64,000 bases of DNA from Odiellus spinosus. Lineage: Eukaryota; Arthropoda; Arachnida; Opiliones; Phalangiidae. Both the position numbers and the translations under genes were made by a program. Location of the stretch: NCBI GenBank assembly GCA_963920705.1, contig OY987239.1, forward strand, positions 7,815,504 to 7,879,503, given 5' to 3'. Of the stretch, positions 1 through 64,000 are shown one piece after another; position 1 is the stretch's first letter; every line of letters starts with the position of its first letter. Under the pieces are notes generated by a model. That model worked only from the letters and a program-made list of their open reading frames with translations, ran no database searches and was not told where the DNA came from.

Positions 1-162
1 AACGCATTAAAACGAAGCTATGAACGCGTTGGAATACAATTAACGAAACCTATACTTGAATTGAAACTTGACATTTTTAAATAATAAAACTACCTTGCCC
101 AGCGACCCAATACTTTACCACAAAGCCACGGACGCGCTGAAATACAAATAACGAAACCTAAA

Positions 163-1918
163 ATTGAGAGCGAGAAAAATTGAGAGCGAGAAAAATTGAG
201 AGCGAGAAAAATTGAGAGCGAGAAAAATTGAGAGCGAGAAAAATTGAGAGCGAGAAAAATTGAGAGCGAGAAAAATTGAGAGCGAGAAAAATTGAGAGCG
301 AGAAAAATTGAGAGCGAGAAAAATTGAGAGCGAGAAAAATTGAGAGCGAGAAAAATTGAGAGCGAGAAAAATTGAGAGCGAGAAAAATTGAGAGCGAGAA
401 AAATTGAGAGCGAGAAAAATTGAGAGCGAGAAAAATTGAGAGCGAGAAAAATTGAGAGCGAGAAAAATTGAGAGCGAGAAAAATTGAGAGCGAGAAAAAT
501 TGAGAGCGAGAAAAATTGAGAGCGAGAAAAATTGAGAGCGAGAAAAATTGAGAGCGAGAAAAAATTGAGAGCGAGAAAAAATTGAGCGAGAAAAAATTGA
601 GAGCGAGAAAAAATTGAGAGCGAGAAAAAATTGAGAGCGAGAAAAAATTGAGAGCGAGAAAAAATTGAGAGCGAGAAAAAATTGAGAGCGAGAAAAAATT
701 GAGAGCGAGAAAAAATTGAGAGCGAGAAAAAATTGAGAGCGAGAAAAATTGAGAGCGAGAAAAATTGAGAGCGAGAAAAATTGAGAGCGAGAAAAATTGA
801 GAGCGAGAAAAATTGAGAGCGAGAAAAATTGAGAGCGAGAAAAATTGAGAGCGAGAAAAATTGAGAGCGAGAAAAATTGAGAGCGAGAAAAATTGAGAGC
901 GAGAAAAATTGAGAGCGAGAAAAATTGAGAGCGAGAAAAAATTGAGAGCGAGAAAAAATTGAGAGCGAGAAAAAATTGAGAGCGAGAAAAAATTGAGAGC
1001 GAGAAAAAATTGAGAGCGAGAAAAAATTGAGAGCGAGAAAAAATTGAGAGCGAGAAAAATTGAGAGCGAGAAAAATTGAGAGCGAGAAAAATTGAGAGCG
1101 AGAAAAATTGAGAGCGAGAAAAATTGAGAGCGAGAAAAATTGAGAGCGAGAAAAATTGAGAGCGAGAAAAATTGAGAGCGAGAAAAATTGAGAGCGAGAA
1201 AAATTGAGAGCGAGAAAAATTGAGAGCGAGAAAAATTGAGAGCGAGAAAAATTGAGAGCGAGAAAAATTGAGAGCGAGAAAAATTGAGAGCGAGAAAAAT
1301 TGAGAGCGAGAAAAATTGAGAGCGAGAAAAATTGAGAGCGAGAAAAATTGAGAGCGAGAAAAATTGAGAGCGAGAAAAATTGAGAGCGAGAAAAATTGAG
1401 AGCGAGAAAAATTGAGAGCGAGAAAAATTGAGAGCGAGAAAAATTGAGAGCGAGAAAAATTGAGAGCGAGAAAAATTGAGAGCGAGAAAAATTGAGAGCG
1501 AGAAAAATTGAGAGCGAGAAAAATTGAGAGCGAGAAAAATTGAGAGCGAGAAAAATTGAGAGCGAGAAAAATTGAGAGCGAGAAAAATTGAGAGCGAGAA
1601 AAATTGAGAGCGAGAAAAATTGAGAGCGAGAAAAATTGAGAGCGAGAAAAATTGAGAGCGAGAAAAATTGAGAGCGAGAAAAATTGAGAGCGAGAAAAAT
1701 TGAGAGCGAGAAAAATTGAGAGCGAGAAAAATTGAGAGCGAGAAAAATTGAGAGCGAGAAAAATTGAGAGCGAGAAAAATTGAGAGCGAGAAAAATTGAG
1801 AGCGAGAAAAATTGAGAGCGAGAAAAATTGAGAGCGAGAAAAATTGAGAGCGAGAAAAATTGAGAGCGAGAAAAATTGAGAGCGAGAAAAATTGAGAGCG
1901 AGAAAAATTGAGATTGAG
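163..1918. repeat. 16-bp satellite array
   Basis: About 109 head-to-tail copies of a 16-bp unit (GAGAGCGAGAAAAATT). Blocks near 560-740 and 930-1050 carry an extra A and become 17-bp units. Because 16 is not a multiple of three and the unit lacks stops on the minus strand, all three minus frames stay open for about 600 codons. Those frames are artefacts of the repeat, not genes. The array is very homogeneous, which suggests recent amplification. Confidence 0.97.
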
Positions 1919-2100
1919 AAAAATTGATAAATACACCCCCTGTAAAAAAAAAAAAAAAAATGATAACTACACCCCCTGTAAAAAAAAAATACGACACGAT
2001 AACTACACCCCCTGTAAAAAAATACGACACGATAAATACACCCCCTGTAAAAAATACGCCACGATAAATACACCCCCTGTAAAAAAGGTATATGCTCTTT
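1919..2100. repeat. 32-bp minisatellite, first block
   Basis: Five to six units of a 32-bp repeat (core ATACACCCCCTGTAAAAAA), starting directly at the end of the 16-bp satellite. The A-run length varies between units. The same unit resumes at 2458 after an unrelated spacer. Confidence 0.9.
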
Positions 2101-2457
2101 CGACCGAATTCCCATATGAACGAAATCCCATTCGGCCGAATAGCTGCAATTTCTAGCCCATTGGGCTGGGAAAAAGGTTTCTTCCCATTCGACCGAATGG
2201 GCTAATAAATTCAAAAATTTAATTCAATCGAATAGAATACGTTGAATGGAACTTTTGTTAAGCTAGGTTCTTCGTACGTAAACGGTAGTAAAAAAGAGTA
2301 CAATAATGCAGTTTTAAATAATATTTATTTGAAAGGTTAGGTTATACCTTGGAAATACCCCAAAAATTTCAAAAACCGCCAAAGCGCGGGTTTTTCGGTC
2401 GAATGGGATTGGGTTCGGTCGAATGGGAATTCGGTCGAAAGGACCCAAAGCGTAAAA
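2101..2457. other. Spacer between the two 32-bp repeat blocks
   Basis: Unique-looking sequence bounded on each side by short copies of a TTCGACCGAAT-type motif, in inverted orientation (about 2098-2150 and 2395-2440), with another copy at 2185-2200. The same motif occurs near 20990-21020 in an IR intron. No coding signal seen. It may be a small inserted element, but its ends were not resolved. Confidence 0.5.
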
Positions 2458-3180
2458 AATACGCCACGATAAATACACCCCCTGTAAAAAATACGACACG
2501 ATAAATACACCCCCTGTAAAAAATACGAAACGATAAGTACACCCCTGTAAAAAATTCGAAACGATAAATACACCCCCTGTAAAAAATTCGAAACCATAAA
2601 TACACCCCCTGTAAAAAATACGAAACGATAAATACACCCCCTGTAAAAAATACGAAACGATAAATACACCCCCTGTAAAAAATACGAAACGATAAATTCA
2701 CCCCCTGAAAAAAATACGAAACGATAAGTACACCCCTGTAAAAAATTCGAAACGATAAATACACCCCCTGTAAAAAATTCGAAACGATAAATACACCCCC
2801 TGTAAAAAATACGACACGATAAATACACCCCCTGTAAAAAATACGAAACGATAAATTCACCCCCTGTAAAAAATACGAAACGATAAGTACACCCCTGTAA
2901 AAAATTCGAAACGATAAATACACCCCCTGTAAAAAATACGAAACGATAAATTCACCCCCTGTAAAAAATACGAAACGATAAGTACACCCCTGTAAAAAAT
3001 TCGAAACGATAAATACACCCCCTGTAAAAATTTCGAAACGATAAATATACCCACTGTAAAAAATTCGAAACGATAAATACACCCCCTGTAAAAAATTCGA
3101 AACGATAAATACACCCCCTGTAAAAAAATAATACACCCCCTGTAAAAAAATAATACACCCCCTGTAAAATAAATTATCAA
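2458..3180. repeat. 32-bp minisatellite, second block
   Basis: About 22 units of the 32-bp repeat. Units differ mainly by ACGACAC/ACGAAAC and TAC/TTC changes, with occasional loss of one C in the C-run. The last units shorten, and the array ends in a palindrome (see 3140-3235). Open minus frames through it are repeat artefacts. Confidence 0.93.
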
Positions 3181-3235
3181 AAATTTTAAAAAATAATAAT
3201 TTATTTTACAGGGGGTGTATTATTTTTTTTACAAG
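3140..3235. repeat. Terminal palindrome of the 32-bp array
   Basis: The last repeat (TACACCCCCTGTAAAATAAA) is followed after an AT-rich loop by its reverse complement (TTTATTTTACAGGGGGTGTA), so the array closes in a hairpin. The remaining sequence to about 3640 shows no recognisable feature. Confidence 0.8.
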
Positions 3236-3650
3236 AGGTACCTCTAGTTACAAGGGGTAACTTAATATTTTTTCTTTTCCAACGATCCCTGCCAACGTCG
3301 CAAAAAATACAATAGCTACACCCACCTTGGTAGTGGGAAGGTTTCGTGCCGCTGTATTTGTTAAATGTCTCTTATATAGAATGACTCAACGGCCAAAATA
3401 GGCTGCAAAACAGAAAAGTACTGTCAAAGTCTGTTTATCATTGTGAAACGTTTGACGTTGAATCTCGAAAATAAAACTAATAAATTATTTGAAAACAGAT
3501 GTTTGAAGTCATAAATATTTCTGGACAGAATTAACGATAGACTCGTAAGTTCATATTCATGCCCAGAAGAGATCACAGCTCCATATCATTAGTTGATCAA
3601 ATTAATGGCTACCTTCAAGTTTTCCATCAAAGGCAGGCTTATAAGTCAGG

Positions 3651-3994
3651 TACGGACAACCTTTTTTTTTTTTTTTTTTTTTTTTTCGGCGTGTAACGTA
3701 ACGTCTTTACGCCCGGACAGCGGTCGCGACTGCGAACCAGGTGTGGCGCCAAGGCGTAAGGCCTTGAGCAACTCAGTTATGGTAAGTAACTACGCAGGGA
3801 TTAGGACTGGGAATTGCCCACGCGACGAAAGGAGATGGGAATGGGGAAGAGGAAGGACCATTCCGTCGCGGACCATTCGCAACACTCCCTATGGGCAAGG
3901 GACCTGCGATTCGAGCAGGACAACACCCAGACCTTGCCACTGAGACGCCAGTTTACAGGAGTACGCCACCACTCCCGGCTACGGACAACCTTTT
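3651..3994 (-). mobile_element. SINE-like retroposon with poly(A) tail and 15-bp target duplication
   Basis: A GC-rich body (3666-3979) is flanked by identical 15-bp direct repeats, TACGGACAACCTTTT, at 3651-3665 and 3980-3994. On the plus strand it begins with a long T-run, so the element lies on the minus strand with a 3' poly(A). Its 5' end reads GCCGGGAGTGGTGGCG, resembling the start of 7SL/Alu-type RNAs. About 80 bases in, a stem-loop CCTGC-TCGAATC-GCAGG resembles a tRNA T-arm or polymerase III B box. Length, poly(A) and target duplication fit a LINE-mobilised SINE. Derivation from 7SL or tRNA is inferred and unresolved. Confidence 0.75.
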
Positions 3995-4505
3995 AGTTTG
4001 CGCCTTTGTCAAAGCGTCCCCTTAATGGACTACAGATCCATTTCAGATCGGACCATGCTGCCCGCTATGTATTACACATAGAACCATGTCTATGGTTATA
4101 CAATTACATATTTACAGGTTGGCTCAGATCAAAAAACTCAATTGCTTCTATGGAGGGATAAAATTCCCATTGAGCGCATGTGTAGCTGATTAATTTTCTT
4201 CAAACTTGAGCACGAGAAAAATTAACTATGGAAAAATGAATTCTAAATTAGCACGCTCAATTTTATCCTTGCATATAAGCTATCGAGTTTTTTTTTATCT
4301 GAACCACCATCTGCATATAGTTTTTCAAATTTCTAGGAGAATGGGAACATATAATGATAAATGTTGTCCTTGCCACGGTTTATCAGTTTATAACAGCAGC
4401 CGACCATGACTAGAACTGTTCTTAGAACGACTTAAAGTACATTCATTGCGTTTCGCTAATATTCTTACTTAATAGTGCAATAAAACATCCATTATTACAC
4501 TTTAC

Positions 4506-4783
4506 CAGAAGCCGATGAAACCCTCCTTTGAAGACTACTACTCTAATGTTCCATATAGTGCTCCTCTCTGTATGGGTAAAATTCCCAATTTTACGAGATC
4601 GGAGGGGTCCTACTTCATACCCCCTGTCTACGAAAAAATTGGAAATTCTCTCTCTCCACATACGACGACGTTTGGTTGACGAACTCCAAGGTTGCTAGAG
4701 ATATCCGCTGGACGAACTCCCGCTCCGAAAATATCTCCCGTTAGGAGGCGTACGAATCGCGAGTTTTGAGACTAACCCATACC
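4506..4783. mobile_element. MITE family M1, copy 1 (truncated)
   Basis: Begins with the M1 terminus CAGAAGCCGATGAAACC and follows the family consensus until about 4783, where the right inverted repeat is missing. M1 is a roughly 337-bp non-coding element. Short open frames through its copies are not genes. Confidence 0.9.
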
Positions 4784-4979
4784 GCTATTATGAAAATCAG
4801 TGCCATCTCGTGATTTTTCATCGTACTAACTAACCCTTTACTACCGCTTTAAAGATACTGTGATCTTGGTGGCAGTAATGCTAGTAATAGAATAGCTTAG
4901 GCTTTAACGTAGTTGAAAATAATCCGTGTTTAACGAAAGGAGAATATTTGCTTCATTTTATTACTACTGGTACAAATAC

Positions 4980-5322
4980 AGAAGTACTACTACCAAGAAT
5001 CCATTTCGGTTCCATAAGAATATGGGAGCATAGCTTTAGCCTCTGGTACCATCCTCCCAAACTTTGTAACAAAAGTTCGTCCGCAATTTTTACAACATTT
5101 GTACGCTTAGATCTTTTTTCGGTCGGCTCCATTTTTATTACCCAAAATATTATGTCAAGGTCGTTAGTATCGTGTGTTAATAATAGATGTCAGGAGCGAT
5201 TTACTTGAAAAATCAATTCGAAGCAGACGAACTTTTGCTACAAAGTTTGGGAGGATGGTTATTGAATCGCGGCCCTCCCATATTCTTATGGAACCTGAAT
5301 GAATTCTTGCTACTACTAGAAA
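4980..5322. mobile_element. Unclassified inverted-repeat element
   Basis: Long imperfect arms: AGTACTACTACCAAGAATCC on the left pairs with the reverse complement of the sequence ending near 5322, and the middle pair around 5055-5085/5230-5265 also matches. A direct repeat (AAGGCTTTAA-type) lies outside at about 4896 and 5413. No coding potential. The rest of 4000-6100 apart from this, M1 copy 1 and the 5645 hairpin shows nothing recognisable. Confidence 0.6.
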
Positions 5323-5644
5323 CAACTTATATTAATTTGTGCTTTAGTTTTCTGCCTATTTTACGCTTAACTACTAACTAATAAGATCTGACTACGGCAA
5401 ATGCATATCGAGCTAAGGCTTTAATGTATTTTAATATCAACCAATTAAAGTTTAATTTTTGTTACCTGTTCAAAACTTAGAATTAAATTGGCGAATATAT
5501 GCCGAATAAGACAATAACTGTTACGTAAAACACGAACTAAATCAACTAAGTATCCCGTCTAATGGCGGCGGCGCACTCGCTTCAATGTAATGGACACTAG
5601 GTTTGCTCTATTAACGGGTTTGTGAAATCTAGCAATTAGTTGAT

Positions 5645-5815
5645 ACTTTAAAATAACTTGTGGGTGCGACATCTTGTTCGAATGTTGCTAACTACGTCAC
5701 GAAATTACGTGGCGTTAAGGTTATGCATGGCAGTTAACACCACGTGATTTCGAGACGTAGTTAGCAACATTCAAACAAGACGTCGCACCCACAAGTTCTT
5801 TTATAATATCAACTA
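5645..5815. mobile_element. Short hairpin MITE (family L, arms only)
   Basis: An inverted repeat whose arms contain TGTGGGTGCGACATCTTG and the matching CAAGACGTCGCACCCACA, joined around TTAAGGTTATGCATGGCAG. One arm recurs at 14880-14965, 28790-28870 and 44955-45030, where it ends larger elements that start with CTATCATAAAAG-like sequence. Confidence 0.75.
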
Positions 5816-6105
5816 TTAAAACTGATGTTGGGAAAACCATTGCAGACGCCTAAATGAAACGTGAGAGATTCTTTTTTGCAGTGTTTGCGCATGACGAAAA
5901 CCAACCAATCACGTTATTCCTTCCTCAGCTGTTTCCCGCCAAGCTAGACTGAGACAATAAGAATATTCCAAAGCATTTGCTTTTCAGGTGTATTCGATAT
6001 AAAAGAGCTACCTTAAAATAGTTTTTCTGCAAAACACTGCAGCCCCATTATAGCTCTCTAGTCCTTCTGTTTATGGTCTTTGATATACCCCCCCCCCCTT
6101 GCTTT

Positions 6106-9100
6106 TTAGATTTTATGCAGATTTATCAACAGAATCGCGATTGTGGTGAGTAAAACGTAGACGGTGGCGATAGCATTTCCGATTAGGTAGAGCACGATGA
6201 CGCTTTCAGCCCCTTTCAGGGTCAATTGGGCTTTTTCCAACTGCGCCGGCTCCGACCATTTCAGAATGTCCACCATGAAGTCTGTTCGCCTAATAACCTG
6301 TTGAGCCAACTGGCATTCCGAGGTAATAGTTAACCTACCAGAAATAATAATTTGGTTGTATAATAATTAGTACGCTATGAAATTAGACTTGGAAGATTTT
6401 ATTTATTCCTGCAGTTGGAAGAGTTTAAATTATCTGCCCACTGCCTTCTCAAATACTAGGCCTCGAAATACCAGCTACAAGGTTTTTATTTTGGTCATTT
6501 TCAATTTGCAAGTTGCCCGAGATAGATGTCACTTTCCTGAGGATTCTGTTTGGGGATTACGTAATGAATAACCAATCGCGAGTCTCGCGTCGCCAAGAGC
6601 CAATTAGATAAGGCTCTGTCGAAGTAAGATCGTAGAGCCCCTAGCGACATCTAGGTGATAATATTGAGATCTTGAGTTAAATTTATAATTTGATTTAGAA
6701 ATTGTTAATTTTAAATATAAATATTTAAAAATTACCGTTTAATTATTTGACACTTAAAATAAATCCCAATTAATTCTTATTAATACGTATTGTCGGTTAT
6801 TAACCTAACATTTATGAATTTTCCGCCTACGTTTGAATTTCCCGCCTTTCATCCTCAAGAAAGCGACATCTAACGATATTTTTAAAATGGTTACCTCCGC
6901 CACATTTTTTTGGGGGATGATTTACTTGTGGTAGCATTGATATATTATTCGTAAGTAAAGTTTTGATTCCATACACGAATTCGAAATTGAAGATGAACTT
7001 ACAGGGGCAGCGCGCCATTAGGGTACACTCTCTACGCGCCAATCTGTTAAGAGATGTCGCTTTCGTAGTTCCCATTTTGATCATATTCTGATTGGCTAAG
7101 CTATGACGAGAGAGACAAACTAGGCGGTAACCCCTCCTCTCGCGCTTCGACACTCGACAAGTTTCCATTAGCAACGGGTGTAATACGGGATAGGTACGAG
7201 AGCGAGAGATAGAGTGAGCCCATCTATTGCGATAATTCTTCATTACATTTGTACCCCAATGGCCGTAGCCCCTGGAAGTTGGTAAAAGTAAAAGTGCATA
7301 TCAAAGATTGAGACGTAGCACTTACAATTCATTAATAACTGCGGAATATGGTGTTCCAGCGAAACTGGTAGAGAAAACGGCGACACCATAGCTCTCGTCT
7401 ATTGGCGGTGAGAAATAATAGGTCTCCTTGAAGTCTAAGAGTCTCGACGACTCCATACTGTAAAAGTGATGAGTCATGGTGGCCAAAACCGTAAGCATCC
7501 CAGAAATGAAAATCAGTTGCTTATTAACCACTGCATCAAAAACGTTGCCAGTGAACAAATCCAATACGGTCATTTTTTCTCCCATTCTTGGATCGCCTTC
7601 CAATATCTCTTGCAGTATCTGGTATTTGACCTCCTTTAAAGCCTATCGTGAAATGAGAGAAATCAGTTATGGCGTACTTGGTAAGAGTTAACCAAGGAAG
7701 ATAAAGGGGGTATGGAAAGGCGGCCACACGTTATAACTCGTGTCGTTCAAACTCCGCTTCTGCTTCCCATTCCCCCTTTTTTTTCTCCCCTTGGCTGTTA
7801 CTATATTTTCTAATGCGCATCCTTTTTCGCGCATGCTGCGTGTAACACTCGTGACTCCTTGCTAGAGAAGGAGAGAGCGGACTAAAACACTCCCCAATCC
7901 CACTCTCCCAAGAAAATGCGAAATTATAGAGGTGCAGCTAAGGCGACTAAGATATAGCCTGTGGTAATTTGACGCGATATGACGTAGGTGGGTCTAGTGA
8001 GAGATAACTTATTCCCAAAGTTTCTAGTGCAGACCACTTCGATGGTAGAAAAGGGGAGGCATCCTTCAGTATCATGCATACAAAGGGGGATGAACCCCGC
8101 GTTATCACTGCACATGAGCTCATGGGTGCCTGATACTGAAGACTGCCTACCCCTTTTCTACCGTCGAAGTGGTCTATTGATTACCCTCTTAGCGAAAAGT
8201 ACGTCTTCGACTCCGCCTTCCATTATTCCAATTTTGATTTTGCCCGCTTGCTCCAGGAGGTCATCGATAGAATCCACCTTGTCGTATTTGGTTTCCGAAA
8301 ATTGCGACTTGAGGCAACTTGAGATTTCGAAACTAAGAAACATGACTCCCAACAACCAGCTCATAAAGACAATTCTCCAGGGAAGGGACCGTGGCACCGA
8401 CAGGTAACCTGAAAATATTAGTTAATGTTGAATTTTCCTTCGCGCTAAGAAAGTAAATTTAATTAAAATATGGCTGTCCCCATTTTATTATTGTATTTGA
8501 ATTAGGATTACATTTTCAGCTTTTTCTTACAATTAGAACGCTGTATTCAAATTTTATACCTCCCTGGTGAGGCGTTTGAAAGAAACTTCAAAATTGAAAT
8601 GTCAAAATATACAATTATTAAACCAAAACGTTGTTTTGCTTCGCACTTCAAAAAAGTGCATTTATAAGCAAGAAATTAAAAATTAAAAAATTGTTAAGCT
8701 GTGGATTCTACTACAGAATGACGTCTACACAATTTAAAGCCGAATTTATACGTCATTTTGTAAGTCATTAATTTCTTTCTCTTTACAGGATTGATTTTTT
8801 TAAATTCTGTCCCTTCACGGGTTTGAATTTCTTGCCTATAAATGCACTTTTTTTGAAGTGCGAGGCAAAACAAGGTTTTTATATTATTTTTCTTTGCTTT
8901 TTGAAAGAGTACGCCACAACTCTAAGCATCACTGATTTATTTCTCAAGCTTCAAATAATTTCGTTTCACCATGTTATTCTACCTTCGACGTACATGTATA
9001 TAATAAGCTAGGTATAAATAATCAATACCTCACGGCCTTCTTTAAATTTTGTTCGAATATACCGTATAATCTTCTCTTTCCACATGATTTTATAATAAAA

Positions 9101-12100
9101 CCAGTGTCTAGGTGACGTTGTACCTAAAAATTTACAAGAGGCCCCCCTTCATCCTCCTAGGCGAAATACTGCGTGGTAAGAAGAAACACACAAATTTTAC
9201 AACTAAAATTGAGAACTGAAATTTCAGAATTAAATTGCGTTTGTCCCCAGTTTTTTTCCCGTGACGTTTTCATCATTGTTTGAACTTAGTTTTTACATTT
9301 TAGCGAACCTGTTAATTTTTAATTATTACCAGAAGCCGATGAAACCCTCCTTTGAAGTCTACTACTCCAATGTTCCATATAGCGCTCCTCTCTGTATGGG
9401 TAAAATTCCAAATTTTACGAGATCGGAGGGGTCCTACTTCATCCCCCCTGTCTACGGAAAATTGGAAATTCTCTCTCTTCACAAACGACGACGTTTTTGG
9501 ACGAACTCCAAGGCTGCTAGAGATATTCGCTCGACGAACTCCCGCTCCGAAAACATCTACCGTTAGGAGGCGTACGAATCGCGCCTTTTGAGAATAACCC
9601 ATACAGAGAGGGGTAGACAAGACCCGGGAGTAATAGACTTCAAAGGAGGGTTTCATCGGCTTCTGTTATTACTTATTCCTCGTAATATACCTTCACAAAA
9701 CAGTAGATTTGCATTTGGCCACAAGTGCGCCTTGAATTTATGAGCGAAATGTTTAAAACGCAGCCAATATTCTTTTATCTGAGATTTCGATTTGAATCTT
9801 GGCGTTGTGCTAAGCGACATGATAGCTGACACCAAAAACAAGAAAAATACCAATAGCCACGAAACCTGTACAAATGATATAGAATAGAAAGAACATCTAA
9901 ATCCCAGGTAAGAGTATTTTAAATAGACACAAGCCAAGTTCTCAGTATAGACAGAAGCCGATGAAACCCTTCTTTGAAGTCTACTACTCTAATGTTCCTT
10001 ATAGCGCTCCTCTCTGTATGGGTAAAATTCCCAATTTTACGAGGACGGAGGGGTCCTACTTCATACCCCTGTCTACGAAAAATTGGAAATTCTCTCTCTC
10101 CACATACAACGACGTTTGGTTGACGAACTCCAAGGTTGCTAGAGATATTCGCTGGACGAACTCCCGCTCCGAAAATATCCATCGTTAGGAGGCGTACGAA
10201 TCGCGATTTTTGAGACTAACCCATACAGAGAAGGGTAGACAAGATCCGGGAGTAATAGACTTTAAAGGAGTGTTTCATCGGCTTCTGGTATAGATTATTT
10301 TCAACCCTATTTTTCTATATTTCTAACTTTTTTTACTTTTAAGTAGTATAGTTAATGTTTAAGCCTGAACCATCTCTAAAAGCCGTTGAGATAGGCCCTG
10401 CCGAATGTGGAGATTAAACAGTTTCTTGTAGTACTAACGTCCACAAACACGTAGTCCTCCTACGACAAGTTGGCGCTAGAAAATTATGGCGTTCTCCTGA
10501 ACATACATCAGACCAGAGGTATATAATAACCCCCTTCGGGGGGAATTATGAAAGCCCCTACACTACCAATGCTAAAAATCACGAACAACAAGAGCCCGCT
10601 GCTGACTATCTAAGCCACTAGCTCGCGCTAGACTTCTCAATGTCGCTACTCTATAGTAAATGGTCTTTGTATAAACAAGACGGCTCGATTTGTGTTTGGA
10701 ACTTCCTGTCTCGGGAGTCAGGCTGTCTGTTAAAATGGAGTCGAAGGTTGACTTCAGCTCGCAAGTTCCGGAAGTGTGCGTAGGGAAAATTTAGTGAGGT
10801 ACAAAATGGTGTAACTATTTTTTGGGAGTAAAGCGGTGTGTCGATCCGCCGCGATTTACGCCGGGCACTTGTTGTTCGTCGATTTTGCCTACCTTTCATA
10901 CTTCCCCCGAAGGGGGTTATTATATACTTCTGATCAGACGGAAGGGTCTACTTTTTATGTTTTATGTGTTTTGTTTTTATATGAACTTTCGGTATAACTT
11001 ACAATCGGCTCGATGTTTAGAAACGTTAAACTGGCATTGATGTTTGGTTCGGGTGCGGGAGACAACAAGAATGTATAGCTGGGGAGAAAAATCTTGGAAA
11101 GCCTCGTGATATTAACATTCTTTAACGTCGCCAAAAGTGAATAATCGAAAGCCATCAAAAGAATGTCCATCTCCTAAAATATATTTAAATGAATCATGGA
11201 CCATGCATTTTAAACGCGAGGAAAAAGCAGTTTAGTTTAGGTACCCCACCAGCCACCACCATGACTTTCCGGTAAAAGGCCGAACAGGATATTGAGTACA
11301 TTCAAGGCCGTTGTTAAGAGTCAAAGGACGAATGACCGTTGGGGATTTCTATTCATATACTTACCATTGGTAGTTCAGCATTATTGAAAACGGTTTCTTC
11401 GTTAAGGTCAAATGATGAAATGTGAACAAATTCTAGGCTGAGATAAAATGGTAGATCAGCAGTTGTTATTTATGAGGAGGCATCAAGTAGTTTTCTATTC
11501 GTGTTGTCTCAATAAAAAATACTAGCATATTTTACGATGTGATTTAATTTACAAATTTAAACGCCAAGTGATTTGAACAAATTGCTTCCCAAACCAAAAA
11601 AAACTGATATCTCACATTGGTGTGATAACCAGTTATATAAATCGAAGAGCAACGAAGCTTATAAACACTGCTGAAGGAGGCTTACGACTTTGCTAATTTT
11701 GGGGGTGCAACTCATTCCTGACCAGTGGTGTTAGGCTATGTCTCGGACTATGTTAATGTTTGTTACGTACGTGTGGGCTTTAAAACTATTCATAACTTAT
11801 TTGGATATGAGCTATAGCAGAAGCCGATGAAACCCTCCTTTGAAGTCTATTACTCCCGGGTCTTGTCTACCCCCTCTCTGTATGGGTTAGTTTCAAAAAG
11901 CGCGATTCGTACGCCTCCTAAAGGTAGATATTTTCGGAGCGGGGGTTCGTCCAGCGAATATCTCTAGCAGCGTTGGAGTTCGTTAAAAAAACGTCGTCGT
12001 TTGTGGAGAGAGAGAATTACCAATTTTCCGTAGACAGGGGGTATGAAGTAGGACCCCTCCGATCTCGTAAAATTGAGAATTTTACCCATACAGAGAGGAG

Positions 12101-13004
12101 CGCTATATGAAACATTAGAGTAGTAGACTTCAAAGGAGGGTTTCATCTGCTTCTGGCTATAGGGAGACAGCTAAGAGCCAAGGGGAAAGAAAGCCTGACG
12201 TCATGGAACCCCCTTACTGGGGAAGCGCTTGTAAGGGCGAATACTGTAACTCCTTCAACAAGGGGGATGACACCGAGGTGAGAGATAGTAACCTCAGACG
12301 TGTCGTGCTGACTCCCTATAGTTTACAAAGATACAAGGGAGAGAAATCGGCCATCTTGATAATACACTTTTGGCGGCGCCTTAATAAATTGAAGGTCGCC
12401 ATCTTAAACGAAATATTTTTGGGTATCCATGCACTCGGGAAGTGTTTTTCGACGCAGTACTTACTATTCATACTGTTAGGGTTAAAACTACTATAGATAG
12501 AGTCTCGGCAACTATATAGTTTGTATTGTGGGAACTAGAGGCTTCAAGGGGAGTGATAGAGTCGCGCCATAGACCAGTATGAAATATCTCCAGCGTAGGA
12601 TCTTTCCACCGTAATGTCTCTAATGTTTACTAAAAAAAAACTATCACCTCGGTTGTTTCTTGGTGACAAAAATGGAGGATTGTGGGCGGAACTAAGGGGA
12701 ACGGGCCAAATGGTAGCTCCCTTCATAAGGCGCGGCAAAATGTCTATATGCAAGGTCTCGGCTAAACTAGACTCTAGGCCGGTCATTTCGTACGAAAACA
12801 ACATTTCAAATACTCTGAAAAAAGTAAATAAATTATTGTGTCTTAATAAAGTCAAATTTACTTGACACATCCTCATAATATCTCTTCGCCAAAAAATAAA
12901 CTGAGAAACGTAGATTTTAATGATTACCTTATGTTGGAGTATTGACGAACACCATCGTGTAACATTCGATAGACATCTGCCATCATATTCAGCAATAATG
13001 ATTC
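6106..13004 (-). CDS. Divergent ionotropic receptor (IR) gene 1, 5' end not found
   Basis: Seven exons on the minus strand join in phase: 12928-13004, 11365-11437, 11003-11173, 9691-9865, 8185-8408, 7326-7633, 6106-6334 (stop at 6106). They encode about 418 residues. IRs are iGluR-related ligand-gated cation channels of sensory neurons. The order is S1 ligand lobe (first three exons, ending near FLLSPAPEP), M1 (VSWLLVFFLFLVSAIM), M3 block (WRIVFMSWLLGVMFL, then ISSCLKSQF, equal to the iGluR post-M3 region), S2 lobe (FSPPIDESYGVAVFS), and M4 (VIVLYLIGNAIATVYVLL). Exon order, phases and most lengths match IR gene 2 (77/77, 73/70, 171/168, 224/221 bp). First exons matching gene 2 exons 1-2 were not found above 13004. 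Four MITEs sit in its introns. Ligand unknown. Confidence 0.8.
6975..7290 (-). mobile_element. MITE family M2 copy in the last intron of IR gene 1
   Basis: M2 is a roughly 320-370 bp element. Its ends contain CAACTTCCAGGGGCTACGG and, inverted, GAACTTACAGGGGCAGCG, and its middle contains GGTTACCGCCTAGTTTGTCT. CAGGGGC ends suggest a hAT-like origin, but clean 8-bp target duplications were not seen. Other copies: 13105-13375, 25530-25885, 30482-31135, 43372-43712, 47657-47998. Confidence 0.8.
8029..8176. mobile_element. Hairpin MITE next to an IR gene 1 splice donor
   Basis: Arms AGACCACTTCGATGGTAGAA and the reverse complement of the end at 8176 pair over more than 45 bp. The element ends only 8 bases downstream (on the gene strand) of the exon ending at 8185, so donor and hairpin nearly touch. 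A much smaller relative may exist at 26950-27002. Confidence 0.8.
9330..9665. mobile_element. MITE family M1, copy 2
   Basis: Complete copy with terminal inverted repeats CAGAAGCCGATGAAACC...GGTTTCATCGGCTTCTG. A 7-bp target duplication, TTATTAC, flanks it at 9323-9329 and 9666-9672. It lies in an IR gene 1 intron 25 bases past the exon boundary at 9691. Confidence 0.97.
9952..10287. mobile_element. MITE family M1, copy 3
   Basis: Complete copy flanked by the 7-bp duplication GTATAGA. It lies in the same intron as copy 2 of IR gene 1, on the other side of the M1 exon. Confidence 0.97.
10514..10932. mobile_element. MITE family M3 (CAGAGG ends), copy 1
   Basis: A 419-bp element with inverted ends CAGAGGTATATAATAACCCC / GGTTATTATATACTTCTG and an exact 7-bp target duplication ATCAGAC (10507-10513, 10933-10939). 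The interior is unrelated to M1. It has the same duplication length and CAGA-type ends as M1. Confidence 0.95.
11818..12155. mobile_element. MITE family M1, copy 4
   Basis: Complete copy with 7-bp duplication GCTATAG (11811-11817, 12156-12162), in an intron of IR gene 1. Confidence 0.97.
12163..12890. other. GC-richer intron segment of unknown nature
   Basis: Between an M1 copy and an exon of IR gene 1. It is richer in GC than the flanking DNA and holds short open frames on both strands (plus 12203-12496, minus from about 12865). No protein family or clear terminal repeats recognised. It may be an unclassified element. Confidence 0.4.
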
Positions 13005-13104
13005 CTGCCAAATATTTTATTTAAAACGAGAATCTCCCTCTTATATGTTCTAAATTTTAACAGCAGGGCAAGTAATCCCTCATAATTAACGAATTTTAAA
13101 TTTC

Positions 13105-13375
13105 CGTAATCATAAATCAACTTTCAGGGGTACAAATATAGTGATGAATTATCACAATAGATGGCGCGCCCACGCCTCACTATCTCTCGCTCTCGTACAT
13201 ATCCACGTATTACACCCGCTGATATGGGAAACGCGTCCAGTCTCGAAGCGCGAGGGGAGGGGTTACCGCCTAGTTTGTCTCTCTCATCATAGTTTAGCCA
13301 ATAAAATATGATCAGAATGGGAAATACGATAGCGACATCTCTTAACAGATCGGCGCGTAAAGAGTGACGTGAAAA
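13105..13375 (+). mobile_element. MITE family M2 copy
   Basis: Starts near CAACTTTCAGGGGTACAAA and ends near 13375 in the family's right part (AACAGATCGGCGCGTAAAGAG). The right terminus is lost where an M4 fragment begins. Confidence 0.8.
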
Positions 13376-13672
13376 TTTATGAATAAAAATATGATTTAAA
13401 ATCTTAGTTTCGTGGTTTTATTTATATTCTTCCAATTAAAAGTCAATTTGAAACATGTTTCTTATATTTTAGACTAATTCTGGAAACGCGAATTTTCGTA
13501 TCCATCGTTATACGTTTGAATACGAGTAATTAGTTCGTAGCTAAAGCGCCAAACGCTTATCTTCGGGTAACAATTATACGAATATACAGATTTCATTTTT
13601 TAGTTACAAACAATTTATCCGAAAATAAAATTTCTGAAAATATACGAATGACAGAAGTTTCCGATCTCTAGT
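13376..13672 (-). mobile_element. MITE family M4 fragment
   Basis: Matches, in reverse orientation, the first half of the 550-bp element at 15446-15998 (shared stretch CGTTATACGTTTGAA and ACAATTATACGAATATAC). The outer end near CCGATCTCT is degraded. A second reverse fragment is at 21965-22165. Confidence 0.75.
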
Positions 13673-13803
13673 TTATAGCCGAAAATGGCAACTTATTCTA
13701 AAATAAAGCTATGTCCGGATAAGAAAATTGGAAAACATATTTTCGTGGATAATTAAAAATAAACCTTAAATTTAGGTTTTTATTATTTTATTTTTTCGAA
13801 CTG

Positions 13804-13990
13804 TAATACACCACTTTGCTCTTCCACTGTGCGCATGCCCGCGCTCGAAGCGTTACTAGTGGCGAAAAAAAAACGTTCACTTGGTGAGGCGCGTATTACC
13901 CCATGCAGGTTTTTTCCCTGCCATTTTCACCAAATGAAACTTCGCCCTATGCCGCTATAGCACACCAAGTAATGGCTAAATGGTGTATTG
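13804..13990. mobile_element. Short element with ATACACCA ends
   Basis: Begins TAATACACCACTTTGCTC and ends AATGGTGTATT, with the strongly conserved interior GTGCGCATGCCCGCGCTCGA. A second copy lies at about 59976-60155. Confidence 0.7.
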
Positions 13991-14344
13991 CGAATTTCAA
14001 TTATTTTACACACAATCTTAAGTAATGTGAATTTTCTTATCCTTGCCCTTATACGTTTGAATCAACAATTACCTCTATTATGCCACCCAAAACTTTACCG
14101 TTGGGGCGTTGGGACCCCATCTTTAACTGTGTCAACAGTCACAATGAAAGCTAACTAGTACATTGCAAAATTTATTGACGTTTATATCCGCAGTAAAATA
14201 TCATTAATTAACAAGTTGGGAAACCAAAATAGGACCTCCCCGACCACGACGTAAACTGACCCAACCCAACAAAATCTAACCTAACCTAAAATATTTATAT
14301 TAACAATTGTGTTTATTCAAAGTGACGAAGTCAAGATTTGAACC

Positions 14345-14965
14345 ATAAAGACTAGTAATGCGTAACACAATAGTCGCTATCATAAAAGAGGAGGAGCTCA
14401 CGACGTCATCAGCTACGTCATAGCTTGTAAAGCTTATAGAGCTCGTGAGCATCGAGCATTTTTCAAGCTTATTTCTTCTATATCCAGGGGTCAGCTCTCA
14501 AGGTCGGGTCTCTCCCGAGTGACGTCTAGCGTTTTATGAAAACGCAAATAACTGCCCTCAGAAGCCGATGAAACCCTCCTTTGAAGTCTATTACTCCCGG
14601 GTCTTGTCTACCCCTCTCTGTATTGGTTAGTATCAAAAAGCGCGATTCGTACGCCTCCTAACGGTAGATATTTTCGGACCGGGAGTTCGTCGAGCGAATA
14701 TCTCTAGAAGCCTTGGAGTTCGTCAAAAAAAACGTCGTCGTTTGTGGAGAGAGAATTTCCAATTTTCCGTAGACAGGGGGGTATGAAGTAGGACCCCACC
14801 GATCTCATAAAATTGTGAATTTTACCCATACATACATTAGAGTAGTAGACTTCAAAGGAGGGTTTCATCGGCTTCTGCTGCCCTGTATAACCTTATCGCC
14901 ACGTGATTTCGTGACGTAGTTAGCAACATTCGAACAAGATGTCGCATCAACAAGTTCTTTTATAT
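14345..14965. mobile_element. MITE family L, long copy with nested M1
   Basis: Runs from CTATCATAAAAGAGG through GACGTCATCAGCTACGTCAT to the hairpin arm ending near 14965. M1 copy 5 has inserted into it, duplicating CTGCCCT. Similar long copies are at 28605-28870 and 44330-45030 (the latter interrupted by an M5 element). Confidence 0.75.
14559..14877. mobile_element. MITE family M1, copy 5
   Basis: Near-complete copy with a small internal loss. 7-bp duplication CTGCCCT at 14552-14558 and 14878-14884. Nested in a family L element, so it is younger than that insertion. Confidence 0.97.
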
Positions 14966-15445
14966 AACCATTTATTTTTTACGTGAAATAAAAATAAATC
15001 GGATATTACCGGTGCTTTTATTTCAAAATAAAATATTCTAGATCGATATTTAGCATTAAAGAAAAAAATTTTACGGGCAGATTCACCGGATATGCGTGTA
15101 CACAGGAAGTCATTTCGCTCACACACATACACACATACAGAACGATCAGTGTAAAACCTCGCACTGAACTAAATTTAAGTCGTAGAGGTAATAATTTTGA
15201 CGCATAAACAATAGAGTCTAATTTTGGTGTTAAATATATGTTAAGGTCGAGTAAACATACCGTAATGATTAGAAAGAGTTGACCTCAATTATCATAAGTG
15301 TCAAAGTTGAGGCGGATTGATACACAATGTTAAACCTTAGAACGATGAAACTGCTATGTTATAAGTTACCATGAACATACATTTATGAACAAATAATTTT
15401 AAGCTTGTAATATTATTGGGGAAATTACATTAAAGTGAGGCTAAC

Positions 15446-15998
15446 AGAGCTCGGAATCGGGTATCCATTATCTTCCGTTATTCGTATATTTTCAGATATT
15501 TTATTTTCGGATAAATTGTTAGTAAATAAAACAATGAAATTTGTATATTCGTATAATTGTTAAATGTATCAGGTTTACCCAAAGATAAGCCTTCGCCGCT
15601 TTATCTACCTACAAATTACTCGTTTTCAAACGTATAACGATGGATAAGAAAATTCGCGTTTCCAGAATTAGTCTAAAATATAAGAAAAATATTTCAAGTT
15701 GACTTTTAATTCGAAGAATATAAATAAAACAACGAAACAAAGATTTTAAATCATCTTTTTATTCGTTATTTTTCAAGAAAATAAATTTTGAATGTTTTTT
15801 TATCCGAACGTATAACGCGGATAATATTCTAAGATAAGGCCAATTTTGGTTAAAACGGATATGGATTAGGTTTTTTACTTTATCTTGGAATAAGTTAAAT
15901 TAAATGAAAAATAGTCTATTTTTAATCAAACAGATAATATACATCAGAATTTAGTAGATTTTATCAAATTAATAAAAATTATACGAATTCCGAGCTCT
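15446..15998. mobile_element. MITE family M4 (GAGCTCGG ends), copy 1
   Basis: A 553-bp AT-rich element with ends AGAGCTCGGAATCGG / ACGAATTCCGAGCTCT. A TA target duplication, as in Tc1/mariner relatives, is possible but unclear here. No coding potential. Confidence 0.85.
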
Positions 15999-16420
15999 AC
16001 TTATTCATTGGATAATTAATAGGCAGAAGATTGTTCAGCATGAACTTAACCCAATCCTATTTATGGCCATTGTTTGTTAGGTTAAATTGAATGTAACCAA
16101 AAGTGTATAATTTTATTCCATAAAAGTAAGCAGCGCCCCATAGCTTAATACTTTCAGCAAAATGTACTCTAAGGTACTGTAATCGCATCTAGTCTGTACA
16201 TGACTCGTGAGAAATATTTCGTTTTGCACCATTTGGAACCAAAACAAAAAATACACTTAAAAATCATTAAGCATAACACCGGGCTTATTATTCTAACAAT
16301 ATAAATGTGAAACAACTGGCGAAATTAGATATAATTCTCACACAACTCGCCTTGAAGGACGACATACTACAAGAAAAAAAATAAAATAAAAAATGAGAGA
16401 TTCTGAGACTAAAATATAAC

Positions 16421-16757
16421 CAGAAGCCGATGAAACCCTCCTTTGAAGTCTACTACTCTAATGTTCGATATAGCGCTCCTCCCTATATGGGTAAAATTCC
16501 CAATTTTACGAGATCGGAGGGGTCCTACTTCATACCCCCTGTCAACGGAAAATTCTAAATTCTCTCTCTCCACAAACGACTACGTTTTTTTGACGAACTC
16601 CAAGGCTGCAAGAGATATTCGCTCGACGAACTCCGGCCCCGAAAATATCTACCGTTAGGAGGCGTACGAATTGCGCTTTTTTAAACTAACCCATACAGAG
16701 AGGGGTAGACAAGACCAGGGGGTAATAGACTTCAAAGGAGGGTTTCATCGGCTTCTG
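16421..16757. mobile_element. MITE family M1, copy 6
   Basis: Complete copy with exact 7-bp duplication ATATAAC (16414-16420, 16758-16764). Confidence 0.97.
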
Positions 16758-16910
16758 ATATAACCTATAAAAACTACCCAAGAAAATATATATTTTCAAT
16801 ACTTTTAAAATTATTTAAATAACTCCAATTAAACGGAGAATGCAAAGTACCAAGTGATTTTTTTTATAGATTCCTTATCGTTTAAAAGTAGAATATTTTA
16901 CAAAACAAAT

Positions 16911-17412
16911 ACAGGGCTCCCAGACCACCTATAATACCTATAATTACCTATAAAAACCTATAATTTCACTTTTTAACCTATAATACCTATTTTTTGGGGA
17001 ATTTGTTCAATTTCGGTGATAAAATTCGAAAGGAATGAACTATATAACTATAAAAATTATACTTTTGCTTGAAAAAGTGCAAATGATTGCTAAAAACCAA
17101 GATGTGGCAGAAGGGTTTCCTCTCCTAGGTCACTGGTAATTATTACTCTATTTTTTTGGAGGTTAGGTAGACTGTCGAGAGGGGCGTGAGTAGCTAGTAG
17201 TGCCAAAGAAAGGCAGAGGGACGGGTCTAGAGGCTATAGAACCTATATTGCATTACATGTCAGGGAAACCTACGTATAAAACCCCTATTTTTCGAAACTA
17301 AAAACCTATACAAAGTCCTATAAATTGATATTTTTGGACCTATAAATTACCTATATTTTTGGTTTTTAAAACCTATAATACCTATAATTTTTTCTGGGCT
17401 ATGCGCTGGGAA
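16911..17412 (+). mobile_element. Non-autonomous hAT-like element (CAGGGCTCCC end), copy 1
   Basis: Begins CAGGGCTCCCAGACCACC and carries repeated CCTATAATACC-like stretches inward from both ends. The other end stops at CTGGGCTATGCGCTGGG, lacking the last bases seen in the copy at 53789-54551. CAGGG...CCCTG termini suggest hAT. No target duplication was found. Confidence 0.75.
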
Positions 17413-17511
17413 GTAAATTTAAATGTTAAAATAACATTCGATTGGTCACTGATCCATCAATGCAAAGATATTCATAATCTCCACGAATCCATCTAAGCCT
17501 ATTTTCAGGGT

Positions 17512-18060
17512 AGAGCTCGGAATCGGATATCCATTATCTTCCGTTATTCGTCTATTTTCAGATATATTATTTTCGGATAAATTGTTACTAAAAAATTAAA
17601 TTTGTATATTCGTATAATTGTTAATCGTATAAGGTTTACCCGAAGATAAGCCTTCGCCGCTTTATCTACCTACAAATTACTAGTTTTCAAACGTATAACG
17701 ATGGATAAGAAAATTCACGTTTCCAGCCAGAATTCGTCTAAAATATAAGAAAAATATTTCAAATTGCCTTTTAATTCGAAGAATATAAATAAAACAACGA
17801 AACTAAGATTTTAAATCATTTTTTTATTCGTTATTTTTCACGAAAATAAATATTTAATTTTTTTATCCGAACGTATAACGCGGATAATATTCTAAGATAA
17901 GGCCATTTTTGGATCAAAACGGATATGGATTACGTTTTTTACTTTTATCTTGGAATAAGTTAACTCGAATGAAAAATAGTATATTTTTAATCAAACAGAT
18001 GATATACATCAGAATTTAGATTTTATCTGATTAATAAAAATTATCCGAATTCCGAGCTTT
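17512..18060. mobile_element. MITE family M4, copy 2
   Basis: Closely matches the copy at 15446 over its full length, ending ATCCGAATTCCGAGCTTT. The left flank has TA directly before GAGCTCGG. No feature was recognised in 18061-18439. Confidence 0.85.
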
Positions 18061-18439
18061 ATACCCGTGTTCCTTTAATTATTTTGGGCAAGAACAACAT
18101 TGGCTTTGTTTCGATCGTGTGTCCGAACGAGGTTGCTGGTTGAATATACGAATAGTTTTGGCGCACAATTTATTTTAATCTTATTCGGGAATTTGCCAAG
18201 TACGTATCTTTTTTGTGACTTGATATATTATAATATTAATATAAAGTACTTAAACCTCAAAATTAATTAGCCTACGATGGTAAATATGCCATTTAGGGTA
18301 ATTTCTTACAGCATAGATGAGTTAAAAATTAATTTCATTTTGTATCTTGACATAGAACTGCCTCGACAATTCTTCTTAATTGATTAATTTCGGTTCTAGC
18401 GAGTGATATTGTCTTGGTAATTTTAGTTTTCGATTCGAT

Positions 18440-21400
18440 ATGTCAAGTGAAGTCATCAGGATATCTAGTTTCGCCGACCCTAAAGCCTTTGAAAAGTTTC
18501 CAAATTATTTCAAGTACAGGTAAATTGCATTTATCTATCTATAAATCTGTATATCTACATATATGATGAGGTGGACAGTAAAGCGTGTTCTTGGAACTTT
18601 TCAAATAATATTACCAGAGGTATATAATAACCCCCTTCGGGGGGAAGTACGAAAGGTAAGCAAAATCGACGAACAACAAGTGCCCGGCGTAAATCGCGGC
18701 GGATCGACACACCGCTTTACTCCCAAAAAATAGTTACACCATTTTGAACCTCACTAAAGTTTCCCTACGCGCACTTCCGGAACTCGCGAGCTGAAGTCAA
18801 CCTTCGACTCCATTTTAACAGACAGCCTGACTCCTGAGACAGGAAGTTCTAAACACAAATCGAGCCGTCTTGTTTATACAAAGACCATTTACTAGAGTAG
18901 CGACATTGAGAAGTCCAGCGCGAGCTAGTGGCCTAGATAGTCAGCAGCGGGCTCTTGTTGTTCGTGATTTTTAGCATTGGTAGTATATGGGCTTTCATAC
19001 TTCCCCCCGAAGGCGGTTATTATATACCTCTGGTATTACAAGTTAATTTCGTGCCAAAAAGCTTTTTTTGGTAGTGTAAGTAATCTTTAAATTTTTTCAT
19101 CTGATTTTAGATTTATAAATAGAACTGATTTTGTAATTGGAGTAATTATGGTAAGTTATTCGTGGTATTGAACTTGAACTTTACTCGTAATAGTTCCAGT
19201 ACGTCTTCCTAAAGTGTTATATTTGTTTCTTTTAAATTTCAGGAAACTCAAGTCTTGACACCTGCTGTTAACTTGTATTACGCCATGAAGGAATATATCG
19301 ACCGAGCGTTTAATGTTAAGTAAGAACAGAAGCCGATGAAATCCTCCTTTGAAGTCTATTACTCCCGGGTTTTGTCTACCTCTCTCTGTATGGGTTAGTT
19401 TCAAAAAGCGCGATTCGTACGCCTCCTAACGGTAGATATTTTCGGAGCGGGAGTTCGTCGAGCGAATATCTCTAGCAGCCTTGGAGTTCGTCAACCAAAC
19501 GTCGTCGTTTGTGGAGAGAGAGAATTTCCAATTTTCCGTAGACAGGGGGTATGAAGTAGGACCCCTCCGATCTCGTAAAATTGGGAATTTTACCCATACA
19601 GAGAGGAGCGCTATATGGAACATTAGAGTAGTAGACTTCAAAGGAGGGTTTCATCGGCTTCTGGGAATAGTGATTGACTTTTGCTATAACGTATTTAGCG
19701 TGATATTCGACTGGATTCCCTTCCAAAACTTGGTGAATTTCAAATGCTCCACAAACCTGAGTTCTAATGTACGTAATTACATTACCTAACCTAAATAACC
19801 CTATATATGGAGCAACTGATCTCAACTTTAATTGGACTCATTCAGGGTAACCTGATTGATTATCTGTTTGTTCCATCGGATGCCGTTACGTTGTACGGTT
19901 GCCAAGAGGCCTACCCAACCTCGATATTTACGTTCAGCGAAACCGTAATCGTCACCGCCGAACCAACTTTGAATATTGTCCCGTCACTCAATCTACTCAA
20001 AATGGAGAATATGGTACACATATATGGAATGCTTTGGTTTTTGTCTTAACATCGGCGTCTTTTGTTTCAGGTGACAGTATTGTTCGTGGTGTTATGTTGT
20101 ATCATCTCTCTGTTTATGACCGCGTCCATCTCGCGTCCATCGCGTTCATTCCCTACGAATTTTCTGTACAATTTCTGGGACACCTTTTTCACTTTCTTTT
20201 ACGAACGTAAGTTAGAAATAATTTTAGGGGGGGGGGCAATATTATGATATATAATTAAGGGCTACATTGTTCTAAACGCGTCTCTTCTAGCATATCCGAA
20301 TCTGTCTTCGGTTTCATCTGTTCGCATCGCGTGCGTCTCATGGTTAATAGGAGTGCTTATCATTTCCATTGAACTATCGAGTTCCCTGAAAGCGGAGTTC
20401 TCCATCAAAACGTACGACACCATGTCTTCGCTGGAAGATCTCGCTGATCACCATGACGTGAAGCCCTACGTCATGAGAAACGCCATTGAATTTCGCTATA
20501 TCAGTTTCATGGTACGTAAAGTCCCAATTAAAAACTTGAATCATTCAATGGAATTTCCGAACACAATGTCATTATTTGGGGTCGGTTTGACAAATACAGA
20601 GAAACCAGAAACGTCACATGAAGCAACTGTATACTGAAATCGCCGACAACAATCGCTTTCTCGATCTGCTGGAAGACATGATACAAGATGATTTCTACTT
20701 CAAATTGGCCGACACTCGAGACAAGATGGCGTTGGTCATCCATCGCGAATATTTGAACCGAGTCCTGGGTTTCGACTTGCAAAACATCAAGGAGAGGGAG
20801 TGTCCGGGCACCGATGAGGAACCTTGCAGTCTCAATGATTTGCCTCGTATCCAGATTGGAGTTGACGACGAAAAAAGGGACACCATGACCTTGATCAGAG
20901 CCAAACACATTCAAGAATCTAAATTCGCCAGGGAAATAGGCGATTTGACGTAAGCCAGACAACAGAGTGTGACGCATCGCACTGATACCCATTCGGCCGA
21001 ACAAAATTCCATTCGACCGAAAAACTCGAATATTGGGACAGAAAAATTGGCTTATATGGAAATTACGGGAATACAAAGTTTATAATAAATCTTTGCTACC
21101 GAAACATAATACAGTGGCTATTTTAAATGAGCGGTAGACCTAAACATGGTTTAGAAGAACAAAATATTTTTAAATATTTTAAAACCAGAAGCCAATGAAA
21201 CCCTCCTTTGAAGTCTATTACTCCCGGGTCTTGTCTACCATTCTCTGTATGGGGTTAGTCTCAAAAATCGCGATTCGTACGCCTCCTAACGGTAGATATT
21301 TTCGGAGCGGGAGTTCGTCCAGCGAAAATCTCTAGCAACCTTGGAGTTCGTCAAAAAAAAAAAAACGTGGTCGTATGTGGAGAGAGAGAATTTCCAATTT

Positions 21401-21874
21401 TCCGTAGACAGGGGGGTATGAAGTAGGACCCCTCCGATCTCGTAAAATTGGGAATTTTACCCATACAGAGAGGAGCGCTATATGGAACATTAGAGTAGTA
21501 GACTTCAAAGGAGGGTTTCATCGGCTTCTGACAATACTTGCTTTCTCGTAAATAGAAAAATTAATGACAATTATAGAATTCTGGTGTTGTTCGAAACAAA
21601 ATGCGCCGATTTTTACGACTTTCAAAACGCTTACAATCTGGAGTTTGTCACTTGGAAACCACCCGTTGAATCCTTCCATGCCCAGAAATTATCCGACATG
21701 AGAGAAATATTTTTCATGTTTTTCTACATGTCCTTGCTTACGATATTGGTCTTTCTACTAGAGATAATTTCGTGGAATTTAAAACTCTATTGCAAAAGCT
21801 CGAGCAAACAACGTCGTGAAAAATGCAAGGTTTCTATACAAAAAAGAATTAACTCTATCTTTGTGCAGTATTGA
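18440..21874 (+). CDS. Divergent ionotropic receptor (IR) gene 2
   Basis: Nine exons join in phase: 18440-18519, 19111-19150, 19243-19319, 19699-19768, 19846-20013, 20071-20206, 20291-20511, 20609-20949, 21577-21874. They encode 476 residues ending in TGA. Parts in order: S1 lobe (about 1-151), M1 (VTVLFVVLCCIISLFMTAS), pore region (NFWDTFFTFFYE), M3 (VRIACVSWLIGVLIISIE) with SSSLKAEF after it, long S2 lobe, M4 (IFFMFFYMSLLTILVFLLEI), and a basic tail with CKSSSKQRREKC. This is the IR/iGluR topology, so it is likely a sensory cation channel. Exon phases match IR gene 1. The first Met is provisional, because no signal peptide exon was seen. MITEs occupy introns 1, 3 and 8, and no disruption of coding exons was seen. 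Confidence 0.83.
18615..19032. mobile_element. MITE family M3, copy 2
   Basis: Same 418-bp family as 10514-10932, in intron 1 of IR gene 2. The flanks ATATTAC and GTATTAC differ at one base, consistent with an aged 7-bp target duplication. Confidence 0.93.
19327..19663. mobile_element. MITE family M1, copy 7, beside a splice donor
   Basis: Complete copy in intron 3 of IR gene 2. It begins 7 bases after the exon end at 19319, so the donor GTAAGAA is all that separates exon from element. Its 7-bp flanks (GTAAGAA, GGAATAG) agree at only four positions. Confidence 0.95.
21186..21530. mobile_element. MITE family M1, copy 8
   Basis: Complete copy in the last intron of IR gene 2. The flanks do not show a clear 7-bp duplication. 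A longer A-run lies in the middle. Confidence 0.93.
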
Positions 21875-21964
21875 TTGTCAGAGAAACAATATTTGCTCAA
21901 GAATGTATTCAACCAGGAATTAATATAAAAATATAGATCAACATGTTGAATTTACTGTATCCTG

Positions 21965-22165
21965 GTTAATAGAAAAAATGCAAATTTATTTTCGTGAAAA
22001 TTAACGAATAAAAAGATGATTTAAAATCTTAGTTTCGTTGTTTTATTTATATCCTTCGAATTAAAAATCAATTTGAAATATTTTTCTTATATTTTTGACT
22101 AATTCTGGAAACGTGAATTTTCTTATCCATCGTTATACGTTTGAAGGCGAGTAATTTGTTCGCTC
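21965..22165 (-). mobile_element. MITE family M4 fragment
   Basis: A reverse-orientation piece of the M4 family, cut on the right near the insertion of M1 copy 9. Confidence 0.75.
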
Positions 22166-22175
22166 TTAATGGAAA

Positions 22176-22512
22176 CAGAAGCCGATGAAACTCTCCTTTG
22201 AAGTCTATTACTCCCGGGTCTTGTCTACCCCTCTCTGTATGGGTTATTCTCAAAAGGCGCGATCCGTACGCCTCCTAACGGTAGATGTTTTCGGAGCGGG
22301 AGCTCGTCGAGCGAATATCTCTAGTAGCCTTGGAGTTCGTCCAAAAAAAGTCGTCGTTTGTGGAGAGAGAGAATTTCCAATTTTCAGTAGACAGGGGGGA
22401 TGAAGTAGGACCCCTTCTAACTCGTAAAATTGGGAATTTTACCCATACAGAGAGGAGCGCTATATGGAACATTGGAGTAGTAGACTTCAAAGGAGGGTTT
22501 CATCGGCTTCTG
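22176..22512. mobile_element. MITE family M1, copy 9
   Basis: Complete copy with exact duplication ATGGAAA (22169-22175, 22513-22519). Confidence 0.97.
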
Positions 22513-22789
22513 ATGGAAATGAATGGTAGATATGATGATTTTGATAAATTTTTGTTATTGAAAAGGGACTCCGAAATATCAAAGTATTTTAATTAGCAAA
22601 AAATTAAAAATAAAGTTTATAACCATGTTGAGCTACAGCATTAATTTATCAATATTATTTATTTTTAACCCTTCAAGCTGATTTATTAGAAAATATAACT
22701 AAAATTATCAGAGTAAATAGATAGTTCAATAGGAATTACCCATATAGATAAGATATTCTAAAAACCTCCAAACATTTAAAGGAAAATAG

Positions 22790-23640
22790 GGATTTATAGG
22801 AAATGAAAATTTTTGGATTTTTCTCGATTTCTATCAGTGGCGGAATAATCTTTAACGAGTGGCTCATGTCAATTTTATTATTTTAAATTAATCTAGGGAA
22901 TATCTTCTTTCTAATGATGCTATCGGTTTATGCCCTGGTGATAGTAAAGGAAAGTTACGGCCATTTTAAGATAGGGGTCATTTTTGCAATTTTGCTCGAT
23001 TTCTATCAGTGGCGGAATAATCTTTAACGAGTGGCTCATGTCAGTTTTATTAATTTAAAATAATCTATGGGATGTCTTCTTTCCAATGGTGTCACCGGTT
23101 TATGGCTTGGTGATAGTAGAGGAAAGTTACGGCCATTTTAAGATAGGGGTCATTTTTGCAATTTTGCTCAATTTCTATCAGTGGCGGAATAATCTTAAAC
23201 GAGTGGCTCATGTCAATTTTATTATTTTAAAATAATCTATGGGATGTCTTCTTTCTAATGGTGCTATCGGTTTATGGCTTGGTGATAGTAAAGAAAAGTT
23301 ACGGCCATTTTAAGATAGGGGTCATTTTTGCAATTTTGCTCGATTTCTATCAGTGGCGGAATAATCTTTAACGAGTGGCTCATGTCAGTTTTATTAATTT
23401 AAAATAATCTATGGGATGTCTTCTTTCGACTGGTGCTACCGGTTTATGGCTTGGTGATAGTAAAGGAAAGTTACGGCCATTTTAAGATAGGGGTCATTTT
23501 TGCAATTTTGCTCGATTTCTATCAATGGCGGAATAATCTTTAACGAGTGGCTAATGTCAATTTTATTATTTTAAATTAATCTAGGAAATGTATTCTTCCT
23601 AATGGTGCTATCGGTATATGCCTAGGTTAAGGTTAATCTT
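22790..23640. repeat. 172-bp tandem array
   Basis: The marker CTATCAGTGGCGG starts at 22831, 23003, 23175 and 23347, with a variant at 23519, an exact 172-bp period. About five units, roughly 90-95% alike by eye. The unit contains GAAAGTTACGGCCATTTTAAG and lacks open frames. Confidence 0.95.
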
Positions 23641-23759
23641 GATTTATTATAAGAGGCGAAATTTAAGGGCTGAAGAGTACTACCCTCGGAGTAAAAGAAT
23701 TCCGAGAGTGTAATTTTCCGTTACAGCATTAAAAAATATTCCTTGTCTTTCTAATGTTA

Positions 23760-24245
23760 AGATAATTTTATTTTTGTTTTAGGTTTTAGAAGCAATTGAT
23801 AAAGATAAGATAAGCTTATATTTTAGCCTAAGTTTTGTAACTCATACTGGCACTTTTATCTCTATTACTTCAAGTACTGCATCACTCTTTCATTACTTAC
23901 ATCTTTGTTTAACCATGAGAAGCAATCATACCCGATAAAGCCTTCAATATTTTTTGCAAGCTACCTTTCTCTCTATTAACTCGAATTCAATTGGTTACTA
24001 CTGTTTAACAAATAAATATTTCCATTATAATTTTAGAAGCAATAAATATAAGCTGGGCTAAGCTTCTGTTTTAATCCTTTTGTGGCCAAAGTTCCGGCAC
24101 CTTTCTCTCTATTACTTCATAAATCTTAACTAGCATTGTTATTTGAATGTTATGATTGTTATTTAGCCATGAGAAGTACTCGAACTTGATAATACCCTAA
24201 ATTTTACTTCAAACTACCTTTCTCTCTATTAACTCGAATTCAGTG
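23760..24245. repeat. Degenerate repeat, two to three copies
   Basis: Two diverged units share CACCTTTCTCTCTATTACTTC, CCATGAGAAG and ACCTTTCTCTCTATTAACTCGA (about 23800-24010 and 24040-24245). A third, more decayed copy is at about 25030-25180. Confidence 0.65.
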
Positions 24246-24484
24246 GATATTTTTTATGAATTGGAGGAAACGGGCCCCGAATATCTTGAAGTGGGCCCTA
24301 AAAAAACTAACTTAAAAACGTTGGCCGGAGACAACTACGCGCTATCAAATCATACGATCTCTACAGATACTTGTTTAGCCTACTTCTCGTGTAGTTTTAA
24401 CAATTAAAATTGATAATATAGCACGCTAGTTATTCGAAAATCTAACGTAAAATGTTTGAATTAAAATTCACTCACCAAATAGCG

Positions 24485-24718
24485 CTAGGGACATAGGTAG
24501 CTTTTCAAAATCCCGTGACGAGAACAGTCGCGCAGATTCAATGTCTCATCACAAACACGTAGATTCGTTTCACACTTATTTCGATTATTTCGCGATAGTC
24601 CAGCGAATATAACGACCAAAACTGTATGAATTACACGCAACTTACGCTGAATATTAACGATTATCATAAAATCGGACTTTAACACCACAAGAAACGCTTC
24701 GAAAACCGGACTATACAT
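24485..24718 (-). CDS. Possible small secreted protein, unrecognised
   Basis: A 77-codon open frame beginning ATG at 24718 and ending at 24485. The surrounding composition is less AT-rich than the flanks. From the second Met (MIIVNIQRKLRVIHT) the sequence reads like a signal peptide (basic start, then VLVVIFAGL), followed by a short Cys-bearing tail (KCETNLRVCDETLNLRDC). No family recognised. A GTGAGT donor just past the stop (another frame) leaves open that this is part of a spliced exon. Low confidence. Confidence 0.22.
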   Translation of the reverse strand: MYSPVFEAFLVVLKSDFMIIVNIQRKLRVIHTVLVVIFAGLSRNNRNKCETNLRVCDETLNLRDCSRHGILKSYLCP

Positions 24719-25529
24719 CCGTTGACCGTGAGTGAAGAACTAGCAAAAACTATGCAGACGACACAAAATTGCAGAATTCTCTAGCCGGACTCGTGACGGA
24801 TTTAAATTGATGGAAAGTTTTAGATTTTACGAAAGTTCCAACCACGTAATACGATTCCTTGACCATTTTATTGAAAACTTCTAAACTAATGTTGAATGTA
24901 TCTTTTAACCGAGCTTTCAAGAACCAAAATTTGCATACATAAGATTTTTTTACTGTCTCAGCGCAATTTAAATAAATTTACGAATTAAAGGTTTTTTTAG
25001 TTGCACCTGGGAATTATAGGTACTCTAGGAGCCCTGCTAAGCTTACGTTTTAACCCTTAATACATTCACGCACCTTCCTATTTTTTACTTCAAATACCTT
25101 ATCAATCTCTCATTTTTTAAATTTGTGGTTTAACTAAACAAGCACTTGTACTTTCAAAAAGCCTTGTTGGTTTTCCTCGTAGGAGCTGATTAAAGTGGCC
25201 TTTGTCCTTCTAGCAACTCGAGAATTTATCGTCTACTCTATTTTTCCGGTACAAATAATTGCCGCTGACTGGGAAGATGTGGCATTAATTATATTAGTCA
25301 CTTTTTATTTGTCAAAAAAGTCACTATTTCGACTTTTTTTAAAATGGTTTGTAATTTTTTATACCAATTGTAGGGCGTCACTTAAAATCAGGCGTGTAAC
25401 GTGTGTCATCACATCGCGGGAACTGTAGAAAAATTAGGCCTTTGCTTTAAAAAAATCCTATTCCGACACAAGCTATTCTTGCTTTGTTTTTTACTTATAA
25501 TTAATTGAGGAAAGAATCTTGTTGATGAC

Positions 25530-25885
25530 GAATTCTGAATATCCATGCTCATAAACCAACTTCCAGGGGCTACGGCCATTGGAGTACAAATATAATGATG
25601 GATTATTGCAATAGATTATTGCAAACTATATCTCTCGCTCTGGTACCTAGCCACGTATTACACCCATTGCTATGGGAACACTTCGAGTCTCGAAGTGCGA
25701 GGGGAGGGGTTACCGTCTGGTTTGTCTCTCTTGTCATAGCTTAGCCAATCAGAATAGGATCAGAATGGGAACTAAGATAGCGACATCTCTTAACAGATCG
25801 GCGCTTAAAGAGTGTACCCCAATGGCACGATACCCCTAGAAGTTCCTCTCCAATTTCAATTCGTCTATTGAAAGTCAAGAGTTTC
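25530..25885 (+). mobile_element. MITE family M2 copy
   Basis: Near-complete copy from GAATTCTGAATATCC to AATTTCAATTCGTCTATTG. Its outer ends show the family's longest visible inverted repeat (GAATTCGAAAT-like). Confidence 0.8.
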
Positions 25886-26090
25886 GTGAAGAGAATGACG
25901 GGATGAAATAAATATTCAATGAAAATTATTTTCTTGGAACAAATGGAAAATAAAATTAGGGACTGGGTGTATATTAATAATTGAATATTTATATTTATAA
26001 CCGATTACTAAAAATAGAAATTATTACAATTCGGTAATATTTCTTGTTTTTTTAAGCTCTGTTAAATATTGTAATTAATTTAAAATAATA

Positions 26091-29000
26091 TTATTTGGTA
26101 ATAAATATGACGTCTTCGTCGGTTCCAAAGCTGCGTCTAGCCGAGTTGAAATTTGCATAATCGGCGCAGCACAATTCTATAAATAGTTTTAGTACAAATT
26201 AGTCTCAATCACAATTAGTTCAAAACTAATCTCAATCTGTTCTAATGCTCCTATTTTTATCCGTAAAGAACAAACTGTTAAACGTTTCCTTTGAAGTCTT
26301 ATTTCTCGATATAGCGCTCCTCTCTGAGGGGGTAAATTTTCCTCTTTTACTAGCTTAATACACCCCATCTACAGAAAATTCTCTCTCTCTCTTTTCTTTG
26401 GGGAGGGGCTTCAAAACATTTGAGAAGCGCGTGATTTATTCCCAGCCAATCCTGTATGTAAGAAAAGTACCGAGCTCTAGCGTTCCAACGCGTTTCGATT
26501 CAGTGAGTATAAACCTAGAGTATAAAACTACATGAACCCTTTACCATACTTACTGCTTTTTCTGGAAGGATTTCTATAGAAAATTTCTTTCGTGGAAGAA
26601 TCAAACCCGCATACTACAATGTAATGACCTTTAATTAAATTAAAGGTCATATTAATAATAGTTGATAAACACTAATTAACATAATTCACCTTGATAGGAA
26701 CTCGCTTTTGAAAGCACTTTTTTCAATGATCCGATTCCCTTAAAATCATTGAAAACAAATTACACGAAGTCTAACTCGATTTGGGCCTTGTCAAATTTAT
26801 CTCGCGTCAAGTTCCCGAATTTAATCATTAAAAATTTGAAGCCATTGTTTCGAAAAATCATTATTGTATTTAGGCGGGCCGCACGTGGCTAGAGTGTCTC
26901 GAATCAGAATCAGCCGGTACATTTACCTCGGTCTTTGCTGATAGTATACACCTCTTGCGCTAGAAAAGGGGTTAGACACCCATCTTTTCTAGAGCAAGAG
27001 GTCTATTAAGGCTGCTAATTATTAACTTCTGTTAACCCCTCATCTCCATGCGGTTTTTAATTTTATTTTTAGAAAAATCAAAGTAATTCGTTACCTCATG
27101 GATTCTAATTATAGAAAATTAAACGTTAATATTTAATTTTCTTACCGGAACGATGGCAGCTAGACAATTTTTACAACTGAGCAGCCACGAATTGACGAGT
27201 ACAATTGCAGGCAGATCTTTTTGCAAATGTTGTAAGATTTCTTCCAGCTTAACTGACCTTAAAAACATTGTATATTCATTAAAGATACTTATTAAAGATG
27301 GTTTTTTAAATTGATTTTCCTTCTTTGTTATGATCTACCTGGGCTCGAAGGAACTTGCAAAAAAAAAAAAATCAACAAAATTTGACTTTCACTTTGTCAA
27401 ATAACGTAGGGTCTAAATATTTTTACTGAAAAATAGAGTGAACCTTTTGCTTAAAGCTCTTAAGCTAATGTTATTTCCAAGAAATTGTGAAGTTCCCATG
27501 GTCACCTTGCCTACGACAACATGTTTTCGATAAAGTCAGAAGCCGATGAAACCCTCCTTTGAAGCGGTCCTCTCTGTATGGGTAAAAATCACGATTTTAG
27601 GAGATCGGAGGGGTCCTACTTCATCCCCCCCGTCTACGGAAAATTGGAAATTCTCTCTCTCCACAAACGACGACGTTTTTTTGACGAACTCCAAGGCTGC
27701 TAGAGATATTCGCACGACGAACTCCCGCTCCGAAAATATCTACCGTTAGGAGGCGTCCGAATCGCGCTTTTTGAAACTAACCCATACAGAGAGGGGTAGA
27801 CAAGACCCGGGAGTAATAGACTTCAAAGGAGGGTTTCATCGGCTTCTGCTTAAAGTTTTAATTTGGGCTCTTAAGCTAATGTTATTTCCTAGAAAGTTTC
27901 TATGGTCATATTTACTTCTTTTGAATTTCGACACCATTGGATTCGGCGTTGGAAAATTTTTCTTTGACTCTGACTTCATCATTACTTAAACGAAGGACAT
28001 TTTTGTAAAACGCCTGAAGAAAATAAATTGATGATTAATTATTTACGTTTTTCATATAAAACACGTACTATATCATTGTACTCTGGATGCACGCCAATGG
28101 TCTTGGTGAAATAGATATGCTTCACATTAAATCGGCGCAAAATGTAGGCCAAATCAATTGTCCAAGTGCTAGAAAAGAACTATAAATTTTATTTCGTGCT
28201 TCAATACCTCACTGAAAAATGAATTGCAATTGCTCTAGTTCGATATTGGCTGTTTAATTTAAAGCGTTACCTTTTTCGAAAGCCCTCTTCAGTAGATATA
28301 CTCTCTAGATTATTTCTAAGATATGCTCTATCTTCGGATCTGTTTAAAAACAAAAAAATTGAGTAAAAATTAGAAATATCCAAGTTAAATTGCCAGTGCC
28401 TTAAAAATGTTAATAAATTTTCCTGAAAGTCTATGGATATATTTTCATTTTTTCATGCTATTAAAAGCATATACTGATAATATTGCACATATAGGGCGGC
28501 GCGTTTTTAAGAAACATAATTTAAAATTTCCGGCTTGATGACGTAGAAAGAAGTTAAAATGAAATTGAACGATAAATTTAAGAAGTCAATTTGGACAGTT
28601 GCTATCATAAAAAGATGGGGAGCTTAGGGAATATTTCCGACGACGTCATCAGCTACGTCATGGCGCTCGTGAGCACTGAGCATTTTTAAGCTTATTTTTT
28701 CTATATCCGTGGCAGCTCTCATGGTCGCGTCTCTCCCAAGTGAATTCTGAGCTGTCGGACCCCTAGCGTTTTATGACAATGGAATTGCCTGTATAACCTT
28801 AACGCTACGTTATTTCGTGACGTAGTTAGCAACATTCGAACAAGATGTCGCACCCACATCTTTTATAATATCAACTCAAAATAATGTTCATTTTTTTCAT
28901 TTGTTAATTTATTCATGATCCCCTAATTTCCTCATTTAACGATTCTTGGAAAACGAATTTGATGAAACTACACGAACGTTTTCCTTATAACGCGGTTAAC

Positions 29001-29616
29001 ACGCTAGGCAAGGACCACCTCTGGATCGATATGAGCAGAAGCCGATGAAACCCTCCTTTGAAGTCTATTACTCCCTGGTCTTGTCTACCCCTCTCTGTAT
29101 GGGTTAGTTTCACAAAGCGCGATTCGTACGCCTCCTAACGGTAGATATTTTCGGAACGGGAGTTCGTCGAGCGAATCTCTATCTGCCTTGGAGTACGTCA
29201 AAAAAACGTCGTCGTTTGTGGAGAGAGAGAATTTCCATTTTTCCGTAGACAGGGGGTATGAAGTAGGACCCCTCCGATCTCGTAAAATTAGGAATTTTAC
29301 CCATACAGAGAGGAGCGCTATATCGAACATTAGAGTAGTAGACTTCAAAGGAGGGTTTCATCAACTTCAGATATGAGTTAAGGGTGGCAATATCCCATTG
29401 TAAATACATGGAAAAAGTGCCTAACGACTCATCAAAATTGTCTAGTACTTTCACGGTATTTAAATATGCGCAAAATTTCATCAAAATCGTTAGGGGGTTC
29501 GCCCTTGTCCTTTAAATTATGAGTAAAACCTACCTTAAAACCATAGAAACGGCCGAAATTCCACAATCCCAGCTTAATTTCTGCTCAACGTGCTTTACAT
29601 TTACGAGAACTTTCAT
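26091..29616 (-). CDS. GUCD1-like protein (peptidase C39-like fold)
   Basis: Eight exons join in phase: 29534-29616 (Met), 28271-28339, 28069-28168, 27916-28013, 27146-27257, 26927-26951 (25 bp, tentative), 26554-26628, 26091-26176 (stop). The product is about 222 residues; human GUCD1 is about 240. Recognised from memory of the family: LSWDCGISAVSMVL (family WDCGLAC, catalytic-type Cys), TWTIDLAYIL with TIGVHPEY, AFYKNV, DLPAIVLVNSWLL, GHYIVVCGF with EIFYRNP (His), and FGTDEDVIFI at the C-terminus. Its role is poorly known; a cysteine-protease-like fold is inferred from the Cys/His pair. M1 copies occupy introns 1 and 4. No sign of decay. Confidence 0.88.
26283..26410. mobile_element. Old M1 fragment
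   Basis: Diverged remains of M1 (CCTTTGAAGTCTTATTTCTC, then ATAGCGCTCCTCTCTG and CTCTCTCTC) without ends. It lies in GUCD1-like intron 7 and indicates activity of the family well before the clean copies. Confidence 0.6.
27537..27848. mobile_element. MITE family M1, copy 10
   Basis: Copy with a short left-side deletion, in intron 4 of the GUCD1-like gene. Instead of a clean 7-bp duplication it has about 55 bp of imperfect direct repeat on each side (about 27449-27506 and 27849-27905). Confidence 0.93.
28605..28870. mobile_element. MITE family L, long copy
   Basis: Spans GTTGCTATCATAAAAAG to the hairpin arm GATGTCGCACCCACATC. In intron 1 of the GUCD1-like gene. Confidence 0.7.
29036..29370. 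mobile_element. MITE family M1, copy 11
   Basis: Complete copy with exact 7-bp duplication ATATGAG. The last bases read CTTCAG rather than CTTCTG. Confidence 0.96.
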
Positions 29617-30481
29617 GTTTCGTTGTTCGCAACGCTCCAGTCAAAACATCGGTACAATTGAACTGAATATACAAAATGACATTTTAACGGAAATTGGTGC
29701 TTGGTATTTGAAAAAAAAAAAAAGATAAGCTATCAAATTGACACGAAATAGAAAAATATTCCAACGGTTAAAGTTGTAATCTCTTGTTATCGTAATACTT
29801 GGAAATTATTTTTCGATTACACACCTATTCGCTTCTCCGTGACATATGGTCATAGCATAACAGAATTTAGGCCAATTGACGTGTTGTCCTTCATTACTCA
29901 AAATTTGTTTAACATGGTGATTAACTTCAATTCATATAATATTATTATATTTATTATCGACACTGCTACTTTTCACACGCAACCTGACTTGATTCGGACC
30001 TTGTCCAATTGATCTCGCGAATTTAATCATTAGAAATAGTTATTGCATACGCGTGACGTCGATTTTACTTTTAATTTCAATGCGCTACTATAAAATAATC
30101 AGAGAAAAGAGTAACACTGGACAAATTATGTCCACTGACCCCTCACGAAAATTAAAAGTTAAGGGACATTTGTAAAATTTATCGCACCTGTGTCTTGCAC
30201 TTTTTAGAGGTCTTCATATATTTTAAAGTGTTTCCCTAGTTAGGTTTTGGTCGGAGTAAGCTGAAAACGAGTTAACTGGCTCACTAATGAATCAATCACG
30301 ATACAGTCTTAATTTCCCCCCTGATCAATCCTACAGTCTTCACCTCTTTCCAAAAGGTGTACCAAGTTAGGGGCTCCTATCCTAAAATATCTCTTGAAAT
30401 TTTCAAGTGAAAACTTGTACTATTGCGGTGAAACAAGATCAAGCTCAGAAATAGCCTTTAGAATAAATATGAAACAAAGGG

Positions 30482-31135
30482 AATTCAAATTTCCATACTC
30501 ATAAACCAACTTCCAGGGGCTACGGCCATTGGGGTGCAAATATGATTATCACAATAGATGGCGCGCCTGCGCCTCATTATCTCTCGCTCTCATACCTATT
30601 CACATAATCAAGAAGGATCAGACAAGGAGAGGAAAAGTGGGAACGGCGCGGTTCCTACTGCGTCGGCCTAAACTCCCACTCTGGGAGAACGGGGGACAGA
30701 CGGGGGTAGAGATGCTTCGTGGTAAATTGTTGTCACGTGGGTAAAACGGATCCTTTATGAGAGGGGTAGTAGCCGACGACGCTAGCGACCACGTGACAAC
30801 AGTTTACCTAGAGAATTTTCTATCCCCTTTCCACCCGAGTGGGAGGTTGACTCTTCTCTCTCTAACTCAACGCAGCCCCACTTTTCCTCTCCTTGTCTGA
30901 TCCTTCTTGACATAATACACCCGTTGTTATGGGAAACGCGTCGAGTCTCGATGCACGAGGGGAGGAATTACTGCCTAGTTTCTCTCTCGCTTCATAGCTT
31001 AGCCAATCAGAATAGGATCAGAATGGGAACTACAATAGCGACATCTCTTAACAGATCGGCACGTAGTGTACCCCAATGGCGCGATGCCCCTGCAATTTCC
31101 TTATCAATTTGGACTTGGCTACAAAGAATGAGAGC
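30482..31135 (+). mobile_element. MITE family M2 copy interrupted by an M5 element
   Basis: The two halves of an M2 copy lie either side of 30609-30909. The host reading continues across the insertion (CTATTCACATAAT | ACATAATACACCC). The stretch 31136-31520 shows nothing else. Confidence 0.85.
30609..30909. mobile_element. MITE family M5 (CAAGAAGG ends), copy 1
   Basis: A 301-bp element with ends CAAGAAGGATCAGACAAGG / TTGTCTGATCCTTCTTG and exact 7-bp duplication ACATAAT (30602-30608, 30910-30916). Much of the interior is a second inverted repeat (GTTGTCACGTGG...CCACGTGACAAC). Confidence 0.95.
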
Positions 31136-31524
31136 ATGGTACCTGATCAGCATAATATTAAATAAAATTCAAATCTGCTATAAAATGAATGTATTTATTT
31201 TAACTTTGATTATAATACCTTGTAACATAAGTGTGAAAAGAATAGCAAAAAACACAAATATCGTTTAACAGATGACCGTAATTACTACCTAACTTAAATT
31301 TAACCAATTTTCATTCAAAACCAACAAAATTTCCTTTAAAGATTCAAAGACGTACTTGTATTTTAACCATAGAAAAAATATATATTTAAATAGAAAAATA
31401 TGAAATGGGTCATCGTTTAAATAGAAATTACCCCAAATTACAAGAAAATTTCTGTAAAACTTTGACCGTAAAATTCCTCCGTATCCAACTCTGCTAATCA
31501 TACGAATTCAAAACCTGAAATAAT

Positions 31525-32927
31525 CTATTTCTTATCATATTTATAGAAACCTTCTCCAGTTTTTACCCCTAGTTTTCCCTCAGAAACTAATTTATTTAAC
31601 AAAGGTACGGGTTTGAATAATGGATTTTCTGGAAATTTCTCGTGCCAACCATCCAAAATAAATTTCGAAGTATCAAGACCCACGTAATCCGTTAGCTCAA
31701 TAGGACCCAATTTATAACCAGCCCCTAATTTCATAGCAGTATCAATATCTCTGGCTGAAGCATCCCCCCTTTCAAGCATTCTGATTGCTTCTATGGTATA
31801 AGGCACCAGTAAACGGTTAACTACGAATCCAGGCGTGTCACGACACGTTATGGTATATTTTCCAAGTTTCTTGCCAAACTCAAGCAATTGGTTGTGCGTA
31901 GCGTCGCTGGTTTCCTGGGTACGAATTACTTCGAGGAGTTTCATGACAGGAACTGGGTTGAAGAAATGAAGACCCCCAAATTTGTCCTTTCGTTGGGTAA
32001 CGGACGCAATTTCACCAATTGATAGCGACGAAGTGTTGCTCGCAAATATGGTCGTTTTAGGAGCAGCTTTGTCTAAAGATGAAAAGAGATTGTGTTTGGC
32101 AGTTATGTTTTCCACGATGGCTTCAATAACAATATCGGCGTCTTGAACGGCTTGAACAGTGTCCGTTTCAAAAGCAATTCTCGAAATTACATCCTAAAAA
32201 AAATTAGATTACCGGTATTTTATGATAATGTCATTTTTTTAAACTTAAAAAGTAGACATATGGAACCTGACTAAACTGGGGCCATGCTCACGAATTTAAT
32301 CTTTATTATAATCCTAAAATTCAATATTTCATTACACCTTTATCAAACTCGATCAAATGACCATTCAATCAAATATCACCTTATCCTTGCAGGGTTCAAA
32401 ATATGTTGGTAGCTTATCTATTCACTCTATATGACACCTTGATTAAATTCTAATTTTTGCATGATTTAACGAACAAATTTTATAAATAATCCTATAGAAA
32501 ATATTAATTAACTTCCATAAAATGGTCTTAGTTATGTCTACAGATAATACCTAGAAATACCTACTTCGCGAGTCCCACCAAATAAATCGTCTGCTACTCT
32601 ATCTAACGAAGGCTTAACTTAACAAACGGAATAATAACTTAAATTCGTACAAACCTGAATAAATTTCTGTCCATCTTCGGGTTTGGAAGCAAATTGCTTT
32701 TTTGCCACTCTTTCCAAACTCTTCTGAATGTTTGCTGACGATTTCTTCAACAAATCACCCGATAAATCGGAAAGTACCACGTCATGCCCCGATTGAGCGC
32801 TAACTTGGGCGATTCCAGATCCCATTAAACCCGCCCCAACAACCACGACTTTGGAAATATTTCGTTTAGAAATGGCATTTAATTTTAAAACGTTTTTCAT
32901 TAAAAGAGAACCTGATGATTGAGCCAT
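31525..32927 (-). CDS. 3-hydroxyacyl-CoA dehydrogenase, mitochondrial (copy A)
   Basis: Two exons, 32655-32927 (Met at 32927) and 31525-32193 (stop), give 313 residues, matching human HADH (314). The enzyme oxidises L-3-hydroxyacyl-CoA with NAD+ in mitochondrial beta-oxidation. Visible: a basic, hydroxylated N-terminus fitting a transit peptide; the Rossmann motif [33 protein letters not shown] with the catalytic His, its neighbouring Asn and the Glu; [11 protein letters not shown]; and a C-terminal [10 protein letters not shown]. Intron phase 0, donor GTTTGT. It is the most downstream of three head-to-tail copies. All key residues are present, so it is likely active. Confidence 0.95.
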
Positions 32928-33973
32928 GACCTCGTACACAATACACAAAGGCTTAAAGGTTATTAAACTCACTGACACAGAGTAACTGTGGTTGATTGAG
33001 TACTGGAAGATTCGCTCCGTACTCAGGCTCTCTCTTGATTCTCGTCTCAACTTGTACGTCCACAAAATGTAGTTGAATCACGATAAGATACTACTTCACG
33101 ATATTAACTTAGACAATTTTCGTGACGTCAGTAGAAGAGGGATCTAAATCTAGGGGGCTTAAGAGCTCCGGAGTCCGAAGTTCTAGAGTCTATTCCCTCC
33201 TTCGACACCCTCGATACTGGGTCTGAACCAAATTTTGGAAAAATACTATGGGCTATAATAGGCAAAAGTTTCACCAGTGTCTATTTACTCGGGTTAGGAC
33301 TTGAGATTGTCGTATCTGTTAGTCGGTACACAGTGTATAACATTATACCGACGCCGGTGTTGTGACTATATGTTTTTAAACATGTCATCATGGAAATAAT
33401 AGCAGCACGAAACCACAGCTGGTACCCATTCAAGACAGGAACAGTCGAAAACCGACGACAAGGTGAATAGATCCTATCCGGTGCTAGCGCAACAAACACA
33501 GGAGCGAGGTGGCCTCTGGTTCGGGCATCAGCTTTTGTTTTTAAGGAGATGGACCGTGCTGGGGAGCACACAACACCCCCGCTCGAGATGAAAAAACTGC
33601 TTTAGCACCAAAACAATGGCCTTCATCACAATATACCCAAAAATAAGCTAAAAATTTTAGTTTAGAGTATCTTTAAAAGATGACCACAGCAAAAACCCCG
33701 AAATAAATATAGAATAGAAAATTTTCCATCGATTTATAGGAAATAATTTAGGTATAATCTTCTTAGATATATATGTAAATTACATCTGACATTATTACAT
33801 AGCATAGGAAAATTACTTTTGAAATGATAAGAAAACATATTAAAATACCATAAATTATGACATAGAGCTGCTGAATTCCTAACCAAACCTATGTAACCTA
33901 ATGCGCAATCATACATAATGTTAAACGCCACTAAGAAAAAAGTATTCAGTCTCGGAAATGAACAGAAGTTTAA
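32928..33973. other. Spacer between HADH copies A and B
   Basis: No gene recognised. A short GC-richer stretch at about 33330-33570 has an open minus frame of 96 codons without family resemblance. 5' regulatory elements of copy A presumably lie at the left edge, but no motif is clear. Confidence 0.5.
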
Positions 33974-35727
33974 CTATTTCCTATATTTATAGAAACCTTC
34001 ACCCACCTTAAGTCCCAATTTACCTTCCCTCACTAAATTGTTAATTGAAGGGCTTGGTTTAAAAAGGGGATTGTCAGGAAATTGTTCGTGCCACACATCA
34101 ATAACACTTTTGATCGTATCTAAGCCAATGTAATCGGCTAGCCTGAGTGGTCCTATTTTTAAACCGGCACCGTGCACCATTGCATTGTCTATATCTTCCA
34201 AAGTGGCGTCCCCTCTTTCGAGCAGACGCAGAGCTTCGAGTAATTGAATAGAGAAAAGACGATTAACAATGAAACCTGGGGTATCCTTGCAGACGATGGT
34301 TGTTTTCCCTGAAACATAGTCTTAATTAAATTAATTGGCCTCAATTTAGGGTCATTCCACGTGAGATCGACCAATGGCTCCGGTAAGGTTCCATTTGTGC
34401 AGCTCCCTTTTGCGCAGATCCCACAAGCGCAGTTTTTCATTCGCGCAGTTTCCCATTTCCGCAGGTTTCCATTTCCGCAGTTTCCATTTGCGCAGTGTTC
34501 ATTTGCAGGTTATGTTATGTTAGGTTAGGTTAGTTAATCAATCGAACTAGCCTGTCCCTCTTGTGGGTAGCTCGAATGGCAAACTGCGCAAATGAAAATG
34601 CGCAAGTGGGAAACTGCGCAAGCGGACGCAAACCATGGCTCCATGGGTCGGCCAAATTTGTTCAAGTCACGTAATAAGACCCCACACTAGCTAATGTGTT
34701 TCTTGAAACATAAAATAAATATATTCTTTGTGTACCTATTTTTTGGCCAAATTGAAGGAGGCTTTGAAATGTTTCCTCGCTGGTTTCGGGTGCTCGAACA
34801 ACTTCTAGTAATTCCATAGTGGGAACTGGTATAAAAAAGTGCAAGCCACCAAATCTGTCCTGCCTGTTAGTGACCTCAGCAATTTTAGATATTGGCATCG
34901 ACGAAGTATTAGTGGCAAATATGGTCTTTTCCGGAGCAATTACATCCAAAGCTTTAAAAAGCTCTTCCTTGGCGGCTAAATTCTCCGGGATTGCTTCCAC
35001 GATTAAATCAACGTCTTGAATATCGTCTTTTTGAATTATAATATTTGGTTTTGGCGTAATTTTGCCAAGTGTTGTCTGTAGAAATAATTTTATAGAATAT
35101 GAAAACCCTTCCTTCGAAGATTGGTCTTTAATGCTAGCAAGGGATGCGTTCAGTTGATGAATACAAAAAAAAAAGCATCGATGCCAAATTTATCCGATAG
35201 GCATCGTGACGTCAGTGGCATTCGTACGGATTTTTAAAATCGATGTGCCATCGATGGGCATCGTGATTTTTCTAACTGTACGCTCCCAAAAATGCTGAAT
35301 AAGGGATCATACGGTAGTAATTTCAAATTACACTAGAGTAGATTTAAAAAGCTCATTTATACATGAATATACTATCTGCAGAAATAGTTTAAATAAAAAC
35401 CAGATCTCCAAAAAAGGTCTAAAAATGCTAATAAAAAATATTATTACTAACCTCAACAAAATGTCGTCTTTCTTCAGAATTTGTGGGATACTTATTTTTA
35501 GAAATTATTTCGACGCCATTACGTATTTTCGTCAGTGAATTTTTCAACAAACAACTGTTTAAGTCGGACAATATGACGTCATGACCACTTTGAGCGCAAA
35601 CTTGAGCAATTCCTGATCCCATCAAACCACTTCCAATCACAACTACTCTAGAAATTCGTTGTTTGCGTAAAAACATAGTTGAAAATGTACGCGAAACAAC
35701 AATTGAACCGACTTTGAAAGCTGCCAT
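33974..35727 (-). CDS. 3-hydroxyacyl-CoA dehydrogenase paralogue (copy B), catalytic Asn changed
   Basis: Three exons, 35452-35727 (Met at 35727; an in-frame Met also at 35811), 34736-35075 and 33974-34308, encode 316 residues. It has an Arg-rich transit-like start, [10 protein letters not shown] for NAD, and ends GEGFYKYRK. The catalytic segment reads [16 protein letters not shown]: the His and Glu remain, but the Asn after HFF (Asn161 of human HADH by recalled numbering, which helps hold substrate and His) is Ile. Intron 1 falls at the same place as in copy A; intron 2 (phase 1, after QKIG) is private. The frame is open throughout, so this may be a low-activity or repurposed enzyme rather than a pseudogene. 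Confidence 0.92.
34370..34645. repeat. Degenerate GCGCAG repeat inside a copy B intron
   Basis: Around 12 short units related to GCGCAGTTTCCATTT, on both strands either side of a central GTTATGTTATGTTAGGTTAG stretch, making an imperfect palindrome. Probably the arms of a small element whose ends were not identified. Confidence 0.6.
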
Positions 35728-36294
35728 ATTAACAATTAATCTTGGCGGGAGGGAGTTATTAAGCGTAGGTTTAACAATAAAATGAATATTTGATAATCTA
35801 GGCCTTGGCACGATACTAGGTCACCATTGAGTAGTGGCGTCAAAAATCCATCGCCTACCGTAATTATTGATTATACTAGTAGTTAACCTAATTGCTGTTG
35901 TACACAGTGTTACAAAATGTTTCCAATCTAGCGAATTAAAACTAAAGTCAAATGAATAATTGCAAATAAGCCACAAACAACCTTGAAAGTCAGAAATATA
36001 TCACAAAGTATTGTAACGTCATACCCTTCTATCTTTACCCGAGTGTCAACCCCCTTTCCCCCTTACACAGTAGGCCTAAATTTATGGGGATCGTTCCTAA
36101 AGAATGCCTCATATGTTACATTACCTTTAAACATTCAGTTAAACATCTCAAGTCGTGATTGATGGTTATTTAACTTAGGGATGGAGTGGTTTTTTTTTTG
36201 TGAAAAAATTGTGTACAAGCACAGATAAAGGCAACTTTCACCATCCCCTCGTTGAAAACGGTATTCCTGATTCGTTAGCCTTAAATTGTGTCAT

Positions 36295-36485
36295 AATGAC
36301 CTTATGCTTTCTAGATGGCGGTGACGTATTCGCCTATAATCGCTGTTATAGGTCAGCCCTTATACTGCCGAGTTGAAAGATATATCGTTGAAAATGGCGA
36401 GGAATGACGTCCTATTCGTGACTTATAACAGATCTTGGGGCCTAATACGTTACCGCCATTTAGAAAGCATAGATCTTCATGTCGC
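36295..36485. mobile_element. Imperfect inverted repeat upstream of HADH copy B
   Basis: GCTTTCTAGATGGCGGTGACG on the left pairs with CGTTACCGCCATTTAGAAAGC on the right. A short open frame over it is not supported as a gene. The rest of 35730-36660 and 37000-37460 shows nothing recognisable. Confidence 0.6.
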
Positions 36486-36662
36486 AGGAAAAAACTGCAG
36501 AATAGGGGTTTCACTACCAAACTTTCGCGCCTCTGGTGGCCGGGAATTGAAACGTAAGTATGTCCACCCACCATTTTCTTCATTTTACTTTCCTTTTATG
36601 TGAGGGGAGAAATGTAGTGTTTCTCAGCTCTCTAGGCCTTTGTACATGTATTTGCCTTATAG

Positions 36663-36999
36663 CAGAAGCCGATGAAACCCTCCTTTGAAGTCTATTACTC
36701 CCAGGTCTTGTCTACCCCTCTCTGTATGGGTTAGTTTCAAAAAGCGCGATTCGTACGCCTCCTAACGTTAGATATTTTCGGAGCGGGAGTTCGTCGAGCG
36801 AATATCTCTATCAGCCTTGGAATTCGTCAAAAAAACGTTGTCGTTTGTGGAGAGAGAGAATTTCCAATTTTCCGTAGACAGGGGGTATGAAGTAGGACCC
36901 CTCCGATCTCGTAAAATTGTGGATTTTACCCATTCACAGAGGAACGCTATATGGAACATTAGAGTAGTAGACTTCAAAGGAGGGTTTCATCGGCTTCTG
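36663..36999. mobile_element. MITE family M1, copy 12
   Basis: Complete copy with exact 7-bp duplication CTTATAG, between HADH copies B and C. Confidence 0.97.
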
Positions 37000-37461
37000 C
37001 TTATAGTTACTTTTATGACGTGCATACCTGTGATAAAGGCCTCAGCATGTAGGGCTATAAAGATAGTAAGACCTATATTTTATATGATTTACATGTACGT
37101 ATAAAACGTTACAGCTTTATCTAAGCAAAAGCCAGACTAATTTGTCGTCTATAAATATTCAATAATTATACTTTTAAATTCATAATCAATTGGAATAGTA
37201 CCGATTGTAAATGTTGCAAAAATGGCGTGAATGAAAACGCGAAAGGGCACAGGTGATTGACTTATTAGGGTTATTTGAACAAATGGGATGATTTTCAAAT
37301 TATAGTTAAAGGTGATAGGCTTAGTGTTAGCCTACAACGTTAAGAAATAATTAAATGACAAGCCATGAAGTTAATTCTTATTAATTTATGCAAAATATTT
37401 AACAAATTCCCAAAATCACATCATAGTTAGCCCGCTTGGTTTAGTCATTGAAAATAATCGA

Positions 37462-39450
37462 CTAAATCTTCTTTCCAGACTTATCGTATTTGTAAAAGCC
37501 TTCGCCAGATTTGATACCTAATTTTCCTTCAGCCACTTTTTGGTTAATGATTTTAACTGGTTCAAACAAGGGATTGTCCTTGAATTTTTTAGCCCAATCA
37601 TCTCCAATGTGTTTGGCAAGATCCAACCCCGTGTAGTCTTGCAGTTCGAAAGGGCCCATGGGATATCCAGCTCCCAGTTTCATGGCGATGTCTATATCTT
37701 GAAAAGACGCGTCACCGCGTTCGTACATTCGTACAGCTTCCGCGAAATAAGGTATCAGAAGACGATTGACGATGAACCCTGGTGTGTCCGCGCAAGTAAC
37801 CGTGGTCTTGCCCAAATTCTTGCCAAATTCCATTAGTTTTTGATAAGTTTCTTCGCTCGTTTGCGGTATTCGAATTACCTACAAATATGATTTTAATAAT
37901 CAAAATCGAAGGAAGCAATCGGACAATGGTTCTTACTTCAACGAGTTTCATAACAGGTACCGGATTGAAGAAATGCAACCCTCCAAAACGATCCAAACGT
38001 TTTGTAGACGCCGCTATGTCTCCAATACTGAGAGAAGAAGTATTACTCGCAAAAATAGTCGAGGGTTGAGCTACAGCGTCAATTGCAGAGAATACCATAT
38101 GCTTAATTTCAATTTTCTCCACGATAGCTTCAACGACAAGATCAACGTCTTTTCCCGAAGCTTTCAAATCGGTTGATAAAGTCAGCCTCGACAATGATTC
38201 GTCGACAAATTTCTTGGCATCGTTCGTATTGTCTCCGAACTTTTTCTTGGCAACTCTTTGAATACTCTTTTCGATTCGGCCCTTCGACTTATCTAAAAGA
38301 TCCTTGAATATGGGAAAATACTTATCAACTATCTAACTAACAACAAGAGAATTTTATCTCAATAAATTGTGATGGATAAGGGGTTGATTTAATAAAGTCC
38401 CATATTGTAACACAAATTCCCAAATGATCGAGAGCCACGCCCACATAGGCCACGAACACCAAACATAAAATTGTCACATATATTACATAACATGTGGAAA
38501 AATATAGTTGTCCAGTATGCTAGAATACCACATGCCTAACCTTACTTAGATTGCAGTCCATTGCCCACAAACTAGCTAAGTGGTTATCTTGTATACTAAT
38601 GGGACGCGACAAACCTTACCTTAACTACTACATGATAAACGGAAAATATTTTCTCTACAATGCTCAGCAGGTTTCTGATGCATTAAACATTGCCTACCCT
38701 ACTTCGTCCAAAGATTCGGAGTCTCTGATATTTTATTGAAAGCCTAAATCCCACCCTAACCTATTTTAATAAACTTATAACAACTGCGCGTGTCGATAAT
38801 TTGTGCTTAAGGATTTAAATCATAAAACAGGACAAAAGGGCTTGCCCAACTTGGCGATTTTTTTATTAATTCCCTCGGCGAAAAAAAAATAATAATTGGG
38901 ACGCGTAAAAGCAAATTTCTGTAATGGCAATCAGAAATAAAAATAATTTATACTGTACAGCGACGTTAAAAAGCATTGTATCTCTAACTCATTAACACCA
39001 TATCTATGGTTAGAACTTAAGCACACCCTGCTTTCAATCAACGTTTTTCAAGCTTTTGCTTTTCCTAGAGAAGCTGATAATATGAAATACATTTACATAT
39101 CTTCTTTGCTGTCACTTGAAGCTTGATAGCGTGGGTTAAATGAAAAGCTTGATTTAAGCTTCAACAAAAGCTCGATTCTTGGCAAAAAAAGTCCCTTTAC
39201 ACTCCTTTACGCTAGCCTTAATTACGTATCTACATGTACATATACTTACTTGCGATACGTCAACCAAAGTCACGGTGTGTCCAGTCTGCGCCGCGACTTG
39301 GGCAATACCAGAACCCATAAGCCCGCCCCCCAGTACGGTTACTTTGCTAATAGACGCATTACGAACGCTACGGTAGTTATACTTGGCTATGTTCGAGTTG
39401 CAAAGGCTTAAAGAAGAAGCGACCACTTTACGCAAGCTAGTGAATGCCAT
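37462..39450 (-). CDS. 3-hydroxyacyl-CoA dehydrogenase (copy C), with a one-base frame problem
   Basis: Exons 39250-39450 (Met at 39450), exon 2 ending at 37937, and 37462-37878 (stop). The NAD motif [10 protein letters not shown], catalytic [27 protein letters not shown] and C-terminal [10 protein letters not shown] are present. Exon 2 should start after ...TTCAAG at 38303 (DLLDKSKG), but four Cs at 38280-38283 where three are expected shift the frame. Using the next AG (TTTTAG, exon start 38293) restores an open frame and phase 0 throughout, replacing DLLDKSKG by ISRRG and giving 324 residues. Either a real insertion compensated by a cryptic acceptor, or an assembly error in a homopolymer. 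Intron positions differ from copies A and B. Confidence 0.88.
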
Positions 39451-39904
39451 CGTTAATTTTTAAAATTGAAGAGACACGTCTAGCGAATATAAACCGGCTT
39501 TTGACTTAGCGAGTACAGAGATAATTTTTGGGCCGAAAAATTTGTATTTTAACAGCGCACCAAGCTTCGGGTTGATAAGATTATTATTTTGTATTCCCCC
39601 TCACGGTTGTTGGCTTACTACTACACGCTATAACCATAGTTATCAAGTAACATTTCGATTGACATTAAATGCTATTAGAAAAAAAAAATTTCCGAGCGTT
39701 CGGCTTCAGTGACAGGAGTAATGGTTATGGATTATAAAACATATTTCCTCAAACGAAATTCGTATACACAGTACAGTACATGTATTTTTAGCTACACCAA
39801 AAGTGTAGCTATTACATTCGGTGGTTCGCCTCCGTCGCCGCCGTTGGAAATGACGAAATTCGCGAAAATCATGCATTAGCGTAGAAGCTCGCGTAGAAGA
39901 AAAT

Positions 39905-40325
39905 AAATAATATTAGATATAAAGCCGCGTTCACAAGATAAATTAATGAAGATTAGATATAAAGGCGCGTTCACACGGGTTAATAATTTGAAAATAAATA
40001 ATATTGGATATAAAGCCGCGTTCACAAGATAAATTAATGAAGATTAGATATAAAGGCGCGTTCACACGGGTTTATAATTTGAAAATAAATAAAATTAGAT
40101 ATAAAGCCGCGTTCACAAGATAAATTAATAAAGATTAGATATAAAGGCGCGTTCACACGGGTTTGTAAGTTGAAAATAAATAATATTGGATATAAAGCCG
40201 CGTTCACAAGATAAATTAATAAAGATTAGATATAAAGGCGCGTTTACACGGGTTTGTAAGTTGAAAATAAATAAATATTAGATATAAAGCCGCGTTCACA
40301 AGATAAATTAATAATGATTAGATAT
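39905..40325. repeat. 91-bp tandem array
   Basis: GATATAAAGCCGCGTTCACA recurs at 39916, 40007, 40098, 40189 and 40281, a 91-92 bp period. Each unit itself holds two related halves (AAGCCGCGTTCACA and AAGGCGCGTTCACA), so the array grew from a dimer. Between 39451 and 39904 no feature was found. Confidence 0.93.
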
Positions 40326-40562
40326 AAAAATTAAAAGTGGAAAAATGAAAAAGTGAAAAGTGGAAAAATGAAGTGTCATTGGTGTAGCTATTCTTATAGG
40401 CTTGACCATCTTGTATAAAATTATTTTGTGAGTTTTGGAGTAATGATAGAAACTGAGCGGAGTTACACCGAATGATAAACCTCGGTGAATAGAAAGTAGT
40501 CTTTGCAAACTTTTCGAGAACAAGACTATTTCCAGGCGCCTTTCTTATATATGGTAGGGTCG

Positions 40563-41283
40563 CCTAATTCTGAACGCTTCTAATTCTGAACGCTTCTAAT
40601 TCTGAACGCTTCTAATTCTGAACGCTTCTAATTCTGAACGCTTCTAATTCTGAACGCTTCTAATTCTGAACGCTTCTAATTCTGAACGCTTCTAATTCTG
40701 AACGCTTCTAATTCTGAACGCTTCTAATTCTGAACGCTTCTAATTCTGAACGCTTCTAATTCTGAACGCTTCGAATTCTGAACGCTTCGAATTCTGAACG
40801 CTTCGAATTCTGAACGCTTCTAATTCTGAACGCTTCGAATTCTGAACGCTTCGAATTCTGAACGCTTCGAATTCTGAACGCTTCTAATTCTGAACGCTTC
40901 TAATTCTGAACGCTTCTAATTCTGAACGCTTCTAATTCTGAACGCTTCTAATTCTGAACGCTTCTAATTCTGAACGCTTCTAATTCTGAACGCTTCTATT
41001 TCTGAACGCTTCTATTTCTGAACGCTTCTATTTCTGAACGCTTCTATTTCTGAACGCTTCTAATTCTGAACGCTTCTAATTCTGAACGCTTCTAATTCTG
41101 AACGCTTCTAATTCTGAACGCTTCTAATTCTGAACGCTTCTAATTCTGAACGCTTCTAATTCTGAACGCTTCTAATTCTGAACGCTTCTAATTCTGAACG
41201 CTTCTAATTCTGAACGCTTCTAATTCTGAACGCTTCTAATTCTGAACGCTTCTAATTCTGAACGCTTCTAATTCTGAACGCTT
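40563..41283. repeat. 16-bp satellite array (TAATTCTGAACGCTTC)
   Basis: About 45 near-perfect 16-bp units. Variants TTCGAATTCTG and TATTTCTG are clustered, as expected from local duplication of altered units. The array is unrelated in sequence to the 16-bp array at 163-1918. Confidence 0.97.
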
Positions 41284-41685
41284 TCATTTAAAAATGTATA
41301 ACTTCACTTTGGTTGGGTTTATTTAAAGATGGAAGGGCTCATTTTGTAGACGGCTATTCGCGGAACGCAACTTCAACACTCCTAGTAAACGTTTTTTTTT
41401 CCAATCGAGGATATAAACTAAGGTTTAAAAAAAAAACCTAGTATTCTATAGATAAATAGGCATTATAATAATATAAATTTATAAATAAGTGTGGGACATC
41501 TGCCAAGTCACGTGACTGATTGGAATCCTGGCTTGATTTCGCGACCGCGACTGTTTTGTATCTTTATTAGCCTTGCACTGGCAATAAGGTCTTGTTTTAT
41601 AAAAATCCTTATTTCAAAGCCGGATTGACAAATTTCAAATTTTTAACCTGTCTGCTATCTCTAATACGATTTTGGGGCAATTATT

Positions 41686-43186
41686 ATGACTAGTAATAGT
41701 ACCCAGAAGTCTTCCTTGGATGACAAAGAGACTAATAATGATGTAATCTCTAATTTCGTAAATTGTATACTTAACCATGCTGCAGAGTGAGTTTCATAAC
41801 CATTACCATTACGAAATTGTTTTGAGTTATCGTAATTGATTAAAATTACGTACATAGATCGCTGGTGGCCAATAAGAGCAAACAGAAACTGCAGAATTTC
41901 CGAGCTGTTAAAAAATTTCAAAACAAGTAGAGTAGCATGCTTTTTGGCTGTCTTATGTACCTTTACTTATTTTCTCTTCCAGATTTCGTGCTGAGGTTTC
42001 CAATCTTAAAGGGTTGACCGAGACTTCAATTGATTATAGCTTACTGGAATCAAAAATAGTAAGAGTTGTGTTATATAATTTTGTGTTGGCTAGAGTTTTT
42101 TTTTGTGACATCTTTAAAGTTAAATAGTAATAATAATAGTTAGGAATATAAAGGTTATTAGCAGCCTCATGTAACTTACATTTTAACAATAGAGTGAGCT
42201 TTAGGGCTGTACATAAAGATATTTTTTATATAGGCCAGATTAAGTAGTCTTTGCTTTCAACTCGTCCTCGGAACCAGAGATCTCTGGTGTCTTGAACAAC
42301 TACACCGGTCCGATGAGTAGTCCAACTTAATCAATTTCTAAAATATTATAAATTAATAAACTAGTCCCTGGTTTCAGTGACCCTCATTTTTGGCCCAACC
42401 AATTAATAAACCGATTTATTTTTAAGCTGCTTGTGAGCCCCATAGCCCAATATTTCGAGTAGTAACCGTGATTTTTAAGAGATTTAGGCTGCATTTGTTA
42501 CATAATTATTGAAAAATTTCACTAGTCAAAATGCCAAGTGATATCGATTTTCTTTAATGAATTTTTTTTTTTTTGGCTCTTGAGTTATGTACAGTCCTTG
42601 GTGAGCAGACTAATTCTAATTGTCGTCAGAAGCCGATGAAACCCTCCTTTGAAGTCTATTACTCCCGGGTCTTGTCTACCCCTCTCTGTATGGGTTAGTT
42701 TCAAAATGCGCGATTCGTACGCCTCCTAACGGTAGATATTTTCGGTGCGGGAGTTCGTCCAGCGAATATCTCTAGCAGCCTTGGAGTTCGTCAAAAAAAA
42801 CGTCGTCGTTTCTGGAGAGAGAATTTCCAATTTTCCGTAGACAGGGGGTATGAAGTAGGACCCCTCCGATCTCTTAAAATTGTGAATATTACCCATACAG
42901 AGGAGCGCTATATGGAACATTAGAGTAGTAGACTTCAAAGGAGGGTTTCATCGGCTTCTGTTGTCGTCTACTTCATAATCCACTCCCTTAAAGGGATAAT
43001 GAAGTATACTAAAAAATATTTATGGTCGAAAATACATTGTTATTAATCAGTTTAACATGCTAAAACTATACCTTTTCCTCCAAGAAGGAACAGGAGCTAT
43101 TAATCGAAATGCTACAGGAGAAAAACCATTTCCTTAAGAACAATGAAGTAGATCTGAGCCAAGAAAATGATTCTAACAGTGAATAA
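41686..43186 (+). CDS. Small coiled-coil protein, unrecognised
   Basis: Three exons join in phase: 41686-41786 (Met), 41983-42058, 43085-43186 (TAA), for 92 residues. Residues about 1-20 are polar (DDKETNND). They are followed by a helical stretch (FVNCILNHAAEFRAEV) and a C-terminal coiled coil (LLESKIKEQELLIEMLQEKN), then an acidic tail (SQENDSNSE). Size and layout suggest a subunit of a larger assembly, but I do not recognise the family. Intron 2 contains M1 copy 13. Splice sites are canonical and the reading frame is clean. Confidence 0.7.
42627..42960. mobile_element. MITE family M1, copy 13
   Basis: Complete copy with exact 7-bp duplication TTGTCGT (42620-42626, 42961-42967). Confidence 0.97.
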
Positions 43187-43371
43187 TTTCACTTCCTGGT
43201 ATTCATACATTATTAAAATACATATTACAATAAACTAATGTGATAATAAAGATAAATACATTTGAGTTATTAATATTGAAATTTTTATCTTGACTGGAAG
43301 AGCGTAAGTTGAGTGGTTCCTGGTGACGAAAATAATATTTTTCATTGTTCAGTAACCCCATCTTGAAATAG

Positions 43372-43712
43372 ACGAATTCGAAATTGAAAAGGAACTTACA
43401 GGGGCAGCGCACCATTGGGGTACAAAATTAACGCGCCAATCTGTTAAGAGATGTCGCTATCATAGGTCACATTCTAATCCTATTTTGATTGGCTAAGCTA
43501 TGACGAGTGAGACAAACTAGGCGGTAACCCCTCCCCTCGCGCTTCGAGAATCCACGCGTTTCCAATAGCAACGGGTGTAATATGTGGATAGGTACAAGAG
43601 CGATAGTGAGGCACAGGCGCGCCATCTATTGCGATAATTCATCATTATATTTGTACCCCAATGGCCGTAGCCCAATAGAAGTTGGTTTATGAGTATGGAA
43701 ATTTCGAATTCG
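43372..43712 (-). mobile_element. MITE family M2 copy
   Basis: Complete-looking copy from CGAATTCGAAATTG to GGAAATTTCGAATTCG. It interrupts or borders an open minus-strand frame (43713-43948). Confidence 0.8.
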
Positions 43713-43948
43713 ACAATTATCTGATAAATTTTCCAAATGTCCTGCACTTATGTAATAGAAATGGTTTTTATCTAACACTGTTATGGCTGAAAATTTTGAA
43801 GCGAGCCTTTTACATGATGAGGGAAATAATATATTGTGCTTTTTGTTGGTATTAGGCCACGAAGAACTACTATAAGTACTCACATTGTCAGTAAAGTCGG
43901 TTGGAAGGACATAATTTCTCCATGTCTTTACGTAATCGATAATGAATT
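43713..43948 (-). CDS. Orphan open exon-like segment
   Basis: Open for 78 codons on the minus strand after a possible acceptor (CTCTAAG at 43949). It includes DYVKTWRNYVLPTDF and VLDKNHFYYISAGHLENL, and runs into an M2 element. Composition looks coding, but no family was recognised and no partner exon was found. It could be a relic of a disrupted gene. Confidence 0.25.
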
Positions 43949-44204
43949 CTTAGAGCCTAGAATGTAACAAAATGCATGATATAATAAAAATAAAAGCCCA
44001 CAATTACATTGCCAATAAAATAAGAAAAGAAAATCAGTCTGTTAAAGAGCCATTCCTGATTCTCATGTTTAAAACAAGAATTAAAGTTTCAAGGTTGAAT
44101 TAAACTGGAAATCATAAACAGTGAATGCAGAATTTTTGTAATCAACGAATATTTGCATACAATCTAAAAAAATCCACTCTGTATTAGCAAAATCTTGTTT
44201 CGAA

Positions 44205-44297
44205 TGGTTTACGCGTTTCACGCTCGTGCGCTCATAGAAGTACCATTAGCGCGCGAGCGTGAAACCCGTGAAAATAGGTCTGTGTGAATTCACTTAT
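44205..44297. mobile_element. Small palindromic element (about 100 bp)
   Basis: CGCGTTTCACGCTCGTGCGC pairs with GCGCGAGCGTGAAACCCGTG. The same palindrome is complete at 51466-51580. Confidence 0.8.
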
Positions 44298-44329
44298 GAG
44301 CGTGTGGACTAAATTTTTGCAATAAATGA

Positions 44330-45030
44330 TATTATAAAAGAGTAGGAGCTTACTTATGGCATGTTGCCGTCTAAGTAATAGCTCATAAAGCTCTAGCGCT
44401 CGTGAGCAACGAGCATTTATTAAACTTATTTTTTATATATCCAGGTGTGCACGGTCGCTCTTTTGTTATAGGCTCAAAGAAGCTTCCCCTATCATAGTAG
44501 TGGTGACCACTTTCACTGATTTTCTAATCTTTTTACGCGTTTGTAGTCAGCGAACACCTGTAGCAGTACCGCTGTTCGGTCAATAAACCTAAGAAGGATC
44601 AGATAAGGAGAGGAAAAGTGGGGCTGAGTTGAGTTAGAGAGAGAAGAGCCAACCTCCCACTCGGGTGGAAAGGGGGTATAGGAAATTCTCGAGGTAAACT
44701 GTTGTCACGTGGTCGCTAGCTAGCGCGTCTCATAAAGGATTCGTTTTACCCACGTGACAACAATTTACCACGAAGCATCTCTACCCCCGTCTGTCCCCCG
44801 TTCTCCCAGAGTGGGAGTTTATACTAACGCAGTAGGAGCCACGCCGTTCCCACTTTTCCTCTCCTTATCTGATCCTTCTTGATAAACCTTAAAACAAAAC
44901 AGCGACGGTGCACGCGTTTCAGGGGTGGTCAATGGGCCATTAGAAGTGGGGCTGAAATTTTCTCTGCTCACATGATTTCGTGACGTAGTTAACAACATTT
45001 GAACAAGACGTCGCAACCACAAATTTTATA
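44330..45030. mobile_element. MITE family L, long copy with nested M5
   Basis: Starts ATATTATAAAAGAGTAGG and ends in the hairpin arm AACAAGACGTCGCAACCACA. The M5 element at 44590-44881 is inserted in it. Confidence 0.7.
44590..44881. mobile_element. MITE family M5, copy 2
   Basis: 292 bp, same family as 30609-30909. Exact 7-bp duplication ATAAACC (44583-44589, 44882-44888). Confidence 0.94.
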
Positions 45031-45728
45031 ATATCATCTATTATAGCCCTGAATTTTATTTCCTCAGCAAAATCCTATAGCGACAAAGATTTCGTCCCTC
45101 TACAGTGTAATTTGTCCATGGACTCCTTGTGAAAATATTTTTTTAACTTTATCTGATGTTTAGAACAATGGAAAGCAATATTACTTAAAGCAGAAGTAGC
45201 ATTTATGAAAGATTTTTATAAAAAAAAAACGTTTAAACTACAAATGGAAAGTTAGTTACTAGTCTTGACTTTAGTAAAATAATGTAAGGTTTATTATTAC
45301 AAAATCAAGGTTTCATTACAATATTTTTCCCAATACGTTTATTATAGTAGTTATAAAAATGAAGGCATTCGAAAAATGAAACTCCTTTTCACTACTTAGA
45401 AATCTTACACAGATTTGCACGTAGCCGTATAGTATGTACATAGACCAAATTAAAAATATCAGTACTCTTTACAAGAAATAACTGATACGAAGGGTTAGTT
45501 TAGTAGACTGTAATCTCAATGTTGCGTCATTAAGTGACATTTGGGTTGGCAAATCATATTTTGAATCAGTACTTTATCAAGGCCAGTTAATATCACTCTA
45601 TTGTTTTATTTAGCCGTGTTTGTGCACTAGCTTGTATCTAAGAGTAATTTGAACAATTTTAAATTTTGGAAACTCCCGCAGTTTTCTTGAAGGAACGGGA
45701 GGTGACAATTGTAATAAAGTATTATATG

Positions 45729-46114
45729 CAGGGTGTTTCGAAAATGGTGGTACTACCCAGCTACAGTGGGTTCTATGAGTAATTTTAAGACGAAAATGTT
45801 CTATGACGTTTTGTCGTACAGGGCGCCGTTTAGGAGTTACGAAATGAATCATGTGCGGATGACCCCTTATCGTACATTAATAAACGTATACTCAATGATA
45901 AAATACGCTTAATTATTTAGCTGGTATTTTAAAAGCGCGCGCTTTATAAGCGTATTTTATCATTGAGTTTATTAATGTACGTTAAGGGGTCATCAGCGCA
46001 TAACTCTTAAACGGCGCCCCCGTATTACAAAAACTCATTGAACATTTCCGTCTTGAAATGATCCATAGAACCCGCTGTAGCTCGGTCCTACCACCATTTT
46101 CGAAACACCCTGTA
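45729..46114. mobile_element. Tc1/mariner-like MITE
   Basis: Ends CAGGGTGTTTCGAAAATGG / CCATTTTCGAAACACCCTG with TA beside each end, as for Tc1/mariner insertions. Near its centre, at 45873-45979, an inner palindrome (ATTAATAAACGTATACTCAATG) repeats the arms. No coding potential. The flanks 45031-45728 and 46115-46789 show no other feature. Confidence 0.75.
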
Positions 46115-46789
46115 TAATAAAACATTGATGTGGCAGAACCCGAGATAGAAGTCAACTGCTCAAGGTGATAGCAGACATCTCTCGCTAACATAAACACAGT
46201 GTCAATCAGTTAACCAGTTAAATGTGCCAAAGTACTAATAATACATATAGGCTTGGCAATCCCAGTTGCAACTTTCTACACAGCAGGCATTACTGTATTT
46301 CCAATTCAAAATATTAGGCACAAAAGCTTAAAACTGGTAAACATTAAACATAAACGTAAGTGCGTGTGTGGGACTCGCAACTACTCATAACACACACTGC
46401 GGAGAGAGAAAACAGCTGAAGATAGTCTGCTAGGGTTAATCACGTGTCTTCAGGTTGGCCTATCCTCGACTCTAAGCCTTTTAAAAAGTGCTGAAGTGTT
46501 CTATGTTAAATAACAAGGTTTACAACTTACAAAATCCTTCAAAACTATATCAAGAAATAAAACTGCCTAGGCTTAGTTGATCAAGTATGTCCCATTAAAG
46601 ATTAGATTACAGTCCAAAAAATAAGCCTTCCTTCTCAGTTAACAATGTAAGTAAAAAAGACCACATTTCAATGAGTTACTAAGATTGAATGGAAAGTCTC
46701 TCGATAAAATAGACACTTTTGTCTACAGATATATTAAGGTCCTTCAACGTTGAAGTTTGGCCTTCTTTACTAAATAAACCATTACTTTT

Positions 46790-49700
46790 CTATGTAAAAA
46801 GTGTAAATGAGATATCAAACCTTCGTTCCAGTTCTATATCATCATTTAGAACCTCTATACTACTCGCGTCGACGCTACTAGAACTCGAATTGCTTTTTGT
46901 TAGATCACTAGTTTTTCTCAAGCACTCGGTATCTTGGGTAACAGAATTTTCCGGCTCTGATGATGGAGTCAATTTAGACGCATCTGAAGTAAAATAAAGT
47001 TCAATTGCGTTATCTCGGATATAAACTAACCTCGAACAAACCAAAGATCGTGCGGGTATGCTTCGTGCTTTCTACACGGCAAAATGTTAGTGGCGAGCGT
47101 AACCTGATAAATAAAGCCATTGGGAATAATGCTTCACATAAGCGAGTCAGTTGTCACGATTCCACGGCGTCAATCAAAGCCTACCATATATAAATCCAAG
47201 CAAAGCTAGCTGTTCTGTCGAAAGGACAGGGTGTTTTGTGCAATATTAAACACACTACTAAAAGGGGCCGTCTAACAGAGGCTTGCGCTTCGTCTTTTTA
47301 GTGCAAGCCTCTAAAAGGGTTATAGGAGTACTAGTTATTTGATTTAGACTTAAAGTAGAGACGCAATCAGACTCACTTCAGACCTTGCAAAATTGATCTA
47401 CCTGAACCCCAAAAATAAATAAAAAAACGAAGTTTTGACCATACCCGTCTTCCTGTCTCTGCCTCTTAAAGACATGTTATTTAGCTAGCCAATAAAAATC
47501 CAATTCAATGAGGTAATCTCTCTCTGGGAATAGCTCGAGTCTGCTCACGGAATAGCATAAGGAGAGTGTAGGAAAGCCTTTTCTCACTTACAGACACGAA
47601 CTATATAGATCTGACTTCTATTTCTAGTTTGTTAGACTGTTAGTCTAGTTATGAAAAGGAATTGAGGAATTCGAAAATTCCATACTCCTAAATCAACTTC
47701 CAGGGGCCACGGCCATTGGGGTACAAATATAATCATGAATTATCTCAATACATGGCGCGCCTGCGCCTTTATCTCTCGCTCTCATACCTATCCATGCATT
47801 ACACCCGTTGCTATGGGAACCGCGTCAGGTCTCGAAGCGCGAGGAGAGGGGTTACCGTCTAGTTTGTCTCTTGTCATAGCTTAGCCAATCAGAATAGGAA
47901 CTTAGAAAGCGACATCTCTTAACAGATCAGCGCGTAAAGAGTGTACTCCAATGGCGCGCTGCCCCTGCAAGTTTTTCTTTTTTTCGGAATCGTCTATTGA
48001 AATAGACTTGAAATATTTTGATTTCAAAGTCTAGTTAGTATCCCTTTTGAACAGCAGCAGAAACTTAAAGGTACTCTACTCTGGAAACAAATTTTTAAAC
48101 GTTAAGAAGCACGTTTCATGCCAGTTAATTTGCATCCTTGCAGAACTAGGATCAGATTAGTACAGCCAACATTACATCTGTTTTATAATCAAGTAAATAA
48201 TAAAATATTTTATTTCAAACAAAACCAATATATATATATATATATAATTTATTAACTAAAATAAGTGTGATTAGAATTACACAGAATGGTTTGATTCCCA
48301 GCACTTAATTGAGATTTAACTTTGTTTATTTAAAAGCACCTGACCTAATAACAAGTGATTTTTTATCGATTCCTTATCGTTTAAATAGGCCTAATACATC
48401 AATAAAAAGTTTACAAAACAAATATTATACAAGAAATAAATTTAAAACTTACCCCAGAAAATAGGCTTAGCGGGATTCATGGAGATCATGAATTGCTTCC
48501 GTGTAAGGTCTAGGAACCAATGAGCAAAGCCCCATCGATCAAGCGAGATTTGATTGGTGGTTAGACCTTATACGCGCTAAGCCTATTTTCCGGGTAAGTT
48601 TTAAATTTATTTCTAGTTTAATATTTGTTCGTAAATTTTTTCACTTATTTATTTTTCACTTATTTAAACAATAAGGAATCGATAAAAAAATCACGTTGTT
48701 AGTTTGCTTAGTCTTAAAGACTTCCCCAAGACCTTTCTAGCGTTCTTGAGAAATAAGTTCTTCAGATTAGACGAACTTTTTTTGGTAAGGAACCTATGTA
48801 ATAAGTCCCTCCTGCAATATGTTGATGCATACCAAAATATTGACCAGAAGCATCTCCTTGTTACCTCAAATTTTGCAAATATAAGAAAAAAGGACGCTAA
48901 AATGAATCTTAAATGTTGACAGAGATCACACTGGTTCCCCCAAATATTACGAATGAGAAAAATAATCCTGAAATCAATCCTCAAATGAGAATATGAGAAA
49001 AATGCATCCCTAAAATGAATTTTCAAAGGTGACAAACATTTTGAAGTTTAAGTACCCGTAAGAAAATAAGTCCCGCCTGCAATTTCTTCTCATCTACCAA
49101 AAGATTGACAAGAACCACCTCACTATTCTGACAAATTTAAATCTCATTATGATAGGATAAACACCAATCTTAAAAAGATTGTTGATTAAAACAATTCCCA
49201 GTGGAGACGGAGAGCACGAAGTTTAAGTTAAAAGATATTTTCTCTAATGAAAGATTGTCCTGAATTATTTTATTGGTTTCTTAAAATCTATATTAACCCC
49301 AAGGCAGCAGAGACCCAAAGTCATTTCCCTTACGGAAAAAGGTTAGTCTGATTTGAAGAGGTTATCGAGAACGCTACAAAAGTCTTGGGGTAGTAGACTT
49401 TTGTAGCAATCTCGAAGACCTCTTCAGATCAGACTAACCCAAGACTTCCCCAAGACCTCTTACAGGGTTGCCACAGTTGTTTAAGATTCAAATTCCCTGA
49501 CTTTCCAGGTTATTCCCTGACCTTTTCAGCTAATACTACCCAATTTTTAACCTTTTATTTTTTATATTATTTTGCAATTGCGTTCGCCAAACTTTTTGCA
49601 TGCGTATCTTTGTTCTAATCTATACAACTCGCTGATATTTTCTATAGCTAATGATTGTTATTTCCTGCTTTCTTGAAAGATCTTTAAAATCCCTGACTTT

Positions 49701-52700
49701 TTAAAATATCTTATGATTCCCTGATTTTTTTGCTTCATTTTCAAATTCTGACTTTTACCTGTTTTCCTGACCTGTGGCAACAATGTCTTAAGACTACATA
49801 AGAATCCCGAAAGACCTCTTAAGACTACATAAGAATTCCGAAAGACCTCTTAAGACTACATAAGAATCCCGAAAGACCTCTTAAGACTACATAAGAATCC
49901 CGAAAGACCTCTTAAGACTACATAAGAATCCCGAAAGACCTCTTAAGACTACATAAGAATCTCGAAAGACCTCTTAAGACTACACAAGAATCTCGAAAGA
50001 CCTCTTAAGACTACACAAGAATCTCGAAAGACCTCTTAAGACTACACAAGAATCTCGAAAGACCTCTTAAGACTACATAAGAATCTCGAAAGACCTCTTA
50101 AGACTACATAAGAATCTCGAAAGACCTCTTAAGACTACATAAGAATCTCGAAAGACCTCTTAAGACTACATAAGAATCTCGAAAGACCTCTTAAGACTAC
50201 ATAAGAATCTCGAAAGATCTCTTAAGACTACACAAGAATCTCGAAAGACCTCTTAAGACTACATAAGAATCTCGAAAGACCTCATAAGACTACATAAGAA
50301 TCTCGAAAGACCTCTTAAGACTACATAAGAATCTCGAAAGACCTCTTAAGACTACATAAGAATCTCGAAAGACCTCTTAAGACTACATAAGAATCTCGAA
50401 AGACCTCTTAAGACCACATAAGAATCCCGAAAGACCTCTTAAGACCACATAAGAATCCCGAAAGACCTCTTAAGACCACATAAGAATCCCGAAAGACCTC
50501 TTAAGACCACATAAGAATCCCGAAAGACCTCTTAAGACTACATAAGAATCCCGAAAGACCTCTTAAGACTACATAAGAATCTCGAAAGACCTCCTAAGAC
50601 TACATAAGAATCTCGAAAGACCTCTTAAGACTACATAAGAATCCCGAAAGACCTCTTAAGACCTCTTAAGATTAATTTTTTTGGGTAAGGGAAATTTCCT
50701 ATCTAGAATGAGGAAATCAAACCATTGAACAAATCTGTAAATTTTCCCTAAAATGGAAATAAATATCTTCATAGTAAAATTAAAGCAACTTGATTAGTTA
50801 TTTCACAATCAATACTTTTTAAAAAAGCTCGCAAAATTATAAACATCATAGAAATAGAAAATAAGATTATCTCAATTAAATGCAGTGAATCGAAAACCCC
50901 AGATTTAAATTTTGGATAATATTCAAAATGTAAATATAAAATTGTTACGTTGTAATAAGTTTTTTCAGTTACGATTACATTTCAAGGTATTACCTGGAGA
51001 TGGTTTATCGTTGTTGGTATTGGTCGGAGGGGACCGATCTTTTAGGCCACTGTTTCTCGTTGGAGGGCTAATTTGACTAGGCGACAGTAACTTCAATCCC
51101 AAGATCTCCCGGACTTCGTTGGGAAGGTGAGGACAGTTGGAAAATTGCCAGTAAATAGCCTCTGCTCTACTTAACGCTTCTTCCAGATTAATTTTTAAAG
51201 TCATATCGTTCACGTGCTAGAAATAATATAAATTTATTGGTCAGGTTTTAATTAGGCCAAAATAGCTTCGCTCAACTAAGCTGCTATCTATTTGGTCCAA
51301 AATAGCCTCACTCAACTAAGGAGCTACCAAATTTGAGCAGAATAGCTTCGCTCAATGCTCAACTAAGCTGCTACCTATTTGGGCCAAACTTCCCTTGTTC
51401 AACCAAGCTGCTATCTATTTGGGCTAAAATAGCCTCGCTCAAAAGTACCATTGTTCAACTAAAGTTGGATTCACATAGACCTATTTTCACGCGTTTCACG
51501 CTCGCGCGCTAATGGTACTTCTATGAGAGCGTGAGCGTGAAACGCGTGAAAATAGGTCTGTGTGAATCCGGCTTTAGGTGCTATCTATTTGTCTAAAATA
51601 GCCTCGCTCAACTAAACTGCTACCTATTTGGGTCAAACGTCCCTTGTTCAACTAAGCTGCTAAGTATTAGGGCTAAAATAGCCTCGCTCAACGAAGAAGT
51701 TACTAAATTAGACAAAATAGTCTCACTCAACTAAAAAGGTACCAAATTAAGACTAAAATTGACTCGCTCACCTATGTAGCGACCATATTAGAACAAAATA
51801 GCTTGGGCCAAAATAGCCTCATCCAGTAAGCTGCTACATATTTGGGCCAAAATTGCCTTGCTCAAAATAATTAGACCAAAATATCCTCACTCAAGTAAGT
51901 AGCTACTATATATTTGACCAAATTAGCCAGGCTTAACTAACAATTGTAAGCTGAACCCTATTTGGGCTAAAACAGACTCCCTCAACTAAGCTGTTACCTA
52001 TTTGGGCCAAAATATACTTCTTGAACTAAGCTGCTACCTATTTGTGGGGAAATAGCCTCGCTCAACTCTTCTGCCACCTATTAGGGACAAAATCCCAAAT
52101 CAAGCTAGCTATTTAGGACAGAACAATCTCAGTCAAGCAGTTAGATATATAGGTCAAACTAGCCTCGTTCAATAAAGTAGCTAGCAAAATAGGCCAAAAT
52201 ATCTCTCATCTAAAGAGCTATTTGCGAAATGCTCACCTTTAATATTTCAGTGAGCCCAAAGTTATTTCCCACAATGGTATCTTTTTCAGGGTCCAGAATA
52301 GCCAAACACAGGATCAGATGAAAGTTCTTGCATGGCAAGTCTGTCCAAAGAATCTACGAGCAACAGTTACCGTTACCATTACCGTTACTGATACTTCCTT
52401 ACCAAAAAAAGTTAGAATGACTTGAAGAACTCGAGAACACTACAAAAGTCTTAAAGACTTCCCCAATACCTTTTAAGACTACATAAGACACCCGAAAGAC
52501 TTCCCCAAAACCTCTTAAAGGGAGAATGAAAGGCCGAAACAACCGATTTTTAAATCGATTTAGAATGCTAAAATAATGAGAAAAACAATAATATAACTCA
52601 CCAAAAATATTTCGTTATTTTATAATCAATTTCCAAAGTTCCGATGCTAAGCCTAGGCTACCTAGCTCGGTGAACTAGGCTAGCACGACCTGTATTTTTT

Positions 52701-55700
52701 TAATATTCGCGGCTGTTCTTGTCGCCAATCACGAGCGAGTACGAGTATTTTAAAAGTACGCGTACTCGCTCGTGATTGGCGACTAGATCAGACGGAAATA
52801 TTAAAAAAAAATACGGCTCGTGCTCGCCTAGTTCGCTAGCTAGGCAGCCAAGGCTTAGCATCTGCAAGTTTCGGAACTTGGAAATTGATTGTAAAATAAA
52901 GAAATATTTTTCGTGAGTTATATTATTGTTATTCTCATTATTTTAGCATTCTTAATCAATTAAAAATAGGTTGTTTTGGCCTTCCATTCTCCCTTTAAGA
53001 CTAACTTTTTGGTAAGCGCTGTGACTGAAACTTTAGGTTAGGGTAATGCTAATTTGAATGTTAAGTTAATGATAAGTACTCGCTAAACCTTAGGAAATTG
53101 GTAATTATAAATTCGTAATAAAAGCAGTCTTACCTCCCATAGTTTCATGATTGATTCAAAAGTGAATTCTCTTTTAAATATAATGAGAAGCCAACGAAAG
53201 TAGAAATACAAGTTACCAGACTCGTGACTCTCTACAATTGATAATTATAATATTTAAAAAGTAAGTTTTAAACCTTTAAACGTTCTAACGACAATATACT
53301 TACCAAGATAGTCAAAGAATTGCGGATCAGAATAATGTAACAATATCCTAAGCTGCTCCAATTGAGTTTTCATGCCTTGCTGGTCAAGATCAAAATTTGT
53401 GCCCTAAAATTGCGCCTTAACATATTAGAAACAAAGTTGATAGTAATAACCACATTGTAGGACAACAAAAGAGCAATAGGGGAAGCAAATTACTTTCGGT
53501 TGATTCACCCTTGGAAAGGGTAACTTTTCACTACCTTACGGAAAATAGTCTGATGTGAAGAGGTCCTCAAGAACACTAAAAAGGTCTTGGGGAAGTCGTT
53601 AAGACTACTCCAAGACTTATTGACATAATGAAAGACTTCCCCAAGACCTCTTAAGAGTACTTAAGACGCCCAAAGGACTTCCCCGAGACCTCTTAAGACT
53701 TAACTTTTTTTGTTAGGGCTCCTCCACAGAGTTGTAAGCCTATTTGTCTACTAGGCACGGAATGGTACGATAACGTCAAGACAAATAGAGCCAGGGCTCC
53801 CCAGCGCATAGCCCAGAAAAAATTATAGGTATTATAGGTTTTAAAAGCCAAAAATATAGGTAATTTATAGGTCCAAAAATATCAATTTATAGGACTTTTT
53901 ATAGGTTTTTAGTTTAGAAAAATAGGGGTTTTATACGAGTTGATTCCCTTTTTAACTAGTGCAGAGATTATACTAAAATATTTAAAAACTGGTTTTTAAA
54001 AACAACGTTTATTGAGTGCACTATTTGTATTGTTAAAATATATTTAAAACATTAATATAATTTTAAGACGACTCGTCTTAAAATTATATTTATGTTTTAA
54101 ATATATTTTAACAATACAAATAGTGCACTCAATAAACGTTTTTAAAAACCAGTTTTTAAATATTTTAGTATAGGGGTTTTATAGGTAGGTTTCGCTGACA
54201 TGTAATGCAATATAGGACCTGTCCCTCTGCCTTTCTTTGGCGCTACTAGCTACTCACGCCCCCTCTCGACAGTCTACCTAACCTCGAAAAAAATAGAGTA
54301 ATAATTACCAGTGACCTAGGACAGGAAACCTTTCCGTCACAGCTTGGTTTTTTGCAATCATTTGCACTTTTTCAAGCAAGAGTATAATTTTTATAGTTAT
54401 ATAGTTCATTCGTTTCGAATTTTATCACCGAAATTGAACAAATTCCCCAAAAAACAGGTATTATAGGTTAAAAAGTGAAATTATAGGTTTTTATAGGATC
54501 ACTTCAGAATTATAGGTAATTATAGGTATTATAGGTGGTCTGGGAGCCCTGTTATTGTAGCTTTGGAGATGATATATTGGACCTGCACATTTAGGCCAAA
54601 ATATCAACAGCACCTTCGAAATTTTTTGTTACAACAGTTTTGCGACTCTTTACCCCAAATTGGAAAACAAGTAGGTGGTATTTTTACAAACTGTCAAAAT
54701 AGTGTTAAGATCATAGATAACGGAAAAAAGCTTTCTTACCACCCTATCGATGAAACCAACGAAACACCAAAAGACGTCGGCTTCATTTTGATTAACGACC
54801 AGCAGAGGTGATAACAGATCACTCATCCCTTGAACGTAACCTGATGATAAATAATATCAACTAAATCTTCCAATAACTTTGATTTAAAACATTTTACGGA
54901 ATAGTTCGTACCCAGATCAAAGTTGTACATGCAATATGTCATGAGGATGTCGTTAAGCGTCTGTAAATGTTGATTTCCCTCCCCAGAATAAAATGGATGG
55001 TTCCGATCTGTCCGTCCTACGTCTTTTTCTAAGACACATAATTTCAACAATATAATTAAGACAGCCATCTTAAAATGTGAGACCTAGGAGGATATAAGGG
55101 TGAAGGAGAATTGGACTGCCTGTTTTCGCTTTGAAACAGGCTAACCGCTTTCTGGCCGCTAGCTACTAGCTTTCCCCCATTTTCCCTCATTCTGGTGGTA
55201 CATTTACGCTCAACTAGTTTGGCGCAGGTCGTCAACTCGTCGTCTATTGGTCATAGTTGAGAATTCGTGTAGCCAAGGCAACTAGATGGGCGTGAGTGTC
55301 TCCCTGCCCAAACTTGAGATCTAAGAACAGGCAATCGAACTCTCCTTCACCCCTATATCCACCTAGGTGAGATCTTCATTTTATGGTTATGAATAGAGGG
55401 ACAATATCCTGCACTAAAGTTCTAAATGAATGGAATTGGAAGCGACATTTTTAAAATTACCCACTGATCAAAAAACACGCCCCTTGCAGTCTCCACAATA
55501 AGCAAAAATCTTATAAAAAAAAAGATCAGTTGCATTAAGTTCCAAAAAAGATTGATTTGCCTAAAATTCCTTCAAAAAGCTTTTGTATTAAGTTTCAAGG
55601 ATTAAATTTGTACTTTCAATCGTATTAAAAAAGGTGTAATAATTTATTCAAGGCAAAATTAGTAGATTTATAATGACAGGCCCTAATGTCACTGATACTT

Positions 55701-58700
55701 GAGCTTATCTGTGTGCAAACTAAGTAAAAAACACCATATTTGCCCAAAAAAAAAAAAAAATAAATAAAGATCGTCCCGCTAAAATATAGGAATAAGTAAA
55801 ACTTACCAACAAGATTTTTGCGGTCCCTGTAAGCGCAAAAATGATCTTCTTGCTCTTTTGTAAAAGACTTCCATTGCAATTTGTAACGATAATAATCGTC
55901 TCTATAAGTACGAACAATCGTGATGATAAAATTAGAGTTTTTGCAAATTATTTTGTAAAAATACATAACTTTTAAAGTAGAAATAATGCTAGCTGACTCG
56001 ATTCAGGCTTTCTCAAATTATCTCCGGCCAAGCTCGCGAATTTAATCATATCAAATTGAAAAAAAAAAAAAAAAAAGGGGTTAACCCTTAGTCTATGTTG
56101 TAGTTGACCAAAGGTAGTTTTAATTTGGACCATTTGGGTAAGCCGATTTCTTTGGTTATTGCAGGTCGTGAGACCAATTTGACAGGGCCCGAATCAAGTC
56201 GATTGCGTTCCTAGTTTAAGATGTTTGAACTGGAGTCTCAGGTTTTATTTTAAGTAGTTCTTTGCGAACAATATCAATGTTTTAGTTTACGCAGGTTAAG
56301 AGTATTTAATTAGAACAAAGATAATATTATTGATGTCCAACAGTGAATTCCATTATTTTTTATTGCATGGGAACCATTGTCCTATCGCGATGAAGATAAG
56401 AAAAACTTACACTCTCTGCTTCCTTTTTGATTCCCTTTCTTTTAGAGAAGAATTTGGGTTATAGTACCCTAATAGAAACTTCCACACTTCACATCTTAAT
56501 GCTGGATCGATTCCCTATAAATATGAAGAAGGTAAAAGTGAGAATGCGACCGGACAATAAAGCCGCGTTTACACTGAACCTTGAAACAGTTTTTAAATGT
56601 TTTGAAAAGGTCATCCTGTAAAATTTTGGGGTCAAAAAATGGAAATATTTAGTTTAAAAGTGGATTGAAACATTCAAAACAGTTTCAAAATAGTTTCAAA
56701 GCGTCAAAGAAGAACGTAGCGTAATTTTCTATCGATTCATTATCGATGAAATAACTCTAATCCACTAGTAAATAAATTAACAAACCTATATCAAGCTAGA
56801 AATCGATTGTTTAACTTACACGTAAAGTAGTCTAAACAAGCATCATTGGAGAGTTTAGCTGCGTTCATACTAGGTCTAGGAATCGATTTAAACCGTTTGA
56901 ACACGATTAGCTAGAGTAGTGTAAACAGAAAACCGTCTTTTCTCGAATCAATTTGATTTCTCGAAACTGCTTCGGGAACCCGTTTAATACTGATTCGGTT
57001 TCAACAACCGATAGATCAACGCTACAGTAAATGGATTTATAAAGATCATGTGGGAAAAAAAGACACTTAAAACGATTCCTGGCGATTCGAATATCAGTTT
57101 CATTCAAAATGACAAAATGATTAGGTCTATTTAAACAATGAAGAATCAATAGAAAAATTACTTTTTGTCAGTTTGCGTTCTCCCTTTAAACAGATTATAC
57201 CAATACCCCTTTAAAAATCTTTTCCTTAATTTCAGGCCAATTTTTGATACTGCCATCGGAACTAAGATGATCGTTCCAATCTTTCATGGATAATGGTTCG
57301 CCAGTTCGTTCAATTTTAGGACGAGGAGGAAGTTCTAACTATAAACAAAGATTAAAATAAACATCCATCAAAGATAGGGTTATTAATATGTACGAGTCAA
57401 ATGAGTACTTGATAGGTCATAGAACTGAATCGAGTACTCAAAATGTCATGGAACTGAATCGAGTGCTCAAAATGTCATAGAACTGAATCGAGTACTCAAA
57501 ATGTCATAAATCTGGAACGAGTACTCGAAACGTCATAAAACTGAAATGAGTACTCGAAATTTCATAAAACTGAAATGACTACTCGAAATGTTACAGAACT
57601 GGAATGAGTATTCGAAAATTCATACAATCGGAAGGAGTACTGGAAATGATATCAAACCCACAAGAGTACTCGACACATTATTGAACCCAAATGAGGACTG
57701 TAAATGTCCCTGAACCCAAAAGAGTACTATAAACATCTTAAAACCAGAAAGAGTACTCGAAAAGTCATAGAATTTGTTAAATATTGATGGGAAATTTCAC
57801 TGGACAAACGTCCAGTTTAAAAGTTCGCTGGCCAGTTTAAAAATTACCTGAAAATTTACCAAAAAAAAAAAAAAAAATAATAATAATAATAATAATAATG
57901 AATTAGACTCAATACAATTCTTTCTGTGCTTATACGTTGTCTATGACCTAGTCCACTCTCCCCTCCCAATTTAAAGGAGTTGCTTGTCCTAAAGACGTAG
58001 TATACACTCTAATGACTTTACCAACTGTCAAATTCTAAAAGAATGTACAGTCCCAAAAACGCTATGGGTCTCAGCCACCCTCTCTCGACTCAGTCTAGTT
58101 ATTCTTATATGTGTAATACTCGTGTACGGTTTGAGGTCTTGGGTGCGTTCGCTGTAACATCTAGAGTAATTTGCTAAGTGACTAAATATTGGCTTTAAAA
58201 TCCATCGAACCATAACAAAATTGACTTAGTTAAGGACTCTAACATGTACACAATGAGTGAGTCCCTTAGTTTAGGGATTGACTGAGTTAGAACACTTGAA
58301 ATGTTTCTTAAAATAAACAATAAGGAATCTATAACAAATCGTAAATGCTGACTCACGCAAGTGATGACTTCGAAACCGGTATCTTCTTGATGATTAATGT
58401 TAATACAAGAAGGAGGTAAAACAGCCGTGTCATGGACGTGTTGATTGCAATGAAACTGCGATAAGGAAGGTAAGCTCTCGTTGAGAAATTCAGCCATTTC
58501 TTCTTCGGTAACAGTTAAGGCAGTTTTCCCGCTGTGGTACGGATGCAGAACGTAATCTTTAAAGACATTCGTAACCCGGGAGAAACCATCCATTGTTACG
58601 GTGTAAGGATCAGCAAAAAATTTCTAAAAATTGCACAAAATTACTTTAAAAAATTCGTAAGTGGAAATTATCAAGTTACCGTAACAATATCTCCTTTATC

Positions 58701-61700
58701 ATCGTACAGTTGAAGTTCTTTGAAAGATTTTTGTAAGGCATCGACTTTAGGGTCCATTGCGAGGTACAGAGAACTGTCCCGGTGAGACCTAAAACAATAC
58801 AATTGAAATGACAATATCGAAGGGAAATAATTATTCTATTAAATTCAAGGGGTTAGGTCAAGCCTATCAGAATTCTGGAGGTAAAAATTCCCATCCAAAT
58901 GCTACTATTGCGAGTCTCATCCCAATATCATTTTCAACCCCCAATCTGTATTATTATATATCTCAACGGCATAATTACCTACAACATCAACAGCTACAAC
59001 AATTCCACTCCTCAAGCATTTTCTCCATCAACAATAAATTGACCTTACCGAAAAAAAATTGTTTGATCTGCAGAGGTCATGAAGAACACTACAAAGGTGC
59101 AAAAGACATCATAAAGACTTCCCCACGACTTCTTATGACTAACTTTTTCGGTAAGGGTTGGGACTTTCCTCAGAGGATTCCTCAACAAACGAATTGACCA
59201 TATTCTACACCTTACCATCCCGTGATGGGATATGGACCCAAAATAGGGTTTGATCAATTTGAAAAACCCCTATACGCTTGGAATTATCCTCAAGCCTATA
59301 TGCAGAACAAAAACCACCATGGATTCCTCCACCAACTTAAGTACGAAATCCAGAAATTACAGTACCGATTTCAATTAGTCAGACAACGACGACTACAGAA
59401 ACCTCAAGTCAAGTCCTGTCTATTCCAATACCTCGAACTAATGTTCAAAATGGAAATTTCCCAAGGTTAACAGTCAAAGGTACCCAAACTTCCCCTACTG
59501 GAGTAGATTACAGAGCTTTCACTAGTACCAATGGATCTATTTCAACATCGACAAGAAGATCTGTTATCATCTGCTTTTCCTGTAACGGAAATGGACACCT
59601 AGCCAGATATTGTCTATAATCTTTATCTGATTTCGAAAATGTATTCCAAGAAGATCCTGAACATTTCGATTAGCGCTGATCAAAGAGCAAAAAGGAATCT
59701 AGAAACCTAAATGTTCTAGAAATTCACTTGGATTGCATGGAAGCTGATAAACTAATACTCCTGGACGAAGTAAGAATCACTTCCTAAGAAACAATTCACC
59801 ATGGGAACATGAGGACTGTTCATATAAAGAAACCTAAAGAGTCTAGTCAAAATCTTTCAGAAGAAGATCGGAAAGAAGTGTTCCATCAGCAGAAAAGAGA
59901 GTCCAGCCAGGAAATGAAAGAAGACCCATCCATGCTACCCATTCCTCCATCTATAAAAGAGGTCCAAGAAGCAATACACCACTTTGCTCTTCCACTGTGC
60001 GCATGCCCGCGCTCGAAACCCTTACTAGTGGCTAAATAAAAAAAAACGTTAACTTGGTGAGGCGCGCGTAGTATCCCGCGTATTACCCCATGCAGGTTTT
60101 TTTTCCCTGCCATTTTAATCAAGTGAAAGTTCGCCCTATACCGCTATGGCGCCCCAGCAGTACTCCCAGTTACAAACTACGTCAACTTTCTCATAAAAAG
60201 AGAATATAAAAAACAGATTGATGACTGATTTAAAAGAGATATTCTAACAATAAAATTTTCCTCCCGGTTACAAAATAATTTAAAAATTAATTACTGCTTA
60301 AATTTGACGTGTTTATCGAGGGAAGCAATCATGGAATGATATTCGTGTCTCGCAAAATAAAAGGAAGGTAGGGTTCGACCATCCTTCATCGAGAAAGTAA
60401 TAGCTTCTCGTTTGCCTTTATTGGCCTTTTTGAAGGAAGCAATATCAGTAACTTCAACGCAAGTCACCATTCTCCGACGTTTTTCTGCAGCCTTGATCTC
60501 CACCGATTCTAAAATATATTTGGAAAAAATGTTAGAGTTATAGTTAAATCTGGCTAAAAGGAGGGGCAAAATTTTTAAAGGGTCAGGGATCCAGCTAAAG
60601 CCTGTTTTCCGGGTAAGTTTTAAATTTATTTCTAGTTTAATATTTGTTCGAAAATTTTTTCATTAGTGGATTAGGTCTATTTAAACAATAAGGAATCGAT
60701 AAAAAATCACTTGTTATTAGGTTGCATGCACACTAAGCTTGCAAATTTAATAAGAATTTACTTTTCAAGTCAATGTCCTGCCATAGAATAACCAAAGGAA
60801 TCGGCTTTCCCAGTAAGGAAATTAGACTATTTCCTGATTGGGATAACCGATTTCTTTGGTTATCTCGTGTGGTTAAACTCGCGAGCTTGGTGCGAGATCA
60901 ATTTGGCATAGCCCGAATCGAGTCAGGTTGCAGGTTTATATTTTAAAAGAATAATGAAGAGTGTTATTTTGAGGGCTACCAGCCTAAAGTCCACCAAAAA
61001 TATAGTATAAATAAAGTATCATGCGACAGATCCGAATGACTGGAACTAAAACAGCATTGAATAGACTGCAAATTCTCCAAGATTCATTTGCAAAATAATT
61101 CTAGGAGTGAAACAGCGTACTAATACACTTACAGTTCACACGCAGTTATCTTGGACTTTGTTAGAGACTCGTAGAAATATACATATGGCCTACCTCGTGT
61201 TCAAAGCGTTTAAAGGGGACTCTCTCCCGAATTATATTTACACGAGTACATACTCATAATACATGAGGAGCAACCAAAAACTTTTCTGTATTTAGTCAAT
61301 ATTCTAACACCTCCAAATGTAGATTCTCGTTAAGAGGTGCTTCTCTATGGAATAATTTACCAGATAATTTAAAAGATCACACTTCATATGCAATGTTTAA
61401 AAAGGAACTAAATACATATTTTAAAATAGTATAATTGTAAATTTTAATTCATGGAATTTGATTTAATTTAATTTAACGTGAGGAACTTTGTAAAATTGCT
61501 AGGAAGATGATTTATTATTATTAGTATGTTTTGTCCAAAATTGTGAAGGCATGCATCGAATCTTCTTTACATGGCTTTCAATGAGAAATATCCTAATAAT
61601 TGAAGATTCCTAATTTTTGATGTAACTACTTCTGGTTAAAACTAATCATATGACGTCATTCCTCACTATTTATAGTACACGTTTTAAAAGTTATCCATAA

Positions 61701-63071
61701 ATCAGTCTATCCAGAACTATGTTATGTCCGAAATTGTGAAGGCATGCATCGAATCTTCTTTACATTGGTTTCAATGAGAAATATCCTAATAATTGAAGAT
61801 TCCTAATTTTTGATGTAACTACTTCTGGTTAAAACCAATCATATGACGTCATTCATCACTATTTACAGTACGCGTGTTAAAGGTTATCCATAAATCAGTC
61901 TATCTAGAATTATGTTCTGTCCAAAATTGTGAAGGCATGCGTCGAATCTTCTTTACATGGGTTTCAATGAGAAATATAATAATTAGAGAATCCTAATTTT
62001 TGATGTAACTACTTCTGGTTAAAACTAATCATATGACGTCATTCCTCACTATTTACAGTACGAGGGTTAAAAGTTACCCATAAATCAGTCTATCCAGAAT
62101 TATGCTCTGTCCAAAATTGTGAAGGCATGCATCGGATCTTCTTTACATGGGTTTCAATGAGAAATATCCTAATAATTGAAGATTCCTAATTTTTGATGTA
62201 ACTACTTCTGGTTAAAACTATAGCCTCTAGACCTGTCCCTCTGCCTTTCTTTGGCACTACTAGCTACTCACGCCCCCTCCCGAAATGCCTAAATGGTGTC
62301 AAGGAAGAGAACCATTATAGTGTACAAACCAGAATTATTAGAATATCCAACTGCGGAAGTACTCAAATCTTCCCAGTCAGTGTCCAAAGTTTTAGAGTCT
62401 GAAGAATCATCATCAACTATGGCATCTACGTCTGGTTTCCATTCCAATAATACCATTCCATGCTGATTTAAAAATAAAATATGTCAAAATTTCACATATT
62501 CATTCAATGTATGATTCAGGGTGACCACTGAAAATTAGAAAATCCTATATAGGAAATTTCTTTGCGAAATATAGGAAAATATAGGAAGAATTTTTTGTAA
62601 AATATAGGATAAAATAAGAAGAAATAAGTGTAAATTATATGATTAAATAGGAAAATAATTAAAAGTAGGAACCATGTTTATTATTGGATCACAACTCTCG
62701 CCACCGGTTTAAGCATGGTATTAATATGATCCAATCGCTTAAATAGTATGGAATTTTACAGACTACTTTAACTGGAAAATGCACAGTTAAGCTAAAATAA
62801 TCTTATACAGCCACAGCTGACAGTATTTATAACTTTACCCTTAACTAGAGATTTTGAGTAGAAATATAGGAGATTATATAGGAATTGCCATCAAATTATA
62901 AGAGAAAATAGGAAGGAGATGAAGATATAGGAAAAAAATAGGTCACCCTGATGATTAAATCAAATGTGTTAAAATTACTCTTTCGTAAACGGATATAGAT
63001 CCTTTACAAAACTGTTCGGACTTGTGATGGCTGGCCAATAATACTTTGACATCGGTATGATTGTACAAGAG
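46790..63071 (-). CDS. TBC1D15/17-like Rab GTPase-activating protein, first exon not found
   Basis: Fifteen exons join in phase: 62979-63071, 62330-62462, 60295-60508, 58680-58788, 58357-58623, 57207-57338, 56411-56514, 55807-55901, 54912-55028, 54740-54840, 53304-53403, 53134-53231, 52237-52353, 50994-51216, 46790-46983 (stop). They encode about 698 residues (human TBC1D15 has 691). TBC proteins speed GTP hydrolysis by Rabs; TBC1D15 acts on Rab7 in late endosome and mitochondrial traffic. N-terminal region: VLLEWKPDVDAIVD, YTVTMDGFSRVTNV and GFEVITC. TBC domain: CEVWKFLLGYY, the Arg finger in EKDVGRTDR, the Gln finger in YVQGMSDLL, then FWCFVGFIDR, YFYFRWLLIIFKREF and LWTDLPCKNFH. The last exon is inferred from phase and is Ser-rich. 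Only the start codon is missing. Confidence 0.92.
47657..47998 (+). mobile_element. MITE family M2 copy in the last intron of the TBC gene
   Basis: From GAATTCGAAAATTCC to GGAATCGTCTATTG, with the family interior GGTTACCGTCTAGTTTGTCT. Confidence 0.8.
48352..48697. mobile_element. MITE with long AT-rich arms
   Basis: GATTTTTTATCGATTCCTTA on the left matches the reverse complement of the right end, over roughly 100 bp including TAAATTTATTTCTAG / AGAAATAAATTTA. Single arms recur at 16850-16910 and 60600-60722 and in short pieces near 57120 and 58310. Between 48698 and 49326 an open plus frame exists without family resemblance. Confidence 0.75.
49463..49785. mobile_element. hAT-like non-autonomous element
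   Basis: Ends CAGGGTTGCCACAG / CTGTGGCAACAATG, with repeated CCCTGAC motifs inside. The CAGGGTTGCCAC terminus is a common hAT-type end. It lies within the larger MITE just before the minisatellite. Confidence 0.7.
49786..50670. repeat. 31-bp minisatellite
   Basis: About 28 units built on CTTAAGACTACATAAGAATC followed by (T/C)CGAAAGACCT. Variants (ACACAAG, CCACATAAG, CCCGAA/CTCGAA) occur in blocks. One unit of the same sequence is a normal internal part of the CCCTTAC-end MITE. Confidence 0.96.
51251..52215. repeat. Degenerate ~40-bp tandem repeat in TBC intron 13
   Basis: About two dozen decayed units of CTATTTGGGCCAAAATAGCC followed by TCGCTCAACTAAGCTGCTAC. Divergence between units is high, so the array is old. 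A palindromic element interrupts it at 51466-51580. Confidence 0.85.
51466..51580. mobile_element. Small palindromic element, complete copy
   Basis: AAAGTTGGATTCACATAGACC pairs with GGTCTGTGTGAATCCGGCTTT, with arms continuing through CGCGTTTCACGCTCGCGCGC. About 115 bp, almost all hairpin. The partner copy is at 44205-44297. Confidence 0.88.
52397..53016. mobile_element. CCCTTAC-end MITE interrupted by a TTAA element
   Basis: Left CCTTACCAAAAAAAGTTAG, right ACTAACTTTTTGGTAAG. The body is split at 52519-52994 by another MITE. Confidence 0.85.
52519..52994. mobile_element. TTAA-inserted palindromic MITE
   Basis: A 476-bp near-complete palindrome starting AGGGAGAATG and ending CATTCTCCCT, flanked on both sides by TTAA (52515-52518, 52995-52998), the target of piggyBac/Kolobok-type elements. 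The central arms include AATCACGAGCGAGTACG / CGTACTCGCTCGTGATT. A related end at about 57170-57190 also abuts TTAA. Confidence 0.9.
53534..53718. mobile_element. CCCTTAC-end MITE, simple copy
   Basis: CCTTACGGAAAATAGTCTGATG to CTTTTTTTGTTAGGG, with two internal AGACCTCTTAAG-type units and no expansion. Confidence 0.75.
53789..54551 (-). mobile_element. Non-autonomous hAT-like element, copy 2, with nested palindrome
   Basis: CAGGGCTCCCCAGCGCATAG to GTCTGGGAGCCCTG, reverse orientation to 16911-17412, and the more complete of the two at its ends. Interrupted at 53970-54172 by a palindrome. In TBC intron 10. A decayed fragment is at about 62222-62282. Confidence 0.85.
53970..54172. mobile_element. 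Near-perfect 203-bp palindrome
   Basis: Two arms of about 100 bp meet at GACGACTCGTC with essentially no loop. Outer ends TATACTAAAAT / ATTTTAGTATA. Very few mismatches, suggesting a recent insertion or active conversion between arms. Confidence 0.9.
55084..55372. mobile_element. MITE with CCTAGG ends
   Basis: CCTAGGAGGATATAAGGGTG pairs with CACCCCTATATCCACCTAGG. A 5-bp flank TGAGA is repeated on both sides. In TBC intron 8. The remaining 55375-55806 is AT-rich intron. Confidence 0.8.
56535..57187. mobile_element. Probable decayed MITE in TBC intron 6
   Basis: Starts near AGTGAGAATGCGACC and ends GTTTGCGTTCTCCCT before TTAA. Paired interior stretches include GCGTTTACACTG / GCTGCGTTCATACTAG. 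Arms are eroded, so the boundaries are approximate. Confidence 0.5.
57394..57775. repeat. Imperfect ~28-bp minisatellite
   Basis: About 13 units of GAACTGAATCGAGTACTCAA-type sequence with growing divergence toward the right. In TBC intron 5. A short (AAT)n microsatellite follows at 57876-57899. Confidence 0.85.
58810..59960 (+). pseudogene. Gag-like retroelement fossil
   Basis: Remains of a gag-type coding region on the opposite strand within TBC intron 3: a Gln/Tyr-rich stretch, then a CCHC zinc knuckle at about 59572-59613, then a Lys/Glu-rich tail. The family is probably an LTR retrotransposon, but no LTR, reverse transcriptase or integrase was seen, so this is uncertain. It is broken in several places, carries a MITE inserted at 59043-59157, and looks old. 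Confidence 0.5.
59043..59157. mobile_element. CCCTTAC-end MITE, shortest copy
   Basis: 115 bp from CCTTACCGAAAAAAAATTG to AACTTTTTCGGTAAGGG, inserted in the gag-like fossil, so younger than it. Confidence 0.85.
59976..60155. mobile_element. Short element with ATACACCA end, copy 2
   Basis: Shares ACCACTTTGCTCTTCCACTG and GTGAGGCGCG...CCATGCAGGTTTT with 13804-13990. The right end is altered. Confidence 0.7.
60598..60722. mobile_element. Single arm of the 48352-type MITE
   Basis: TTCCGGGTAAGTTTTAAATTTATTTC through AATAAGGAATCGATAAAAAATCAC matches the right arm of 48352-48697. Confidence 0.7.
61022..61434 (+). mobile_element. LINE fragment, C-terminal end of the reverse transcriptase ORF
   Basis: Reads LQILQDSFAK, then in the next frame IILGVKQRTNTLTVHTQLSW and RRNIHMAYLVFKAFKGDSLP, then after another stop RFSLRGASLWNNLPDNLKD to the end at 61434. 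These are the usual tail motifs of Jockey/CR1/L2-type non-LTR elements. At least one frameshift and one stop show it is inactive, and it is 5' truncated. In TBC intron 2. Confidence 0.8.
61525..62221. repeat. 193-bp tandem array downstream of the LINE tail
   Basis: GAAGGCATGC recurs at 61545, 61738, 61931 and 62121 (periods 193, 193, 190). About 3.6 units, few differences, each with ATCATATGACGTCATTC. It begins about 90 bases after the LINE stop, so it may be that element's 3' tail. Confidence 0.93.
62517..62950. mobile_element. hAT-like MITE (CAGGGTGACC ends)
   Basis: CAGGGTGACCACTG to ATAGGTCACCCTG, with ATGATT repeated on both sides (62511-62516, 62951-62956). The interior is rich in ATATAGGAAA. 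In TBC intron 1. Confidence 0.85.
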
Positions 63072-63350
63072 CTAGTGTAAAAACAAAAAGGTTTAATGAA
63101 GATATAGTTCAAGCAAGAACTCATTCTTTATGATGATTAATCATTACTGAGGGGCCTAGTTTAATGTATCACTTTTTTGATCTACGTTATCAAAGACCTA
63201 AGAAAAATAGCAACTCTTATTTTTAAGTACCATCTAAATATGAAAGAAAAGGTTTTAAAGAAGTCTTTTTCTATAAAAAAGCATGTACTGCCTGTGTTTG
63301 AATTTACAAAAAGATGTCTGGTCAATATGCACTCTTGCAGAATCCCTCTT

Positions 63351-63479
63351 CCCTTACCGAAAAAAGTTAGTCTGATCTGAAGATGTCTTCAAGAACACTA
63401 CAAAAGACCTCTTAAGACTGCATAAGACACCCGAAAGACTTCCCCAAGACCTCTTAAGACTATCTTTTTTTGGTAAGGG
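63351..63479. mobile_element. CCCTTAC-end MITE, reference copy
   Basis: CCCTTACCGAAAAAAGTTAGTC to CTTTTTTTGGTAAGGG, 129 bp. Its middle holds the unit CTTAAGACTGCATAAGACAC followed by CCGAAAGACTT once, the apparent seed of the minisatellite at 49786. Confidence 0.9.
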
Positions 63480-63720
63480 TTGCACGTGTAAAATATAATT
63501 TTATTACAAACACACGACTCTAAATTGAATGGAAGAGAGAGTTTTAACGTATTGACAATGCTTAACGAGCATTTTATGTTAAATATAATTTTTTTTTTTG
63601 TGGATTAAATAATTCTTATATGAAGGAAAACCCCGTTTTGAACAGCTGCAGTCGTTATATCTAGGATAACTAGCCTTTTATATGGGTTTCTTTCAGTTCA
63701 CATAGTCAAAAGGTTTCCTA

Positions 63721-63878
63721 ACCTTACTGAAAAAAGTTAGTCAGATCTGAAGAGGTCCTCAAGAACACTACAAAGGTGCAAAAGACATTTTAAAGACTTC
63801 ACTACGACTTCTTGACGTAATGAAAGACCTCTTAAGACTACATAAGACACCCGAAAGACTTTTTCAAGACCTCTTAGT
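63721..63878. mobile_element. CCCTTAC-end MITE, decayed right end
   Basis: CCTTACTGAAAAAAGTTAGTC with the same interior, ending in CCTCTTAGTAAGAGG. Elsewhere in 63072-64000 no exon was identified for the missing TBC start. Confidence 0.75.
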
Positions 63879-64000
63879 AAGAGGCATTCCCCATTTTTCC
63901 AATACTGTAAGTTTAATAATAATAATATACTAATAAAGGCTTTTATTGGATATCCCCCATCAGCTTAAAGCTGATTTCCAGGGGGGTCCGATGAATTTTA

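Follow-up and report, generated by a model that had tools for sequence, protein, structure and literature searches.

The 64-kb window of the repeat-rich Odiellus spinosus genome analyzed here (the whole stretch of DNA) contains four MITE families, M1 to M4, which have no clear sequence similarity to one another (best E-value 0.17 in BLAST comparisons of one copy per family) and each of which is flanked by 7-bp duplications (TSDs). The anatomy of these elements is that of ordinary MITEs. A TSD of 7 bp is uncommon, yet this length has been published for at least four groups, namely Galileo, 1360, the fungal hAT7 and Kyakuja. What is new here is that it recurs across four dissimilar families and is backed by empty sites. 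We infer that a single enzyme or close kin mobilizes all four families in trans, and the partner that appears most likely to us, although we propose it tentatively, is a hAT-like transposase whose stagger measures 7 bp. The palindromic target of the insertions leans toward hAT and away from the superfamilies that the length alone would suggest.

M1 had been described in the initial annotation as a family of ~337 bp with 13 full or partial copies, an observation that was confirmed: the window contains 12 copies with both ends, a truncated one and, in addition, an old fragment. The ends CAGAAGCCGATGAAACC (0–3 mismatches) occur at both edges of the 12 two-ended copies, which lie between 9330 and 42960. 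BLAST inside the window recovered the other two members, a 277-bp copy on the minus strand that carries this end at one edge only (4506) and stops at 4782, and the fragment at 26287–26353 (minus strand; 73–74% identity). Exact 7-bp repeats flank nine of the two-ended copies: on the plus strand those at 11818–12155 (GCTATAG), 14559–14877 (CTGCCCT), 22176–22512 (ATGGAAA), 29036–29370 (ATATGAG; three mismatches in the right end), 36663–36999 (CTTATAG) and 42627–42960 (TTGTCGT), and on the minus strand those at 9330–9665 (TTATTAC), 9952–10287 (GTATAGA) and 16421–16757 (ATATAAC). All nine repeats had been listed before and proved to be exact. The three remaining two-ended copies have unlike flanks and no duplication, namely GTAAGAA and GGAATAG at 19327–19663 (plus strand), TTAAAAC and ACAATAC at 21186–21530 (plus strand), and ATAAAGT and CTTAAAG at 27537–27848 (minus strand), the last of which is also deleted close to one end. 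At these three places the missing duplication is possibly due to later mutation, or to exchange among M1 copies.

The M1 consensus is 337 bp long and has a GC content of 47%, compared to 37% in the window. Its TIR measures 38 bp, with the two ends alike at 37 of these positions, and a looser agreement between the ends extends over ~72 bp. Eight copies are oriented one way and five the opposite way, and the 13 copies diverge from the consensus by 1.5–5.7%; in 20-bp bins, divergence amounts to 0.8–1.8% in the outermost 40 bp of each side and to 1.5–6.5% in the interior. No reading frame is kept across the copies, whose longest stop-free stretches differ from copy to copy, and a Pfam scan of one frame spanning an M1 element gave no match. 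M1 is thus short, repeated (13 copies), non-coding and equipped with TIRs and TSDs, as is usual for MITEs. All 13 copies lie within the first 43 kb of the 64 kb, a clustering with a probability of 0.006 under a uniform distribution, as computed post hoc.

The length of the duplication was found to be 7 bp. Among the 12 two-ended M1 copies, exact flanking repeats were found in nine at this length and in none at k = 3–6 or k = 8–12. In comparison, 924 of 200,000 random position pairs at the M1 separations match at 7 bp, and none of the 132 comparisons between the left 7-mers of M1 copies and the right 7-mers of other M1 copies produced a match. When M1, M2, M3 and M4 are pooled, there are 17 two-ended insertions, 13 of which have exact 7-bp duplications, one agrees at six of seven positions, and three are without. 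A scan that was blind to M1 and searched for elements of 100–1500 bp with CA..TG termini, at least 12 of the first 16 bases alike and an exact flanking repeat yielded 11 elements at k = 7 (eight M1 copies and one each of M2, M3 and M4), two, one and one at k = 4, 5 and 6, respectively, and none at k = 8 to 11. In 20 simulated windows (first-order Markov), such elements averaged 0.0 at k = 7 and no more than 0.1 at any k from 5 to 9. Candidates with 8- or 9-bp repeats at 45744–46097, 54023–54121 and 54004–54140 were rejected, because there the inverted repeat runs on and the flanks are not duplications; the 6-bp repeats CGTACG and AGCGCT were likewise rejected as TSDs, since they are palindromes within M1. 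The rows of the scan at 4 to 6 bp also include a lone 5-bp candidate, TGAGA, at 55083–55367.

Each of the other three families, on which the initial annotation of M1 was silent, shows a duplication of the same length. M2 (plus strand, 30609–30909) has the ends CAAGAAGGATCAGACAAGG, a perfect 33-bp TIR and the TSD ACATAAT; a second copy with 90% identity (minus strand, 44590–44881) is flanked by ATAAACC, and one of its ends reads TA instead of CA. M3 is represented by a single copy (plus strand, 4994–5309) with the ends CAAGAATYCATT and the TSD CTACTAC. M4 (plus strand, 10514–10932) has the ends CAGARGTATATAATAACC and the TSD ATCAGAC, and its second copy, 96% identical (minus strand, 18615–19032), lies between ATATTAC and GTATTAC, which agree at six of seven positions. 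The M2 copy at 30609 sits in a repeat that has five uninserted relatives in the window, which are 81–84% alike. Where the occupied site reads CTATTC-ACATAAT-[M2]-ACATAAT-ACACCC, one of the empty relatives reads CTATCC-ACATATT-ACACCC; the other four have ACGTATT, ATGCATT, ACGTATT and a version shorter by a base. The seven target bases are thus present twice at the occupied site and once in the empty relatives, in one of them minus a base. An uninserted relative (28665–28867) exists for the site of the M1 copy at 14559, too, but it has a 5-base gap at the insertion point, so that the duplication length is fixed by the M2 site and not by this one.

The nine M1 sites with exact TSDs share a 13-bp palindrome, TNA[NTNNNAN]TNA, which is centered on the fourth base of the TSD and reaches beyond it on both sides. 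Three mirrored pairs constitute this palindrome: an outer pair with T at position -2 (8/9) and A at position 10 (9/9), an inner flanking pair with A at position 0 (7/9) and T at position 8 (5/9), and a pair within the TSD with T at position 2 (8/9) and A at position 6 (6/9). Across its 13 positions the palindrome contains 3.6 bits of symmetrized information, a value reached by none of 20,000 random nine-site sets (mean 0.86, standard deviation 0.29, maximum 2.44). As the six-position motif was derived from the M1 sites themselves, the sites of M2 to M4 provide the fairer test. These five sites score 19 of 30 on the M1 palindrome, which was attained by 37 of 100,000 random sets, and the four exact ones among them score 16 of 24, which was attained by 42 of 100,000. 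Seven half sites taken from the M1 copies without duplication score 2 to 4 out of 4. Counted over all 14 sites, T occurs 12 times at position 2 and A 10 times at position 6; the outer T (position -2) occurs 11 times and the outer A (position 10) 12 times, and for the inner flanks the counts are 10 for A (position 0) and seven for T (position 8).

The driving transposase had been reported as absent from the window, and in agreement with this Pfam gave no match to a transposase in 40 of the 59 stop-free fragments of at least 90 amino acids; the scan left out the other 19, sorted by eye, of which seven lie in tandem arrays and 12 overlap M1 copies. The end patterns of M1 and of M2 each had 0 matches in viral contigs. 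An M1 21-mer had one match in a prokaryote genome, but the contig stretch concerned has a GC content of 68% and diverges right past the pattern, and the match was therefore taken as chance. Since no transposase was found in the window, the superfamily has to be assigned from the ends and the target.

MITEs are largely filed by their ends and the length of their duplication, a practice laid down in the Repbase rule, which asks for an identical TSD length and for termini that align over positions 1–11 (PMC4455052). On length alone, M1 to M4 would go to P or Dada; the outer bases of the palindrome point to hAT. Duplications by hAT elements are usually 8 bp long, and the consensus for their ends is YARNG. 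The first three of these bases, YAR, are present in all four families, and the G at base 5 in M4 only. The initial annotation had considered 7 bp unusual and had stated, among other lengths, that hAT gives 8, and this holds as a rule, as for the Drosophila hAT BuT2 with its 8-bp TSD (PMC3942097). However, exceptions have been published: TSDs of 5, 6 and 7 bp are given for hAT5, hAT6 and hAT7, the last of these in rust fungi (PMC12730594, section 12), and one search example in the Repbase paper combines "hAT" and "7-bp TSD" (PMC4455052). In TSD length, the feature that was compared, hAT7 is like M1; unlike M1 it is autonomous and fungal (PMC12730594). Among the matches listed in the open-access literature, with Repbase and subscription journals outside this scope, there was no animal hAT with a 7-bp TSD. 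A further 7-bp TSD in the literature belongs to a retroelement fragment (PMC1852546).

The closest counterpart of the target is that of Tol2, TNA(C/G)TTATAA(G/C)TNA, a motif itself called weak, with conserved flanking bases at ±1 and ±3 outside the duplication (PMC2753552). Like Tol2, the sites in the window have TNA flanks and, within the duplication, T as second and A as next-to-last base, features that are typical of hAT targets without strictly defining them. They differ in that the duplication is 8 bp in Tol2 and 7 bp in M1, i.e., one central base fewer, and in the C/G of Tol2 at the first duplicated base, which is present at only five of the 14 sites here (9/14 at position 7). Over the 14 sites, the Tol2-type motif has a z-score of 8.0 with all eight positions of the published motif, S included (PMC2753552), and of 8.3 for the six positions without S, which M1 itself had suggested; the comparison with Tol2 was picked after the M1 motif had been seen. 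The corresponding values are 3.7 for the 1360/P motif and 3.3 for that of Galileo, both above background.

These lower values bear on the next candidate, according to which M1 to M4 are MITEs of the P superfamily, mobilized by a transposase like that of Galileo or 1360, its stagger being 7 bp. The initial annotation had named P-like elements and Dada as the superfamilies to consider. In favor of its first suggestion, Galileo and 1360 do give 7-bp duplications (PMC4168063, PMC3276498, PMC2775673), and TSDs of 7 or 8 bp, as expected for P, include that of M1; the list was incomplete, as it omitted hAT7 and Kyakuja (PMC12730594). Galileo and 1360 also resemble M1 in having a palindromic target that reaches past the duplication, and TTATTAC of M1, CTACTAC of M3 and the flank GTATTAC of M4 are similar to the GTANTAC of Galileo (PMC4168063). 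Their targets, reported as ANAGT..ACTNT for P and 1360 and as AANGT..ACNTT for Galileo (PMC4168063), with GTTNAAC given elsewhere for 1360 (PMC3276498), are typical but not strictly defining, and they are not the pattern of the 14 sites: the outer A that these motifs have is found at only two sites and their outer T at none, compared to 11 and 12 with outer T and A, and the G and C at the first and last duplicated base, which are theirs and follow no rule here, occur at two and six. The latter difference discriminates weakly, however. The target of hobo, a hAT element, is GTNCGNAC with G first and C last (PMC3276498), so that the scarcity of these two bases does not separate hAT from P. As T at position 2 and A at position 6 are common to hAT and P targets, the case against P comes mainly from the outer T and A, a contrast in which the outer bases of hobo had no part. 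The P-MITEs of Anopheles gambiae, although short, non-coding, furnished with TIRs and thought to be mobilized in trans like M1, differ from it in having 8-bp duplications and ends common to identified P elements; 8 bp is reported there for the seven P subfamilies with autonomous elements as well as P-MITEs (PMC1562414). Taken together, we consider an origin of M1 to M4 in the P superfamily rather unlikely.

Membership in the Kyakuja-Dileera-Zisupton (KDZ) group would explain both the length and the termini, as Kyakuja elements have 7-bp TSDs and CA..TG ends. The two Kyakuja families given as examples are, though, described without TIRs, which need not apply to every member of the group and contrasts with the 38-bp TIR of M1, and 8 bp is given for Zisupton and one Dileera family (PMC12730594). 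Kyakuja is moreover fungal, with no TIRs reported in that source, and the comparison covered features other than its target motif. The KDZ group seems quite an improbable home for the four families. Dada, with TSDs of 6–7 bp, agrees in length as well, but fits poorly otherwise. Its elements are reported to lack TIRs and to insert into specific small-RNA genes (PMC3706591), whereas TIRs are present in M1 and its targets are scattered, and searches of the window for tRNA and Rfam matches found no RNA gene. We therefore regard it as highly implausible that M1 to M4 are Dada elements. The interpretation attached to M1 in the initial annotation is in summary partly supported. Finally, a superfamily not yet described, with a 7-bp stagger and CA..TG ends, might drive M1 to M4, which as dissimilar families with a common length, common ends and a common target are not tied to any known transposase. 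This appears improbable, considering that every one of these common features already occurs in some known superfamily and that a 64-kb window of MITEs need not contain the transposase.

With a hAT-like transposase as the preferred partner, the following route can be proposed. The enzyme, encoded elsewhere in the genome, would bind the terminal repeats of M1 to M4, cut the element out at the CA..TG termini and join it to the preferred 13-bp palindrome TNA-NTNNNAN-TNA with a 7-bp stagger, one base below the usual 8; gap filling by host repair would then create the 7-bp duplication. A more specific version, in which the 8-bp stagger became one of 7 bp in an animal hAT lineage that kept the Tol2-type target and drives at least four unrelated MITE families, is speculative and on balance doubtful. 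If true, with one central base lost and the palindrome otherwise unchanged, it would mean that the two strand-transfer sites can move one base closer while each half of the target is still read in the same way. Should the partner be a hAT, an animal would provide a documented case of a Tol2-type target combined with a stagger of 7 bp, and Repbase may already contain a 7-bp hAT; should it not be one, four families with common ends, length and target can serve as bait for the transposase.

Besides the MITEs, a 3-hydroxyacyl-CoA dehydrogenase gene apparently occurs three times in the window (31.5–39.5 kb, minus strand), each copy being split into several frames; the host was accordingly judged to be a eukaryote and probably an animal. 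In a comparison of one of the fragments with solved structures, the best matches were entries for L-3-hydroxyacyl-CoA dehydrogenase, one of them named mitochondrial, which we take to be mammalian, followed by F54C8.1, presumably from a worm, and by 3-hydroxybutyryl-CoA dehydrogenases, which we assume to be bacterial.

The M2 copy at 30609–30909, which belongs to the second MITE family with 7-bp duplications, is inserted into a member of a separate repeat family. This family has six members in the window, five of them at 7032–7283, 13095–13359, 25530–25802, 43431–43711, and 47666–47936, and the sixth forming the flanks of the M2 copy and being 81–84% alike to the other five. Long tandem arrays are built from 16-bp units at 160–1927 and 40564–41283 and from a 31-bp unit at 49786–50662, with matches of 97–99% over the three arrays.

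On the minus strand, 31528–39459 holds what look like three copies of a 3-hydroxyacyl-CoA dehydrogenase gene side by side, and a copy of the 337-bp MITE family M1 (36663–36999) sits between the second and the third.

Further inverted-repeat structures include a foldback-like element of approximately 400 bp (45720–46119; inverted-repeat identity 76%; termini near ACAGGGTGTTTCGAAAATGGTGGTA), which resembles a mariner-type MITE. The single element at 55083–55367 has 42-bp inverted repeats of 88% identity (CCTAGGAGGATATAAGG), and TGAGA is possibly its 5-bp duplication. At 54004–54140 lies an almost perfect 137-bp palindrome (self-complementarity 98%), whose inverted repeat carries on into the flanks. 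Lastly, the reading frame at 59341–59616, perhaps a gag remnant, has a CCHC zinc knuckle at its end; the Pfam match behind this is weak and falls below the cut-off (E 0.015).
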